From Calothrix sp. HK-06 (GTDB lineage: Bacteria > Cyanobacteriota > Cyanobacteriia > Cyanobacteriales > Nostocaceae): a stretch of DNA of 55,992 nt. Positions 1 through 55,992 of this stretch are shown here, one piece after another. Made by a program: the position numbers and the translations under genes. The stretch lies in NCBI RefSeq assembly GCF_001904745.1, contig NZ_MRCD01000061.1, positions 1-55,992 of the forward strand, in the 5' to 3' direction. Each line of letters opens with the position of its first letter. The first letter of the stretch is position 1. Under the pieces are notes generated by a model. The model did no database searches, was not told where the DNA came from, and saw nothing but the letters and a program-made list of their open reading frames with translations.

Positions 1-24
1 CATATATTTACTGGGTATGAAATC

Positions 25-519
25 ATGCCACGCATCTTCGACAACATCGACTTACAACTGCTTCCCACTCTACGAGACACCCTCAAACTCTTGTACCGTG
101 CAGATTTTTATGTTGGCTACTTCAATCTCAAAGGATGGCGTAAACTAGACGATTTAATCGAGCAATACATCGGTGGGGAAACTTCTCGTTGTCGTTTATT
201 AGTAGGAATGCAAAATTTACCCAGTGATGAGGTACATACAGCATTTACTCTTGGTACAAGTGAAGGGCGCCTTGATAATAGCACCATAATTTGTTCCAAA
301 AAGAAAATTGCGGCTGAGTTTAACCCTCTTTTGTCACCGAAGAACTACTAAAAGCTATAGATGATATTTACCGCTACCCATTAAGACAATCTGCAATTGA
401 TACTTTAAATCGTCAATTAAGAAGCGGTATAAGTAACCAACAATTAGCTGAGTTAGTAGTTGCCCTACGTATAGATGACCGTTTATGCATCGTCAGTGAA
501 GAAATTCAGAAGCGAGAAC
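25..519 (+). pseudogene. Remnant of PLD-domain/SNF2-type helicase (N- and C-terminal scraps)
   Basis: The first 108 codons (25-351) look like the N-terminus of cyanobacterial helicases that begin with a phospholipase-D-like domain: MPRIFDNIDL, then ADFYVGYFNLKGW and CRLLVGMQ. Around position 330 the homology moves to another frame (codons from about 330), where an ATG-less open stretch reads EELLKAIDDIYRYPLRQSA and LRIDDRLCIVSEE. I recognise this as the far C-terminus of the same helicase type. Intact proteins of this type are roughly 1,000 residues long, so the whole helicase core is missing. At about 519 the frame runs straight into a YhcG-type nuclease tail (next entry). The domain names are from memory of family sequences; the frame change and loss of the core are seen directly. 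Confidence 0.6.
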
Positions 520-998
520 CTCTGGAAAGAGAAGTTGAAAAAGAGCTTATTAAACACATCACTAAATTTCTTTTAGAATTAGGTGTTGGGTTTGCTTTTG
601 TTGGGCAGCAGTACCCATTAAAAATTGAAGAGGAGGAATTTTATTTAGACTTACTTTTTTATCATACAAAATTACATTGTTTTGTTGTTATCGAGCTTAA
701 AACAGGAGAATTTAAACCTGAATATAGAGGCAAAATTAATTTTTATCTTTCTGCTGTAGATGATTTGCTCAAGTCTGCTCAAGATAACCCATCTATTGGT
801 TTAATTCTATGTGCTAGTAAAGATAATGTAACTGCTGAGTATGCTTTACGGGATGTGAATAAACCTATTAGTATTGCTGAATGGCAAGCTGAACTTACCA
901 AGTCATTACCAAAAGAGTTACAAGCAAAATTACCTACAATCTAACAGTTGGAAGCAGAGTTAGAAGAGGTTTCTATAGAAACTGAAGATGAAGCTTAA
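520..998 (+). pseudogene. YhcG/DUF1016-type PD-(D/E)XK nuclease C-terminal remnant with nonsense codon
   Basis: An open frame with no upstream ATG continues from the helicase scrap and encodes the typical C-terminal domain of DUF1016 (YhcG) proteins: FLLELGVGFAFVGQQYPL, EFYLDLLFYHTKLHCFVVIE, KTGEFKPEYRGKINFYLSAV and EYALRDVNKPI. The D...ELK-type nuclease core (YLDLLFYH...VVIELK) is present. The frame stops at a TAA at 942-944, exactly where the family has Glu in a PTIEQLEAE-like ending. The codons after it (945-998) continue that ending in frame (QLEAELEEV), so this looks like a single GAA-to-TAA change. The N-terminal half of the protein is absent. It is almost certainly non-functional as it stands. 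Confidence 0.65.
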
Positions 999-1388
999 TG
1001 TAGCCCTATTCACAAGCCTACCTTATATAATAACTAGTACCATACCCAATTTACACGTATCTCGGTCAGCATCATACAAATCTGCTTTATAAGAGGGTCT
1101 TTAAAAAAACTTATCCTGATCAAGAAATATTTTTGATGCTGCTTGAGTCACTGTAAACATTCCTTTAAATAACTATAAGCGATAAATATTCTAGTTAATA
1201 GTCATTATAATACTTCATATCTTAAATCTTGACTCCCAATACTTTCTTGTGGGGTGGGCATCCTTACCTGCCCAGATAAAAAATAGATACCCTAGAAAAT
1301 TCATAAAAAATAGGCGCCCGAAATAAAAAGTAGGCGCCCTGTATGAAGAACAGGCAGGATGCCTGTTCCACAGTATAGTAAGACATGC
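999..1388. repeat. Intergenic spacer with short inverted repeats
   Basis: No gene is visible in these 390 bases. The right part holds short repeats typical of cyanobacterial spacers. Two GGCGCC-centred units (AATAGGCGCCCG and AGTAGGCGCCCT) lie about 20 bases apart near 1311-1341. They are followed by an inverted repeat, GGAACAGGCATCC on one arm and AACAGGCAGGATGCCTG on the other, near 1350-1372. A related unit (GGGTGGGCATCC...CTGCCCAG) lies near 1254-1280. The same GGATGCCTG-type unit recurs near 4502. The hairpins sit just downstream of the catalase gene on the minus strand and could end its transcript. Confidence 0.5.
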
Positions 1389-2345
1389 TTATTGTCTGTT
1401 TCGTTTGTCAATCTCTTTTACTACTCCTTCAGATGGCATTGACGAGGCACCAGGTGATGACATGGAAGTAGTATTCATTGAGGGGTCTATTGGTGTACCG
1501 TGCAGACGTGGGTCAACTTGTGGAGGTTGAGGTTCTGGGCCTAGTGGTTGTGGGTTGGCGACATATTCAAATTCACCTTTACCATCCATTGAAGGACCTT
1601 TTGCCCAACGACCTTCTGCACTATCTGTTCCTTCGGAGTGATTCCAGAATTGGTAGGCATATTCACGTTTTTCCAATTGTAATGGGAATGAACTTGGAAC
1701 TGGTGCGTCTTCTAGTCCGTCTGACTTCAAGTCTTCAAGTGCTGCTAACCATTGGTTCTGGTGCATTGTATCGCGCGCAATCATAAATGAAAGCGTGTCT
1801 TTTACACCTGGGTCGTCTGACATTTCATACATTCTTACCGCTTGTAAGCGTCCTTGTGATTCTGCATGAAGGTTCGAGCGGAAGTCAGCCATTAAGTTAC
1901 CACTTGCAATGATGAACCGACCGTTCCAAGGATAACCAACGCTATCTGCTGCTGTGGCACCTAACCCTGAAACAATTAAATGTTGTGGGTTCATTGCCAT
2001 TGCTTCTGCCATGATGACATCACGTGGATTTGTGCCACCCATTACTGCACCTACAACTGGGTCACTCGCTCCATCTTCTTGCACTTTGATAGGCGCCTTA
2101 TCTAGAAGGTGAGCAATCATTGTTGCAAGCATTTCGATATGACCAATTTCTTCAGTACCGATATCTAGCAACATATCGCGATATTTTGCTGGTCCCCGAC
2201 AGTTAAACCCTTGGAATAAATACTGCATCATTACAGTCATTTCTCCAAAAGTTCCACCAATAAGTTCCTGAACCTTCTTTGCATAAACTGCATCTGGCTT
2301 TGTGGGCGGCTTAAAATATTGAAGTTTCTTGGTGTGGTAAAACAT
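1389..2345 (-). CDS. Manganese catalase (ferritin-like)
   Basis: This gene encodes a 318-residue manganese catalase, a di-manganese ferritin-like enzyme that dismutates hydrogen peroxide without haem. Metal-ligand motifs are clear: E35 in GEMTVMMQYLFQ, E66 and H69 in TEEIGHIEM, E162 in SNLHAESQGRL and H195 in RDTMHQNQW. The first three numbers equal those of the Lactobacillus plantarum enzyme (E35, E66, H69, from memory). The last 50 or so residues are Pro/Ser/Met-rich and probably disordered, as in other cyanobacterial members. A purine-rich GGAAGG lies about 9 bases before the ATG. The gene is monocistronic and faces a spacer on both sides. No regulator is next to it. The role, peroxide defence in the cytoplasm, is inferred from the family. 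Confidence 0.93.
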   Translation of the reverse strand: MFYHTKKLQYFKPPTKPDAVYAKKVQELIGGTFGEMTVMMQYLFQGFNCRGPAKYRDMLLDIGTEEIGHIEMLATMIAHLLDKAPIKVQEDGASDPVVGAVMGGTNPRDVIMAEAMAMNPQHLIVSGLGATAADSVGYPWNGRFIIASGNLMADFRSNLHAESQGRLQAVRMYEMSDDPGVKDTLSFMIARDTMHQNQWLAALEDLKSDGLEDAPVPSSFPLQLEKREYAYQFWNHSEGTDSAEGRWAKGPSMDGKGEFEYVANPQPLGPEPQPPQVDPRLHGTPIDPSMNTTSMSSPGASSMPSEGVVKEIDKRNRQ

Positions 2346-2895
2346 TTACGTTGCCTTCCGAATTAAGTTACTACTATACTTGGGCGACATTGGCAGTTAG
2401 TCTTGACTGCTTTCCTGTGGCGCCTTACTCTTCTAGTACACTTCTGATTAGCTTCTACTGCTTCATTCTTCAGTGGGATATGAGAAATACTTTTATTTAA
2501 GCCTTTATACGGAAGTTGGTTTAATTCTTTAACCTACAATGCTAACCCCCCTAGGACTGTCACCCTCTTTCCATTTTGGTCTAATCAGTGCTATCACTCA
2601 CTAGTAAATTAATATACCTAATTTACATTTATACTTGCCGCGCGCTTGCTGTTTTTGTCATGAAATATTATTCGCTACTGTGGTCAGTGACGTTCTGTTT
2701 TTTGTTAGCAGTAACGTTTTACCCCTTATTCCCGTCTTTGCTGTTACGGTCGATGCATCAAAACCGAGTTAGCCACTGGCAACCTATTTCTATTTTGGTA
2801 AACTTGGCGCCGCTATTTGTTATCAAAATGAATTTTTGAATTGGCGCCTAAAATCCCTCCTAACCCCCGCGTGGAAGGGGGGAAAGAGGAGGTTT
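2346..2895. other. Spacer between catalase and DigH-like genes, with CCCCCC/GGGGGG repeat
   Basis: About 550 bases without a convincing gene. An 83-codon frame (2588-2839, plus strand) has no recognisable family, no good ribosome-binding site and a haphazard composition, so I do not call it. Near 2850-2920 there is a C-tract/G-tract repeat (AATCCCTCCTAACCCC...AAGGGGG) of a type common in Nostocales spacers. It recurs near 35921 and 55959. Its right end forms the last codons of the minus-strand gene that follows. Confidence 0.5.
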
Positions 2896-4476
2896 TTACC
2901 CCCCCTTATTAAGGGGGATCAAATTATTTATTTTGATGATTGTACTTGGGCTTTGTATTCCATAACGAGTGACACCCGATATAGCAACTGTGTTAACTTG
3001 AGCATCAGTCAATGGAAATGAGTTTTGATTCGCTGGTAAGATATTTGTCTTCCATTCATTTGCTGTTTTTGTTTGTAAAACCCATAGCGATACTGGTTGT
3101 TGACCTGTTGGTTTCCAAGTTAGTTGATTAATATTGGAAATTGTATTTTTTTGAATCTCTAATATTGGTTTAGATGGTGGTGTATTATTTAGCCAGGGTG
3201 ATGCTGGTACTAATGCTGGACTTAGATAGCTTTTCTGCAATAATAAATCTGAAATTCCTCCACGATTTTCCATCAAAGGTTTCATGCTAAAGTGTATGTT
3301 ACCACTGGCGCCAAGTATACCGTGCGTGCTTTTGATTTGATAAACTATTTCGTTAGCATTCCAGTTTTGACGGTCTTGGTTTCCAACTCTACTAGTGTAA
3401 ACTGATGCCCAAAGATGACGATTTTTAACGTTTTGGCTTTTCCACCAGTTTAATAATACAGGATAACTTTGTGCTGTTTGTTCAATTTTCCAATATAGTT
3501 GTGGCGAAAAGTAATCTAACCAACCTTCCGTCAACCATTTGCGAGAGTCAGCATATATTTCTTCATAAGGGTTAAAACCCCCAGTATTAGATATCTGTTT
3601 AGGATATCCAGGTTTCCAAACGCCAAAGGGACTAATGCCAACTTTCACCCAAGGTTTAGCACTTTTTACACCTTGATATAGATTTCTGACAAATGTATTA
3701 ATGTTCTCTCGGCGCCAGTCGTTATGATTTAGTTTACCTCCAGAACGTAAATACTTTGAATAGCTGGTTTGGTCAGGGAAGTCAATATTTTGCTTCTTCT
3801 CGTTTCGTTCTGGATAAGGGTAAAAATAATCGTCTATAGTTATGCCATCAATATCATAGCGTTTGACTACATCCATTATGACTTTTAACGAGTAGTCTTG
3901 AACTTCTTTTTCTCCTGGGTCTAACCACATGTATTTACCATATTGTCTAACTAAATCAGGACGTGTTTTACTTATATGAGTTGGCGCCACTTCTGATTTA
4001 GATTGAATATGACTTGCACGGTAAGGGTTAAACCAAACATGTAATTCTAAACCGCGTTTGCGCGCTTCTGTTATCGCAAATTCCAAAGGGTCATAATATG
4101 GTTGTGGTGGTTGTCCCATTTTACCCGTGAGAAACTCTGACCAAGGTTCATATGGTGATGCGTATAATGCGTCTGCCATAGGACGGATTTGAAATACTAT
4201 AGCATTAAGCTTTAGTTGTACAGCTTTGTCTAAAATAGCTATCAGTTCAGCTTTTTGTTGGTCTGTAGTTAATCCAGGTTTTGAGGGAAAGTCTATATTG
4301 GCAACGCTGGCAACCCATACACCTCTAAATTCTCTGGTTGGAGGTGGGGGTGTATCTATTACTTGCGTGGGTTTAACTTGTTTTTCTTGGGATTGGACTG
4401 GAGAAGCAACTGTTAGAAGGAGCAGTCCGCTTAAAATAGTAGCTTTGATGTTCACAATTTTAAATATAAAATACAT
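2896..4476 (-). CDS. DigH-like/DUF187 family-10 glycosidase-like exported protein
   Basis: The product belongs to the GHL10/DUF187 family, a TIM-barrel group that includes E. coli DigH, which cuts denuded peptidoglycan glycan strands. Motifs seen are EFRGVWVASVANIDFPS at the barrel start, LNAIVFQIRPMADALY, GLELHVWFNPYRAS, YDIDGITIDDYFYPYP and WVKVGISPFGVW. A C-terminal fibronectin-like stretch follows. I prefer the ATG at 4474-4476, which gives MYFIFKIVNIKATILSGLLLL, a plain signal peptide. The longer frame opens at 4524, but its extra 16 codons lie inside a GGATGCCTG repeat and a 16-bp tandem duplication. The last residues (LIPLNKGG) are likewise encoded by a spacer repeat. Periplasmic wall remodelling is an inference from the family. 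Confidence 0.82.
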   Translation of the reverse strand: MYFIFKIVNIKATILSGLLLLTVASPVQSQEKQVKPTQVIDTPPPPTREFRGVWVASVANIDFPSKPGLTTDQQKAELIAILDKAVQLKLNAIVFQIRPMADALYASPYEPWSEFLTGKMGQPPQPYYDPLEFAITEARKRGLELHVWFNPYRASHIQSKSEVAPTHISKTRPDLVRQYGKYMWLDPGEKEVQDYSLKVIMDVVKRYDIDGITIDDYFYPYPERNEKKQNIDFPDQTSYSKYLRSGGKLNHNDWRRENINTFVRNLYQGVKSAKPWVKVGISPFGVWKPGYPKQISNTGGFNPYEEIYADSRKWLTEGWLDYFSPQLYWKIEQTAQSYPVLLNWWKSQNVKNRHLWASVYTSRVGNQDRQNWNANEIVYQIKSTHGILGASGNIHFSMKPLMENRGGISDLLLQKSYLSPALVPASPWLNNTPPSKPILEIQKNTISNINQLTWKPTGQQPVSLWVLQTKTANEWKTNILPANQNSFPLTDAQVNTVAISGVTRYGIQSPSTIIKINNLIPLNKGG

Positions 4477-4564
4477 CCACAATAAAATACATCCACAGGC
4501 GAGGATGCCTGTGCCACAAATCACACCTTATGATTTTGACAAATTTATTACTAGATAAACATAA

Positions 4565-5716
4565 ATGGCACAATTAATATCTAATACTAAACGTCTTGTT
4601 TCCCTAGATGTTTTCCGAGGGATTGCTATAGCTTCGATGATATTGGTGAATAATCCGGGTAGTTGGGAATATATTTACCCTCCTCTTGAACATGCACCTT
4701 GGCATGGTTGTACCCCTACAGATTTAATTTTTCCCTTTTTTCTGTTTATTGTGGGTGTGGCGATGGCTTTCTCTTTTGCCAAGTATACTGATGATAATCG
4801 CCCAGATATTAAGATTTATTGGCGTATTCTTAGGAGAGGTGCTTTATTGTTTGGTTTTGGTTTATTATTGGCGATTTTCTCTCCTTTTCTAGATTTAATC
4901 TTAAAAGGGGCGCCTACAGATTTTGGTAAGCTGCGAATTATGGGAGTTTTACAGCGCATCAGTTTAGCTTACATATTGGTTAGTTTCGCTGTTTTAAATT
5001 TGAAACGGCGCCTACTATGGGTATTAGCTCTTACTTTATTAATAGGGTACTGGGCAGCAATGCTTCTTATTCCTGTTCCTGGTTATGGTGCTGGCAACCT
5101 GTCACCAGAAGGAAACTTAGCAGGTTATATAGACAGATTAATTTTAGGGACACATATATATAAAGGAGGCCCCTTTGACCCAGAAGGGTTATTTAGTACA
5201 TTACCTGCTGTAGTCACAGTCTTGTTTGGATATTTTACAGGTGCATGGCTGCGTATTCAAGGGATAAAAAGCCGCACTAGTGTTAATCTTGCTATTTTTG
5301 GTTTAATTTGCGTCATTATTGGACACTTCTGGGGATTAATCTTCCCAATTAACAAACAGCTATGGACTAGTTCTTACGTAGTGTATACCGCTGGATGGGC
5401 GTTACTATTACTAGCTCTATGTTATGAACTAATCGAAGTTCGGAGATTAAAGCGTTTGGGTTTCCCTTTAGAAGTAATGGGGTTAAACGCAATTTTTCTA
5501 TTCGTCGGTTCGGGTTTGTTGGCTAGGATACTTAATAAAACCCAAATTGGAGTTGGAGAAAAGGCGCCATCAACATACGCTTGGATTTACGAAAAGTTAT
5601 TTGCTTCTTGGGCAGGAGCAATGAACGGTTCATTATTTTTCGCCATAACAACAGTTTTATTTTGGTGGGTAATTCTTTACGCTATGTATAGGCGCCGTTG
5701 GTTCCTGAAAATTTAA
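4565..5716 (+). CDS. HGSNAT/NagX-like membrane acyltransferase (DUF5009)
   Basis: A 383-residue multispanning membrane protein that begins RLVSLDVFRGIAIASMILVNN. It carries the family signature HAPWHGCTPTDLIFPFFLFIVGVAM, containing the conserved His and Asp of heparan-alpha-glucosaminide N-acetyltransferase-like proteins (COG4299; bacterial NagX/YeiB relatives). About 10 hydrophobic segments are visible. Members are thought to move acetyl groups across the membrane onto amino sugars; the substrate here is unknown. It diverges from the DigH-like gene with only about 90 bases between them, so both may act on envelope glycans. The stop lies at the edge of an AGAAACC repeat cluster. Confidence 0.82.
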   Translation: MAQLISNTKRLVSLDVFRGIAIASMILVNNPGSWEYIYPPLEHAPWHGCTPTDLIFPFFLFIVGVAMAFSFAKYTDDNRPDIKIYWRILRRGALLFGFGLLLAIFSPFLDLILKGAPTDFGKLRIMGVLQRISLAYILVSFAVLNLKRRLLWVLALTLLIGYWAAMLLIPVPGYGAGNLSPEGNLAGYIDRLILGTHIYKGGPFDPEGLFSTLPAVVTVLFGYFTGAWLRIQGIKSRTSVNLAIFGLICVIIGHFWGLIFPINKQLWTSSYVVYTAGWALLLLALCYELIEVRRLKRLGFPLEVMGLNAIFLFVGSGLLARILNKTQIGVGEKAPSTYAWIYEKLFASWAGAMNGSLFFAITTVLFWWVILYAMYRRRWFLKI

Positions 5717-5815
5717 GAAACCAGGTTTCTTCTGCACTAAGCATAATAGTCTAAATATTTATTAAAAGAAACCTGGTTTCTCAGCGTTATTACCAATCTA
5801 AGAAATCAGGTTTCT
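5715..5815. repeat. Three AGAAACC(A/T)GGTTTCT palindromes
   Basis: Three copies of a 15-17-bp inverted repeat stand between convergent genes: AAGAAACCAGGTTTCTT at 5715-5731, AGAAACCTGGTTTCT at 5767-5781 and AGAAATCAGGTTTCT at 5801-5815. The first overlaps the stop of the acyltransferase gene and the third the stop of the DUF1648 gene. The same family occurs at 11063-11077, 38698-38715 and 38749-38765. It probably works as a bidirectional terminator or is a small mobile palindrome. Confidence 0.75.
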
Positions 5816-6315
5816 CATCGCGCTTGTAAAGACTGGCGCAACCAATAAGTAACCGTCCCAAGCACAACCAGGAAAAACACAGGTACAAACCAAATTCCCC
5901 AGCTAAAACTTTGTGAAGTTGCCAGACTGTACATTAAACATTGCATAAAAGCAAATATCCATATCAACTCAACTTTCAACCAGTTCAACATCGATAGCGC
6001 AATAACGTACTGGCGCCGTGCATTGTTTTCATTAATGCGGACAAGATAGTTAAACTTGTGTGGTGTACGATTTAGATACGTCAAAAACCCGTAAAAAAAC
6101 AAAGCTAAACCAGGTAACATCCATAACATCCGTTTACTACCCCAGGCATTCGGGCGCCCATCGAATCCAAAATGCACAGGTATAGTATCAGGTAATACAA
6201 ACCACCCGTAAGTAGCAACTACAAATAATACTACGAGTCCTGCAATGGCTATGTCCGAAACCCGCCTATCCAGGGTTGATTCAGAAATAAATATAACCGG
6301 ACGCTGGTAACTCAT
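5815..6315 (-). CDS. DUF1648 membrane protein
   Basis: A 166-residue membrane protein with four likely transmembrane segments. The DUF1648 signature is clear: LPDTIPVHFGFDGRPNAWGSK after the first segment. The family is found alone or next to SdpI-type immunity domains, and its biochemical role is unknown. A strong GGAGGA ribosome-binding site lies about 8 bases before the ATG. The last codons fall in an AGAAACC-type repeat shared with the convergent upstream gene. Confidence 0.8.
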   Translation of the reverse strand: MSYQRPVIFISESTLDRRVSDIAIAGLVVLFVVATYGWFVLPDTIPVHFGFDGRPNAWGSKRMLWMLPGLALFFYGFLTYLNRTPHKFNYLVRINENNARRQYVIALSMLNWLKVELIWIFAFMQCLMYSLATSQSFSWGIWFVPVFFLVVLGTVTYWLRQSLQAR

Positions 6316-6433
6316 AATACTTCCTCCAAAAGCGCGGTTGAATTACTTTTAACTTACCGCTCTTGCTGTAACACGCTATAAAATCTTTACTCACTTTTAC
6401 AATACCAATCTTGTATTATTTTGTAGTATATAC

Positions 6434-7003
6434 ATGATAGAAAGACTATATAGATATATGGACAACACACGTTTAGTAAAAATCAGTAAATACCTAAGCA
6501 AACACTTACGACACCAACCCGAAAGAATAGGTATCGAGCTTACTCCAGGTGGGTGGGTAGAAGTAAAAAAATTATTAGCAGCTTGTAAAAAACATCAATT
6601 CCCCATTAGCAGACAAGAACTAGAAGAAGTAGTGGCCAACAACGATAAACAGCGCTACTCATTCGATGAAACAGGCACCTTAATTCGTGCCAACCAAGGA
6701 CACAGCGTTGAAATAGATTTACAATTAGAACTGCAAGTTCCTCCAGATGTTTTATATCACGGAACCGGGCATAAATCTGTAGATGTAATTTTAGAACAGG
6801 GACTGTTAAAAATGTCCCGACATCATGTACATTTGTCAGCAGATATTGAAACCGCGACAAAGGTTGGAGCTAGACATGGTAAACCAGTAGTACTTGTAAT
6901 TGATGCAGCAAAAATGCATTCACACGGAATATGCTTTTACTGCTCAGATAACGGCGTATGGCTAGTTGATAGCGTGGCGCCTCAGTATTTGAGTCTAACT
7001 TAG
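6434..7003 (+). CDS. kptA: RNA 2'-phosphotransferase KptA/Tpt1
   Basis: The product is the bacterial homologue of yeast Tpt1, which uses NAD+ to remove a 2'-phosphate from RNA and yields ADP-ribose 1'',2''-cyclic phosphate. Motifs visible are ISKYLSKHLRHQP (catalytic Arg region), GGWVEVKKLL, LYHGTGHKSV (NAD-binding H-x-T) and HHVHLSADIETA. At about 180-190 residues its length is normal for the family. The open frame starts at 6434 (MIERLYRY...), but the second ATG at 6458 (MDNTRLVKISKYL) matches the usual family start better. I see no RNA ligase or tRNA gene nearby, so the RNA substrate is unknown, as for most bacterial KptA proteins. Confidence 0.92.
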   Translation: MIERLYRYMDNTRLVKISKYLSKHLRHQPERIGIELTPGGWVEVKKLLAACKKHQFPISRQELEEVVANNDKQRYSFDETGTLIRANQGHSVEIDLQLELQVPPDVLYHGTGHKSVDVILEQGLLKMSRHHVHLSADIETATKVGARHGKPVVLVIDAAKMHSHGICFYCSDNGVWLVDSVAPQYLSLT

Positions 7004-7302
7004 CTTTAACAGCCAACATCCCTAAGTATGTTTTCACACTATCTATTGTATGTTAGTATCATTTATATCTTAAAACTGTATTAACTACCGTCAGCCAAAT
7101 CAGTCAGGCTACTTAAAATATGGTGTAAATTGTTAAGATTCCAACAATTTTAACTCTGGGAACAAAAAATTATCGTTTACTTCTGGTTTTTTATCCTTAG
7201 TACAAGTTTTTGCATTGGATAATGAGTTAGCGATTCAGAAATTACACTGATAGCTGATGTAGCTGATAGTAAGCGCAAGATAGCACAAATGGAGACAAGG
7301 GT
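7004..7302. other. Spacer, no gene seen
   Basis: About 300 AT-rich bases between kptA and the Nif11 peptide gene. I see no coding frame, strong hairpin or RNA signature. It presumably carries the promoter of the peptide gene. Confidence 0.4.
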
Positions 7303-7536
7303 ATGCACTTAGAACAAGTTAACGCTTTTTATGATTTTGTCGCTTCTCACCAAGATATATACGAACAGTACTATAACGGTTGCTGCATTCGTGGTGTTTT
7401 TGGGGTTTGGAGTTGGGATAAGAAAAAAATAGTTGATTTTGCAGCAACGCTTGGGTTCAATTTTACCGAAAGCGAGCTTGATTACGTTCTGTTTGACAGT
7501 GGTGCGGGTGCAGTACAGCATGTATCAGCTTACTAA
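7303..7536 (+). CDS. Orphan Nif11-type leader/precursor peptide
   Basis: A 77-residue protein that starts MHLEQVNAFYDFVASHQDIY and continues KKKIVDFAATLGFNFTESEL, the recognisable pattern of the Nif11 domain (first helix, then a KIV.FA...G+.FT..EL segment). Nif11 domains serve as leader regions of ribosomally made, modified peptides in cyanobacteria; others are stand-alone with unknown function. The tail (LFDSGAGAVQHVSAY) contains a Gly-Ala-Gly run like a leader cleavage site, followed by a very short possible core with no Cys. Two cysteines (CC) lie in the middle. No LanM, radical SAM or C39 transporter gene is in the window. A GGAG-type site precedes the ATG. Confidence 0.72.
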   Translation: MHLEQVNAFYDFVASHQDIYEQYYNGCCIRGVFGVWSWDKKKIVDFAATLGFNFTESELDYVLFDSGAGAVQHVSAY

Positions 7537-7623
7537 ATTTATGAAAATAGTAACGGCGCCAGCATGAATAGAATAATACAAAAGTTTTAATAACGCGCGT
7601 TTTACAACCAAAAAATATATCAT

Positions 7624-7672
7624 GGTAGAGGCGTTAGGTGTAAAGACGTTACATGTAACGTCTCTACATAGT
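7624..7672. repeat. ACGTTACATGTAACGT palindrome
   Basis: A spacer repeat centred on the perfect palindrome ACGTTACATGTAACGT (near 7648-7663), continuing into CTCTACA, with a partial copy of the left arm (GTAGAGGCGTTA) before it. Related copies occur at 23400-23428 and 34032-34059, and a variant with ATTAAATCGCG in the centre at 51843-51871. This is a common cyanobacterial short interspersed hairpin. Confidence 0.75.
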
Positions 7673-7673
7673 C

Positions 7674-8351
7674 ATGGGTGCCAGTACCCAAATAAAAATC
7701 AAAATCGCAATGGGTGACTTTTTTCTTATTAAATATGGTTCAGAAATACTACAGCGTGCAGGAGAGCATTTAGTTTTGGTAGGAATATCAATTACGATAG
7801 CAACGCTAATTGGTATTCCGTTGGGTATTTTGATTACTCGTAAAGCGATATTAAGGCAGCCGATTTTAGGTATAGCTAATATATTACAAACAATTCCCAG
7901 CTTGGCACTGTTCGGTTTATTAATTCCTGTACCAATAATAGGTGGCATTGGCGCCACTCCTGCAATTGTAGCGCTAACACTGTACTCATTTTTACCAATA
8001 ATTAGAAATACTTATACGGGAATAATCGGAGTTGATAGTGCTGTACGTGAAGCTGGACGCGGTATGGGAATGAGCGACTGGGAATTGTTAGTGCAAGTAG
8101 AATTACCGTTAGCAATGAATGTTATTTTAGCTGGGGTAAGAGTAGCGACGGTTATCGCAATTGGAATTGCGACTATTGCAGCAGCAATTGGTGCAGGTGG
8201 GTTAGGGGTATTTATATTTCGAGGTATTGCTGTAGTTAATAACCAGCTAATTTTAGCAGGTGCCGTGCCCGCAGCCGTAATTGCTTTTATAGCTGATTTT
8301 GCAATTGGTTTGTTAGAGAAGCGCTTAAGTATTTATTCCAAAAGCTCTTAG
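7674..8351 (+). CDS. Osmoprotectant (glycine betaine/choline-type) ABC transporter permease
   Basis: A 225-residue inner-membrane permease of the OpuB/OpuC/ProW type. It has about 6 transmembrane segments and the cytoplasmic loop that contacts the ATPase: EAGRGMGMSDWELLVQVELPLAMNVILAGVR. The N-terminal region has the usual LVLVGISITIATLIGIPLGILI. The first ATG (7674) lies in the edge of a spacer palindrome, so the internal ATG at 7710 (MGDFFLIKYGSEIL) is an equally good start. Downstream come a receiver-domain gene and then the substrate-binding protein. No ATP-binding subunit gene is in the window, so the ATPase must come from elsewhere. Confidence 0.88.
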   Translation: MGASTQIKIKIAMGDFFLIKYGSEILQRAGEHLVLVGISITIATLIGIPLGILITRKAILRQPILGIANILQTIPSLALFGLLIPVPIIGGIGATPAIVALTLYSFLPIIRNTYTGIIGVDSAVREAGRGMGMSDWELLVQVELPLAMNVILAGVRVATVIAIGIATIAAAIGAGGLGVFIFRGIAVVNNQLILAGAVPAAVIAFIADFAIGLLEKRLSIYSKSS

Positions 8352-8498
8352 TACGTGAGAACAGTAGGTATTTTTGTATTCATCAGAGAAATACTATCAA
8401 GTTTACATCCCAAGGTGGTAACGTTGAAGTAAGCCTATAAAAGAACGAACGGCGCCATGTTTCTAGTAAAACCCCATTGATACCAGTTAAGATTGCAC

Positions 8499-8918
8499 AT
8501 GAATGAAACTCCCCCAATTAGCTCGGACTTATCAAACTTACAGGGAACAAGAATCTTAGTCGTAGATGACGACCAAGATTCACAAGAATTACTTGCTTTT
8601 ATGCTCGAGCAAGAAGGTGCAGAAATACAAACCGCATCAAGTGCAGTAGAGGCATTGAATCTGATTACACAATGGCAACCAGATGTACTATTAAGCGATA
8701 TCGGTATGCCACAAATGGATGGTTACACTCTTATCCGTCAAATTAGAAATTTACCTAAAGAACAGGGAGGTGAAGTTCCTGCTATTGCCTTAACAGCTTA
8801 TGCAGCAGAAGCAGATAAAGAAACAGCGTTATCTTCAGGGTTTCAGCAGCACATTGCTAAACCTGTTGACCCCGTTGAGTGTATTGGCGCCATTATTGAA
8901 CTACTTCAAAAACACTAA
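8499..8918 (+). CDS. Single-domain response regulator (CheY-like)
   Basis: A stand-alone receiver domain of about 139 residues: acidic pair in ILVVDDDQDSQELL, phosphorylation-site Asp in DVLLSDIGMPQMDGY, switch Thr in AIALTAYA and Lys in HIAKPVDP. No output domain follows. A TTG two codons earlier (8493) opens the longest frame, but the ATG at 8499 is the more likely start. It lies between the permease and the substrate-binding lipoprotein of an osmolyte transporter on the same strand, with about 150 and 30 bases of spacing. It could report osmotic state to a kinase. No kinase is adjacent. Confidence 0.9.
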   Translation: MNETPPISSDLSNLQGTRILVVDDDQDSQELLAFMLEQEGAEIQTASSAVEALNLITQWQPDVLLSDIGMPQMDGYTLIRQIRNLPKEQGGEVPAIALTAYAAEADKETALSSGFQQHIAKPVDPVECIGAIIELLQKH

Positions 8919-8950
8919 TTTACCCTTTACGTTATGAGTTAGGATTATAA

Positions 8951-9862
8951 ATGAATTGGAAGTTTAAAAACTTTTTATTTATTTGTGCTTTTACTTGCTG
9001 TTTAATTTTAATTATAACTAGTTGTAACCCTAATGAAAACAGTAGTGGCGCCAGAGATATAATAATTGCTTCAAAAGATTTTACCGAACAAGATATATTA
9101 GGTGAACTACTAGCGCAACAAATTGAAGCAAAAACAAATTTAAAGGTTGAACGTAAACCCAGGTTAGGTGGCTCTTTCGTTTGCCATCAAGCGCTAACGG
9201 CAGGTAAAATTGATGGTTATATTGAATATACTGGTACTGCTTTCACTAGTATTCTAAAACAACCAGTCATTAATGACCCAAAAGAAGTTTATCGGCGCCT
9301 TAAAAAAGGGTATGCTGAAAAATTTAAGCTCGAAGTCATGGACTCCTTGGGATTTGAGAATACTTTTGCAATGATTATACGCGGAGAAGATGCCAGAAAA
9401 TACAATATAAAAACACTTTCAGAAGCAGCAAAATATACACCACAATGGCGTGGTGGATTTGGGTATGAATTCGCAGAACGTGAAGACGGTTTCCCAGCTT
9501 TATCCAAAACCTATAATTTACAGTTTCGAGAAAGACCAAGTGTAATGAGCTTAGATTTAATATACCGCGCGTTAACTCAGAAACTAGTTGATTTCATCGC
9601 AGGAAACTCCACTGACGGACAAATATCACGTCTTGGTTTAGTAGTACTTCAAGATGATAAAAACTACTTTCCACCTTACGAAGCAGTACCCATCATTCGC
9701 CAAGAAACATTAAAAAAACATCCAAAATTAAAAACAGCCATATCACAACTAAGTGGAAAAATCACAGCATCGGAAATGCGACAATTAAACTATTTAGTCG
9801 AAGGAGAATTACGCGACATCAAAGACGTAGTAACCCAATTCCGCGAAAAGAAAAATCTATAA
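8951..9862 (+). CDS. Osmoprotectant ABC transporter substrate-binding lipoprotein (OpuBC/OsmF type)
   Basis: A 303-residue solute-binding protein of the glycine betaine/choline/carnitine family. The N-terminus is a lipoprotein signal: Lys-containing start, hydrophobic run, then IITSC with the lipidated Cys near residue 25. The mature part starts DIIIASKDFTEQDILGELLAQQIE, the usual OpuAC-domain opening, and includes GYIEYTGTAFTSIL. It would capture osmolytes at the outer face of the membrane and deliver them to the permease encoded at 7674. The stop overlaps by 6 bases the stop of the convergent next gene. Confidence 0.88.
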   Translation: MNWKFKNFLFICAFTCCLILIITSCNPNENSSGARDIIIASKDFTEQDILGELLAQQIEAKTNLKVERKPRLGGSFVCHQALTAGKIDGYIEYTGTAFTSILKQPVINDPKEVYRRLKKGYAEKFKLEVMDSLGFENTFAMIIRGEDARKYNIKTLSEAAKYTPQWRGGFGYEFAEREDGFPALSKTYNLQFRERPSVMSLDLIYRALTQKLVDFIAGNSTDGQISRLGLVVLQDDKNYFPPYEAVPIIRQETLKKHPKLKTAISQLSGKITASEMRQLNYLVEGELRDIKDVVTQFREKKNL

Positions 9863-10465
9863 ACCACTTTTACTCCAACGCCAATTATATCGGTTCCAAT
9901 CGTAAATACCACTGATATGATATTCGGCGCCGTTTTCAAAGCGAATAATACAACCATTAGATGTATCTTCTAAATTTATAGTTTCATCGACATAAATAAC
10001 AGTACATGGGAACCATTCGCGTTGACATGGGCCACTATCTTGTACCCATTCCCAAAGTGCGTTGCAAACTTCGATACTATCGCCGACTTTTAACAAAGGC
10101 GCCTGTGTAACTTCAAGACTCTCAAAATGATGAGGTTGTAAGCGATTTAGCCATTGTACTCCATAACGTTGACGAAGAAAATGTACTTCTCCTGAATCTT
10201 GCCCATGTAACCAATCATTAAGCAGTAAAACTTTCCAAGATATATTTTGAGCTTCCTTAGATTTGATAAAGCTTAATAAAGCTTGTAATTCCTCTTGAGA
10301 TAATTCATATAGCGGGTTATCATCAAAACCGTCCTTGGGAGATTCCTTATTTGCAAGAGCAACTTGAAGTAAAATTTGCTTTTGCTCATGGCAAAGCGGG
10401 ATACCAGAAGCATCACAATGGCTGAAAGCTTCAATAAGGGCTGACTCAATCTCCGAAGGTGTCAT
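9857..10465 (-). CDS. Conserved cyanobacterial protein of unknown function
   Basis: A 202-residue soluble protein. I recognise no named domain. An N-terminal helical part (SEIESALIEAFSHCDASGIPL, LSQEELQALLSF) is followed by a beta-rich C-terminal half with GDSIEVCNALWEWVQDSGPC, WFPCTVIYVDE and GAEYHISGIYDWNRYNWRW. The latter resembles a small barrel that might bind a partner or nucleic acid, but this is a guess. It converges on the osmolyte-binding protein gene with a 6-base overlap of stops. Codon use matches the neighbours. Confidence 0.7.
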   Translation of the reverse strand: MTPSEIESALIEAFSHCDASGIPLCHEQKQILLQVALANKESPKDGFDDNPLYELSQEELQALLSFIKSKEAQNISWKVLLLNDWLHGQDSGEVHFLRQRYGVQWLNRLQPHHFESLEVTQAPLLKVGDSIEVCNALWEWVQDSGPCQREWFPCTVIYVDETINLEDTSNGCIIRFENGAEYHISGIYDWNRYNWRWSKSGL

Positions 10466-10592
10466 AAGTTAATAATAACTGAGGTTCTGATTTTACTAAA
10501 TATTACAAAACTGCAACAGTAGTATCCAACACCAAAGGAATAAATTTGATAGCTTCTTTAAAGGTAAAATTTACCTATGGTTGGATTTATTT

Positions 10593-11039
10593 ATGGTGCC
10601 CTTTATGCTGTTGCGCTCACTCGCCGCTATTTTAGTTACCTGTGTATTTACAGTTCTATCGTGGACTTTTAGTCCTGAAGCTATTGCATTAACACAAATT
10701 CGCCTATTTGATGTTGATTACCATAAATGTCCTCCTGAAGTCGGAGATGGTTCTGTAACGAGTGGTGGTACTACTATGGCAGCAAACTGCTTTTTAGTTA
10801 CAGGCAAAGCTGAAAACTCTACAAACAAGTATGTCTATGATGCGGATATTTTTGGGCGTATTTATGATGCAAACAATGACCCTGTGATGCAAAACAGAAC
10901 TCGTCTCGGTTCTATTCCAGAAGTTCCACCTGGTGTTAGCGATTTCGAGATGAGAGTTACGGTCGCTGCTAACCAACCTGAACCTTTAAAACTCAAACAG
11001 TTTAAAGCTGCTGGGTTCGGCGCCCAAGTACGAAAATGA
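10593..11039 (+). CDS. Exported protein of unknown function
   Basis: About 148 residues: a signal peptide (LLRSLAAILVTCVFTVLSWTF, then ...SPEAIA) and a beta-sandwich-like mature part (LTQIRLFDVDYHKCPPEVGD, NCFLVTGKAENSTNKYVYDADIFGRIYDANND). The two cysteines, in HKCPP and ANCF, may form a disulphide. A TTG at 10581 opens the longest frame, but the ATG at 10593 or 10605 places the signal peptide better. The content NKYVYDADIFGRIYDAN resembles domains that add an N-terminal segment to periplasmic proteins, but I cannot name the family. The gene ends just before an AGAAACC-type hairpin. Confidence 0.7.
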   Translation: MVPFMLLRSLAAILVTCVFTVLSWTFSPEAIALTQIRLFDVDYHKCPPEVGDGSVTSGGTTMAANCFLVTGKAENSTNKYVYDADIFGRIYDANNDPVMQNRTRLGSIPEVPPGVSDFEMRVTVAANQPEPLKLKQFKAAGFGAQVRK

Positions 11040-11062
11040 TGCTAGAAAGCGGGTTTCAAAGT

Positions 11063-11077
11063 AGAAACCCGGTTTCT
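11063..11077. repeat. AGAAACCCGGTTTCT palindrome (terminator candidate)
   Basis: A perfect 15-bp inverted repeat followed by TTGG, between the convergent exported-protein and YggT genes. It belongs to the same family as the copies at 5715, 5767, 38698 and 38749, and probably works as a bidirectional terminator. Confidence 0.6.
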
Positions 11078-11096
11078 TTGGTCTCTACAGTACATG

Positions 11097-11387
11097 CTAA
11101 AAAGCTCCAGCAGCTGCGCTAACTGCCAAACTGCCAACTAAACTACCGATAACATTAAGTGCCAAGAAGGCTAAAATCGGCGAGAAATCCATTCCACCAA
11201 GAGGAGGAATGATAGAACGGAACAAATTTAAGTATGGGTCGGTAACTTGGCTTAACGCCGAAAAAGGCTGGTTATACCAATTTACAGTGGGGAACCAAGT
11301 TAAAAGAACCCGAAACAGCAGTAAGTAGCTGTATATTTGGATAAATACTGACAGTGTTTGGGTGAGTAATGCAATTGAAGAACTCAT
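11097..11387 (-). CDS. YggT/YlmG family membrane protein
   Basis: A 96-residue protein with two transmembrane segments and the YggT signature LLFRVLLTWFPTVNWYNQPF...QVTDPYLNLFRSIIPPLGGMDFSPILAFLAL. In cyanobacteria and chloroplasts, relatives (YlmG, CCB3) are linked to nucleoid distribution, cell division or cytochrome maturation. Which of these applies here is not shown by the sequence. The gene is followed on the same strand (lower coordinates) by a hairpin at 11063. Confidence 0.9.
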   Translation of the reverse strand: MSSSIALLTQTLSVFIQIYSYLLLFRVLLTWFPTVNWYNQPFSALSQVTDPYLNLFRSIIPPLGGMDFSPILAFLALNVIGSLVGSLAVSAAAGAF

Positions 11388-11492
11388 GTGTAGTTCGTTG
11401 TCCTATGATACGTCAACAGATATTCCTGTAATCGATTGTAAACGACTCAATAAGTATTAGTCATTTACCATTGGTTAGTCATTTACACCTTT

Positions 11493-11828
11493 TCACCCTG
11501 TCCTTTCTGATGTTTCCCCTGAAGTCGAGGCGCCGTTTACATTACCTAACTGCTGCCTAACTTCGTCGATAGTGGCATTAAGTTGGGCAATTTTGTCTTC
11601 AAGCGAACGTCTAGCAGTTTCCATGCTTTCAGTATCGCTCAATTTAATTTGTTGACGGCGTGCAGCATGTTTTTTCTTTGCCTCTCTTGTTTCGGCAAGT
11701 TGCTGAATTTCTTCAGAGGGCATTTCGTCGCGCCGTGACACTACCAGGGCGCCTAGAACACCACCAACAACACTACCGACAATTGCTCCGGCGAAAAACC
11801 CACCGGCAAAACCATCACGTTGACTCAT
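11493..11828 (-). CDS. Small glycine-zipper membrane protein with coiled coil
   Basis: A 111-residue protein with a Gly-rich transmembrane segment (GFAGGFFAGAIVGSVVGGVLGALVV) of YtxH type, then a charged helix (AETREAKKKHAARRQQIKL) and a heptad-patterned coiled coil (ARRSLEDKIAQLNATIDEVRQQLG). It resembles membrane-anchored scaffold or stress proteins found in many cyanobacteria. No enzymatic motif is present and I cannot assign a function. Confidence 0.75.
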   Translation of the reverse strand: MSQRDGFAGGFFAGAIVGSVVGGVLGALVVSRRDEMPSEEIQQLAETREAKKKHAARRQQIKLSDTESMETARRSLEDKIAQLNATIDEVRQQLGNVNGASTSGETSERTG

Positions 11829-11913
11829 AATCTCTTTACCGCCTTACAAAAAACTGCGACTGATCTCACGTTATCAAACTAGATAGTCACGATAGCCATA
11901 GCTGCATAGTAGC

Positions 11914-12564
11914 TTATGTCCCAAAGATGCGGTCGCCTGCATCTCCTAAACCGGGCACAATAAACCCTTTGTCATTTAAACCCTCATCGATGCAAGCTGT
12001 GTAAATTATTAATCCAGGATATGCAGCACTCAATTTTTGTAAAGCGGGTGGAGCCGCGACTACACTCACTATTCGTGTTAAAGATGGGTCTACACCTCGA
12101 TGTGTTAGTTCTGCCATTGCTGCCATAATTGACCCACCTGTAGCCAACATTGGGTCAGTAATTAATACTCGCGTTTGAGGATTAAGTTTTTCTGGCAATT
12201 TATTCAAATAGCACAAAGGTTCCAGCGTCGCTTCATCGCGCACCAAACCAAGGTGATAAATTGATGCAAGCGGAAGCAGAGTTTGCGCTCCTTCTAATAG
12301 CCCTAAACCTGCTCGTAAAATCGGAACCACTGCCACTGGGATTTCTGGATTTATTAAAGTCGCAGGTGACGTGGACAGTGGAGTTTGGACTGTAGCTTCC
12401 ATCGTAGGTAACCATTCGCGTGCTGCTTCATAAGTCAACCAACGACCTAACTCGGTTATGGCGCTCCTGAATAACACTGAAGGTGTCGAAGCATCGCGAG
12501 CTACAGCTAACCAATGCTTGATTAATGGGTGGGGTGGGACGTAAACACGTAGTTGTAGCGTCAT
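11914..12564 (-). CDS. upp: Uracil phosphoribosyltransferase
   Basis: A 216-residue enzyme of pyrimidine salvage that converts uracil and PRPP to UMP and pyrophosphate. The PRPP loop VLITDPMLATGGSIMAAM and the uracil-binding C-terminus DEGLNDKGFIVPGLGDAGDRIFGT are intact. The length is standard. The nearest AAGGAGGA lies about 18 bases before the ATG, rather far, so initiation may depend on something else. The gene is alone on its strand with a spacer upstream. Confidence 0.95.
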   Translation of the reverse strand: MTLQLRVYVPPHPLIKHWLAVARDASTPSVLFRSAITELGRWLTYEAAREWLPTMEATVQTPLSTSPATLINPEIPVAVVPILRAGLGLLEGAQTLLPLASIYHLGLVRDEATLEPLCYLNKLPEKLNPQTRVLITDPMLATGGSIMAAMAELTHRGVDPSLTRIVSVVAAPPALQKLSAAYPGLIIYTACIDEGLNDKGFIVPGLGDAGDRIFGT

Positions 12565-12885
12565 AGCTAGATAAAAGCGCTCCTCCTTAGTTGTATTAAG
12601 ACAGAGTATAAAGCTGAATGAAACACATCATACTCCCTCAAGCATATTCCTGGTAGCTAAAACTAGCACCTTCATACTTATTGAAAAAATATTTCATTAT
12701 TTATTGACATTCTTTCTCAATCAAAGCTATATTGTCTTTTAAGTGTTCTCCTCTCTTTAAGGAACGGCAGACGGGATTGGTCAGCAAGAAGCAGGCTCAT
12801 CCCTCTTTTTTTTAGTGCTGAGTGCTAAGTAGGTTGTCGTACAGTTATTAATATAATTATTGATTCGGAAGATTTAGTCCCTTAT
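12565..12885. other. Divergent spacer upp/crtH
   Basis: About 320 bases between the divergent upp and crtH genes. A good promoter candidate for crtH is listed separately. I see no coding frame or RNA gene. Confidence 0.4.
12704..12733 (+). promoter_or_regulatory. Sigma70-type promoter candidate for crtH
   Basis: TTGACA at 12704-12709 and TATATT at 12728-12733 are separated by 18 bases, a near-consensus arrangement. It lies about 150 bases before the crtH start and faces it. No other gene on this strand could use it. Confidence 0.5.
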
Positions 12886-14388
12886 ATGTCGTATGACCGC
12901 TTTGATGTAATTATTATTGGTTCAGGTATCGGCGCCTTGGTAACAGCGACTCAATTAGCCGTAAAAGGTGCGTCTGTACTTGTTTTGGAACGCTACATTA
13001 TACCTGGTGGAAGTGCAGGTTACTTTGAACGCGAAGGATATAAATTTGATGTAGGCGCCTCAATGATTTTTGGTTTTGGGCAAAAAGGTACTACAAATTT
13101 ACTAACCCGCGCGCTAGATGCAGTTAATGTCAGCCTTGAAACAATTCCAGATAGAGTACAAATACACTATCATTTACCCAATAATTTAAACGTCAAGGTA
13201 GATAGAGATTATCAAACATTTTTAGAAAATATTACGGCATATTTTCCTCACGAACGTTTAGGAATTCGCCGTTTTTATGATGAATGTTGGAAAGTATTTA
13301 ACTATCTCAACAGCATGGACTTGCTATCGTTGGAAGAACCTCGCTACTTGCTACGAACGTTTTTGCAGCATCCAAAGTCATGTTTGGGTTTAGCAAAATA
13401 TTTACCTGTCAACGCTTACGATATTGCGCGGAAATATATCAAAGACCCTGAATTATTAAGGTTTATCGATATGGAATGTTACTGTTGGTCGGTTGTACCA
13501 GCAGATATGACACCAATGATTAATGCAGGAATGGTTTTTTCAGACCGTCATTATGGTGGAGTGAATTATCCTAAAGGTGGTGTTGGGAAAATTGCATTAT
13601 CGCTTGTTGAAGGTTTAGAAAAAGCTGGTGGAAAAATTATTACGTGCCAGCACGTCACAAAAATATTGGTTGAAAAGGGTCGTGCTGTTGGTGTCAAACT
13701 AGCTTCAGGTGATGTTTTTCGTGCTTCTACAATTGTCTCGAATGCGACTCGTTGGGATACCTTTGGTAAGTTGCTTACTCAAGAAGAAATACCAATAAAT
13801 GAAAATAAGTGGCAACAAAGGTACCAAAAATCTCCTAGCTTTTTAAGTTTACATATGGGAGTGAAAGCGGAGATTTTAACTGATAATACAGAATGTCACC
13901 ATATTTTGCTTGAAAATTGGCAAAATATGGCTGAACAAGAAGGAACAATCTTTGTTTCCATACCCACATTACTAGACCCAGATTTGGCACCACACGGTTA
14001 TCATATTATTCACGCTTTTACACCACACTGGTTAAACGAATGGGATAAATTATTACAATCAGACTACGAAGCACGTAAAGAAGCCGCAGCAGATAGGATA
14101 ATTACAAGATTAGAGAAAATTTTTCCAGGACTTGATGCTTCTTTAGATTACCTAGAAATTGGAACACCTCGTACTCATCGCCGTTTTCTAGGACGTTCTG
14201 ATGGTACGTATGGGCCAATACCACGTCGCAAATTGCCAGGACTACTGGGTATGCCATTCAATCGTACAGCAGTACCCGGGCTTTATTGTGTAGGAGACAG
14301 CACTTTTCCTGGTCAAGGTTTAAACGCAGTCGCTTTTTCTGGATTTGCTTGCGCGCATCGCATTGGTGTAGATTTGCGATTGGGGTAA
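12886..14388 (+). CDS. crtH: Cis-carotene isomerase CrtH (CRTISO)
   Basis: A 500-residue FAD-dependent enzyme that isomerises poly-cis-lycopene (prolycopene) to all-trans lycopene, supplying the cyclases that make beta-carotene. The dinucleotide-binding fold is at residues 8-46 ([18 protein letters not shown]...[15 protein letters not shown]). Typical CrtH features include [32 protein letters not shown] and the C-terminal FAD motif [20 protein letters not shown]. Length fits the family. It is monocistronic with a promoter candidate upstream. A carotene ketolase gene lies at 44.1 kb but is not linked in an operon. Confidence 0.92.
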
Positions 14389-14640
14389 GCAAAAAGTGTG
14401 TAGTAATTTATTTGCAACGAATTTCAATAAAAATACTTATTAAGATAGATGACAATTTGTAATAGGTATTTGGGATCACTTTACACATGCGACTATTATG
14501 ATGTTATATTATAAAGAATGCTTGAATATAAGCATATATACGGTGTTTAGTGTGTTCCCATTTGTTTTAAGTGTCTAGGCAATTATGGCTAGTTAGTTTG
14601 TAATAAGCAAACTAAAATTAATTACGTAGGGCACAACTTT

Positions 14641-14670
14641 CACCGCTTTGTTTAGTTCAAACTAGCGGTG
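14641..14670. terminator. Hairpin after purT
   Basis: CACCGCT (14641-14647) pairs with AGCGGTG (14664-14670) across a 16-base loop, just past the purT stop. No T-run follows on the minus strand, whereas TTTAGTTTT follows on the plus strand. The hairpin may serve either strand. Confidence 0.4.
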
Positions 14671-14677
14671 TTTAGTT

Positions 14678-15853
14678 TTATGTATCCGTAATTTTGATTA
14701 GACTTGCTGCTTTCGTGGCTTTTGCGCGTGCATCTTGAACATTATCAGCTCTAGCTAAAGCAACTCCCATGCGACGATAAGGATGTGCAGTTGGTTTACC
14801 AAAAAGTTTGATATCTACGTTTGGTTCAGATAAAGCTTCGGCAACACCTTCAAAGCAAACCGACTCAGACTTTTCTGACGCTAATATAACAGCGCTAGCA
14901 GAGGCACCGAGTTGTTCTATATTTGGAATAGGTAAACCAAGAATCGCGCGCAGATGCAACTCAAACTCGTTCAGGTTTTGTGAAATCAATGTCACCATAC
15001 CTGTATCATGAGGACGAGGCGAGAGTTCAGAGAAAATAACTTCGTCTTTAGTGATAAAAAACTCAACACCAAAAATTCCGGCGCCACCAAGTTCATCAGT
15101 CACTTTTTTAGCTATTTCTTGCGCTGCGGTAACTTTGTCTTCAGAAATATCAGCAGGTTGCCACGACTCTTGATAGTCACCACGTTCTTGACGATGACCA
15201 ATTGGCACACAGTAAATAGTAGGCGCCTGCCATTGTTTAATGGTAAGTAAGGTAATTTCGATATCAAAGTCAATAAATTCTTCGACAATTACCTTTTGAC
15301 TATCACCCCGCGAACCTGCAATAGCGTAATTCCAGGCTTTCTCAACATCGGTTTTATCATTAACAACCGACTGTCCCTTCCCAGAAGATGACATTACAGG
15401 TTTGACGACATTAGGAAACCCAATAGTATCAGATACAGCAATTAACTCTTCTAATGTTAAAGCATAAGCATATTTTGCAGTTCTTACACCTAACTTCGTA
15501 TGAGCTAGTTCACGTATTCTATCGCGATTCATTGTGTAATTTGTAGCTGCGGCTGTTGGAATAACCGTAATTCCACGCTGTTCAAATTCGACTAATTTCT
15601 CAGTTCTAATAGCCTCTATTTCTGGAATAATAAAATCAGGTTTGTGCTTATTAACAACCGCTTCTAAATCATCGGCACTCAGCATCGATATAACTTCACA
15701 CGCGTTACTCACTTGCATCGCAGGCGCCGACTCGTAGCGGTCAACAGCTATTATATAGTTACCAAGTCTTTGTGCAGCAATTACAAACTCTTTACCTAGT
15801 TCTCCTGAACCAAGTAACATCAACTTTTTGGGCAACTTAATCGAAGTATTCAT
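14678..15853 (-). CDS. purT: Formate-dependent phosphoribosylglycinamide formyltransferase PurT
   Basis: An ATP-grasp enzyme of purine synthesis that formylates GAR using formate and ATP, as an alternative to folate-dependent PurN. The start KLMLLGSGELGKEFVIAAQRLG is diagnostic, followed by the ATP-grasp core (GFPNVVKPVMSSSGKGQSVV, KVIVEEFIDFDIEITLLTI) and FFITKDEVIFSELSPRPHDTG. The open frame extends upstream to 15919, but the family start is MNTSIKLPKKLMLLG, with its ATG at 15851-15853. About 390 residues is normal. It sits about 100 bases from the macrodomain gene on the same strand. Confidence 0.93.
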   Translation of the reverse strand: MNTSIKLPKKLMLLGSGELGKEFVIAAQRLGNYIIAVDRYESAPAMQVSNACEVISMLSADDLEAVVNKHKPDFIIPEIEAIRTEKLVEFEQRGITVIPTAAATNYTMNRDRIRELAHTKLGVRTAKYAYALTLEELIAVSDTIGFPNVVKPVMSSSGKGQSVVNDKTDVEKAWNYAIAGSRGDSQKVIVEEFIDFDIEITLLTIKQWQAPTIYCVPIGHRQERGDYQESWQPADISEDKVTAAQEIAKKVTDELGGAGIFGVEFFITKDEVIFSELSPRPHDTGMVTLISQNLNEFELHLRAILGLPIPNIEQLGASASAVILASEKSESVCFEGVAEALSEPNVDIKLFGKPTAHPYRRMGVALARADNVQDARAKATKAASLIKITDT

Positions 15854-15957
15854 AGGCGCCAATTGTTCATAATCATCTACGAGTGACATTAAATCAATAG
15901 AGCGCGCGCTTAAGCACAAAATATATATGATTATTTACATAATATAAAACAGTGTTT

Positions 15958-16485
15958 TCATATTTTAATTTTTTTAATTACTTTTAGATAACAATCATAA
16001 GCCTTTTGACCAAATGTAACAAAAATGACCTGAGAGAGTGAATGATTAGATTCGAGAAACTTGCTTGTCTCTGCTACAGCAATTTTTGCCGCACGCTCCA
16101 TTGGGAAGCGATAGGCGCCTGTACTAATTGCAGGAAAAGCGATAGTTTTAATTTCGTACTCTGTTGCTAATTCCAAACTGCGAAGGTAACAGCTTGCTAA
16201 AAGTTCATCTTCGTTATGGTTTCCACCTTGCCAGACTGGGCCAACAGTGTGAATTATCCATTTCGCTGGTAATTTATATCCTTTCGTAATTTTGGCGTTA
16301 CCTGCTTTACAACCGTTGAGTTTTCGACATTCTGTTAGTAACTCACTTCCTGCTGCTTTGTGAATGGCGCCATCAACTCCACCCCCACCAAGTAAAGAAA
16401 TATTCGCTGCATTTACTATTGCGTCTACTTCTAACTGTGTAATATTACCTTGAACAAGTATGATACGCTCTTGATGTGAAATCAT
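15958..16485 (-). CDS. Macrodomain protein (YmdB-type ADP-ribose hydrolase)
   Basis: A 175-residue single macrodomain of the MacroD/YmdB class, which removes ADP-ribose from proteins or nucleic acids or deacetylates O-acetyl-ADP-ribose. Key features are [21 protein letters not shown] (Asn25, Asn28), [14 protein letters not shown] (Asp38) and [13 protein letters not shown]. It may be cotranscribed with purT, about 100 bases downstream on the same strand. KptA, in the same window, makes an ADP-ribose phosphate, which macrodomain proteins can bind, but the genes are 9 kb apart. Confidence 0.92.
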
Positions 16486-16510
16486 TGTATTTATATCTTT
16501 TTATAATCTA

Positions 16511-16723
16511 ATGATGCCTAGAAGTGTAAGTTACCACGACAAACTAATTCAAGACCTAAAAGACCCTTTGGAAGCAACAGCTTATATTGAAGTAGCTTTG
16601 GAAGAGAATGAACCTAAATTTTTAAGTAAAGCAATTAAAAATGTAATTGAGGCACAAGTGGGATTGAGCATCTTCCGTTATCTGCCGAATGCTTGGTTAT
16701 GGTGCGTGACGCTGATTCGTTAA
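16511..16723 (+). pseudogene. Truncated HigA-like antitoxin remnant
   Basis: The first 45 residues (SYHDKLIQDLKDPLEATAYIEVAL, EENEPKFLSKAIKNVIEAQ) match the N-terminus of the putative addiction-module antidote family (HigA-like, XRE fold). After VIEAQVG the protein should continue into the helix-turn-helix but reads LSIFRYLPNAWLWCVTLIR and stops, which looks like a frameshift or deletion. No toxin gene of the HigB/RelE type precedes it. It starts 25 bases from the divergent macrodomain gene. Confidence 0.65.
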
Positions 16724-16800
16724 AAAATCAGTAAAATAGCTTTTAATTTGTTTGCTTAGTTAATAAAATAACCAGTAGACCCAAATCGCAAAACTCGCTA

Positions 16801-18387
16801 ATGGATTGGATTACCGTACTGCGATGGCTTCAATCTGATTTTATTAACAGGTTATCATCTGGTTCGCTGCTGCATTGTCCCAATGATGGACAGCATAGCG
16901 AGTTGACAAAAATTGATGGAACTCGATTAAATTCTCTGCGGAATTTTTGTTGGAGAATGGCAGAGAAGTATAAGCGAGTGTCTCCTGTTCGTGATGTTTT
17001 TACAAGTTTTTTAAAAGGTAAGCTGGGTGAAGAGCTTGTCAAGGAACGACTTGCGGGTTTTATTACTGAGGTGGACTACGAGCAGCATTTGGGTGGAGAT
17101 GGGAATGTTGATTTTACTTTGACTGCTAACCCCTTGATTGGTGTTGAGGTAAAATCACGTTGTGGTAGCTTTGATACGGTGAAGTGGTCGGTAACTTCGG
17201 AAGAAGTCGCAAAAAATGCGGTCATTGTCTGTGTTTTGATTCAAGAGAAAATTAACGAGGCACAGTCAGAATATAATTTGGTGTTAGCTGGGTTTTTACC
17301 GACTGCGATGATTAAGCTCAAAACTGGGCGAATTTCATTTGGTATCCAACAGTTGATGTATGGTGGTGGTTTGGTATGTTATCTAGAACAGTTACTTTCA
17401 AATTCTGGCTCTAGTTTAGCGAGCTATCACTCTAACCGTGATAAGTTACCTGTTTATCAATATATGTCTAGTGGCAAACAGGGTAAGTACGAACACGAAT
17501 CAGATTCACAGCATAGTTCAGAATCTTTAGTGCATTTGTACATCCAAAATGGTGATGATAGTTTTCAGCGTGCGAATTATGAAGCGGCAATTATTGCTTA
17601 TAACGGCGCCTTAAAAATAGATGCTAATAATGCTGAGGTTTATTATAAGATTGCTGCGGCAAAGTATCAATTTGGGGATTATAAAGCTGCCATTTACAGC
17701 TGTCAGCAAGCGGTTAATATAAATCCGAACTATTTAAAAGCTTATCAGAGAAGTGGATTGGCACGTTATCAAATTGGAGATTGTGAAGGTGCCATTGTAG
17801 ATTTTACTCAAGCTATTCGTATTAATCCATACGATGCTTTTGCGTATCTTAACCGTGCTTATGCGCGTTCACATCTTGGAGATAATCAAGGCGCCATTGA
17901 AGATTATACGCAAGCCATCAAATTAAATCCAAATGCCAATAGTAGTTTGCCAGCAGAAATAACTCTAATTACGACAACAGAAGTAACTCTTAATACCTCA
18001 GAAGAATTTAAAATCCGTGGTAATTCTCGCTATGAAGTCGGTGACTATACTGGAGCAGTCGCTGATTATACTGAAGCTATTAAGCTTAATATCAGTGATG
18101 CTGATGCTTACTTTAACCGTGCAAACGCAAAATATGAGAATGGTGATTTTAGAGGCGCCGTTGAAGATTACACGCAAGTTATTAAAATTAATCCCTCAGA
18201 TGCGGAAGCTTATTTTTATCGCGGTGATGTGAATAGTCAGTTAGGTGATAAGCAAGCTGCTGTAGAAGATTTTAACAATGCAGTATATCTGTATTACAGT
18301 GAAGGTAAGTTGGTTGAATATAGAAACGCGCGTGAGCGAATTTTAGATATAGAAATCGAAACATCTATAGATAGTTTAAATTTCTAG
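16801..18387 (+). CDS. Nuclease-like N-terminal domain fused to TPR repeats
   Basis: A 528-residue protein. Residues about 1-200 look like a PD-(D/E)XK fold: VFTSFLKGKLGEELVKERL (helix with Glu), then HLGGDGNVDFTLTANPLIGVEVKSRCGS, which supplies the D...ExK pattern. Residues about 240-510 are TPR units (for example GDDSFQRANYEAAIIAYNGAL, YLNRAYARSHLGDNQGAIED, YFNRANAKYENGDFRGAVED), six or seven in all. A Thr/Glu-rich linker near residue 380 splits them into two blocks. No signal peptide is seen. The nuclease assignment is my inference from one motif and its context. A DNA-maintenance or defence role would fit, but a structural role cannot be excluded. Confidence 0.75.
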   Translation: MDWITVLRWLQSDFINRLSSGSLLHCPNDGQHSELTKIDGTRLNSLRNFCWRMAEKYKRVSPVRDVFTSFLKGKLGEELVKERLAGFITEVDYEQHLGGDGNVDFTLTANPLIGVEVKSRCGSFDTVKWSVTSEEVAKNAVIVCVLIQEKINEAQSEYNLVLAGFLPTAMIKLKTGRISFGIQQLMYGGGLVCYLEQLLSNSGSSLASYHSNRDKLPVYQYMSSGKQGKYEHESDSQHSSESLVHLYIQNGDDSFQRANYEAAIIAYNGALKIDANNAEVYYKIAAAKYQFGDYKAAIYSCQQAVNINPNYLKAYQRSGLARYQIGDCEGAIVDFTQAIRINPYDAFAYLNRAYARSHLGDNQGAIEDYTQAIKLNPNANSSLPAEITLITTTEVTLNTSEEFKIRGNSRYEVGDYTGAVADYTEAIKLNISDADAYFNRANAKYENGDFRGAVEDYTQVIKINPSDAEAYFYRGDVNSQLGDKQAAVEDFNNAVYLYYSEGKLVEYRNARERILDIEIETSIDSLNF

Positions 18388-18451
18388 TAGGTTGGGTGGA
18401 GGAACCGAACCCAACATAAACCTTGTTGAATGTTGGGTTTCACCTAACCTA
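18388..18451. repeat. GTTGGGT/ACCCAAC inverted repeats between convergent genes
   Basis: The spacer consists almost entirely of a nested inverted repeat: TAGGTTGGGT, GAACCCAACAT, ATGTTGGGTTTC and ACCTAACCTA. It is a typical cyanobacterial spacer repeat and a likely bidirectional terminator for the TPR gene and the adaptor gene. A relative lies near 44080-44115. Confidence 0.7.
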
Positions 18452-20200
18452 CTAAAGTTCTATTTTTACAGAGGCAGGAGTTCCTGGTGTAATGAGTAAC
18501 CTATATTTACCTAATGTTTTAGGGTCAAATGAAATTTTCACAGGTGGACGCAGGTGATTATATTGAGCTTTAGAAGGTGGTAGTACAGATTGCACTTTGC
18601 CTGTAAAGGTTTTATCTGTTAAAGCTTTGAGTTGAATTTGCACTGACTGTCCTGGTTTAATTTTTTTTAGTTGTTCTTCTTCAAAGTCAGCAGCTATCCA
18701 AGGTTTTTGCGGTACAAGCGACATTAAAGTTTGTCCTGGTTCAACTTTTTGTCCAGCTTGTGTGCGCTTAATATTGATTTGCCCATTGTTGGGAGCAGTT
18801 ATTTTGGTATAGTAAAGCTGATACTCCGCGTTTTTTAATTGCGTTTGAGCTTGCTTTAGTCCAGTTTGTGCCGTTTTTAAGTAGATTTGACTTTTTTCGT
18901 AGTCTAAAACCAGTGACTCTGTTTCTGCTTGCTGTGTGACTACTTGTTTTTGTGTTGTTAAACGTGTAATAGCTTTGTTTTGTTGCTCTTGTTTTGCTGC
19001 AAATTGTTTCTCTAGCTCAATAACAGCTTTTTGATGGTCTACTTTTAATTTTTCAAGTTTTTGCTGGTTCGCTTTCAATTCGTCAGCTTGTAATTTTTCG
19101 TCTTTTCGCTGGTCAGCTTGTAATTTTTCAAGTTTTTGCTGGTCGCTTGATTTTGATGTTTGAACTTGATTTGATTTTTTCTTTAATTTAGCTTGGGCTT
19201 CCAGTACTTTTTTACTGTCTTGCTCTATTTCGTGCTGTAACTTGGTTTGTTCTTCTTGCCTTTTTTTACTGTCCTCTTGCCTTTTCTGCTGTGATTTGGC
19301 TTGCTTATCTAGTATTTTATTACTATCTAACTCCAATTTTTGCTGTAATTTAGCTTTTGCTTCTTGAGAGCTTTCACGAGCATCTTTTACTTTCTGTTGC
19401 GCTGACTTTATTTGTCCATCTAGATAGTTTTGCTGTGCTGTTGTTAATTTTGTTCGTGCAAGTCTGACTTTTTCGATTGAGGAATTATGTTGTTTGAATA
19501 GATTGTCATACTTGGTTCTAGAGTCTTGAAGGATTTTTAGGGGTGTATTTCCTGATTGGTGGAGCTTGACAAAATGCTCGTAATCAAGTTCGGCTTTAGC
19601 AAAAGCTGCAAAAACAGGCTTTAACTCAGATTGAGCAGCTTTCAGTTGTGAGCGTGCTGCAACTACTGCCGCGTCATTCTTACCTAGTATTTGTATTTTC
19701 GATTGATTTTTGATTTTGGCTTTTGCTGTATCTCGGTTTGTTGTAGCTTTTTTAACTTGCTGTTGAGCTTGTTCTAAACTTATTTGGGCTTGTTTAACTT
19801 TGGCTTGATATTCTAAGGGGTTCAGTTTGACTAAAACTGAACCTTTTTTGACGACCTGATTTTCGGTGGCAGTGACGCTGACTACTTGACCGGGAATTCT
19901 TGTATTAACTGCATATGTATCTGTAGCTACATAGGCTCTATCAGTAACTTCGTGAGTTAAAGCATATTGCCACCGAACGGCGCCTCCAATTAAAACGGCA
20001 ACGGCGCTAGTAGAAAGTAAACTTATAAGCATTAGCTTACGTGACTTCGGCTTCGATAATACTTGTAGATGCGATATTTCTTGAGGATGGACAGCAAGCA
20101 CACCTCGCTCTGCAACAACGATTTGAGAGTTGGAGGTGTTAGTTATGCTTTGGCTTGGATCTGCTTGTTCTACATTACCCGAAGAATCAGAGTACTCCAT
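18452..20200 (-). CDS. HlyD/EmrA-type membrane fusion protein with very long coiled coil
   Basis: A periplasmic adaptor for an export pump. It has a cytoplasmic N-terminus, one transmembrane segment (LMLISLLSTSAVAVLIGGAV), a half lipoyl motif (VNTRIPGQVVSVTATENQVV), a long helical hairpin, the second lipoyl half (KITAPNNGQINIKRTQAGQK) and a beta-barrel (PWIAADFEEEQLKKIKPGQS). The hairpin is over 300 residues, far longer than in EmrA, and its middle is made of Gln/Lys/Glu/Asp-rich tandem-like units (QQKLEKLQADQRKDEKLQAD). The ATG at 20198-20200 (MEYSDSSGN) is preferred to the upstream one at 20230. No transporter or TolC gene is adjacent. Confidence 0.88.
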   Translation of the reverse strand: MEYSDSSGNVEQADPSQSITNTSNSQIVVAERGVLAVHPQEISHLQVLSKPKSRKLMLISLLSTSAVAVLIGGAVRWQYALTHEVTDRAYVATDTYAVNTRIPGQVVSVTATENQVVKKGSVLVKLNPLEYQAKVKQAQISLEQAQQQVKKATTNRDTAKAKIKNQSKIQILGKNDAAVVAARSQLKAAQSELKPVFAAFAKAELDYEHFVKLHQSGNTPLKILQDSRTKYDNLFKQHNSSIEKVRLARTKLTTAQQNYLDGQIKSAQQKVKDARESSQEAKAKLQQKLELDSNKILDKQAKSQQKRQEDSKKRQEEQTKLQHEIEQDSKKVLEAQAKLKKKSNQVQTSKSSDQQKLEKLQADQRKDEKLQADELKANQQKLEKLKVDHQKAVIELEKQFAAKQEQQNKAITRLTTQKQVVTQQAETESLVLDYEKSQIYLKTAQTGLKQAQTQLKNAEYQLYYTKITAPNNGQINIKRTQAGQKVEPGQTLMSLVPQKPWIAADFEEEQLKKIKPGQSVQIQLKALTDKTFTGKVQSVLPPSKAQYNHLRPPVKISFDPKTLGKYRLLITPGTPASVKIEL

Positions 20201-20230
20201 TTTTACACCTGATACTATTTCAAAACACAA

Positions 20231-20799
20231 ATTAACCTACGGAGTCCCGAAGGTGGTTCACAACAACAAAGAAGGCATGTGTAAGTAAAAGTACGCATTT
20301 CAAGCTTTTTCAAAGAAAAATAAAGGTTATTAAAGATATTACTATTAATATCTCTACCAAAAAATGAGTATCTCTTGAATAGAGCTAAAGTCTAATTTAA
20401 TTTATGTATTCAGAGAAAAATGCAATTTGAGCGTTAGTTTTACTTTGGCGTTGGGAACACTGTAAATATAGCCAAAATACCAAATATTGACCTGAGTCGT
20501 CTACAACTCCATCTATTAGAACGGTGTTCAGTTCAAGGTGACAAGCTATTTAATTCTTTAAGGAGGCACAAATTAAAATGTCAACAAATCATGATATTTC
20601 CGTAATACAGAGTTAGTTCTTAAGTACTGTTGTATTCATCACGAGTACCCTACTTAAGTAATGACGCTTGGATGAAAGAAAGATTACACTGTGGAGATTG
20701 GTACTTGTTGCTAAAAACAACACTCGTATACATGAAATCAAATAGTTAAACAACCCGTTAAACATTTCTAATTATCAAATCCTATATCAAAAGCTAACT
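20231..20799. other. Divergent spacer of the adaptor and cyclase genes
   Basis: About 570 bases between divergent genes. It contains one micro-ORF with a strong ribosome-binding site (next entry). Otherwise I see AT-rich sequence without clear promoters or hairpins. Confidence 0.4.
20578..20616 (+). CDS. Possible 12-codon leader micro-ORF
   Basis: AAGGAGG at 20560-20566 precedes an ATG at 20578 that opens a 12-codon frame (MSTNHDISVIQS) closed by TAG. The ribosome-binding site is the best in this region, which is odd for such a short frame. After the TAG the same frame continues for 14 codons (FLSTVVFITSTLLK) to a TAA, so it may instead be the decayed start of a lost small gene. It lies 180 bases upstream of the cyclase gene on the same strand. 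Confidence 0.25.
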   Translation: MSTNHDISVIQS

Positions 20800-23382
20800 A
20801 TGTCTGTTGAACAACTTAGTTGCGGTAGTACCGCCGATTTAACAATTGGTGTTGACAATATTAACCGCGACTTGCAGCCAGAAAATGCTGCTGTGGGTGC
20901 CCTTGCTAAACGGCAGGGAACAATTTCTACCTTTTTGGCGCCGCTAACTCAAGACACTTTTAAACAGGTTGTCACGGAGGTTGAGCAGAAGCTAGTGGTT
21001 GTCAATCAAACTCTATCGATGCTTGATTCGCAGGGGTTTGAGACAATCTTGAAAGAGATGTTGCATTCTATCACGCTCAAAACAGGTGAGCTATTGGGGG
21101 CAGACCGAACGACAATATTTTTATTAGATGAAGAAAAGCAAGAGCTTTGGTCTATTGTTGCTGAAGGAGATGGCGCCAGTTCGTTAGAAATTCGGGTTCC
21201 AGCAAATAAAGGTATTGCTGGGGAAGTTGCTACATATAAAAGAGTTATTAATATCCCTTTTGATTTTTATGATGACCCGCGCTCGTATTTCGCGCAGCAA
21301 CAGGAGAAGCGCACGGGGTACCGTACCTACACAATGTTGGCATTGCCATTACTCAACGAGCAAGGACAATTAGTTGCTGTAGTACAGTTGCTAAATAAAT
21401 TAAAACCGCAGCAGCGCGAAACGGCGCCTTTATCAGAGCGAATTGATATGCGCGGGTTTACAGAGGCATCTGAACAACTATTTCAAGAGTTTGCTCTGTC
21501 TATCCGGTTAATTTTAGAATCTTCGCGCTCGTTCTATGTGGCAACACAAAAACAGCGTGCAGCAGCAGCATTGATGAAAGCGATAAAATCACTGAGTCAA
21601 AGCAGTTTAGATTTAGAAGAAACCCTAAAACGGGTAATGGATGAGGCAAAAGAGTTAATGAACGCTGACCGCAGCACGCTGTGGTTATTAGACCGTGAGA
21701 AGAGCGAGCTATGGACAAAAATTTCTCAAGCTAACGGATCAACGAAAGAATTGCGCGTTCCTTTTGGCAAGGGGTTTGTTGGACAAGTTGCTGCCTCTGG
21801 CAAGACTTTAAATATCATGTTCGATTTATATGAACATCCTGACTCGAGTACAGCCAAGCAACTCGACCAACAAAATGGTTATCGTACTTGTAGCTTGTTG
21901 TGTATGCCAGTATTTAACGCTGACCAAGAATTAATAGGGGTTACGCAGTTAGTCAATAAAAAAAAATCGGGAGATTTTCCTAACTATAATCCCGCAGACT
22001 GGCCCAAAGCTCCTGAATGTTTCCAAGCTAGCTTCGACCGTAACGACGAAGAATTTATGGAAGCATTTAATATCCAAGCTGGGGTAGCACTACAAAACGC
22101 GAAGTTGTTCGATACCGTTAAGCAGCAAGAGCAAATGCAGCGAGATATCTTACGCAGTCTTTCTAACGGTGTAATTTCCACCGATAAAGCCGGAAATATT
22201 ATTGCGGCAAACGAAAGTGCTAAAAAGATACTGGGAATTGATACTCTTGACCGCTTAGAAGGAAAAGTTGTTACCGACGTTATTAGTATCAAAAAAGCAG
22301 ATTTTAGTAAGTGGTGTCACGACGCTTTACATGCAGACGATAGAAAGCAAAGCCAGCAATATTACCCAGACCAGACCCTAGTAATGGGTGATAACGAAGA
22401 ACATAGTATTAACTTATCGATTAATTCTATTGCTGATGCTACCGACCATTCGTCAGTTCGAGGCGCCTTGGTAGTTATGGAAGACATCAGCGATGAAAAG
22501 CGTCTCAAGAGTACGATGTACCGCTACATGACACAAGAGTTAGCGGAAGAATTACTAAAACTTGATGATGCGAAGTTAGGAGGAGATAGAAAAGATGTTT
22601 CGATACTATTCTCTGATATTCGCGGATATACGACTTTAACAGAGAACCTCGAAGCTGAAGAAGTCGTGAGTATGTTGAACGAATACTTCGAGTCAATGGT
22701 TGAAGCAGTATTTAAGCATAAAGGCACTCTTGATAAATATATCGGTGATGCGATAATGGCAGTATTTGGTTCACCTTTACCTCTCGAACAACATGCCTGG
22801 ATGGCAGTGCAAACCTCGTTAGAAATGCGTCAACGTTTACGCGAGTTCAACCATCGGCGCCATGCTATCAATAAACCTCGCATTGACATTGGTATAGGTA
22901 TTAACTCTGACACTGTTATTAGCGGTAATATTGGCTCAAGTAAGCGAATGGAATTTACTGCAATTGGCGACGGTGTGAATTTAGGTTCACGTCTAGAAAG
23001 TGTTAGTAAACACTACAGTTGTGACATTATTATTAGTGATAATACTTATAAGCCATGTCAAGACCATGTTTGGGCACGCGAGCTTGATTACATTCGTGTT
23101 AAAGGTAGAAATGAACCAGTCGCAATATACGAACTAGTAGGTTTACGTACTGACCCAGTTGATAGCAAAAGACTAGATTTAATCGAACACTATCATAAAG
23201 GGCGCCATTACTACCTAAATCGTCAATTCAACTTCGCTAAGTCCGAGTTTAATAAAGCCTTAGAACTAAACCCACACGACCATGCAGCAATGCTTCACGT
23301 GCGACGCTGTAACCACTGGTTACAAAGTCCACCTTCAGATGCTGACTGGGACGAAGGTGTTTGGACATTCAAAGACAAATAA
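20800..23382 (+). CDS. cyaB: GAF-GAF-PAS class III adenylate cyclase (CyaB1/CyaB2 type)
   Basis: An 860-residue cAMP-forming enzyme with the layout of Anabaena CyaB1/CyaB2: GAF-A (about 75-245), GAF-B (about 265-435, ending in the NKFDE-like NKKKSGDF...FDRNDEEF), PAS (about 450-570), a cyclase domain (about 595-775) and a C-terminal helical/TPR-like tail. Catalytic residues are in place: metal-binding D606 (ILFSDIRGYTT) and D650 (KYIGDAIMAVFG), and adenine-specifying K646 and T720 (MEFTAIGDG). In the Anabaena enzymes the GAF tandem binds cAMP and activates the enzyme, and sodium modulates it. Soluble, cytoplasmic. It is divergent from the adaptor gene and appears monocistronic. Confidence 0.93.
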   Translation: MSVEQLSCGSTADLTIGVDNINRDLQPENAAVGALAKRQGTISTFLAPLTQDTFKQVVTEVEQKLVVVNQTLSMLDSQGFETILKEMLHSITLKTGELLGADRTTIFLLDEEKQELWSIVAEGDGASSLEIRVPANKGIAGEVATYKRVINIPFDFYDDPRSYFAQQQEKRTGYRTYTMLALPLLNEQGQLVAVVQLLNKLKPQQRETAPLSERIDMRGFTEASEQLFQEFALSIRLILESSRSFYVATQKQRAAAALMKAIKSLSQSSLDLEETLKRVMDEAKELMNADRSTLWLLDREKSELWTKISQANGSTKELRVPFGKGFVGQVAASGKTLNIMFDLYEHPDSSTAKQLDQQNGYRTCSLLCMPVFNADQELIGVTQLVNKKKSGDFPNYNPADWPKAPECFQASFDRNDEEFMEAFNIQAGVALQNAKLFDTVKQQEQMQRDILRSLSNGVISTDKAGNIIAANESAKKILGIDTLDRLEGKVVTDVISIKKADFSKWCHDALHADDRKQSQQYYPDQTLVMGDNEEHSINLSINSIADATDHSSVRGALVVMEDISDEKRLKSTMYRYMTQELAEELLKLDDAKLGGDRKDVSILFSDIRGYTTLTENLEAEEVVSMLNEYFESMVEAVFKHKGTLDKYIGDAIMAVFGSPLPLEQHAWMAVQTSLEMRQRLREFNHRRHAINKPRIDIGIGINSDTVISGNIGSSKRMEFTAIGDGVNLGSRLESVSKHYSCDIIISDNTYKPCQDHVWARELDYIRVKGRNEPVAIYELVGLRTDPVDSKRLDLIEHYHKGRHYYLNRQFNFAKSEFNKALELNPHDHAAMLHVRRCNHWLQSPPSDADWDEGVWTFKDK

Positions 23383-23399
23383 ATTTACATTATCCGTAT

Positions 23400-23428
23400 G
23401 TAGAGACGTTACATGTAACGTTTCTACA
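23400..23428. repeat. GTAGAGACGTTACATGTAACG palindrome
   Basis: An inverted repeat of the ACGTTACATGTAACGT family, with outer arms TAGAGACG/CGTTTCTA (one mismatch), directly after the cyclase stop. It could act as a transcription terminator. It belongs to the same family as 7624 and 34032. Confidence 0.7.
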
Positions 23429-23490
23429 ACTATGACAACGTGTCTTTTGACATCAAACCTTGGCATGTGAGATTTTTCAAATAAAATCTT

Positions 23491-24102
23491 ATGTTGCTTC
23501 TGCCAAACTTAAATAGAAATATAGGCTCGATAATTATCCTAGCTTCCATAATTTCTCCCGCTGCTGCCCACAACATTCAGGTAAAAGGTGATATAGCAGG
23601 TCTTTGGCATGTGGAACCAAACCATAGTCCCAAAGCCGGGGAAACCGCAAGAGCTTGGGTAGCACTGACTCGCAAAGGAGGAAAAATATTACCTCTTAAT
23701 GAAGCAAACTGTAATATGGCAGTTTTCGCAAAACCTCGCAAACCCACTGATAAACCTATCCTTCAACCAACCGTTCAAGCTATCAACGCAGAAAAATATC
23801 AAGGTATTCCCGGCGCCAATATTATTTTTCCTTCAGTAGGTCTTTATCAGTTAGAGCTAGATTGTACTCCCAAGACCGAAAATGATTTTCGGGCGTTCAG
23901 CATGAATTATGATGTTACAGTCGCTACAGGAGAAAAAGCTGTAACACCCTCCCCTCAAGTATCTCCACAACAAGCACAGAAAGTAAATGGCGCCAGTGCT
24001 TCAACAAAGGTGCAGAGAACTAATGTTCTATTAATTGCGTTGCCAGTTGTTATAGGATTGGGTATTGTGGGAACTACTGCGTGGTTTATTAAAAAACGTT
24101 AA
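23491..24102 (+). CDS. Membrane-anchored exported protein, possible histidine-brace metal site
   Basis: A 203-residue protein with a signal peptide ending SPAAA|H, a beta-sandwich-like domain of about 120 residues, a Pro/Ser/Gln linker and a C-terminal membrane anchor (VLLIALPVVIGLGIVGTTAWF, then IKKR). If cleavage is after Ala26, the mature protein begins with His27 and has H40 and H45 shortly after (LWHVEPNHSPKAGE). An N-terminal His plus nearby His is the pattern of copper-binding CopC-like and related proteins. The fold and metal are inferred and I know no named family for certain. It is followed closely by a YnfA-type gene on the same strand. Confidence 0.7.
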   Translation: MLLLPNLNRNIGSIIILASIISPAAAHNIQVKGDIAGLWHVEPNHSPKAGETARAWVALTRKGGKILPLNEANCNMAVFAKPRKPTDKPILQPTVQAINAEKYQGIPGANIIFPSVGLYQLELDCTPKTENDFRAFSMNYDVTVATGEKAVTPSPQVSPQQAQKVNGASASTKVQRTNVLLIALPVVIGLGIVGTTAWFIKKR

Positions 24103-24160
24103 TAATAAGAAATTAACGTAGGGGAGGGAGACGTGACATATTACATCTCTACATTTAATA

Positions 24161-24487
24161 ATGCTAATTAATTCTGTTTTTTATTTCATTATTGCTGGGT
24201 TATGTGAGATAGGTGGAGGTTATCTAGTTTGGCTGTGGTTACGTGAAGGTAAAAGCCCTGTTCTAGCTTTGCTTGGTTCTACATTACTAACTGTGTATGG
24301 GTTTGTTGCGACAAAACAACCAGCTAATTTTGGACGCGCGTATGCTGCATATGGTGGTGTTTTTATTATTCTGTCTATTATATGGGGTTGGAAAGTTGAC
24401 GGAGTGGCGCCGGATAAGTTTGATTTTTTAGGTGCTAGTATTGTACTCATAGGCGTGTTAATCATGATGTACACACCTCGAAACTAG
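24161..24487 (+). CDS. YnfA/UPF0060 small membrane protein
   Basis: A 108-residue protein with four transmembrane segments and the UPF0060 signature: [24 protein letters not shown], then [29 protein letters not shown] and [17 protein letters not shown]. The family is related to small multidrug-resistance transporters; its substrate is unknown. The conserved Glu in the first segment (CEIGG) matches the proton-coupling Glu of that superfamily. A methyltransferase gene starts 13 bases after the stop, so the two are likely cotranscribed. Confidence 0.92.
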
Positions 24488-24500
24488 TAAAGTCATATTC

Positions 24501-25145
24501 ATGAAAGAAAACACAGTTTGCAAAGAATATGATAAGATAGCGAATATTTATGACCAGCGTTGGAATAGCTACATTAATAAAACGCTAACTTATCTGAAAA
24601 ATTGGGCAAATATTTCATCACAAGCTACAGTGTTAGATATTGGCTGTGGCACAGGTGAGTTTGAAAGTTTAATACTACGTGATAATCCAAAGCAGCATAT
24701 TACGGGTGTGGATATTTCTGAGCAAATGTTACTTATTGCAAAGAATAAATTTCAAGTTAATTCTAATTTATATGCTAATGTTTGTTTTCAAATGGCAGGC
24801 GCCTCTAGTTTACCATTTGCAAATCACAGCTTTGATATAATTGTCTCTGCAAGTGCTTTTCATTTTTTTGATGACCCTGTTGCCGCATTAGCTGAGATGA
24901 AGCGCGTATTGAAACCCGATGGAAAAGTATTTATTTTAGATTGGTGTAAAGACTACTTCTTTTGTCGTTTAATTGACCTATATCTAAAAATATTTAATTC
25001 TGCTCATAAACGCTGCTACACTCAAGCAGAATTTCACGAGTTACTAATATCTGCAAATTTTGATATTCAGCGCGCGGCAAAATTTAATTTTGATGTAATT
25101 TGGGGCATGATGGTTGTGGAAATTATTTGTGATAAGTTAGAATAA
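24501..25145 (+). CDS. Class I SAM-dependent methyltransferase
   Basis: A 214-residue enzyme with a standard Rossmann methyltransferase core: VLDIGCGTGEFESLIL (motif I), HITGVDISEQMLLIAKNKF (motif II) and FDIIVSASAFHFFDDPVAALAEMKRVLKPDGKVFILDW (post-motif region of the UbiE/Methyltransf_11 type). The substrate is not evident. The start lies 13 bases after the YnfA-type gene, suggesting one transcript. Confidence 0.9.
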   Translation: MKENTVCKEYDKIANIYDQRWNSYINKTLTYLKNWANISSQATVLDIGCGTGEFESLILRDNPKQHITGVDISEQMLLIAKNKFQVNSNLYANVCFQMAGASSLPFANHSFDIIVSASAFHFFDDPVAALAEMKRVLKPDGKVFILDWCKDYFFCRLIDLYLKIFNSAHKRCYTQAEFHELLISANFDIQRAAKFNFDVIWGMMVVEIICDKLE

Positions 25146-25202
25146 AAATAGTTGATGTAAGGTTAAGTAACGCGACGCTTGCAACGCACCCCAATATACT
25201 AT

Positions 25203-28200
25203 ATGAATGATGGGCATCAATTAAACTTTTTCCCAGGACAAGGTGAGATGAGGGCACGTATGCGTGCTTTCGACTGGGATAGTACACCTGTTGGTGCGGT
25301 TGACACGTGGTCGCAAAGTCTTAAAAGCACTGTTAAAACGCTTTTGGCTTCACGCTACCCAATGGTTTTGATATGGGGACCTCATTTAATTCAGTTTTAT
25401 AATGATGCTTATTCAAAGCTTATTGGTGATAAGCACCCTACTGCTCTCGGTACTGATATAAGAATTACGTTGGCTGAAGCGTGGGATACGCTCGGCCCCA
25501 TGATTGATGAAGTAATGACAACGGGGGTGGCAAACTGGGTTGAGGCACAAATGTTGGTTTTGGAGCGCTCAGGCTACCGTGAAGAATCTTATTTTAGCCT
25601 TTCTCATGCTCCAGAGTCGGATGATTCAGGGCAAATAGTTGGGATGTTCTGTGTTTGTAGTGAGGTAACTCAACAGGTATTAGGCGCCCGCAGGTTAAGA
25701 TTGCTTCGTGACCTTGCATCTAAAGCAGGTGAGACACAAAGCGTAGAAAAAACATGCGCTTCGGTTGCAGCAGCAATAGCAGAACACCCGCTTGATGTCC
25801 CGTTTGCCCTAATTTATTTAAGCTCTCAAAATGGCAAAACTCTTACACTTCAAAGTACGGTGAGGGTTACTGGTGCCGAGCTTGTTTGTCCAGTTACTTT
25901 TGATACTTCGGCGTATCAAAAAGATGACATATGGTCGCTTGGACAAGCTTATAAGGGTGAAACTGTTTTAATTGAAAATATAGACCAGCATCTATTGTTA
26001 CCAGGTGGACCTTGGAACGAACCAACCCGTGCGGCGCTTGTAATGCCTATCGCTTCTTCAGGTACTGCGGCGCCTCTTGGGGTTATGGTTGCTGGCATTA
26101 GTCCTAACCGCGCGCTTGATGAAGGGTATACTTCGTTCTACGAACTACTTGCAGGTCAAGTATCTGTCGCTTTGCGAAATGCTCAAGCTCACGAAGAAGA
26201 ACGCAAACGCGCGCAGAAGCTCGCCGAACTTGACCGGGAAAAAACTATTTTCTTCTCAAACGTTAGCCATGAGTTTAGAACTCCATTAACGTTGATGTTG
26301 GGACCACTGTCGGATGCTCTCCAAGACCCGGAAACTACACCAACTCAAATAGAGCGAATAAAGATTGCTCATCGTAATAGTTTAAGGTTGCTTAAACTGG
26401 TTAACACGCTTCTAGATTTTTCACGCATCGAAGCTAACCGAATGCAAGCTGTTTATGAGCTTACAGATTTGGCGGCACTAACTACAGACCTTGCAAGCGT
26501 GTTCCGGTCTGCAATTGAGAAAGCAGGATTACAGCTTATAGTTGATTGCCCACCTTTAAAAGAACATGTGTATGTAGACCGGGATAAATGGGAGAAAATT
26601 GTTCTTAACTTACTCTCAAATGCTTTTAAGTTTACTCAAATTGGATATATTGCGGTTAAACAATATATAGTCGGAGAAAACGTTGAGTTACAGATTCAAG
26701 ATACAGGTTGTGGTATTCCTGAGTCTGAAATTGAAAATGTATTTAAGCGCTTTTACCGCATTGAGGAAACACAAGGTAGAACACATGAAGGAACAGGAAT
26801 TGGGCTGGCCCTTGTACAAGAAATAGTACAACTTCATGGTGGCACCATACAAGTACAAAGCGTCTATGGTCAAGGAACAACTTTTACTATCTCAATTCCA
26901 TGTGGTAAGGAACACCTTAAAAATAACGAGCTTGTTCGTGAGAGTGTACTTAACCAAACAAACATTCGGTCAGACGCATTTGTTGAAGAAGCGCTTGGGT
27001 GGTTGGTAGATAATGTAGAGGATGTCGAAGAAGTAGAATTTAATGAAATACAGCTACCACGAGCAAAAGTGCTTCTGGCGGACGATAATGCAGATATGCG
27101 TGAGTATGTGCGAAAACTTCTATGTACACAATATGAAGTTATTGCTGTGGCAGATGGCGAAGCAGCCTTAGCATATGCTCGTAAACATTTGCCAGATATT
27201 GTACTAAGTGATGTGATGATGCCGAAACTTGATGGTTTTGGTCTTCTTGCTCAGTTGCGCTCAGATGAACGTACTAGTTGTATACCAATTGTGCTGCTTT
27301 CGGCTCGCGCGGGTGAAGAGTCGCGTGTCGAGGGACTTTTATCGGGAGCAGACGATTATTTAATAAAACCTTTTAGCGCGCGGGAGCTTTTGGCTCGTGT
27401 GAAAGCAACTTTGGAAACATCACGGTTACGGCAGGAAGCTGCGAATTCAAGAATTGAAGTTGAAGCAGTGAAACTTCGGGCAACAATTCTTGAAAGAGTA
27501 ACCGATGCTTTTTATGGTCTTGACCGGGAGTGGCGTTTTACTTATATAAACAGTCGATGTGAGGAATATTTAGGTAAAAACCGCTCCGAGCTACTTGGGA
27601 AAGTTATTTGGGAAGAGTTTGAGATGGTTAAGGGAAGTGCTATTGAGGAGCAGTATTACAAAGCTATGCGTGAGCAAGTAGCTGTGTACTTTGAAGTATT
27701 ATCTCCTTTTTCTAATCGTTGGGTGGAAGTGTTTGCCTACCCTTCGGTCGACGGACTTTCTGTTAATTTACGTGATATTACTGAGCGTAAAGAGCTAGAG
27801 GCACGCCGTGAAGCACTTTTAGAAAGTGAGCAGGTTGCCCGCGCACAAGCCGAGCAAATTGGGCGCCTCAAAGATGAATTTTTAGCAACCGTTTCTCATG
27901 AACTAAGGACACCGCTTAATTCCATCCTTGGTTGGGCACAAATTTTACGTAAGCAAAAGACTGTTCCTGCGGAATTCAAAAAAGGGCTTGATGTAATTGA
28001 AAGAAATTCACGAGCGCAAGCGCAAATTATTGAAGACCTGCTTGATATGAGTAGCATAATTTCGGGAAAAATTCGACTCGACTTTAAGGAAATTAATCTT
28101 AACTCAGTAATTGATGCTGCTATAGAGTCCTTCCTTCCAACTTTGCAAGCAAAAAATATACAACTTCAAACAGTTTTGGATGCTCTGAGTGGTTCTGTTA

Positions 28201-28601
28201 TGGGGGACTCAAATCGGTTGCAACAAGTAATATGGAATCTGATATCAAATGCAATTAAATTTACCCCTGAAGGTGGAAGGATACAAGTGTCACTTTCTAA
28301 GGTAGACTTGAGCGTATCCCTTACAGTCACCGATACAGGAATTGGCATAAAGCCCGATTTTTTGCCTTACGTTTTCGACCGTTTTCGGCAGGAAGATTCT
28401 TCTATTAGACGCAATACAGGCGGTTTGGGGTTGGGACTTTCAATTGTCAAACAAATTATTGAGCTTCATGGAGGAACTGTAAAAGCAACAAGTCCCGGAG
28501 TCGGACAAGGAGCCACTTTTACTATAGTGCTTCCACTTGCTCAAACAAAACCTGATAAAAATGCTCCTACTGAACACTCATGTATTATTAATGTAGTATA
28601 A
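25203..28601 (+). CDS. Hybrid kinase with two histidine-kinase modules (PAS-GAF-HK-REC-PAS-HK)
   Basis: A large soluble sensor. Order, numbered from the TTG at 25179: PAS-like region (DWDSTPVGAVDTWSQSL, about 20-165), GAF (about 180-345), first kinase with H364 in SNVSHEFRTPLT and ATP-binding boxes (NLLSNAFKFT, GTGIGLALVQ), receiver with D678 (DIVLSDVMMPKLDG), PAS (about 770-880), and second kinase with H907 (ATVSHELRTPLN) and GGLGLGLSIVKQ. The ATG at 25203 (MNDGHQLNFFPG) is a likelier start than the TTG at 25179. No membrane segment is seen, so the signal is probably cytoplasmic. The next kinase gene begins 59 bases downstream on the same strand. Confidence 0.92.
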   Translation: MNDGHQLNFFPGQGEMRARMRAFDWDSTPVGAVDTWSQSLKSTVKTLLASRYPMVLIWGPHLIQFYNDAYSKLIGDKHPTALGTDIRITLAEAWDTLGPMIDEVMTTGVANWVEAQMLVLERSGYREESYFSLSHAPESDDSGQIVGMFCVCSEVTQQVLGARRLRLLRDLASKAGETQSVEKTCASVAAAIAEHPLDVPFALIYLSSQNGKTLTLQSTVRVTGAELVCPVTFDTSAYQKDDIWSLGQAYKGETVLIENIDQHLLLPGGPWNEPTRAALVMPIASSGTAAPLGVMVAGISPNRALDEGYTSFYELLAGQVSVALRNAQAHEEERKRAQKLAELDREKTIFFSNVSHEFRTPLTLMLGPLSDALQDPETTPTQIERIKIAHRNSLRLLKLVNTLLDFSRIEANRMQAVYELTDLAALTTDLASVFRSAIEKAGLQLIVDCPPLKEHVYVDRDKWEKIVLNLLSNAFKFTQIGYIAVKQYIVGENVELQIQDTGCGIPESEIENVFKRFYRIEETQGRTHEGTGIGLALVQEIVQLHGGTIQVQSVYGQGTTFTISIPCGKEHLKNNELVRESVLNQTNIRSDAFVEEALGWLVDNVEDVEEVEFNEIQLPRAKVLLADDNADMREYVRKLLCTQYEVIAVADGEAALAYARKHLPDIVLSDVMMPKLDGFGLLAQLRSDERTSCIPIVLLSARAGEESRVEGLLSGADDYLIKPFSARELLARVKATLETSRLRQEAANSRIEVEAVKLRATILERVTDAFYGLDREWRFTYINSRCEEYLGKNRSELLGKVIWEEFEMVKGSAIEEQYYKAMREQVAVYFEVLSPFSNRWVEVFAYPSVDGLSVNLRDITERKELEARREALLESEQVARAQAEQIGRLKDEFLATVSHELRTPLNSILGWAQILRKQKTVPAEFKKGLDVIERNSRAQAQIIEDLLDMSSIISGKIRLDFKEINLNSVIDAAIESFLPTLQAKNIQLQTVLDALSGSVMGDSNRLQQVIWNLISNAIKFTPEGGRIQVSLSKVDLSVSLTVTDTGIGIKPDFLPYVFDRFRQEDSSIRRNTGGLGLGLSIVKQIIELHGGTVKATSPGVGQGATFTIVLPLAQTKPDKNAPTEHSCIINVV

Positions 28602-28660
28602 GATTTCACTCGTGCTGTGGGAACTCTAAAAACAGCGAACGCAGCACATGAGGTGAAATA

Positions 28661-31600
28661 ATGCTCTCTAGTTTAAAGATTCCAGGCTATAACATTACTG
28701 AAGTAATTTACGAAGGCCTAAATACGCTAGTTTACCGAGGATTATCACAATCACACCAACCTGTTATTCTGAAAATCCTGAAAGCAGAATACCCAACTTT
28801 AGAGCAGATTACGCGCCTTCGGCATGAGTACACAATTACTGAAAATCTGGACTTAGATAATGTAGTTAAAGTCTATGGGTTAGAAAGTTACCAAAATCGT
28901 CTTGTGCTTGTAGCAGAGGACTTTGACGGCATTAGTCTTAAGCAATATCTAACGAGAACAAAGTTGCCGTTGATAACTATTCTCAGCATTGTCGTACAAC
29001 TAGCGCAAGCTCTGGTATCTTTGCATACTCACTGCATCATTCATAAAGACATCAAACCAGCTAATATCATTATTAATGCCCAAACAAAACAGGTAAAACT
29101 AGCAGATTTTAGCATTGCCTCAAAACTGAGTAAAGAAACACCATCTTTAAGCAATGCCCACCAATTAGAAGGGACGTTAACATACATGTCCCCAGAACAA
29201 ACTGGGAGAATGAACCGCGACCTAGATTACCGCACTGATTTTTATTCTCTCGGTATAACTTTTTATGAAATGCTGACGGGACAGTTACCTTTTAAAGATG
29301 TTCAAGACCCAATGGAGTTGGTACACTGTCATATTGCTCAAATTCCTCTTGCTCCTAACAAGTTAAATCCTAATGTGCCAGATATTATATCTGAAATTGT
29401 GATGAAATTACTGGCGAAAACTGCTGAGGAACGTTACCAAAGCGCTTATGGGTTAAAAGCTGATTTAGAGGTATGTATTCGCCAATTAGAAACGACAGGA
29501 GAAATAGTTCCTTTTCCTTTAAGTCAGCGAGATTGGTCAAATCAACTACAAATTCCTCAAAAACTTTACGGTCGGGAAGCGGAAGTTGCAACATTAATGA
29601 GTGCTTTTACTAATGTTAGTTTGGGTGGTGCCCAAATGATGTTAGTCGCTGGTTATTCTGGGATTGGTAAATCTTCTTTGGTTAATGAAATTCATCGTCC
29701 CATTACTCGTCAACGAGGTTATTTTATTTCTGGCAAATTTGACCAGTTTAAGCGGAATATTCCCTTTGCTTCTCTAATTCAGGCGTTTGTCGAATTAGTG
29801 CGACAATTCTTAGCCGAAAGTGACGCAAAAATTCAAGATTGGCGCCAAAAGCTATTAAATGCTTTAGGCAATAACGGGCAAATTATTATTGATGTCATTC
29901 CAGAAGTCGAATTAATTATAGGGAAACAGCCATTTGTATCGCCACTAGCACCAGTAGAAGCACAAATGCGTTTTAATTTGGTATTTAAGCAATTTATTCA
30001 TGTTTTTGCCAACAAAGAACATCCACTGGTAATATTTTTAGATGACCTCCAATGGGCAGATGCTGCTTCGTTAAAATTAATTCAGTTACTTATGACTGAC
30101 TCCGAAACTCAGTATTTACTATTAATTGCTGCCTATCGAGACAATGAAGTTAACAATACTCATCCTTTTATTTTAATTGTAGAAGATATCCGAGGTGCGG
30201 GAGCGAAGGTTGAAGAAATTACTTTACAAGCTTTATCAATATCTCATATCACAGAACTACTTATCGATACACTAAAATCTTTTTCTACAGAGATTGAACC
30301 TTTAGCAAATTTATTATATAATAAAGCTCAAGGAAATCCATTTTTTATAAATCAATTAATTAAATCGCTTTATCAAGATTCGTTATTAAACTTTAATATT
30401 AATAATTGCACTTGGTCTTGGGATATTAACCAAATTGAAAATCGAGACATTACTGATAATGTAGTTGATTTAATGATTGCTAAAATTCAAAAGCTACCAC
30501 AGTCAACTCGGCAAATTTTGAAATTAGCTTCATGTATTAATAATTGCTTTGATTTAAATACTTTGGCTGTAGTTAGTCAACAATCTCTAACACAAACAGC
30601 CACAGATTTATGGTCAGCCTTATTAGCAGGTTTAGTTGTACCTTTAAACAATAATTATAAAATACCTTTAGTTTGGCAGCAGTTTGATTTAGAGACATTT
30701 TCTCAGACAGCAGTGCAAGTTGATTATAAGTTCTTACACGACCGAGTTCAACAAGCAGCGTATACGTTAATTCCTGCTTCGGAAAAACAGCGGGTACACT
30801 TACAAGTTGGACAAGTGTTGTTGCGTAATACAAAATCATCTGAACTCGAAGAAAAGATTTTTGATATCGTTAATCATCTTAACCTCGCTCAGACATTAAT
30901 TACGGCGCCGTCAGAATATTACCAATTAGCAGAATTAAATTTGTTAGCAGGTAAACGAGCTAAATCTTCTTCTGCGTTTGAAACGGCTTTAAAGCTATTG
31001 AAAATCGGAATTATTTGTTTGCCGTTTGATTCTTGGCTAACACATTATTCATTGACGCTCGAACTTTATTTAGAAACAGGTGTAACCGAGTATTTGAATG
31101 GTAATAATGATGCAGGCTTGGCAGTATTGGATGTAGCGCTTGACAATGTTAAAACTCGACTTGAACGATGTCAAGTAAACGAGTATAAAATCATGTGTTA
31201 TCGCATGAAAAATAATTTGATTCCTGCCTATGAGGTTGGTTTAAATACATTACAAATGTTGGGTATCGAGTTTGAAGCTTATCCAAATAAAGACTATCTC
31301 CTAAAAGAATATCAGGTGACAAAAGCAATAATAAATGTTCGCGACGTTGCTTCTTTAGCTTTATTACCGGAAATGCAAGACCCTGAAAAGTTAATGGCTC
31401 AACGGACTCTTAAGGAAGTATGGCCTATTGCTTATTTTTTAGGTTCTAAAGCTTTGCACCTCTGTGCCAAGAAAATTACCCAACTTTCAATTAATTATGG
31501 CAATTCCCCAATTTCAGTATTTGGATATATGCTTTATAGTTTTACCTTGGTGTTTAGATATGGCGAGGCTGAGTTAGGATATGAGTTTGGTAATTTAGCT

Positions 31601-33991
31601 CTCAAATTACATGGAGTTTTACAAACTAAAGATTTAGAAGCTAATCTTTTTAATATGTGGGGAGGTTTAATTCTCCACTACAAAAAGCATATTAGTCAAT
31701 GTAAGCCTTATCTAAAACAGGGTTTTAGTAGTGGTTTAGAAACAGGCTCATATCAATGGTCTGGTTATTGCTCTGTTAATTATATTTGGCAATGCTTATT
31801 TGGAGATAAATCTTTACAAGAAACTGCTGCAATTGCAGATAATTTTATTTCTACTCTGCAAAGAATTGACAAGAATATGCTCAATTATCATTTATTAGCA
31901 AAAGAGCTAATTACAAATTTAGTAGAACCTGATGTAATACGACAAAACCTATCGAACAAATATATAGACGAGCATCAGGTATTAGAATTTGCACATAATT
32001 CTGCGGATTTGTTAACTATTTTTGTTGTTTACCTTTATAAGTTGACGCTTTGTAATTGGTGCGGTGAGTATACAAAAGCAGTAGAGTATGCTGAACTTGC
32101 AGAACAATGTGTAGAAGGTGCAGAAGGAATTTTTATCAACCCGGTTTTCTACTTTCATCAAAGTATTGCGTTGAGTAATGCCGATAAAGACGCCGAATCT
32201 GAAAATCAAGAAAGTTTCAAGAGCAAACTTAGCGTAAATTTAGAAAAATTTAGCCATTGGGCAAAGCACTGCCCTGAAAATTATCAACACATGTATTTAT
32301 TGCTTCAAGCTGAAGAAGCTAAAATTTCTGGACAAGATTATCAAGCTATGGAATTATACGACCAAGCAATTACTCTTGCTACAGAAGCTGGTTTTCGGCA
32401 AAATGAAGCTTTGGCAACAGAACTAACTGCTAAGTTTTATTTTGCAAAGGGTAGAAACCAACTTGCAACAGACTATCTTTTACAATCTCACTATTGCTAT
32501 ACTGCATGGGGAGCGAAGAATAAAGTTAAGCAGCTTGAAGAAAAATATAATCAATTTTTAGCAGTCAAAATAAACAACCAAGCCAAAACTGACATTATTC
32601 GTACAGTTAGCACAACAACTGGAATAAGTTTACTTGATTTACATACTGTTATTAAAGCATCTCAAACGCTTTCCAGTGAAATTAATTTACCTAGTTTACT
32701 TAATAAATTAATTATAATTTTACAGGAAAATGCAGGCGCCCAGAAAGCGTGTTTGGTTAGCAAGCGTGAATCTAATTGGATAATAGAAGTAGCAACTAAT
32801 GAATTTAATGATGTATCAAACTTACCATTATCTGTACTGAATTATGTCGAACGCACTCAAAAAAATATTATTTTAGAAAATGCTAGCCATTCTAAAGTTT
32901 TTGTAAATGACCCTTATATCATCAAAAATCAACCGAAATCAGTCTTGTGTTTGCCGATAATTCATCAAGGTAAACTTACAGGAATCATATATTTAGAAAA
33001 TAATCTTACCACAGGTGTTTTTACCGCCGATAGGTTAGAAATATTGAATTTACTCAGTTCTCAAGTTTCTATTTCTATTGAAAACGCGCGACTTTATGCT
33101 CTTGAACAAGACAAAGCACAGCAACTACAAGAATCTTTAGAAAAGCTTTCTTCTACCCAAGCGCAACTCGTGCATACAGAAAAAATTTCATCATTAGGAC
33201 AATTAGTTGCTGGTGTTGCTCATGAGGTTAATAATCCTGTTAGCTTTATTAATGGTAATTTAACTCATGCCCAACAATATATAGAAGATTTAATTCACCA
33301 CCTCGAACTATATCAACAGCATTTTTCAGAAGTACCACCTGAAATTTTAGAAGATGCAGAAACTGTTGACTTAAAGTATTTACTTGAAGATTTACCCAAA
33401 ATGATTTCATCAATGAAACTAGGTACTGTTCGTATCAAAGATATTATGCAATCACTACGTAATTTCTCTCGTAATGATGGCGATGTATGTTGTGTAGTCG
33501 ATATTCACGAGGGTATTGAAACTACGTTGATGATACTTAGCCATCGTTTGAAAGCCAAACCAGAATGTCCTGCAATAAAAATTATTAAAAATTATGGCGA
33601 TTTACCTCACGTTGAGTGTTATCCTCAACAACTCAACCAAGTATTTATGAACCTAATTGCTAATGCCATTGATGCACTAGAGGAAGCAAACCAGGGTAAA
33701 TCATATAAAACAATTAATAATATTATTACTATCTATACTACTTATCAAGATGGCTGGATAACTATGAGCATTGGTGATAATGGTTTAGGAATGACCGAAG
33801 CTGTACAGCAGAAATTATTTAATGCATTTTTTACAACTAAACCACAAGGGAAAGGTACTGGTTTGGGACTTAGTATCAGCTATCAAATAGTTACACAGAA
33901 ACATAGTGGAACCTTAGAGTGCATTTCAGCACCTGGGGAAGGCACACAATTTATAATTAGCATCCCGGTAATTTTATCAAAATCCTCCTAG
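28661..33991 (+). CDS. Ser/Thr kinase-AAA ATPase-TPR-GAF-histidine kinase (HstK type)
   Basis: A 1,776-residue multidomain kinase. Residues about 5-270 form a Ser/Thr kinase (K38-like Lys in VILKILK, HKDIKPANI with Asp130, DFS in place of DFG, GTLTYMSPEQTGR). Residues about 300-600 form an AAA/STAND ATPase (Walker A GYSGIGKS near residue 330, Walker B VIFLDDLQWAD). A long helical repeat region follows to about 1310, then a GAF domain (about 1330-1485) and a histidine kinase with H1521 (GVAHEVNNP) and G boxes GDNGLGM and GKGTGLGLSIS. This architecture is known in Nostocales (HstK in Anabaena, linked to heterocyst or stress signalling). GAGGTG precedes the ATG. Probably an operon with the hybrid kinase upstream. 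Confidence 0.93.
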   Translation: MLSSLKIPGYNITEVIYEGLNTLVYRGLSQSHQPVILKILKAEYPTLEQITRLRHEYTITENLDLDNVVKVYGLESYQNRLVLVAEDFDGISLKQYLTRTKLPLITILSIVVQLAQALVSLHTHCIIHKDIKPANIIINAQTKQVKLADFSIASKLSKETPSLSNAHQLEGTLTYMSPEQTGRMNRDLDYRTDFYSLGITFYEMLTGQLPFKDVQDPMELVHCHIAQIPLAPNKLNPNVPDIISEIVMKLLAKTAEERYQSAYGLKADLEVCIRQLETTGEIVPFPLSQRDWSNQLQIPQKLYGREAEVATLMSAFTNVSLGGAQMMLVAGYSGIGKSSLVNEIHRPITRQRGYFISGKFDQFKRNIPFASLIQAFVELVRQFLAESDAKIQDWRQKLLNALGNNGQIIIDVIPEVELIIGKQPFVSPLAPVEAQMRFNLVFKQFIHVFANKEHPLVIFLDDLQWADAASLKLIQLLMTDSETQYLLLIAAYRDNEVNNTHPFILIVEDIRGAGAKVEEITLQALSISHITELLIDTLKSFSTEIEPLANLLYNKAQGNPFFINQLIKSLYQDSLLNFNINNCTWSWDINQIENRDITDNVVDLMIAKIQKLPQSTRQILKLASCINNCFDLNTLAVVSQQSLTQTATDLWSALLAGLVVPLNNNYKIPLVWQQFDLETFSQTAVQVDYKFLHDRVQQAAYTLIPASEKQRVHLQVGQVLLRNTKSSELEEKIFDIVNHLNLAQTLITAPSEYYQLAELNLLAGKRAKSSSAFETALKLLKIGIICLPFDSWLTHYSLTLELYLETGVTEYLNGNNDAGLAVLDVALDNVKTRLERCQVNEYKIMCYRMKNNLIPAYEVGLNTLQMLGIEFEAYPNKDYLLKEYQVTKAIINVRDVASLALLPEMQDPEKLMAQRTLKEVWPIAYFLGSKALHLCAKKITQLSINYGNSPISVFGYMLYSFTLVFRYGEAELGYEFGNLALKLHGVLQTKDLEANLFNMWGGLILHYKKHISQCKPYLKQGFSSGLETGSYQWSGYCSVNYIWQCLFGDKSLQETAAIADNFISTLQRIDKNMLNYHLLAKELITNLVEPDVIRQNLSNKYIDEHQVLEFAHNSADLLTIFVVYLYKLTLCNWCGEYTKAVEYAELAEQCVEGAEGIFINPVFYFHQSIALSNADKDAESENQESFKSKLSVNLEKFSHWAKHCPENYQHMYLLLQAEEAKISGQDYQAMELYDQAITLATEAGFRQNEALATELTAKFYFAKGRNQLATDYLLQSHYCYTAWGAKNKVKQLEEKYNQFLAVKINNQAKTDIIRTVSTTTGISLLDLHTVIKASQTLSSEINLPSLLNKLIIILQENAGAQKACLVSKRESNWIIEVATNEFNDVSNLPLSVLNYVERTQKNIILENASHSKVFVNDPYIIKNQPKSVLCLPIIHQGKLTGIIYLENNLTTGVFTADRLEILNLLSSQVSISIENARLYALEQDKAQQLQESLEKLSSTQAQLVHTEKISSLGQLVAGVAHEVNNPVSFINGNLTHAQQYIEDLIHHLELYQQHFSEVPPEILEDAETVDLKYLLEDLPKMISSMKLGTVRIKDIMQSLRNFSRNDGDVCCVVDIHEGIETTLMILSHRLKAKPECPAIKIIKNYGDLPHVECYPQQLNQVFMNLIANAIDALEEANQGKSYKTINNIITIYTTYQDGWITMSIGDNGLGMTEAVQQKLFNAFFTTKPQGKGTGLGLSISYQIVTQKHSGTLECISAPGEGTQFIISIPVILSKSS

Positions 33992-33999
33992 AGAACGCC

Positions 34000-34059
34000 A
34001 CTTCGCTCAACGCGGGGCACCCGCGCACGCGAGTGGCTCCGTTACATGTAACGTCTCTA
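34000..34059. repeat. Large hairpin plus ACGTTACATGTAACGT-type repeat
   Basis: GCCACT (about 34007) and AGTGGC (about 34031) flank a GC-rich centre (CGCGGGGCACCCGCGC), followed at once by CGTTACATGTAACGTCTCTACA. It lies between the convergent kinase and rubrerythrin genes and is a likely terminator for both. Confidence 0.65.
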
Positions 34060-34073
34060 CACGACGTGTTTTA

Positions 34074-34787
34074 TTATGCTGCCACTGCTTCTTCGTATAT
34101 AACAAAGAGCTTTTTCTGGGCGCCGCAAATTGGACATTTCCAGTCGTCGGGTATTGACTCAAACGGTGTACCAGGTGCAATACCTGAGTCTGGGTCGCCT
34201 GTTATTGGGTCATATATCATGGAACATTGACGACAAATCCATTTTTGCGTTGCTGGGTTTCCTGTTTTAGCTTTAGTAGCAGGCGCCACTCCATCTAATG
34301 CTCGCAACGCTTCACTATACTGTTGAGCATGGTGATTTTCGATGTGTGTTAGCAAGCCAAAGTTATGTGCTGCTTTACGGAAGGTTTGAGCGTGTTCTAC
34401 AGATTCTGCTTGCTGCTTTTCAAATTCAACCACTGCACTTCCATCTCGGTCTGTACGCGCTTGCTCTGCAAAACCCGGATACATTACACTGTACTCGTAT
34501 GTCTCACCCTCAATTGCTAACTCCAAACAACGCGCAGCAATTGCTTTTTTCTGTTCGGGTGTTAATGATGCAGCATCTGTTACAGCTAACTCTGGATGCA
34601 TTAATCTAAAATGGGCAAATGCATGTTCCGTTTCTTGCTGCGCTGTTTCACGAAATAACTTTGATAGTTCATGCATACCTAAATTACGTGTCACTTCCGC
34701 AAAAAATAGGTATTTACGATTAGCCATTGATTCTCCACCAAAAGCTTCAGCCAAATTGTTTGCGGTATTCGAGTTTGTCAAGTCCAT
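34074..34787 (-). CDS. Rubrerythrin
   Basis: A 237-residue non-haem iron peroxidase. The N-terminal ferritin-like domain binds a di-iron site through E-x6-Y and E-x2-H patterns ([56 protein letters not shown]). The C-terminal rubredoxin domain has two Cys pairs, [12 protein letters not shown] and [14 protein letters not shown]. It reduces hydrogen peroxide using rubredoxin-type electrons. In heterocystous cyanobacteria a rubrerythrin protects nitrogen-fixing cells (general knowledge). A GGAAG...TAAGG site precedes the ATG. This is the second peroxide-removing enzyme in the window, with the Mn catalase. Confidence 0.94.
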
Positions 34788-34914
34788 AGCCTTACTTCCC
34801 AGCGTTTAACAATAAATCATAATCGTAATGACTATGATTTAACTATATTATTCTAGTTATAGCCGAAAAACCAACGCTTGTTTACAAAAATCTGAATAAG
34901 TTACTATGCTAGCT

Positions 34915-35456
34915 GTTTGTAATGGGTGATATCAACAAAAGTGAGATTGGCGCCAAGGAGCTTACCACTGGCATTAAATACTGGTTTGATGTGAATGTCT
35001 AGATAAGTGATGCCGATTTCAGTTACCGTGGCAAAAATTGTACTCTTTGTAAATATTGCTCAATGCCCAAAGCTTCTACCAATAACATCAGCAACGTATT
35101 AACTTCTTGTCCATAAGCACAACCTGCGCTCCAAATACGAATTTTTCTTGCGGTTTTTTATTTGTGATAATTTGAGGGATGATTGTGCTAACCAGATAAT
35201 TTCAGGAATCCGGATTGCGAAAAAACCGAGAGAAGTTGATTAAGATGGTGTCGAGCAGCGAAGTGTAGTCTTCGGAATGCACGTGCAAATATGGTAAGTA
35301 GTTCGTATAATTCTCAATTTTTAAATCCTGCATTCGGCGTCCAAACCGTCGCATCAATGAATTACGCTTGTAAAAAGTCAAATCACAACCGCACTTTTGT
35401 TTAAAGTAGTCCAGCAAGGTTTCAAAGTCTGGGTTATAAGCTATTGATGTAATCAT
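34915..35456 (-). pseudogene. Broken CheR-type methyltransferase gene with PAS remnant
   Basis: The first 84 codons (35202-35456) match the N-terminus of CheR-type MCP methyltransferases (LLDYFKQKCGCDLTFYKRNSL, RFGRRMQDLKIENYTNYL, INFSRFFRNPDS). The reading stops at TGA exactly where the family has Trp (NPDSW). Further on, in a shifted frame, I find IIPQIITNKKPQEK and then IRIWSAGCAYGQEVNTLLMLLVEALG, the SAM-binding motif. Beyond that comes a PAS-like scrap (ITYLDIHIKPVFNASGKLLG). At least one nonsense change, one frameshift and large deletions are present. Intact relatives are CheB/CheR-PAS hybrid sensors. Confidence 0.8.
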
Positions 35457-35761
35457 TAATATAAAGCTTTCGTCATTTTTTATACTTTCTTTATAGACTA
35501 ACGCAACTTGACAGTGAAGCTAGTAGGAATAAAGTATTCTTCAGTCTAAAGACTTATTATAGAGTTTACGATAGATATATTTATAGATAAAAAAAAATCA
35601 ATAAATATAGCTTTACTCACGGCTGAAGTTAGAGGTAACGTCAAAACTTAACAGCTAATCTAGATATTGTAAATTAATTATCTTAATTTAATGCCTTAAA
35701 TATTTATGATTAGTGTAAATAATTACACTGAATTTAAGCATTGAATTAGAAAGGAAAACTT
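35457..35761. other. Spacer upstream of psaJ-like gene
   Basis: About 305 AT-rich bases with no gene. A TTGACA at 35508-35513 is followed 21 bases later by TATTCT, a poor spacing for a promoter. The sequence just before the gene has GAAAGGAAAACTT, a plausible ribosome-binding site. Confidence 0.35.
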
Positions 35762-35911
35762 ATGCAAAAGACAGACGATCAAAAAAGATTCTTTTCGCGC
35801 TATTTATCTTTGGCGCCTGTTCTCGCTGTAGTATCGGTATCAGTAGCTTTTACTATTTGGGCAGTATTTAATAACTTCTTTCCTGACCTTTTGTTTCATC
35901 CTTTACCGTAA
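35762..35911 (+). CDS. psaJ: Divergent photosystem I subunit IX-like protein (PsaJ paralogue)
   Basis: A 49-residue single-span membrane protein. The start (RYLSLAPVLAVV) and end (FNNFFPDLLFHPLP) match PsaJ, which binds antenna chlorophylls at the edge of photosystem I next to PsaF. The alignment needs no gaps. The middle differs: canonical PsaJ has a TITAGILIEFNRF-type span with a chlorophyll-ligating Glu (Glu28 in Thermosynechococcus, from memory), here replaced by Val35 in FTIWAVFNNF. The His of FHPL (His46) is kept. psaF, the usual operon partner, is absent. GAAAGGA precedes the ATG. It is probably a second, specialised or degenerating copy and not the main PsaJ. Confidence 0.8.
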   Translation: MQKTDDQKRFFSRYLSLAPVLAVVSVSVAFTIWAVFNNFFPDLLFHPLP

Positions 35912-35920
35912 AGAAGTTTA

Positions 35921-35955
35921 ATCCCCCTAACCCCCCTTGATAAGGGGGGCTAAGA
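35921..35955. repeat. CCCCCTAACCCCCC/GGGGGG repeat
   Basis: AATCCCCCTAACCCCCCTTGATAAGGGGGG-type inverted repeat between the psaJ-like and minE stops. It is a likely bidirectional terminator, and the same family occurs at 2850-2920 and 55959-55990. Confidence 0.65.
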
Positions 35956-35976
35956 ATATAAAGCAAATTTATTAAT

Positions 35977-36276
35977 TTAAACTTTCTCGCTAGTCGTTTC
36001 CTCTTCAGAAGTAGAATCTTTGACTCTACGAATAGGCAAATTAGCAATCAAAGCAGTAGTGCGTTGATTGCTTTCGAGCGAGAATTCTAAGCCTTCGGTT
36101 TCTACTTCCACGTAGCGACAAACAATTTCAAGGATTTCTTGCCGCATTTTCTCTATCATTTGAGGACTCAAATCAGCACGGTCATGAGCAATTACCAGTT
36201 GCAGGCGACGTTTGACTTCACTGCGACTGGTATCGTTACTGCGGGAAAAAAGACGTTCTATAAATTCGAGAATCAT
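35977..36276 (-). CDS. minE: Cell division topological specificity factor MinE
   Basis: A 99-residue MinE. The N-terminal amphipathic part ([37 protein letters not shown]) binds membrane and MinD. The C-terminal part ([22 protein letters not shown]) is the dimerising topological domain. It stimulates MinD ATPase to restrict the division inhibitor to sites away from mid-cell. It is the last gene of minC-minD-minE, with 30 bases between minD and minE. Confidence 0.96.
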
Positions 36277-36306
36277 TGCATCTGCGAAAGTGCAAGGGTG
36301 GAAGTA

Positions 36307-37113
36307 TTAAATAATCTTTGTCCACAACAGCTTGCGGAGTCGGGCAAAGATGTTTTCGCTTTGCGAGTCAAGGTCAAGAAACTCAACGGTTTCCCCTTCC
36401 AATCTACGAACGATGTTTTCAAACGCCGTTGCAGCTAAGGATGGAGTATCAGATAACACAAGAGGCTCACCGCGATTAGTCGAGACAATTACGCGCTCGT
36501 CGTCAGGGATTACACCAATTAGAGGAATTGCTAGTAGTTCCTGAACATCCTGTACAGACATCATATCATTTGCTCGTACCATTGCTGGACGAATGCGATT
36601 GATAATCAAATGTGCGCGCTTAACGCCTTGTGCTTCTAATAACCCAACCACACGGTCAGCATCACGAACGGCAGAAATTTCTGGAGTTGTGACGATTAAA
36701 GCTTCTTTTGCTGGTGCTATCGCATTTTTAAATCCGTTTTCAATACCAGCAGGACTATCAATAATTACATACTGATACTTTTGTGCTAGCGCATTCACCA
36801 ACAACTTCATTTGGTCGGGTGTAACTGCTTCTTTGCTACGGTTTTGTGCAGCGGGTAGAAGTACAAGATTTGGTTGACGTTTATCTTTGACCAAAGCTTG
36901 TTCTAATCGACACTCACGTGCCAATACCTCGACCGCAGTATAAACAATACGGTTTTCCAAGCCAAGGAGTAAATCGAGATTTCGTAGCCCAAAGTCAGCA
37001 TCGACGAGTGCTACTTGTCGTCCCATTTTGGCTATTGCCATCCCTAAATTAGCTGAAACCGTGGTTTTACCCACTCCTCCTTTGCCGGAGGTAATAACAA
37101 TAATCCGAGTCAT
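36307..37113 (-). CDS. minD: Septum site-determining ATPase MinD
   Basis: A 268-residue ParA-like ATPase with a deviant Walker A (SGKGGVGKTTVSANLG), conserved switch regions (LVDADFGLRNLDLLLG, VIIDSPAGIENG) and a C-terminal amphipathic membrane-targeting helix (NIFARLRKLLWTKI). Membrane-bound MinD-ATP recruits MinC. Its length is standard. It lies between minC and minE on the same strand. Confidence 0.97.
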   Translation of the reverse strand: MTRIIVITSGKGGVGKTTVSANLGMAIAKMGRQVALVDADFGLRNLDLLLGLENRIVYTAVEVLARECRLEQALVKDKRQPNLVLLPAAQNRSKEAVTPDQMKLLVNALAQKYQYVIIDSPAGIENGFKNAIAPAKEALIVTTPEISAVRDADRVVGLLEAQGVKRAHLIINRIRPAMVRANDMMSVQDVQELLAIPLIGVIPDDERVIVSTNRGEPLVLSDTPSLAATAFENIVRRLEGETVEFLDLDSQSENIFARLRKLLWTKII

Positions 37114-37243
37114 GATAAAAGCGCGCTCGATTTAAGACTCAAACAATATACCGAAGTATGAATAAGAAGTATAAAACAAGAAGCACGAAGGATAATCATT
37201 AAGTATTAATTTTTTACCTGTTGATTATCCTTTTCTTTTTTTA

Positions 37244-38638
37244 TTATTCTACTTTTAATGGCTGTTGACTAATCTTACTCAATCTTGAGAAATCAGCAGC
37301 TTTTGCGATACGAATCCCTCCTGATGTAACATATGCCACTTCGGGATGAAATTGTGTTGGTGCTTTTTCCGGTGCCCGTGCCACAGCATCGGCAATACGA
37401 AGCTGTGTTGGTTCCATTTGTAACGCCATAATTAAACACTCGCTGTTGCCATCGGCGCCAGCATGAGCCACTCCACGCAAACGACCCCAAACTAAAATAT
37501 CGCCTGAAGCAACTACAATACCACCAGGATTAACATCCCCCAAGATAATAACAGTACCAGGATGACGAATTTCTACACCCGAACGGATTGTCATCTCCAT
37601 ATATAGCGGTTCTGCTGAAGGAGTTACAACATTTTTATCCTCAGAAAAAGAAATTTTGGGCGCCAGTTGCAGTTGCTCGACAGAATAACCCGCAGTCACA
37701 GCAGCTACGGCAGTTTGCCTTCGACTCGTTGCTACAGATTTTAATTGAAGCTCTACTTCTTTTAAAGATTCCGCAAGCTCTTGGAGTTGTCTCGCATCGA
37801 GTAATCTATCACCGGCAACTAAATGTACGCTTGTATTAGCTACACGCAAACGGTCACCACCATTTAAACGCTGCTTAAGCTGTTGCCAAATTTCTGACCA
37901 ACTGTACTCGCTAATACTAATTTGCGACTCTTTGGGTAAAATTATTACCAGTCGTTCGGCTTCGGTTTTAAACTGTACCTGAACATTACGATTGGGAAGA
38001 GGCTTTGGTAAAGAATCTAACGATGTAATATCTTCATCAAGATTAAAGTTAGAAATAATACCTTCTTCAACAGTATCTTCAACAGGTAATTCCGATTTTT
38101 CTTCGGAACTATCTGCTTGCACAACTTCTTCACTACCAGGAGGAGGTAACTCTTTTTGCTCGAATACTGTAATAGGAAGGTCTTCAGGAGGTAACTCAGC
38201 TTCTACTATCTTTGTATTTTGAGAGGGGGTATCTAATTGTTGTTGTTCTGTTTCTAATGGTACTTGTGTATTGTAAACAACATCAGAATTTACGTCGCTC
38301 GTCATCCTTACCTCTCTATCATCAAGTAGTGAATCTACTTTATACTCAGCAACTGGGGTAGACAGGTATGTTGGAATACTTGTTTCCACAACAATGCTAT
38401 TATCTTCTAACTTTTGTTCGTTGTCAGAAGCTACAAGTGTTTCAGGATTTGCCAAACTAGAGATAAAGTGATTACCGTCATCAACAGTTGGACTAGAAAT
38501 AAAATGCAGCACAGTATTTACTTCTGCTTCTGGAAGAACCGGGTTTATATCTTCATCAAATTCCTTTTGATAAATTAATGCTGGTTCCAAATTATTGGGA
38601 TTTGATTCTAAGTTGGGAGTTGCAGAATCATAAGTCAT
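37244..38638 (-). CDS. minC: Septum site-determining protein MinC with long acidic N-terminal extension
   Basis: The C-terminal third is a clear MinC beta-helix domain (EIRHPGTVIILGDVNPGGIVV, ASGDILVWGRLRGVAHAG), preceded by a MinC N-like domain from about residue 220 (VQFKTEAERLVIILP, SWSEIWQQLKQRLNGG). Before these lie some 200 residues rich in Glu, Asp, Ser, Pro and Val, with no fold in sight, far more than in E. coli MinC (231 residues in all). The ATG at 38636-38638 (MTYDSATPNLES) is preferred to the upstream one at 38659. MinC blocks FtsZ polymerisation. It is first in the minCDE order, 130 bases before minD. Confidence 0.93.
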   Translation of the reverse strand: MTYDSATPNLESNPNNLEPALIYQKEFDEDINPVLPEAEVNTVLHFISSPTVDDGNHFISSLANPETLVASDNEQKLEDNSIVVETSIPTYLSTPVAEYKVDSLLDDREVRMTSDVNSDVVYNTQVPLETEQQQLDTPSQNTKIVEAELPPEDLPITVFEQKELPPPGSEEVVQADSSEEKSELPVEDTVEEGIISNFNLDEDITSLDSLPKPLPNRNVQVQFKTEAERLVIILPKESQISISEYSWSEIWQQLKQRLNGGDRLRVANTSVHLVAGDRLLDARQLQELAESLKEVELQLKSVATSRRQTAVAAVTAGYSVEQLQLAPKISFSEDKNVVTPSAEPLYMEMTIRSGVEIRHPGTVIILGDVNPGGIVVASGDILVWGRLRGVAHAGADGNSECLIMALQMEPTQLRIADAVARAPEKAPTQFHPEVAYVTSGGIRIAKAADFSRLSKISQQPLKVE

Positions 38639-38697
38639 GATACACCAGCCAAAAAACACTTTTATTTAACTTCGAGGCATCCTGTTACTAGGATAGT

Positions 38698-38765
38698 AGA
38701 AACCTGGTTTCTTTTTGAGATATTGTAATAAAAATGACAACTTGGTGTAGAAACCAGGTTTCTTT
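38698..38765. repeat. Pair of AGAAACC(T/A)GGTTTCT palindromes
   Basis: AGAAACCTGGTTTCT at 38698-38712 and AGAAACCAGGTTTCT at 38749-38763, with 36 bases between. They stand between the DUF1537 stop and minC start region on the minus strand, and the second is immediately before the DUF1537 stop codon. They are likely terminators of the DUF1537 transcript and belong to the same family as at 5715. Confidence 0.7.
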
Positions 38766-40080
38766 AGATTTTGGTAAGTCTTTTATAAACTGTAGCCAAA
38801 GCTGAGTCATCACCAACATTACCAGGAAACAACACAACTGGTAGATTTGAGTAACGTGGATGGTCATTTGGAGTTGTTACCATAGAGCAACCTGCTAAAA
38901 TTTGACCTAGTAACCGTGCGGATGTTAAAGCTAGACCTGAGCTTAGAACGTCATTCGATGTAATTCCACCTTTACTTATCAAAAATCCGATATCTTCGGG
39001 TAAACCCCTGACTATATCCATTAGTAAATTGGAAACTTTGGCGCCAAAGTCTAATCGAGTTTTAACGTCAGGGAAAGTTAGTTCAGTACGACTAGTATAT
39101 ATTACAGGAGTTTTGCCTTCTGAATGTACGGCGCCTATAGCTAGTAGAGTATCAGATAAAAGTCCCGCTTCGTTACCATTATTGATTAACTTAGCTACAT
39201 CTATTTCAATCCCAGTAATACCTTCAGCTTGTAATAATTTTTCTAATTGCTGAGTTGTTTTTTTAACATGTGACCCCACAATAACAGCACCGGGTTTACC
39301 TCTACGTACATACTGTGCCATATCTTGGGCGCCGATTGGTTGGGGTGGTAAAGCAGCGAGTGCAGTTAATATACTGGCAGCACTGCGAAACAAAAAGCGT
39401 TTTCCCTGACTTGCTGCGGATAAAATATCTTGGGCAAACTTATCTAAGTCAGCTTGGGTTTCACCATCGACAACACAGCATTGATTATTATGAAGATTCA
39501 TTAAGCGCTCTTTACTACCCGCACGAATATCAGATAGTAAAAACCTCTCTACAGAATCTGCTGGTATTTTACCCTTGGTTTTTTCTTCAGCGTACTTGGG
39601 CAAATAACTATAACTATAAGCAAATACAGAATCGCGCGCAAATTCGGTTTCATGTACTGGAGTGGGAACTCCATCAATAATCAAATAATGTATACTGTCA
39701 CGGGTAATGCGACCACCTTCAAAAAACGCAGGTACTAAAAAGTGAGCATCAAAGGGGCCAAGTTCAGAGGCAATAACGTCAGTTTCGATAGGGTAATGTC
39801 CTCGTAATGTAGAATCAGAACGACTAACGACTAAAAAATCTTCAATATTTTCTGCCTCAATGGCAATTTTCAAATTATGACAAACTTCTTTTGTAACCTC
39901 AGCAGCAGCTTCGGGAGTTAAAGACCGAGTATTAGTTAACACAAAAAATATCGGTGAATCATCGCGCAAACCGAGACGTAAAGTGTCCACATTCCAGCGC
40001 ATCAAAAGCAGGCAACTGTGGACAGTTTGCGAACCCGTTGGGTCATCATCGAGAACGATTATTTTAGGTAAGGTTGTCAT
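38764..40080 (-). CDS. Four-carbon acid sugar kinase family protein (DUF1537)
   Basis: A 438-residue kinase of the OtnK/DtnK family, which phosphorylates four-carbon acid sugars such as erythronate or threonate. N-terminal domain: IIVLDDDPTGSQTVHSCLLL, FFVLTNTRSL, LVVSRSDSTLRGHYPIETDV and HFLVPAFFEGGR. C-terminal nucleotide domain: GAVIVGSHVKKTTQQLEKLL, FLISKGGITSNDVLSSGLAL and VTTPNDHPRYSNLPVVLFPGNVG. The catabolic partner genes (dehydrogenase, aldolase) usually found with it are absent. The four-carbon substrate is therefore unproven. It starts 7 bases after the neighbouring membrane-protein gene, suggesting one transcript. Confidence 0.9.
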   Translation of the reverse strand: MTTLPKIIVLDDDPTGSQTVHSCLLLMRWNVDTLRLGLRDDSPIFFVLTNTRSLTPEAAAEVTKEVCHNLKIAIEAENIEDFLVVSRSDSTLRGHYPIETDVIASELGPFDAHFLVPAFFEGGRITRDSIHYLIIDGVPTPVHETEFARDSVFAYSYSYLPKYAEEKTKGKIPADSVERFLLSDIRAGSKERLMNLHNNQCCVVDGETQADLDKFAQDILSAASQGKRFLFRSAASILTALAALPPQPIGAQDMAQYVRRGKPGAVIVGSHVKKTTQQLEKLLQAEGITGIEIDVAKLINNGNEAGLLSDTLLAIGAVHSEGKTPVIYTSRTELTFPDVKTRLDFGAKVSNLLMDIVRGLPEDIGFLISKGGITSNDVLSSGLALTSARLLGQILAGCSMVTTPNDHPRYSNLPVVLFPGNVGDDSALATVYKRLTKI

Positions 40081-40087
40081 TTTTTAC

Positions 40088-40777
40088 TCAACGCTGCGAC
40101 TGTAGTTTTCTAATTTCTGCTTGCACGTCGATAGCAATCTGTAATGATTGATTAAGAAGTTGAGCATATTCGCTCGCTTCTGTACTAACTTGCATTGCTT
40201 GCAGGTTAGATAAATTATTTATAGATAATTCTTGATTATTGGCAAGCAGTTCTTTATTATCCCGCAAAATACGTTCAGTTTTTAACGCGCGTACCAAATC
40301 TTCGCGAATTAACTGTAGTCCTGAAATAACTTTTTCCCGGTCTTCGATATGTGAAGTTTTATTTCCTGATGTTGCTAATTGGTCATTTAGATGGATTGAT
40401 TGGATTACTGCATGGTATCTATCGACTTCATCTAAAAGTACTGTTACAACTTTTGGACATGTTTTTAGGCGCCAGAACCAACGTCCAAATAGTACTAGTA
40501 TTGGTACGATGATTATTAAAGCAAGTCCTAGCGGTATAGATGTACCGATTGTAGGTAATATTAGAAAAGCATAAATAAATCCGACTATAAGGGGAGTTAG
40601 TGCAAGAGCAACCATTAGCTCATTGCCAATAAATCCTAAACGCTTCTTTTTGTCGCGCATTATTGAAGGTCGAAACACTTCATCCGGGTCAAACCCTGTT
40701 AAACGTCTGAGTTCCCCCTTACTAATTTCTAAACCGAGTAAGTCTGTTTCCACGATAATTTTCCTTATGTAGCACAC
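40088..40777 (-). CDS. Conserved two-span membrane protein of unknown function
   Basis: A 229-residue protein. A soluble N-terminal part (LEISKGELRRLTGFDPDEVFRPS) is followed by two hydrophobic spans (LMVALALTPLIVGFIYAFLIL; PLGLALIIIVPILVLFGRWFW) and a long helical, coiled-coil-like C-terminus. I recognise no named domain. The ATG at 40777 opens the frame, but a GTG eight codons later (VETDLLGLEI) may be the true start. It ends 7 bases before the DUF1537 kinase gene and is probably cotranscribed with it. Confidence 0.7.
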   Translation of the reverse strand: MCYIRKIIVETDLLGLEISKGELRRLTGFDPDEVFRPSIMRDKKKRLGFIGNELMVALALTPLIVGFIYAFLILPTIGTSIPLGLALIIIVPILVLFGRWFWRLKTCPKVVTVLLDEVDRYHAVIQSIHLNDQLATSGNKTSHIEDREKVISGLQLIREDLVRALKTERILRDNKELLANNQELSINNLSNLQAMQVSTEASEYAQLLNQSLQIAIDVQAEIRKLQSQR

Positions 40778-41248
40778 TTAATTCTAAATGGAAAAAAGGT
40801 TGCGTATAGAGGTTAACTCCATTCACAACCCAGGTAGAATGCTTGGATGCATGAGGAAAATGCACCTTAATCACTTACGTACTGTAGGAATGCGATATAC
40901 GAGTATACGCACGTCGCATCTATTAAGAGACTACAAGAGTAAAATGTATATTTCGTGAAGATTGGCAACGGATATAACGGATGTAACGGATAGTTAATAA
41001 TATCCTTGTATATATTAATTTCAGTAATCTTGTAGCATAGGCGTCTCGCCTGTGCAGTCATTATATTAAATGTTAATATTTTTACCACAGAGTCACAGAG
41101 AATACAGAGAGGAGAGTTAGACAAATTTATAATTGGCGCCATATAGACAAAAAATGGTTTTTTATAGATGCAGGTGCCTAAAAGCATAAACCAATGATAT
41201 AAAAGTGAGCTTATACTGTATCCATATATCAGATATCATAATTTTAAG
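40778..41248. other. Spacer with spacer-type repeats
   Basis: About 470 bases. A 106-codon minus-strand frame (40867-41187) has no family resemblance and a composition like noncoding DNA, so I do not call it. A GCATAGGCGTCTCGCCTGTGC inverted repeat (near 41036-41056) belongs to the GCCTGT spacer-repeat group, and CACAGAGTCACAGAG-type sequence lies near 41084. Confidence 0.4.
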
Positions 41249-41386
41249 ATGCCAAGAAAAAAACTTGACCGTACAACGGTTCTAGCAAGAGTGGCGCCTA
41301 CAACGCCAGATAAAATAAAGGAAATAGCTAAAAAATTAGGTTATACATATGCTGGAGAAGGTTCAACTGGGAGGGAAGAAAAATAA
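41249..41386 (+). pseudogene. Small conserved basic protein, probably cut at its C-terminus
   Basis: A 45-residue frame: MPRKKLDRTTVLARVAPTTP, then DKIKEIAKKLGYTYAGEGSTG, then REEK and stop. I recall a cyanobacterial/phage small-protein family with the same start that continues after GSTG with a hydrophobic tail (of the QFLDAIA type). That tail is missing, and the sequence turns directly into the end of a dehydrogenase fragment on the other strand. A truncated remnant is more likely than a functional protein. Confidence 0.5.
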
Positions 41387-41390
41387 CCCT

Positions 41391-41610
41391 CATAAGGAGA
41401 TGAAATATATAAGTAGAAACAATGGAAATGACAACGATAATAATGGTTAGCCACAACTTCAGGAGTATCTGCCCATATAGCCCCATTGTTAATTAAAGAG
41501 GTAGCTTTATCTTTGGTACGATTGAATATTACTAATTCATAGCCGTGAAGAAGTAGGTTAGCTGCCATCCGACTTCCCATAATTCCCATGCCAATAAAAC
41601 CAACTTTCAT
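41391..41610 (-). pseudogene. N-terminal fragment of NAD(P)-dependent beta-hydroxyacid dehydrogenase-like gene
   Basis: The first 45 or so residues are the NAD(P)-binding start of the 3-hydroxyisobutyrate/6-phosphogluconate dehydrogenase-like family: MKVGFIGMGIMGSRMAANLL, HGYELVIFNRTKDKA and INNGAIWADTPEVVA. After PEVVA the sequence loses all family resemblance (NHYYRCHFHCFYLYI). Intact members have about 290 residues. The open frame extends upstream to 41622. The fragment abuts the truncated small protein gene, so a deletion probably fused them tail to tail. Confidence 0.8.
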
Positions 41611-41738
41611 GCTTATCTCCATTGCATGTTCAGTATCATTGTACGCGCATTGTAGAGACTATAAATAAAAAACCCAGCCTCTACTTGAGAGACCGGGCGC
41701 CAACTATTATGTCATATTCAACCAATTGCAATTAATGA

Positions 41739-42167
41739 TTATGCAGAGACTTCCCCAAGGTTAACTTTGACTACCTTGTTCTTTTCTGCTTCTGACTTAG
41801 GTAATGTCAAGTTTAAAATACCATCTTTGTATTCTGCGGTTACGGCAGTGTTTTGAATACGCGCGCGTAGGGGAATTACACGTTGGAACTTGCCGTAATA
41901 AAACTCACTTCTGGTTCTGCCGTTTTCTTCGGTCTTACTTTCAGTCTTACGTTCAGCTACCACCTTAACAGCGTTTTCGGTAACTTCAATATCTACATCT
42001 TTGGCTTCAACACCAGGTAATTCTAATTTAAGATGTACTGCTTCGTCGGTTTCATGTAGTTCAGCAGCAGGAGTTCTAAATGTAGGTGCCTGCATTTCCT
42101 GAAATAATGAATCTAGTTGGCGAGTAACTGCGTTCATTTCGTTCCAAGGGTTATAACGTGCTAACAT
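41739..42167 (-). CDS. hspA: Small heat-shock protein (Hsp20/HspA)
   Basis: A 142-residue alpha-crystallin-type chaperone: N-terminal MLARYNPWNEMNAVTRQLDS, crystallin domain with AVHLKLELPGVEAKDVDIEV and YGKFQRVIPLRARIQ, then AEYKDGILNLTLPKSE and a short C-terminus. It binds unfolding proteins under heat or oxidative stress. It is the only intact gene in a remnant-rich 3-kb stretch. An AAAAGGAGGCAACC site precedes the ATG. I see no CIRCE element in the 140 bases upstream. Confidence 0.95.
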   Translation of the reverse strand: MLARYNPWNEMNAVTRQLDSLFQEMQAPTFRTPAAELHETDEAVHLKLELPGVEAKDVDIEVTENAVKVVAERKTESKTEENGRTRSEFYYGKFQRVIPLRARIQNTAVTAEYKDGILNLTLPKSEAEKNKVVKVNLGEVSA

Positions 42168-42371
42168 TTTGGTTGCCTCCTTTTCAAGTAGGTATCGATT
42201 AATTTGTTCTGTATATCGTTTCGTTATGTTCTTATAGTAATAAAGGTTGAAAGCGTTGCAAATACCGTTTATATCACTTTTATATTGATAAAAACCGAAC
42301 AGATATTTAGAGGTTATGTTAATACGAAAAACGAGGTACGGAGAACCTAACTCCCTAACTCGTCACACCCT

Positions 42372-43271
42372 TTATTCCAACAAAGCTTCTGTCTCCGCTT
42401 CAGTCTCTGGGTCTCCCTCCAACAGCAGCATTAAAGCTTCCATCTCATCCATCGCAGTTTGCAGCTTGGTCATTATCTCCGCTGCAATAATTTCCGGTTC
42501 CGGTAAATTATCCCCTGACTGTAAGCTTTCATCCCGTAACCAGGTAATATCTATATTTTCCCCACGTTTAGATATTTCTTCCCTGGTAAAACGGCGCCCG
42601 GAATCCACTTTCCCCTTCATCGACCCGCGCGCTGTTACCATTAGGGTCATCACCATAAGCTAATTCAAACGGTTTAAAATGCTCCTTGGTTAAAGGAGTG
42701 CGTTTACCAAAAACTGGCATATTGGTTCGCATATCATAGAACCATACCGCTTTTGTATTACCCTTATCACTGGCGCCACGCTGGAAGAATAGCACATTAG
42801 TTTTGACACCTTGGGCGTAAAATATCCCTGTAGGTAATCTCAATATAGTGTGCAGGTTGCATTTATCCATTAAGTCAGCGCGGATGTTACGACCTTGCCC
42901 ATCTTTAAATAATACGTTATCAGGTAATACAACTGCCGCGCGTCCTCCAGGTTTTAACCCTCTATATATATGTTGTAGGAACGCTAGCTGTTTGTTACTA
43001 GTAGGGAATGTAAAGTCCTCGCGGGTTGGTAGTCCACCTTTACCAATTTTTAATTTTGAATTGTTAGAGCCTGAGATTTAATTAATTCCACCATGCAATC
43101 AATTAAAGGACGTGGTGTAAAATATTGTCCGGCGCCAGACTTTTTCTCGGATGCATTGCGTTCTAATAAATCCTCGTATAAATCACCCAACCCCTCATAT
43201 GACGCTGAGTACCAGTCCAACTCATCAATACTTGTTACCAACTTTTTTAGTATGCGCGGTTGCCATTGCAA
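42372..43271 (-). pseudogene. hsdM: Gutted type I DNA methyltransferase gene (hsdM)
   Basis: Pieces of an N6-adenine methyltransferase of the HsdM type appear in several frames. 43050-43271 has DWYSASYEGLGDLYEDLLER and SGAGQYFTPRPLIDCMVELI (SAM-binding region). After a jump come TSNKQLAFLQHIYRGLKPGG and VLPDNVLFKDGQG (about 42880-43010), then LPTGIFYAQGVKTNVLFFQR (42568-42870) and a C-terminal scrap (42372-42656). The segment that should hold the catalytic NPPF motif is missing. In its place is a spacer-type AATTCAAAATTAAAAATT stretch at about 43050-43070. At least one frameshift lies near 42600. Certainly inactive. Confidence 0.85.
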
Positions 43272-43930
43272 TTAATATTTTTCTAGCATCATCTGACAAT
43301 GCTGCTTCTACTTTTTGTATAGCCTTAATTTGATAGTCACGCAGCGTCAAACTATAATTAAAACTTTCTTCCTGTAACTTCTGGTGTGCAGCTTCCGCAT
43401 CAACAGCCAATAAATCTTGTACACCCTGTGGTGAATACCATGTACTCAGGGAACGGCGAATATTCGACGGTTTGCGTACATCACAAAACCATATCCCGCT
43501 CTTTGTTTCCAATTGTCTTAAAAACGGGCGCCCATTGGTTGCAAACACAAACGGCACTTTATATTCCCCCCACGGGCCACCAGGTAATATCTCATTACCT
43601 CTAACTATATAACCGCGACTGTAACGCTTTGCTTGGTCGATGGCACCGTACACATCAGTACTTTGTCGTGAGCGCTTCAACGACTGCTACCACCTGTAAA
43701 CCCACACATAATATACAGATTGCTCAGAAATTGATTACGATAATGATTATATTTAGCCTTGAGTCACTTCTTCAAAGCTTTTTTGGAAAATTTCTTGCTG
43801 GTATGTAGTAACCGCGATAAAACCCCTTCATCAAAGGCAATACATAACGAGTTTTGCCAGTACCGTTAGCTCAGTGTAAGCTTGTTGTCCCAAAAACGCT
43901 GTGATTAAATCCTGACGGCGCCCTTACAAA
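43225..43930 (-). pseudogene. hsdR: Type I restriction subunit remnant (hsdR)
   Basis: The 151-codon frame (43225-43680) matches part of an EcoEI-like HsdR: IDQAKRYSRGYIVRGNEIL, KVPFVFATNGRPFLRQLETK, GIWFCDVRKPSNIRRSLSTW and YSLTLRDYQIKAIQKVE. It ends ILIAMAT, just where the Walker A motif (ATGTGKT) should begin, and then enters the hsdM remnant. Upstream, 43681-43930, other frames show a P-loop-like GTGKTRYVLPLMKGF piece, apparently from a helicase. The nuclease and motor parts are otherwise lost, and no hsdS is visible. With hsdM this marks a dead type I restriction locus. Confidence 0.75.
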
Positions 43931-44108
43931 AAGGGTTGCGGGTAGATTATACTGCCACAACCCGGATAAATGAAAACCTCACAACGTACTGTGCTAATGC
44001 TTATAAGAAACTCAGAAACCAGAGTTAATTTGCATATCGCATCTAAAAAAAGCTACACAAGCATAAGTATATTTTCCTGATGTTGGGTTACTATTGCCGC
44101 CACCCAAC
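43931..44108. repeat. Spacer with two inverted repeats downstream of crtW
   Basis: GGGTTGCGG (43933-43941) pairs with CCACAACCC (43955-43963), allowing one mismatch. Near 44080-44115 a GTTGGGT/ACCCAAC unit like that at 18388 directly follows the crtW stop on the minus strand and may terminate it. No gene is seen. Confidence 0.5.
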
Positions 44109-44924
44109 CTACGCTACTGTGCGTCTATATTGATATACTTTGGGCAGGCGCCACCAAGGATACTGTGGATATTCGTGATGTTCTTCGTGGTAGCCAAAGT
44201 GATAGCAGGTAATAAACGATAACCACGCTGGGCGCCCAATAGTATGTGAACGATGCGGTTGTTTGTAACCGTTTGCTGGTTCCCGATGTGGTTCAAAAGT
44301 ACCAAAGTAAAATAATTGTAGTGAACTTAAAATGGGAGGAATAACCCAAAAATATCTCATATTATCTTCAGGGACATGCAGTATACGAGTAATAAGGTTA
44401 TAAATAATCATTAATGTAATTATCTGGCGCCAACTCCAGTAACGTTTCATGAAATACGAGTACCAAGCGAAAAAGTTTTTGCCCTTGCCATCATGAAAGT
44501 CTGGGTCTAACTCACTGGCTGGGTATTTATGGTGTTGATGATGTTTTTTGAGAAGTTTTTTATATGATAAACAACCGTAAAGTATTAAGCATAGTGAACC
44601 AATTAAGTGATTAATTTTAACATTGCTAGTTAAAACTGACCCATGCATAGCATCATGTGCCGTAATAAATAAACCTGTATAAATGAAGGTTTGCCACAAA
44701 ATAGCAGCTATAAAAGTAAAAGGATTAAGTGTATGTATATCTATAGATAGTAAATAAACTAAGCTCACTGCCCAAACAATTATTATAGATATAGGAATTA
44801 ACAATGATTTATATGTCAATGTTCCTGTGTCTGGAAGAGGTTCAATTTGGAAATTTGAATACTTTGTAGTTTCTAGCACGTGAACACCTAATTTAGCTGA
44901 CGATAATTCATAAAATTTAGCCAT
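44109..44924 (-). CDS. crtW: Beta-carotene ketolase CrtW
   Basis: A 271-residue membrane di-iron oxygenase that adds 4-keto groups to beta-carotene rings, giving echinenone or canthaxanthin. The three histidine motifs are present: HDAMHG, HHQHHKYP (with preceding KK) and FGYHEEHHEYPQYPWWRLP, along with FGTFEPHREP, which is typical of CrtW and sets it apart from lipid desaturases. About four membrane spans are seen. Together with CrtH at 12.9 kb this supports ketocarotenoid synthesis. The gene is alone on its strand with a 270-base spacer upstream. Confidence 0.9.
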   Translation of the reverse strand: MAKFYELSSAKLGVHVLETTKYSNFQIEPLPDTGTLTYKSLLIPISIIIVWAVSLVYLLSIDIHTLNPFTFIAAILWQTFIYTGLFITAHDAMHGSVLTSNVKINHLIGSLCLILYGCLSYKKLLKKHHQHHKYPASELDPDFHDGKGKNFFAWYSYFMKRYWSWRQIITLMIIYNLITRILHVPEDNMRYFWVIPPILSSLQLFYFGTFEPHREPANGYKQPHRSHTIGRPAWLSFITCYHFGYHEEHHEYPQYPWWRLPKVYQYRRTVA

Positions 44925-45194
44925 GACACAGTAAAATAATCACTGATTTAAAAATAAAAACAGTGATTAAAGTAACGTTGGATAATTTAATACAATGAAA
45001 CTTATAAAAATTGTTTATTAATAAACTCGTATAGATTTTTGAGCTTTTATACACGCTGATGTACTTGCCACTTAATAAATATTAACATATATTCGGCTTT
45101 TTGTTAAGAATTGTAACTAATGACATATAACCGGAATAAAAGGTACGGAAAACCGAACCTTGGATAATACGCTGTTAGAAATAATAATTCTTAC

Positions 45195-46361
45195 TTATAG
45201 TAGTGACAATTGGGTTGCGGTTTGATTAACTACATAAGTGACAGGCGCCAAGCTTATGCTGACTGTACCTTCTTTCTCGGCTCGATTCAACCAATCTTGC
45301 ATTTGTGGTAGTCTTACATTTAGAGATTCAGCAAGGGTTTTTGCGTCTTTGGGTTGTTGTAAGTGACGAAGGATAACAGGTAGTACGACTTCGTAAATGT
45401 CTTCAGTATTAGATGATTCTTGAGTAATAGATAAAAGTTCGTGTAGAGAATTCCAAGGTTCTGGTGGAAAAGGTTTGGCGCCTTTGTTATATAATTCTTG
45501 ATTACCTTCTGGTGCAGTATTATCTAACCTGACAAAAAGGGGAATATCTTTGAATTTGGATAAAACTTCTGTAGCACCTGCCCAAGTACCACCTTTACCG
45601 ACTGTGGAGTTTACTACAAGTGCATAGTCTGATAAAGCATAAATATATTTATTTCGTCCCATCGCGTTGCCAGTATTAAAACCAGCTTCTGGGTCGTAGC
45701 TCGAAACTAATAGAAGTCTACCGTCTTTGATATCAGGACGGTATTTACTGTTAACTGCTGCTTTGACTAAACTATCTGCGAGTACACCAATAGCTGTTCC
45801 ACCTGCGTTTAATGCACCTAACATGGCAGCTTGGTCTACTCCACGGGCGCCGCCAGAAATAACTTGTATACTTTGAGCAGAGCAGGTTTGTGCTATTTTT
45901 TGTGTATAATTCAATCCTTCTTCATCGATATCGCGAGAACCAACTATTGCTAGTCCCCCCATCGATAGTAGTTCGACATTGCCAACTCCATAAAGAATAG
46001 CAGGCGCCGATTGTTTGAGTCTTTGTTTCAGACGTTTGGGATAATTTGCGTCACTGCGTCCAAGTATCCAAAGTCCTTGATTTGTCCATTTTTCAACGGC
46101 TAAACTTAACATGGCGCCTCTTGAGAGTAAAGTTAACAGCCTGTGAATATCAAGTTTGCCGTTTTAATTTGTTTGTAGATGTTCTTCTGTAGTTGGCGCC
46201 AGTAAATCTGCGGGACGCATTTGGTTTTCTCGTAACCATTCTGCCAAAGAGTTATATTCGCTTAAAGTTAGAGGTTGCGGTTCGATTTGACGATTTTGTC
46301 CAAAACTTCCACATAACAATAAAATAGCTTGAGTGTCTGGCGCCAACACATGATTGAACAT
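45195..46361 (-). pseudogene. DprA/SMF-family gene interrupted by one in-frame nonsense codon
   Basis: Two frames, 46164-46361 (65 codons: LAPDTQAILLLCGSFGQNRQ...RPADLLAPTTEEHLQTN) and 45195-46112 (305 codons), are in the same phase. They are separated by a TAA at 46164-46166 and 17 open codons ([17 protein letters not shown]). Read through, they form one 388-codon protein with the SMF Rossmann fold: [50 protein letters not shown] and [21 protein letters not shown]-terminal winged-helix-like part follows. The TAA may kill the gene, or translation may restart at GGCGCCATG (46110-46112). It follows the RecQ-PRTase gene by 9 bases, with an AAGGAG site, so the two form an operon. Confidence 0.75.
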
Positions 46362-46370
46362 AATATCTAA

Positions 46371-47630
46371 TTAATCTCCTTGACTTAATATATTTAGTGC
46401 GAGTGCTATGGGAAAAACGGCTTTACTACCCGCGCGACGTAAAAGTGCCCCAATGACAGTGAAAGTCCAACGAGAGTCAACCATATCATCAACTAAGAAA
46501 ACAGAACCATTGATACCATTCCAATAATCTACAGTAAAGGTGCCGTCTAAATTACGAGCTTGTTGAAAGCTGTTGCTCATTTCTTTTTGTAACTGAGTTG
46601 GACGGATTTTTTGTACAACTGGCATAAATGGTAAATTTAATCGTGCTGCTAAACGTTGAGCAAAATTTGGAACAAGTTGAGTATGATTTAATGAGGGAAC
46701 ACATGTTACCCAACTTGGATAAGGTTGAAACGAAGAGCGTTTAATCATGTCTACAACCCCATCTACTAGTGCCTCATCAAAATGATTATCTTTATATTTA
46801 CCATGCTTGACTAGCTCACCCCAGCCAGCATCACCCCATAAAGACAATGCTCTTCCTGTTTTAACTTTTAAATCATCCTTAATCTTCCCAGAAAATCCGT
46901 AAATTGCAAATGCTTGAGAAACCCACATTTTACGGGGTTCAATAATTTGGTCGCTACGTCGTAAATATTGAATAGCTTGATTTACAAGTTCTAGCGAACA
47001 GGTTTGCGGTAATAACGGTTGACCCAAACATACAGCGCATTTGCCGCAATTAGTTGGATTGGGTTCGTCTAATTCAGTTGCGAGAAAAGTCATCAAGCAT
47101 TGTTTGCTTTGCATATAGTCTCGCATTCTAGCTTGTTCAGTACGCCGAATTTGGGTTAATTGCTCTATACGCGCGGTATCTGGTTGATAATTTACAGAGG
47201 TAAGATACCATTTTGAGTCTTGTTTAACTACTGGCGCCGGAGAATTAAGAGATAATAGCTTTAAAACTTTATCTATTTGTCCACGCGAAATATTGAGTTC
47301 TTGTTCCAGTTGAGGTACAGAAAGACCATTTTCGGCTTGTTCGAGAGAGTCTAACACACTTTGGGTGTGAGCTTCGGGAGGAAAAGCTGTATTAATAAAA
47401 TAGTTACTAATATCATCGTCCTCATTACCGCTCAAAAGAATACCGTAGGCTTTATCGACTGCTCTACCCGCGCGTCCTACCTGCTGATAATAGTGTACAA
47501 CCGAACCAGGACGCTGATAATGAATTACAAATCCTAAATCTGGTTTATCAAAACCCATCCCCAAAGCAGTCGTTGCAACGCGAATCTTCTTCTGTAAGGA
47601 TTTTAGCCCTTTTGCAAGGTCGTAATCGCT
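46371..47630 (-). pseudogene. RecQ-like helicase fused to phosphoribosyltransferase domain, N-terminus missing
   Basis: The open frame runs from just after a TAA at 47631-47633. It begins inside the second RecA lobe of a RecQ helicase ([40 protein letters not shown]). Next come a RecQ zinc-binding part ([27 protein letters not shown]) and a winged-helix-like segment, then a C-terminal phosphoribosyltransferase domain with the PRPP loop [14 protein letters not shown]. The first lobe, including Walker A and DEAH, is absent; upstream sequence (47634-47838) is unrelated. The only start codons are a TTG at 47562-47564 and later ones. The PRTase half could still be made. The DprA-like gene follows as an operon partner. 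Confidence 0.75.
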
Positions 47631-47838
47631 TTACTCGTGGCGCCAGTGAAGGCTATTGAATGTTAAATAATAATGCACTCGAAACAATTTTTATTATTTT
47701 GTAGTACATTAGAGCTAAAGGCTAAACGCCGACATCGCTAGCAATTGCTCGTGTGAGCGAAAGTATAGTTTAGATATTTTCAGGTGAATGCCATGATACG
47801 TAGACAAAGCTACAACCTCGATTATAAAGAAGCAACTG

Positions 47839-48255
47839 ATGAGTTATCCAAAACATTTTCCAGAAAACTGTCCTCCAGATGAATCTGATGTTGCTTCTGG
47901 TGAGTTTTATCGGTTTATAAAAAAAAATCACCAAATACCACTAGCAGAAGATTTCATGTCATGGCGAGAAGAGAACCCAACCAAGCCTTGTCCTGCACAA
48001 ATATCAGAATGTCAAGCTTGTGGAGTTTCAGTGTATTCATCATTAGATGACGTTATTAATTTACCTAACAGAATTCCTAGATTTAGAAAAATGAAAGTTG
48101 CTAAGGGTTCTTTAAATTGCGATTATGGAAAAATTAAAAAGACACCATCACTCAATACTGGCAAGTCTCATAATACTTGGTGGATACTAGAAAATTGTGA
48201 ACCCTGGGAAATTTTTAAAATAATTGAACTAACTGATGTAAATTTGGACATATAA
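47839..48255 (+). CDS. Unknown 138-residue protein, first gene of two-gene cassette
   Basis: A soluble acidic-to-neutral protein I do not recognise. It begins MSYPKHFPENCPPDESDVAS, followed by GEFYRFIKKNHQIPLAEDFMSW. A CQACGVSVYSSLDDVIN segment holds a Cys-x2-Cys, and the end has HNTWWILENCEPWEIFKII. Tryptophans and cysteines are frequent for its size. No signal peptide or membrane span. It starts 205 bases after the broken recQ gene (divergent) and is followed 18 bases later by the 396-residue gene, so the pair is most likely an operon. The 2.1 kb around the pair has no GGCGCC, unlike most of the window. Confidence 0.65.
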   Translation: MSYPKHFPENCPPDESDVASGEFYRFIKKNHQIPLAEDFMSWREENPTKPCPAQISECQACGVSVYSSLDDVINLPNRIPRFRKMKVAKGSLNCDYGKIKKTPSLNTGKSHNTWWILENCEPWEIFKIIELTDVNLDI

Positions 48256-48273
48256 ATGTGAAAGTATACTAAA

Positions 48274-49464
48274 ATGATGAGCTTTTTACCGGAATCAACA
48301 ATACTGGGTAAACTGGAAATGATAGAGGTTTATGACTTCTATGATAAGCCAGCATTATTTGCTTGTAAAAATCAATCAGGACAAATTTTTATTGCTCTTT
48401 GGGTTGACAGTTCTGACACATCAGATATTTGGCTTTATGCCCCGGTATCTTTAGGCAGATTGAATAATTCAAAGAGAGGAAAGGTTGAATTAAGAGAAAT
48501 TTTCAGTAGTTCAGAAGACGCTTTTATATATAAAGTAGTCACACCTTACGAAGAAAACTTAAGTGTTGAAGTTGCTATCATATTTTGTGAGCAGATAGAA
48601 GATGATTATTTACCGATGTCTGGACAAATAATTCAAGCAGATGTCGATTTACAAAATAGTCAAATTAAACAATTATCTCAAATTAAGAATAGAGAAATCA
48701 TAGACCTTATATTACAGTTTCCACAAGAAACAGTAGAAGTACCGATAGGAGAACTAGGATTTATTTTGTCTTCATTACAAGAGACAATTGATGCTATAGG
48801 GCAAGTTCAACTTGGAAAAACTGAAACCCATATAGTGCCTCAAGAGGTAACAAAAAAAACTAAAATTGTTATATCTGGTATATTCAGTGGTTCTTTTGGA
48901 ATGCGACTAGAAGGAAATACGCGCGAAGAAGATACTCAAGGTGATTCGCTATTAGAAGAGTGTTTCTGCGAATTTATACATTTAATTAATATTGGCGCAA
49001 ATGCAGACCAGTTACGTGCAAAACTATATACTTTTAAAAAGAAAACAGCTTTTAAATATAGCGCATTTTTAAATGCTTTGAGTAAAACCGGAATTAGTAA
49101 ACTTCATATAGATTGGGCATCCCCAAAAACAGGTATTAAAGAGCCAGGAGAAATTTCTTTAGAGACAGTTTATAGCACACTCAATATTATTAGGAACACT
49201 CGACTTAAAACTGAGGTTGAGATTGAGATAAGCGTAAAAGTGATTATGGTTAATTATAAAAGTAAAACAATTAACCTACAAGATATAAATTCAAACAAGC
49301 GATACAGATGTATTATATCAGATTCTGCGTTTGGAGATGTAGATACAATTAGCAAATCGTCTATATATGTTGCAACAATTCAAAATTATGTTATTTTATC
49401 CCCAGTTATTGATAAAGAGAAACACGAGTATGAGCTATTAAGTTTAAAAACTTCTTCAAATTAA
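48274..49464 (+). CDS. Unknown 396-residue protein (DUF6575-like N-terminus), second gene of cassette
   Basis: The N-terminal 100 residues (FLPESTILGKLEMIEVYDFY, DKPALFACKNQSGQIFIALW, SDIWLYAPVSLGRLNNSKRG, KVELREIFSSSEDAF) resemble what I remember as DUF6575, a beta-rich domain of unknown function. I am not certain of the name. Residues about 180-300 form an alpha/beta region (TKKTKIVISGIFSGSFGMRL, LLEECFCEFIHLINIGANAD), and the C-terminus is beta-rich (TKTEVEIEISVKVIMVNYK-like). No catalytic motif, signal peptide or span is visible. It is probably translated with the 138-residue gene just upstream. A terminator candidate lies at 49706. A conflict or defence role is only suggested by the neighbourhood. 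Confidence 0.6.
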   Translation: MMSFLPESTILGKLEMIEVYDFYDKPALFACKNQSGQIFIALWVDSSDTSDIWLYAPVSLGRLNNSKRGKVELREIFSSSEDAFIYKVVTPYEENLSVEVAIIFCEQIEDDYLPMSGQIIQADVDLQNSQIKQLSQIKNREIIDLILQFPQETVEVPIGELGFILSSLQETIDAIGQVQLGKTETHIVPQEVTKKTKIVISGIFSGSFGMRLEGNTREEDTQGDSLLEECFCEFIHLINIGANADQLRAKLYTFKKKTAFKYSAFLNALSKTGISKLHIDWASPKTGIKEPGEISLETVYSTLNIIRNTRLKTEVEIEISVKVIMVNYKSKTINLQDINSNKRYRCIISDSAFGDVDTISKSSIYVATIQNYVILSPVIDKEKHEYELLSLKTSSN

Positions 49465-49841
49465 GAAAAATAAAAACAGTAATCGCTCAAAAGGCTGCCA
49501 CCATGCTAAAGGTAACTTTTTCTTTGAAAGACCTGTAATTGGCAACACTAAATTCAATTAGCATATTTTTGATGCATTAGAGCAATAATATGTTATTTTT
49601 TCACATAAATACAATTTAAGCATAGCAAAATTTTATAATACAAGCCATAATCTGTGAAGATTGTTCAATTTAATTAGTATAGGAGTAAAAAAGAACAATT
49701 AGATTGCGCCGACGGCAGGCGCCTTTTTCGACGGCAACGTGTGGCTTAAGCCACCCGAAGCATAGGGAAATTATATAAATACATTGGGTAAGGGGAAATA
49801 TACTGAGACTTTACAACCTTCGTTCGGTTGACTTACTAATT
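49465..49841. other. Spacer with terminator candidate
   Basis: About 380 AT-rich bases after the cassette. It contains the hairpin at 49706-49728 and a GTGGCTTAAGCCAC palindrome at 49740-49753. No coding frame is seen. Confidence 0.4.
49706..49728 (+). terminator. Intrinsic terminator candidate using a GGCGCC unit
   Basis: GCGCC (49706-49710) and GGCGC (49718-49722) form a short GC stem around GACGGCA, followed by C and TTTTT (49724-49728). It lies 240 bases after the 396-residue gene on the same strand and is one of the few places where a GGCGCC unit seems to have a structural role. Confidence 0.45.
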
Positions 49842-50110
49842 TTAACCATTGGGTATTCGCAATCCTGTCACCCCAAAAGCTAGTATAAAGAATAACACTC
49901 TACCAAATTCAGCAGAAGTTAGAGCAGACAAACCTAGAAACTTAGGTTCAGGAACACCAGGAAAACTGATAAACGTTAGTACACTAAATGTAATCAGAAT
50001 CCACTTAAGATAAAGCAGCACGCGCGGTAAATCCGATTGAAAAGCTAACGTCCGTTCGTGGCGTGCTGCATCAAATATTACATAGATTATGCGTTGGATA
50101 AAAAAATGTA
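49842..50110 (-). pseudogene. Fragment of a membrane protein gene
   Basis: On the minus strand a frame of about 90 codons is open from about 50110 down to a TAA (49842-49844) but has no ATG and no likely alternative start. It reads IQRIIYVIFDAARHERTLAF, QSDLPRVLLYLKWILITFSV, FPGVPEPKFLGLSALTSAEF and GRVLFFILAFGVTGLRIPNG. Two hydrophobic spans are evident. The protein-like composition suggests the C-terminal end of a lost membrane protein. I do not recognise the family. Confidence 0.45.
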
Positions 50111-50388
50111 CTATAAATTATTACAAATAAATTAGACATTTACTTATAAACATTTAATAATCCTTGTAAATCTTCTATACAAATTATGAACGGTACTACC
50201 TGTTATCGAAACCAGTAGTACTCAGGGCACCTGAACCAGCAGTACTCATGTCTTAATCTCAATACAAAGTCGATACGAACTCGATATACTCAATAGTGAA
50301 CTCAATTGGCGCCAGGTAAGAATGAGTTTAGCAGAGGTCAAACCAACACTGCTTACACAAAAACTCATTTGACAATATATATATAGTT

Positions 50389-51780
50389 ATGAAATTCGTA
50401 TTACCAACATTTTCCTCATTCGCTTATACATTAGCTGCTCTATTACTGCTAGGTTTTTCGGCGCCAATGGTTACACCAATCTTCGCTTCTAATAACAGGA
50501 ATGCTTGTGAATCACCAGAAAATTTCCTAGACACAGAAAACTATCAACAGCAATGTCAAAAATACTTAGAAGCTGGGGTTGATAAAGCAACACAGGCAAT
50601 TCGTTTCAATCCTAAAGCCGAAGAAGCATACTATGAGCGTGGGAACACTTACCTACTACTTGGGAATTATAAAGCAGCAGTAAAAGATTATACCGAAGTA
50701 ATTAAGCTAAATACAGGTAGGTTTGGTTTTAGTCGCGCGGCATATTGGAACAGAGCTAGAGCTTATGAAAAGTTAGGCGAAAAGCAGAAAGCAATCTCAG
50801 ATTTAACTAAATTAATTGGAAATTATAGTGTTAATGCTGATGAGTATTTATCAAGGGCTAGACTTTATAGAGATTTAGGAAATAAAGAAAACGCTATTGC
50901 CGATTACAAAGTAGCTGACAGAATTTTGCAGCAACAACTAAATGGGGTTTTCGGAAATGGTCATATGGATTCCAGTAATCAAGAAATATTAGATAAACTC
51001 AGGAAAGAAGTATCACAGATGGGTGTGTTACTCCCTGCACCAGACCTTACAACCCGTATCACTTTACAATCAATCGCCATAAAAGAAGTCGAGCGAGCCT
51101 TAGAGTTAGCGCGTTTTAAACCTCAACATCCAATAATTGAACAATTTGATGCTCAACTTAAAGATTTGTATAAACAACTAGCCAATGTACAACCACAACC
51201 ATATCAAGGAACAGCGCGAACACTAGTATCAAATGCTGCGTATGAAAAATTGGAAGGTTTAGAGAAAGAGCGCGCGCAACTTCTAAAACAGTTCACTCCA
51301 GAGAATCCAGCAGTTAGATTTATTGATAGTCAAATAAATCAATTAAAAATATTGATTGATAACAATAAGCATGTTTATACTTCCGACTTAAACGACCAGC
51401 GAAATATACCACCGCAGGAATTAGAAGAAATGCGTCGTTGGGAAGCTAAGATGACAGAGGAATTATTTAAATACTGGTTTAAAGGTGTAGAAATGGCGCC
51501 AACGCAAGAAAAGTTTGCCCGTGCGGAACATGCTCGTTACCATCAAGAACTCAAGAAATTTGGTGCAGAAAATCGAGATATGGCGCTATCAGGTGCTTTT
51601 ACTTCCTGGCTTATGGGAAATGGTCGCTATATATGGACTGGTACTAAAGCATTAGAATTTGAGGAAAATTTCTTGAAGCGTTTAGAAAATGAAATGAGTA
51701 AACAGCAGGTTCAACAACTTAGAGAAAGATTACATAGTATAAGACGCGCGGTACAACTTGGTACTCCTGAACAAAGCTAG
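50389..51780 (+). CDS. Exported TPR protein
   Basis: A 463-residue protein with a signal peptide (FAYTLAALLLLGFSAPMVTPIFA), an acidic start and about three TPR units (AEEAYYERGNTYLLLGNYKAAVKDYTEV, AAYWNRARAYEKLGEKQKAI, DEYLSRARLYRDLGNKENAI). The rest is mostly helical: two similar segments (VERALELARFKPQHPIIEQF, LEGLEKERAQLLKQFTPENP, both with a P-x-(V/I) turn) look like a repeat, followed by a charged C-terminus. TPRs here suggest a periplasmic or outer-surface binding protein. It precedes the AAA-WD40 gene on the same strand by 148 bases, with a perfect palindrome between, so cotranscription is uncertain. Confidence 0.82.
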   Translation: MKFVLPTFSSFAYTLAALLLLGFSAPMVTPIFASNNRNACESPENFLDTENYQQQCQKYLEAGVDKATQAIRFNPKAEEAYYERGNTYLLLGNYKAAVKDYTEVIKLNTGRFGFSRAAYWNRARAYEKLGEKQKAISDLTKLIGNYSVNADEYLSRARLYRDLGNKENAIADYKVADRILQQQLNGVFGNGHMDSSNQEILDKLRKEVSQMGVLLPAPDLTTRITLQSIAIKEVERALELARFKPQHPIIEQFDAQLKDLYKQLANVQPQPYQGTARTLVSNAAYEKLEGLEKERAQLLKQFTPENPAVRFIDSQINQLKILIDNNKHVYTSDLNDQRNIPPQELEEMRRWEAKMTEELFKYWFKGVEMAPTQEKFARAEHARYHQELKKFGAENRDMALSGAFTSWLMGNGRYIWTGTKALEFEENFLKRLENEMSKQQVQQLRERLHSIRRAVQLGTPEQS

Positions 51781-51842
51781 ACATTTAACCAATTTGCGAT
51801 TTTTAAAACCTAACCATCTCGGCCAACGGTTGCAAACCATTG

Positions 51843-51871
51843 TCTGTAGAGACGCGATTAAATCGCGTCTC
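51843..51871. repeat. Perfect 29-bp palindrome GTAGAGACGCGATT...
   Basis: GTAGAGACGCGATT and its exact complement AATCGCGTCTCTAC are separated by one base (A), making a near-continuous hairpin. It is a variant of the GTAGAGACG spacer family at 7624, 23400 and 34032, with the same outer arms and a different core. A terminator role for the TPR gene is likely. Confidence 0.8.
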
Positions 51872-51928
51872 TACGCCAATATAATTTTTTACAATTCATA
51901 CGCGGGTATAAATTAAACCATATAACCA

Positions 51929-54900
51929 ATGAGCGATATTTTTTCATATAAAGTTGGTGGGAGTTTAACAGAAGACGCTCCCAGCTACGTAATTAGACAA
52001 GCAGACTCAGAACTATATAATGAATTAATAGCTGGTAACTTTTGTTATATTTTTAATTCCCGACAAATGGGTAAAACTAGCTTGCAAGTTCGTACTATCA
52101 AACGACTGCAAGCAGAAGGAATCGCTTGTACTACAATAGATGTTTCTGGACGCAGTGGTAAAGATATTAATCCTGAGCAGTGGTATGCGGGTATTGTCTA
52201 TACATTAGTTGCTAATTTTAAAATAGCTAACCCCAGCGAATTTATTAGAACGTGGTGGAAAGAATACCGCGAACTATCTCCTCTACAACGTTTGGATATA
52301 TTTGTCGAAGAAGTATTATTAGAAGCAATTAAAAGTAATATTGTTATTTTCATTGATGAAATTGATAGTATTTTAAGCTTGAGTTTTCAGGGAGACGATT
52401 TTTTTACCTGGATTAGAAGTTGTTATGAAAAGCGTAATTTAAATTCTGAATATAATCGTTTAACTTTTGTGATTATTGGAGTTGCAACACCTAGCGATTT
52501 AATAGAGGATAAAGTTAGAACACCTTTTAATATTGGTCGTGCAATTCAACTTGATGGCTTTAAAATACATGAAATTTCACCATTAGCGGAAGGTTTAGCA
52601 GAAAAAGTTGAAGATGCACAAGCTGTTTTACAAGAAGTTTTAGCTTGGACTGGTGGACAACCCTTTCTAACACAAAAGTTATGTGATTTATTAGTGACAT
52701 CTCAAAATGCAAATTTTACTTGTATAAAAAATATTGTTAAGCAGCAAATTGTCGAAAATTGGGAATCACAAGACGAACCGCCCCATTTAAAGACAATTAA
52801 AGATAGAATATTAATGAGCAAGCAAAATACAGGCGCCTTGCTTGGTTTATATCAAAATATTTTAAAATTAGGACAAATTCCTGCTTCGGATAGTCCAGAG
52901 CAAATAGAATTACGTCTATCAGGAATAGTTGTAGAGCAAGAGGGATATTTAAGGGTTTATAACCGTATTTATGCAACAGTGTTTGATTTACATTGGGTAG
53001 AAAAAGCTTTAGCTAATCTAAGACCTTATTCAGAAGCATTATCAGCTTGGTTTGCCTCAAACTGTCAAGATAATTCTAGACTATTACAAGGATTAGCACT
53101 AGAAGAAGCAAAGAATTGGGCTGGTAATAAAAATTTAACAGAACAAGATTATCAGTTTTTAGCTGCTAGCCAGGAATTAGAAAAACAAGCAATAAGTACA
53201 GCACTAGCACTTAAAGAAGAAGAAAGTCGCATCTTAGCACAAGCTAATAATACTTTAACAACAGCACAACATAGAGCTAAACGACAAATCCGTATTGGCG
53301 CCGGAGTTTTCATTTGCTCTATAATTGGAGCAAGCATTGCTTTTACTTCCGCAACCAAACAACTACAAGAAGTTCAAGAAAGTACAGTCATAGAACAAAC
53401 AGGACTGGCAGCAATACAACAGTTTGAAACAAAGCAAATTGAGTCTTTAGTGACAGCTATAGATGCAGGGCAAAAGTTAAAAGAACTAATAAATAATAGA
53501 GATATAGAAAAATATCCTGCAACTAGTCCGCTTTTAGCATTGCAAACAATTCTTGCTAATATTCGCGAAGTTAAACAATTTATACCTCATGAAGAGGAAA
53601 TTACGAGTTTAAATTGGAGCCATGATGGAAAGTACATTATCACCGCTTCTCTTGATAATACTGCTCGTATTTGGAATATATCAGGTAAACTCATAACAGA
53701 ATTAAAAGGACATAAAGGTGGTGTTTATAATGCTAAGTTTAGTTCGGATGATAAGCATATTATCACCACTTCATTTAATGATAAAACAGTTCGTATCTGG
53801 AATCGCGCGGGTAAACAATTAGCAATATTAAAACCTACTGGCTCTATAATAGGCGCCGAGTTTAGTCCAGATGGTAAACTTATAATTATAAAAGATGAAC
53901 AATCAGTAAGAAAAACTCTGCCTGATAGTAGAAATTATATAGACAGTAATATTTCAGTGCGCGTTTGGAATTTGTCTGGTAATTTATTACTACGACTGAA
54001 ACCTCCAGGTAGAGTTAATAGTGCTAGTTTTAGTCCAGATAGTAAATATATTCTCACAGCTTCTAATGATAATGTAGCGCGCGTTTGGGATACGTCAGGT
54101 AAGTTATTAAGAACGCTAACAGGACACAAAACAGGTTTGAGAAGCGTTCATTGGAGTCTTAATGGTAAATATATTCTAACTATCTCTGATAATGCATATC
54201 TTTGGGACATTTCAGGTAAGCTTCGCAGGAAATTTCAAGTAAACAGCGAATGGGGAATTGGGGATGCGGGTTTTAGTCCCGATAATAAGTATATATTCGT
54301 ATCATCCGCTAAAAAAACTCTCGTTTGGGATTTATCGGGTAAGCTCAAACGAGAAATAGAAAATCAAAAAGAATTAAATAGTCGTGTAGAATTTAGTCCT
54401 GATGGGAAACGACTTTTTACAACCGATGACACTATAAAAGTGTGGGATATAAGAGATGAAGCTTTTAAAACATGGGATTTATCAAGTGATTTAATTACCA
54501 CAATATCAGGAAATCAAAGAAGTCCTCGTTGGAGTCCAGATGGAAAATATCTCGTTACCTTGGGACAAGATAGAATCGTTCGTATGTGGGATTTATCCGA
54601 TATAATACCAGCAACAACAATCAAGTCACAATATATGATGACGGCAGAAAATTGGAGTCCTGATAGTCAATATATTGTTACTTCAACTAGCAAATATATA
54701 GTCATTTGGGACAAATATGGTAAACAGTTAGCAAAATTTGCAGGACATTCCAATTTGATTAATAGCGCAAATTTTAGTCCAGATGGAAAGCGTATTGTCA
54801 CAGCATCAAATGATAAAACAGCGCGCGTTTGGGATACTTCCGGAAAACAGCTATTATCCCTTTCTGGACATAATGATAGTTTACTATATACTGCTTTTAG

Positions 54901-55681
54901 TCCAGATGGTAAGTATATTCTGACTACAACAAACAATGATACCAATAAGGAAACTAAAATTTGGTCGGAGTCGGGTAAGTTAATCACTACATTTCAAGGA
55001 AGAGGTATAACTTGGAGTCCGAATAGTAAACATATTATGTCTATATACAGTTATGACGGCAAAACCTACTCTAGTTTATGGAATCTTTCAGGGAAAAAAA
55101 TTATCGAATTTCCAGGGAGTAAAAATAATTATTTTGGCGCCAGTTTTAGTGCAGATGGTGAGCTAATAGTTACTACTGAAGGAAAAACAGTAAGCATGTG
55201 GAATACATCTGGGCAAAAGTTATTAGATATCAAAACAAATCAAGAACTCTATAACGCTAGTTTCAGTCCAGATGGAAAACAAATTATTACAACTTCTCCA
55301 GGTAATAAAGCCATTATTTGGGATACTTCAGGCAAAGAAATAATTGAAATACCACATCCAGATACAGTTGTGTACGGTAAATTTAGCCCAGACGGTAAGC
55401 GCATTGTCACAGTATCAAATGATAAAATTCGTATCTGGGATATATTGGGTAGGTTACTTGCAGAGTATAAGTACTCATCTCAATTTGTATCGCCAGTATA
55501 TTTTAGCCCTGATGGTAAATATATTTTCGCGCAAATTGCTGGCGGTCAATCTTCTAACGTGCAAATTTGGCGCCTTGAAGAATTAGATGCACTTTTAACG
55601 CGCGGGTGCGACTGGTTGAAAGATTATTTGAGTACTCAACCTCAAATAAGTGAAAGATTAAAGGTTTGCTCAGGTAAATAA
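51929..55681 (+). CDS. AAA-like ATPase fused to WD40 propeller
   Basis: A 1,250-residue protein. Residues about 1-340 form an AAA-like domain common in cyanobacteria, with a Walker-A-like FNSRQMGKTSLQVRT and Walker-B-like NIVIFIDEIDSILS. A helical linker leads to one hydrophobic span at about 450-475 (IRIGAGVFICSIIGASIAFT). Then 14 or so WD40 units follow (FSPDGK motifs, each with a IW- or VWD-type end), enough for two seven-bladed propellers. The last part (LTRGCDWLKDYLSTQPQISE) is the typical C-terminal tail of such proteins. Probably a membrane-tethered signalling or conflict scaffold; the partner is unknown. Confidence 0.88.
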   Translation: MSDIFSYKVGGSLTEDAPSYVIRQADSELYNELIAGNFCYIFNSRQMGKTSLQVRTIKRLQAEGIACTTIDVSGRSGKDINPEQWYAGIVYTLVANFKIANPSEFIRTWWKEYRELSPLQRLDIFVEEVLLEAIKSNIVIFIDEIDSILSLSFQGDDFFTWIRSCYEKRNLNSEYNRLTFVIIGVATPSDLIEDKVRTPFNIGRAIQLDGFKIHEISPLAEGLAEKVEDAQAVLQEVLAWTGGQPFLTQKLCDLLVTSQNANFTCIKNIVKQQIVENWESQDEPPHLKTIKDRILMSKQNTGALLGLYQNILKLGQIPASDSPEQIELRLSGIVVEQEGYLRVYNRIYATVFDLHWVEKALANLRPYSEALSAWFASNCQDNSRLLQGLALEEAKNWAGNKNLTEQDYQFLAASQELEKQAISTALALKEEESRILAQANNTLTTAQHRAKRQIRIGAGVFICSIIGASIAFTSATKQLQEVQESTVIEQTGLAAIQQFETKQIESLVTAIDAGQKLKELINNRDIEKYPATSPLLALQTILANIREVKQFIPHEEEITSLNWSHDGKYIITASLDNTARIWNISGKLITELKGHKGGVYNAKFSSDDKHIITTSFNDKTVRIWNRAGKQLAILKPTGSIIGAEFSPDGKLIIIKDEQSVRKTLPDSRNYIDSNISVRVWNLSGNLLLRLKPPGRVNSASFSPDSKYILTASNDNVARVWDTSGKLLRTLTGHKTGLRSVHWSLNGKYILTISDNAYLWDISGKLRRKFQVNSEWGIGDAGFSPDNKYIFVSSAKKTLVWDLSGKLKREIENQKELNSRVEFSPDGKRLFTTDDTIKVWDIRDEAFKTWDLSSDLITTISGNQRSPRWSPDGKYLVTLGQDRIVRMWDLSDIIPATTIKSQYMMTAENWSPDSQYIVTSTSKYIVIWDKYGKQLAKFAGHSNLINSANFSPDGKRIVTASNDKTARVWDTSGKQLLSLSGHNDSLLYTAFSPDGKYILTTTNNDTNKETKIWSESGKLITTFQGRGITWSPNSKHIMSIYSYDGKTYSSLWNLSGKKIIEFPGSKNNYFGASFSADGELIVTTEGKTVSMWNTSGQKLLDIKTNQELYNASFSPDGKQIITTSPGNKAIIWDTSGKEIIEIPHPDTVVYGKFSPDGKRIVTVSNDKIRIWDILGRLLAEYKYSSQFVSPVYFSPDGKYIFAQIAGGQSSNVQIWRLEELDALLTRGCDWLKDYLSTQPQISERLKVCSGK

Positions 55682-55712
55682 ATTGTTAGGCTTTTAAAGA
55701 GTTAAAGTAATA

Positions 55713-55919
55713 TTACCTTATCTCATAATCAGGATTATACTCTTTAATCGATTCTAAACTATATTCAGGTTCATCTTCTGCATAACATTGATTTAATTTT
55801 TGAAGTGACCAATTTCCCCAACTTTCTCTTTCTTCTGTACCACTTTCTACAGAGATAGGTTCAATTATTTCGATTTTACCGTCTTTCACGATTGCTAAAT
55901 TTTTTGAGGTTGTTATCAT
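55713..55919 (-). CDS. Antitoxin-like protein without visible toxin partner
   Basis: About 68 residues from the ATG at 55917-55919: MITTSKNLAIVKDGKIEIIE, a short AbrB-like beta strand region, then WGNWSLQKLNQCYAEDEPEYS and LESIKEYNPDYEIR. Proteins with this kind of ending (EDEPEYSL..IKE.NP.YE) are, as I recall, antitoxins that precede MazF/PemK-type toxins in cyanobacteria. Here the downstream side is occupied by the end of the WD40 gene, so no toxin is encoded. The longer frame (to 55967) adds 16 residues that come from a spacer repeat and is unlikely to be used. Confidence 0.65.
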   Translation of the reverse strand: MITTSKNLAIVKDGKIEIIEPISVESGTEERESWGNWSLQKLNQCYAEDEPEYSLESIKEYNPDYEIR

Positions 55920-55958
55920 GTTTTCTGATTTATATATATATAGCAATTCTAAATTTAA

Positions 55959-55990
55959 TCCCCCCAACCCCCCTTAATAAGGGGGACTTA
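55959..55990. repeat. CCCCCCAACCCCCC/GGGGG spacer repeat at window edge
   Basis: AATCCCCCCAACCCCCC followed by TTAATAAGGGGGACTTAAG, a copy of the C/G-tract repeat also found at 2850-2920 and 35921-35955. The palindrome CTTAAG closes the window. Confidence 0.7.
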
Positions 55991-55992
55991 AG

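Follow-up and report, generated by a model that had tools for sequence, protein, structure and literature searches.

GGCGCC is probably the highly iterated palindrome (HIP) of the genus to which Calothrix sp. HK-06 belongs, the Calothrix PCC 7103/Dulcicalothrix group, where it would stand in place of HIP1, be methylated by an orphan GRCGYC methylase and be held by weak selection. The enrichment was found in all seven genomes of the genus that we compared, Calothrix PCC 7103 among them, and it is therefore genus-wide and not sporadic, an observation that is new here.

Abundance of GGCGCC in HK-06 and its relatives

The window, the whole stretch of 55,992 nt (positions 1..55992) that was analyzed, contains 95 GGCGCC sites by exact count, the first at position 266 and the last at 55569, with a mean spacing of 588 bases (~1.7 per kb). 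Base composition predicts 2.7 sites, so that the original prediction, which had put the count at about 95, or one per ~590 bases, against 3-4 expected, was accurate. A maximal-order Markov model predicts 43.6, but GGCGC and GCGCC occur mostly within GGCGCC itself, which inflates this expectation. The hexamer is the most frequent 6-mer of the window, and the next palindromes above composition are CGCGCG (33 vs. 2.7 expected) and GCGCGC (21 vs. 2.7). HIP1 (GCGATCGC) does not occur in the window, as had been claimed, and GATC occurs 7 times versus 195 expected. Evenness of GGCGCC spacing is weak (CV 0.937 vs. 0.996, with 225 of 5000 simulations as low; p = 0.08 for the window alone).

The sites are present in both genes and spacers, as originally proposed, with 69 inside ORFs (counted in 35 ORFs, after one overlapping ORF had been left out of the 36 with 120 aa or more) and 26 outside the listed ORFs, at densities of 1.59 and 2.05 per kb, respectively; the outside DNA may include small genes. 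An intact ORF of 1776 aa with protein kinase, AAA, GAF and HATPase matches (28661..33991, plus strand), for example, has sites at 29841, 30904, and 32735. The claim that dead genes also carry sites held for an hsdM-like fragment (42571..43074, minus strand; N6_Mtase, Pfam PF02384, profile positions 155-275 of 311, E = 2e-34), with GGCGCC at 42593 and 42772, but not for the CheR_N fragment at 35205-35516, which is real but site-free, and for the supposed hsdR remnant only a weak Helicase_C match in the ORF at 46374-47627 was seen.

We give practically no credence to composition or Gly-Ala codon usage as the source of the excess. The Gly-Ala phase (phase 0) is indeed the most frequent among the ORF sites, but all three phases are used (33/16/20), and 60 synonymous-codon shuffles gave a mean of 4.5 and a maximum of 9 sites versus the 69 observed. 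The shuffles, together with the 26 sites in the denser DNA outside ORFs, refute this explanation, and with it the single-frame objection that had been foreseen.

In the whole HK-06 genome (9.99 Mb) there are 15,449 GGCGCC sites versus 6 of CCGCGG, and in 453 kb the observed/expected ratio (O/E) of GGCGCC is 30. The genome density of 1546 per Mb is in the range that characterizes alternate HIPs (a GC-rich palindrome at roughly 500-2500 per Mb). HK-06 also shows the low HIP1 count despite HIP1-bearing relatives that is typical of them, with 88 HIP1 in the whole genome versus 1285-6835 in the 28 further genomes sampled from the family, which have 0-283 GGCGCC. Across the seven genus genomes GGCGCC numbers 7475-20380 (about 1150-1711 per Mb, with sizes rounded) and the controls 1-8, while HIP1 was not found in 395,872 bases taken from the six relatives within the genus and was found once in six further 21-kb loci. 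The proposal of a replacement HIP after the loss of GATC and HIP1 matches these data, and the same has been published for Calothrix PCC 7103, in which Elhai (2015; PMC4390886) describes GGCGCC as an alternate HIP.

Two further genomes were considered as carriers of a GGCGCC HIP. The first, G136, was rejected, its enriched word being RCCGGY (GGCGCC 14 vs. 9.9 in 94 kb). The second, G059, has 9489 GGCGCC and 74 HIP1 in 3.8 Mb, a raw density above that of the HK-06 genome, but it qualifies just partly as an independent case, with 54% G+C and an O/E of 5.7, and its motif is wider than GGCGCC because AGCGCC/GGCGCT are equally enriched.

The candidate methylase

All seven genus genomes have a gene for a putative m5C methylase of the BsaHI/HindV type (GRCGYC), a specificity assigned by homology, which would supply the encoded palindrome-modifying methylase expected with an alternate HIP. 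The HK-06 protein is 79.6-82.6% identical to its orthologs in the six relatives. As references for the specificity assignment we used endonuclease-linked methylases: the genus methylase is 53-68% identical to those encoded beside PF09519 endonucleases in 28 of 30 loci, and the recognition loop is nearly the same. The m5C motifs PCQ, ENV and QxRxR, the T[IV] recognition loop, and the conserved R and small residue upstream of it are present in the HK-06 copy and the six orthologs, their positions being set against the text of PMC2413257; the loop of the seven proteins reads YxRR[AG]IFSIDEPSPTIR[GS]VNRP, with S in four of the seven. NCBIfam and PDB sequence matches were all to general m5C methylases and were uninformative on specificity. 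The methylase predicted from the site excess thus has a matching m5C gene, although this appears to be of the GRCGYC type and not the strict NarI/KasI type that had been expected; no strict GGCGCC methylase was identified, and the best candidate is of the GRCGYC type.

The PF09519 endonuclease was found in 0 of the 7 genus genomes; no control genome scored there, though the same search finds 52 of 291 in the order. M.BsaHI is described as methylating the central C of GRCGYC (PMC2413257, 2008), whereas according to Elhai (2015; PMC4390886) there is no GRCGYC enzyme whose methylated base is known. The orphan BsaHI/HindV-family methylase would, judging from its relatives, most likely modify the central cytosine (GGmCGCC).

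The other three GRCGYC words are depleted in the 453 kb (GACGCC 14 vs. 39.5, GGCGTC 14 vs. 39.5, and GACGTC 3 vs. 61.5). This pattern, and a density near one per kb, are accounted for by the by-product model of Elhai, in which methylation-directed mismatch repair reading GmeC retains the mutations that create GGmCGCC, as a functionless ratchet. Of the alternatives to a selected HIP we consider this the most serious, but still unlikely. Against our best explanation, an orphan GRCGYC methylase by itself gives no enrichment, since 15 of the 18 genomes in the order with such a methylase retain HIP1, with 7-64 GGCGCC per Mb, and among 28 loci without a detected endonuclease enrichment is confined to the 6 of this genus. 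GGCGCC is densest in the three HIP1-less genomes of the 18, which agrees with the "below set point" prediction of the by-product model, but two of them have a different main word. Methylases besides the GRCGYC-type enzyme are also present, and a second m5C type (L006) is likewise found in all seven genus genomes (by length and score), which counts against our best explanation.

Change at aligned GGCGCC sites

The conservation check suggested in the original prediction was run on alignments that included orthologs of the stretch 12886..32885 (plus strand), which was matched in all six other genus genomes, in none at its whole length. Alignments of <400 bases were dropped. Our constraint test used 525 aligned GGCGCC columns with the codon-matched rate as expectation; for it, alignments of <85% identity were also dropped for the four near relatives, and columns with fewer than three genomes or without a strict majority base were excluded. 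The outer bases of GGCGCC had 112 changes versus 277.6 expected, a ratio of 0.40 (bootstrap 0.32-0.49) that was 0.37-0.46 across codon phases and 0.40 outside ORFs, compared with 0.87-1.24 for seven control words or sets. Hexamers scatter widely, however: of the 569 for which 40 or more changes are expected, GGCGCC has the second lowest ratio, and among the 2208 with 20 or more at least five score below it.

At the central CpG, transversions were few (8 vs. 49.1 expected) and transitions alone were raised (201 vs. 116.6, or 1.72), as expected for GGmCGCC; this excess is not unique to GGCGCC, because the unconstrained CGCGCG also has raised central transitions (1.62). In columns with a GGTGCC or GGCACC consensus (n = 32) there were 25 central transitions versus 5.5 expected, and in a two-state fit the central GGYGCC exchange is fast both ways (return 0.16-0.61 per tip vs. 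0.007-0.03 with other flanks), a behavior that fits the by-product model. Short-patch (Vsr-like) repair of GGTGCC:GGCGCC mismatches, driving T to C and so accumulating GGCGCC, would also be consistent with it. We regard such repair as very improbable, as Vsr (PF03852) was not found in the seven genus genomes by a search in which the E. coli control was positive, and it would not account for the lower change rate of the four outer bases.

Two features of the sites speak against the by-product model. Protection ends at the hexamer edge, with flanks at 1-300 bases having ratios of 1.00-1.36, whereas repair directed by a nearby mark should shield neighbors alike, and outer-base transitions and transversions are lowered equally (0.41 and 0.39). 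Crowded sites are less well kept (isolation trend computed on all six bases, p = 0.0005 in a one-sided permutation test; p = 0.0022 once adjusted for local rate; p = 0.26 for other all-GC hexamers), a trend owed mostly to the quarter of sites with the most crowding, where the flanks also change faster (1.16 vs. 1.01-1.03). A smaller first run on 270 sites, which overlaps the 525-column data and is not independent, gave 76 outer changes versus 201.2 expected and isolation quarters of 0.49, 0.39, 0.40, and 0.24. These patterns suggest that the sites are old, probably methylated at the central C, and more strictly kept than ordinary DNA, as if functional.

In five star-like congeners, over 81,423 hexamer columns that were all aligned in all five genomes (others were dropped), there were 57 columns with one genome lacking a site versus 11 with one genome having it. 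Losses now outnumber gains, which counts against our best explanation and means either that the number of sites is falling or that the gain process escaped this comparison; the few present gains are also at odds with the by-product model. Mutational equilibrium was rejected as an account, with low weight, since the equilibrium two-state fit was worse than one with higher ancestral content (negative log-likelihood 421.6 vs. 416.3) on an imperfect star tree with heterogeneous sites. By our own calculation with Kimura's formula, the ratio of 0.40 corresponds to weak selection of about S = 1.6, which would yield only about fivefold enrichment at balance versus the thirtyfold seen.

Probable maintenance of the sites and known systems

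A 2018 study reportedly addressed selection on HIP1, and our literature search found no paper on selection on alternate HIPs. Recombination (Chi-like) and DNA-uptake signals are likewise GC-rich, dense and genome-wide, and GGCGCC might be one of these and not a repair mark. Spacing-dependent keeping is compatible with such a signal, but we know of no Chi or uptake signal that is tied to a methylase. Site density is 1.48 per kb in stretches that did not align to the fetched parts of the relatives and 1.75 per kb in aligned ones, a slight difference that gives no support for uptake in particular. We consider this alternative improbable.

Site-specific maintenance, with weak selection as the probable cause, explains the data better than a repair by-product without function, because the constraint is limited to the hexamer, the flanks are unprotected, crowded sites are kept least, and outer transitions and transversions are reduced alike. 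Under selective maintenance, sites would have built up in the common ancestor after the loss of HIP1 and GATC, and weak selection would now ensure that no point lies much more than a kilobase from a methylated mark; the by-product model may still account for the origin of the sites. The likeliest, though putative, use would be to provide DNA repair with a strand or methylation mark, a role that Elhai proposed for HIPs. More tentatively, and with slightly less than even confidence, we suggest that the replacement palindrome has a job, with HIP function following whichever GC-rich palindrome bears an orphan m5C mark, and that selection keeps every part of the genome close to one such mark. Taken as a whole, the original interpretation is partly supported.

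The genome survey shows that a replacement HIP can be retained by an entire genus, here one whose aligned parts differ at up to about 20% of nucleotides. If our reading is true, HIPs serve as a genome-wide methyl signal whose sequence can be exchanged, and this genus offers a natural experiment in replacement, in which function (constraint and spacing dependence) is separated from the HIP1 sequence. The description of HIP1 dates from 1995, according to Elhai (PMC4390886), whose text leaves two readings of HIPs, as a functional signal or as a by-product of repair that is biased, and explores the latter for replacement HIPs. Our per-position test speaks for the functional reading.

Our findings are like those for Calothrix PCC 7103 and D253 (PMC4390886) in the hexamer, the loss of HIP1, the depletion of GATC and of other GRCGYC sites, and the GRCGYC-type methylases. 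The data described there comprise one genome and 19 kb of D253, with exceptional HIPs judged sporadic and the idea of no function explored; genus-wide persistence is at odds with that sporadic, non-clade pattern and so with the by-product model. Beyond that work, we found the enrichment in 7/7 congeners, the site-specific constraint, and the central-C signature. Like HIP1, which Elhai tied to a methylase (PMC4390886), GGCGCC is a GC-rich palindrome of comparable density and genome-wide occurrence, but its sequence differs, it is without a GATC core, and its methylase is a different one. The orphan methylase shares its recognition-loop motif with the BsaHI, HgiDI and HindV (GRCGYC) systems, although their endonuclease was not found in the genus genomes, and in 57 loci of other organisms that encode such a methylase, 35 of them together with a detected endonuclease, GGCGCC reaches 0-2.4 times its expected frequency, versus thirtyfold here.

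GGCGCC in the window, the genome and the genus

GGCGCC occurs exactly 95 times in the window, against 2.7 expected from base composition, and is the top-ranking 6-mer of this 38% G+C sequence. The original prediction of about 95 sites was therefore accurate, as was its claim that the usual cyanobacterial highly iterated palindrome (HIP), HIP1, is absent, since there were no copies of GCGATCGC in the 55,992 nt. GATC was found seven times (195 expected). Gly-Ala codon pairs, the cause that had been proposed for testing, were assessed in ORFs of 120 aa or longer, 35 of 36 being used after one overlapping ORF was left out. These ORFs contain 69 sites, in phases of 33, 16 and 20, whereas 60 shuffles preserving each protein and its codon usage gave a mean of 4.5 and a maximum of 9. 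The remaining 26 sites lie outside the 35 ORFs, at a density above that within them. Both results show a genuine excess that Gly-Ala codons do not explain. The window also has apparent gene remnants: an N6 DNA methylase fragment (42571-43074) and a CheR N-terminal domain fragment (35205-35516).

The HK-06 genome (9.99 Mb, 243 contigs) has 15,449 copies of GGCGCC, 6 of the control word CCGCGG and 88 of HIP1. Words strongly avoided in 453 kb of HK-06 are GATC (124 vs 1608 expected), GGCC (118 vs 663) and GACGTC (3 vs 62). All seven genomes of the genus (the Calothrix PCC 7103/Dulcicalothrix group) have 7475-20380 copies of GGCGCC (~1150-1711 per Mb) and 1-8 of CCGCGG; in the 28 further genomes sampled from the family, counts are 0-283 for GGCGCC and 1285-6835 for HIP1. 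The 395,872 bases fetched from the six relatives contained no HIP1, and six further ~21-kb genus loci contained one copy. As the aligned stretches of these carriers range in mean identity from 95% down to 80%, the replacement is old and clade-wide, a spread that would be invisible to a survey having one such genome. Among 291 sampled genomes of the order, raw GGCGCC density exceeded that of HK-06 only in the G+C-rich G059 (9489 in 3.8 Mb). Two genomes of another family, G008 and G170, have 2493 and 3403 copies (controls 38 and 13), still with 2362 and 15,293 of HIP1.

Site-by-site conservation

The window and a 236-kb contig (C211) were aligned to orthologous stretches of the six relatives, in which 253/313, 223/250, 192/252, 137/164, 52/74 and 25/52 GGCGCC sites were unchanged. 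The respective fractions for other all-GC hexamers were 0.705, 0.668, 0.585, 0.624, 0.402 and 0.364, so that the comparison of orthologues suggested with the original prediction showed GGCGCC to be better kept in every relative. GGTGCC or GGCACC stood at 114 of 174 differing sites in the four near relatives; for the two far ones they made up just 4/22 and 1/27 of the differing sites listed.

Adding contig C178 (453 kb in total, 3-5 genomes per column) gave 525 consensus sites, for which expected changes were matched by base, codon position and genome number. The four outer bases had 112 changes against 277.6 expected, a ratio of 0.40 (bootstrap 0.32-0.49), with transitions (0.41) and transversions (0.39) equally reduced. 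This ratio was 0.37-0.46 by codon phase and 0.40 at the 36 sites outside ORFs. At the central bases transversions were also few (8 vs 49.1 expected), and transitions were the sole raised class (201 vs 116.6). Control outer ratios were 1.06 for other all-GC hexamers, 0.96 for NGCGCN, 0.87 for NNCGNN, 0.91 for GGNNCC, 1.24 for CGCGCG, 0.90 for AAGCTT and 1.09 for TTGCAA. Among the 569 hexamers for which 40 or more outer changes were expected, only one had a lower outer ratio than GGCGCC; with at least 20 expected (2208 hexamers), at least five lie below it. Control central transitions were 1.02-1.03 for NGCGCN and NNCGNN, 1.21 for other all-GC words and 1.62 for CGCGCG, and the central signature of GGCGCC is thus strong yet not unique. 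Judged from these alignments, the pattern is as expected if all bases of the hexamer were constrained and the third were m5C, deamination raising C to T.

CGCGCG and GCGCGC are themselves 5-7 fold over-represented in the 453 kb of HK-06 (175 and 130, each vs 25 expected) and 6-19 fold in the stretches taken from each of the seven genus genomes. CGCGCG shows no constraint but has the raised central transitions given above. Contig C178 also carries an element of ~50-170 bases (L264:12941-13112) with many matches in each of four congeners searched.

Protection ends at the hexamer edge, as the first 300 bases on each side changed at 1.00-1.36 of expectation. Ranked in quarters from crowded to isolated, the sites had outer ratios of 0.59, 0.39, 0.31 and 0.34 and central ratios of 1.62, 1.19, 1.33 and 0.90. 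This trend has a one-sided permutation p of 0.0005 for all six bases (0.0022 adjusted for local rate) and 0.011 for the outer bases alone (0.026 adjusted), and is mostly due to the most crowded quarter, where flanking bases change a little faster (1.16); other all-GC hexamers had no such trend (p 0.26). A mark needed within a certain distance, and redundant near neighbours, would behave in this way. If the sites were instead a by-product of local repair, such dependence on crowding would not obviously be predicted.

In columns with all five near relatives aligned, GGCGCC was present in one, two, three, four and five genomes at 11, 11, 23, 57 and 76 columns, and no other hexamer with 40 or more fully conserved columns had so low a one-genome to four-genome ratio. 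These counts indicate that new sites are now few, that many are old and that losses exceed gains. By our calculation, a ratio of 0.40 corresponds to selection so weak that it would retain sites imperfectly and alone could not have produced a thirtyfold excess. Because of this insufficiency and the present losses, we prefer a history of two phases, in which sites would have built up in an ancestor, perhaps through a repair ratchet following HIP1 loss, and would now be maintained by weak, spacing-dependent selection.

A candidate GRCGYC-type methylase

Ten m5C-methylase matches were found in the HK-06 genome. One, L005 (G000:C60:9062-10045), has orthologs of 79.6-82.6% identity in the six other genus genomes. 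It also shares 53-68% identity with the methylases that adjoin RE_HindVP (PF09519) endonucleases at 28 of 30 loci taken from the order for reference. The recognition loop of the seven genus copies reads YxRR[AG]IFSIDEPSPTIR[GS]VNRP (S in four), and that of 27 of the 28 endonuclease-linked copies YxRR[AG][IV]FS[IV]xEPSPT[IV]RGVNRP, a pattern the remaining copy does not match. This loop agrees with the published description of the BsaHI family, in which M.BsaHI is reported to methylate the central C of GRCGYC (PMC2413257). In the RIMS-seq listing, GRCGYC appears among the m5C motifs of Haemophilus influenzae, its p-value carrying an asterisk (PMC8565308). The PF09519 endonuclease was found in 52 of the 291 genomes of the order and in none of the seven genus genomes. 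A truncated second GRCGYC-type copy adjoins L005 (G000:C60:8067-8726); over 220 aa it shares 99% identity with a full-length copy from Calothrix NIES-4105. Another m5C methylase, of L006 type, is also in all seven genomes, judged by length and score, and the assignment of GGCGCC to the L005 type therefore rests on homology. The expectation of a GGCGCC cytosine methylase thus held in part: all seven genomes have an m5C candidate, which appears to be of GRCGYC type.

Comparison with other replacement HIPs

Relatives of L005 (E ≤1e-60) were present in 66 of the 291 order genomes, 48 of which also have the endonuclease. Fifteen of the 18 without it retain HIP1 (401-836 per Mb) and have GGCGCC at 7-64 per Mb; the other three, HK-06, G059 and G136, are almost without HIP1 (9-19 per Mb) and have GGCGCC at 1546, 2497 and 132 per Mb, respectively, HK-06 being the only clean GGCGCC case. 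A separate collection contained 63 loci with a gene for an L005 relative, the endonuclease being detected in 35; GGCGCC observed/expected was 24-39 in six Calothrix/Dulcicalothrix loci only and 0-2.4 in the other 57. Both sets of counts indicate that HIP1 loss and an orphan methylase accompany replacement HIPs without dictating GGCGCC.

G059 (stretches L139-L145), from another family of the order, is not a clean GGCGCC case, its enriched word being wider and CRGCGCYG-like. It has lost HIP1 (74 copies) and is rich in CGGCGCCG and CAGCGCCG (RGCGCY-like). Three of its four sampled congeners have 3110-3424 copies of HIP1; the fourth, G007, has just 134 and no GGCGCC gain (343). G059 is a possible independent, recent HIP replacement. 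G136 (stretches L146-L150; HIP1 81 in 6.6 Mb) was rejected as a further GGCGCC HIP, as its enriched word is RCCGGY; ACCGGC and GCCGGC are enriched 12- and 9-fold, resembling the Oscillatoria PCC 10802 case of Elhai (2015, PMC4390886).

In Elhai's account (2015, PMC4390886), Calothrix PCC 7103 and a 19-kb stretch of Calothrix D253 have GGCGCC for an alternate HIP, HIP1 being lost and GATC extremely depleted, together with two predicted GRCGYC methylases and depletion of other GRCGYC sites. The account also proposes the repair ratchet reading GmeC, explores the idea that replacement HIPs are functionless, and regards them as sporadic and not in clades. The alternate HIP phenomenon is thus confirmed and already published, HK-06 being a further genome of the same genus; what is new here is evidence that this HIP spans the clade, is accompanied by a putative orphan GRCGYC-type methylase, carries a central-C signature and is maintained at individual sites.
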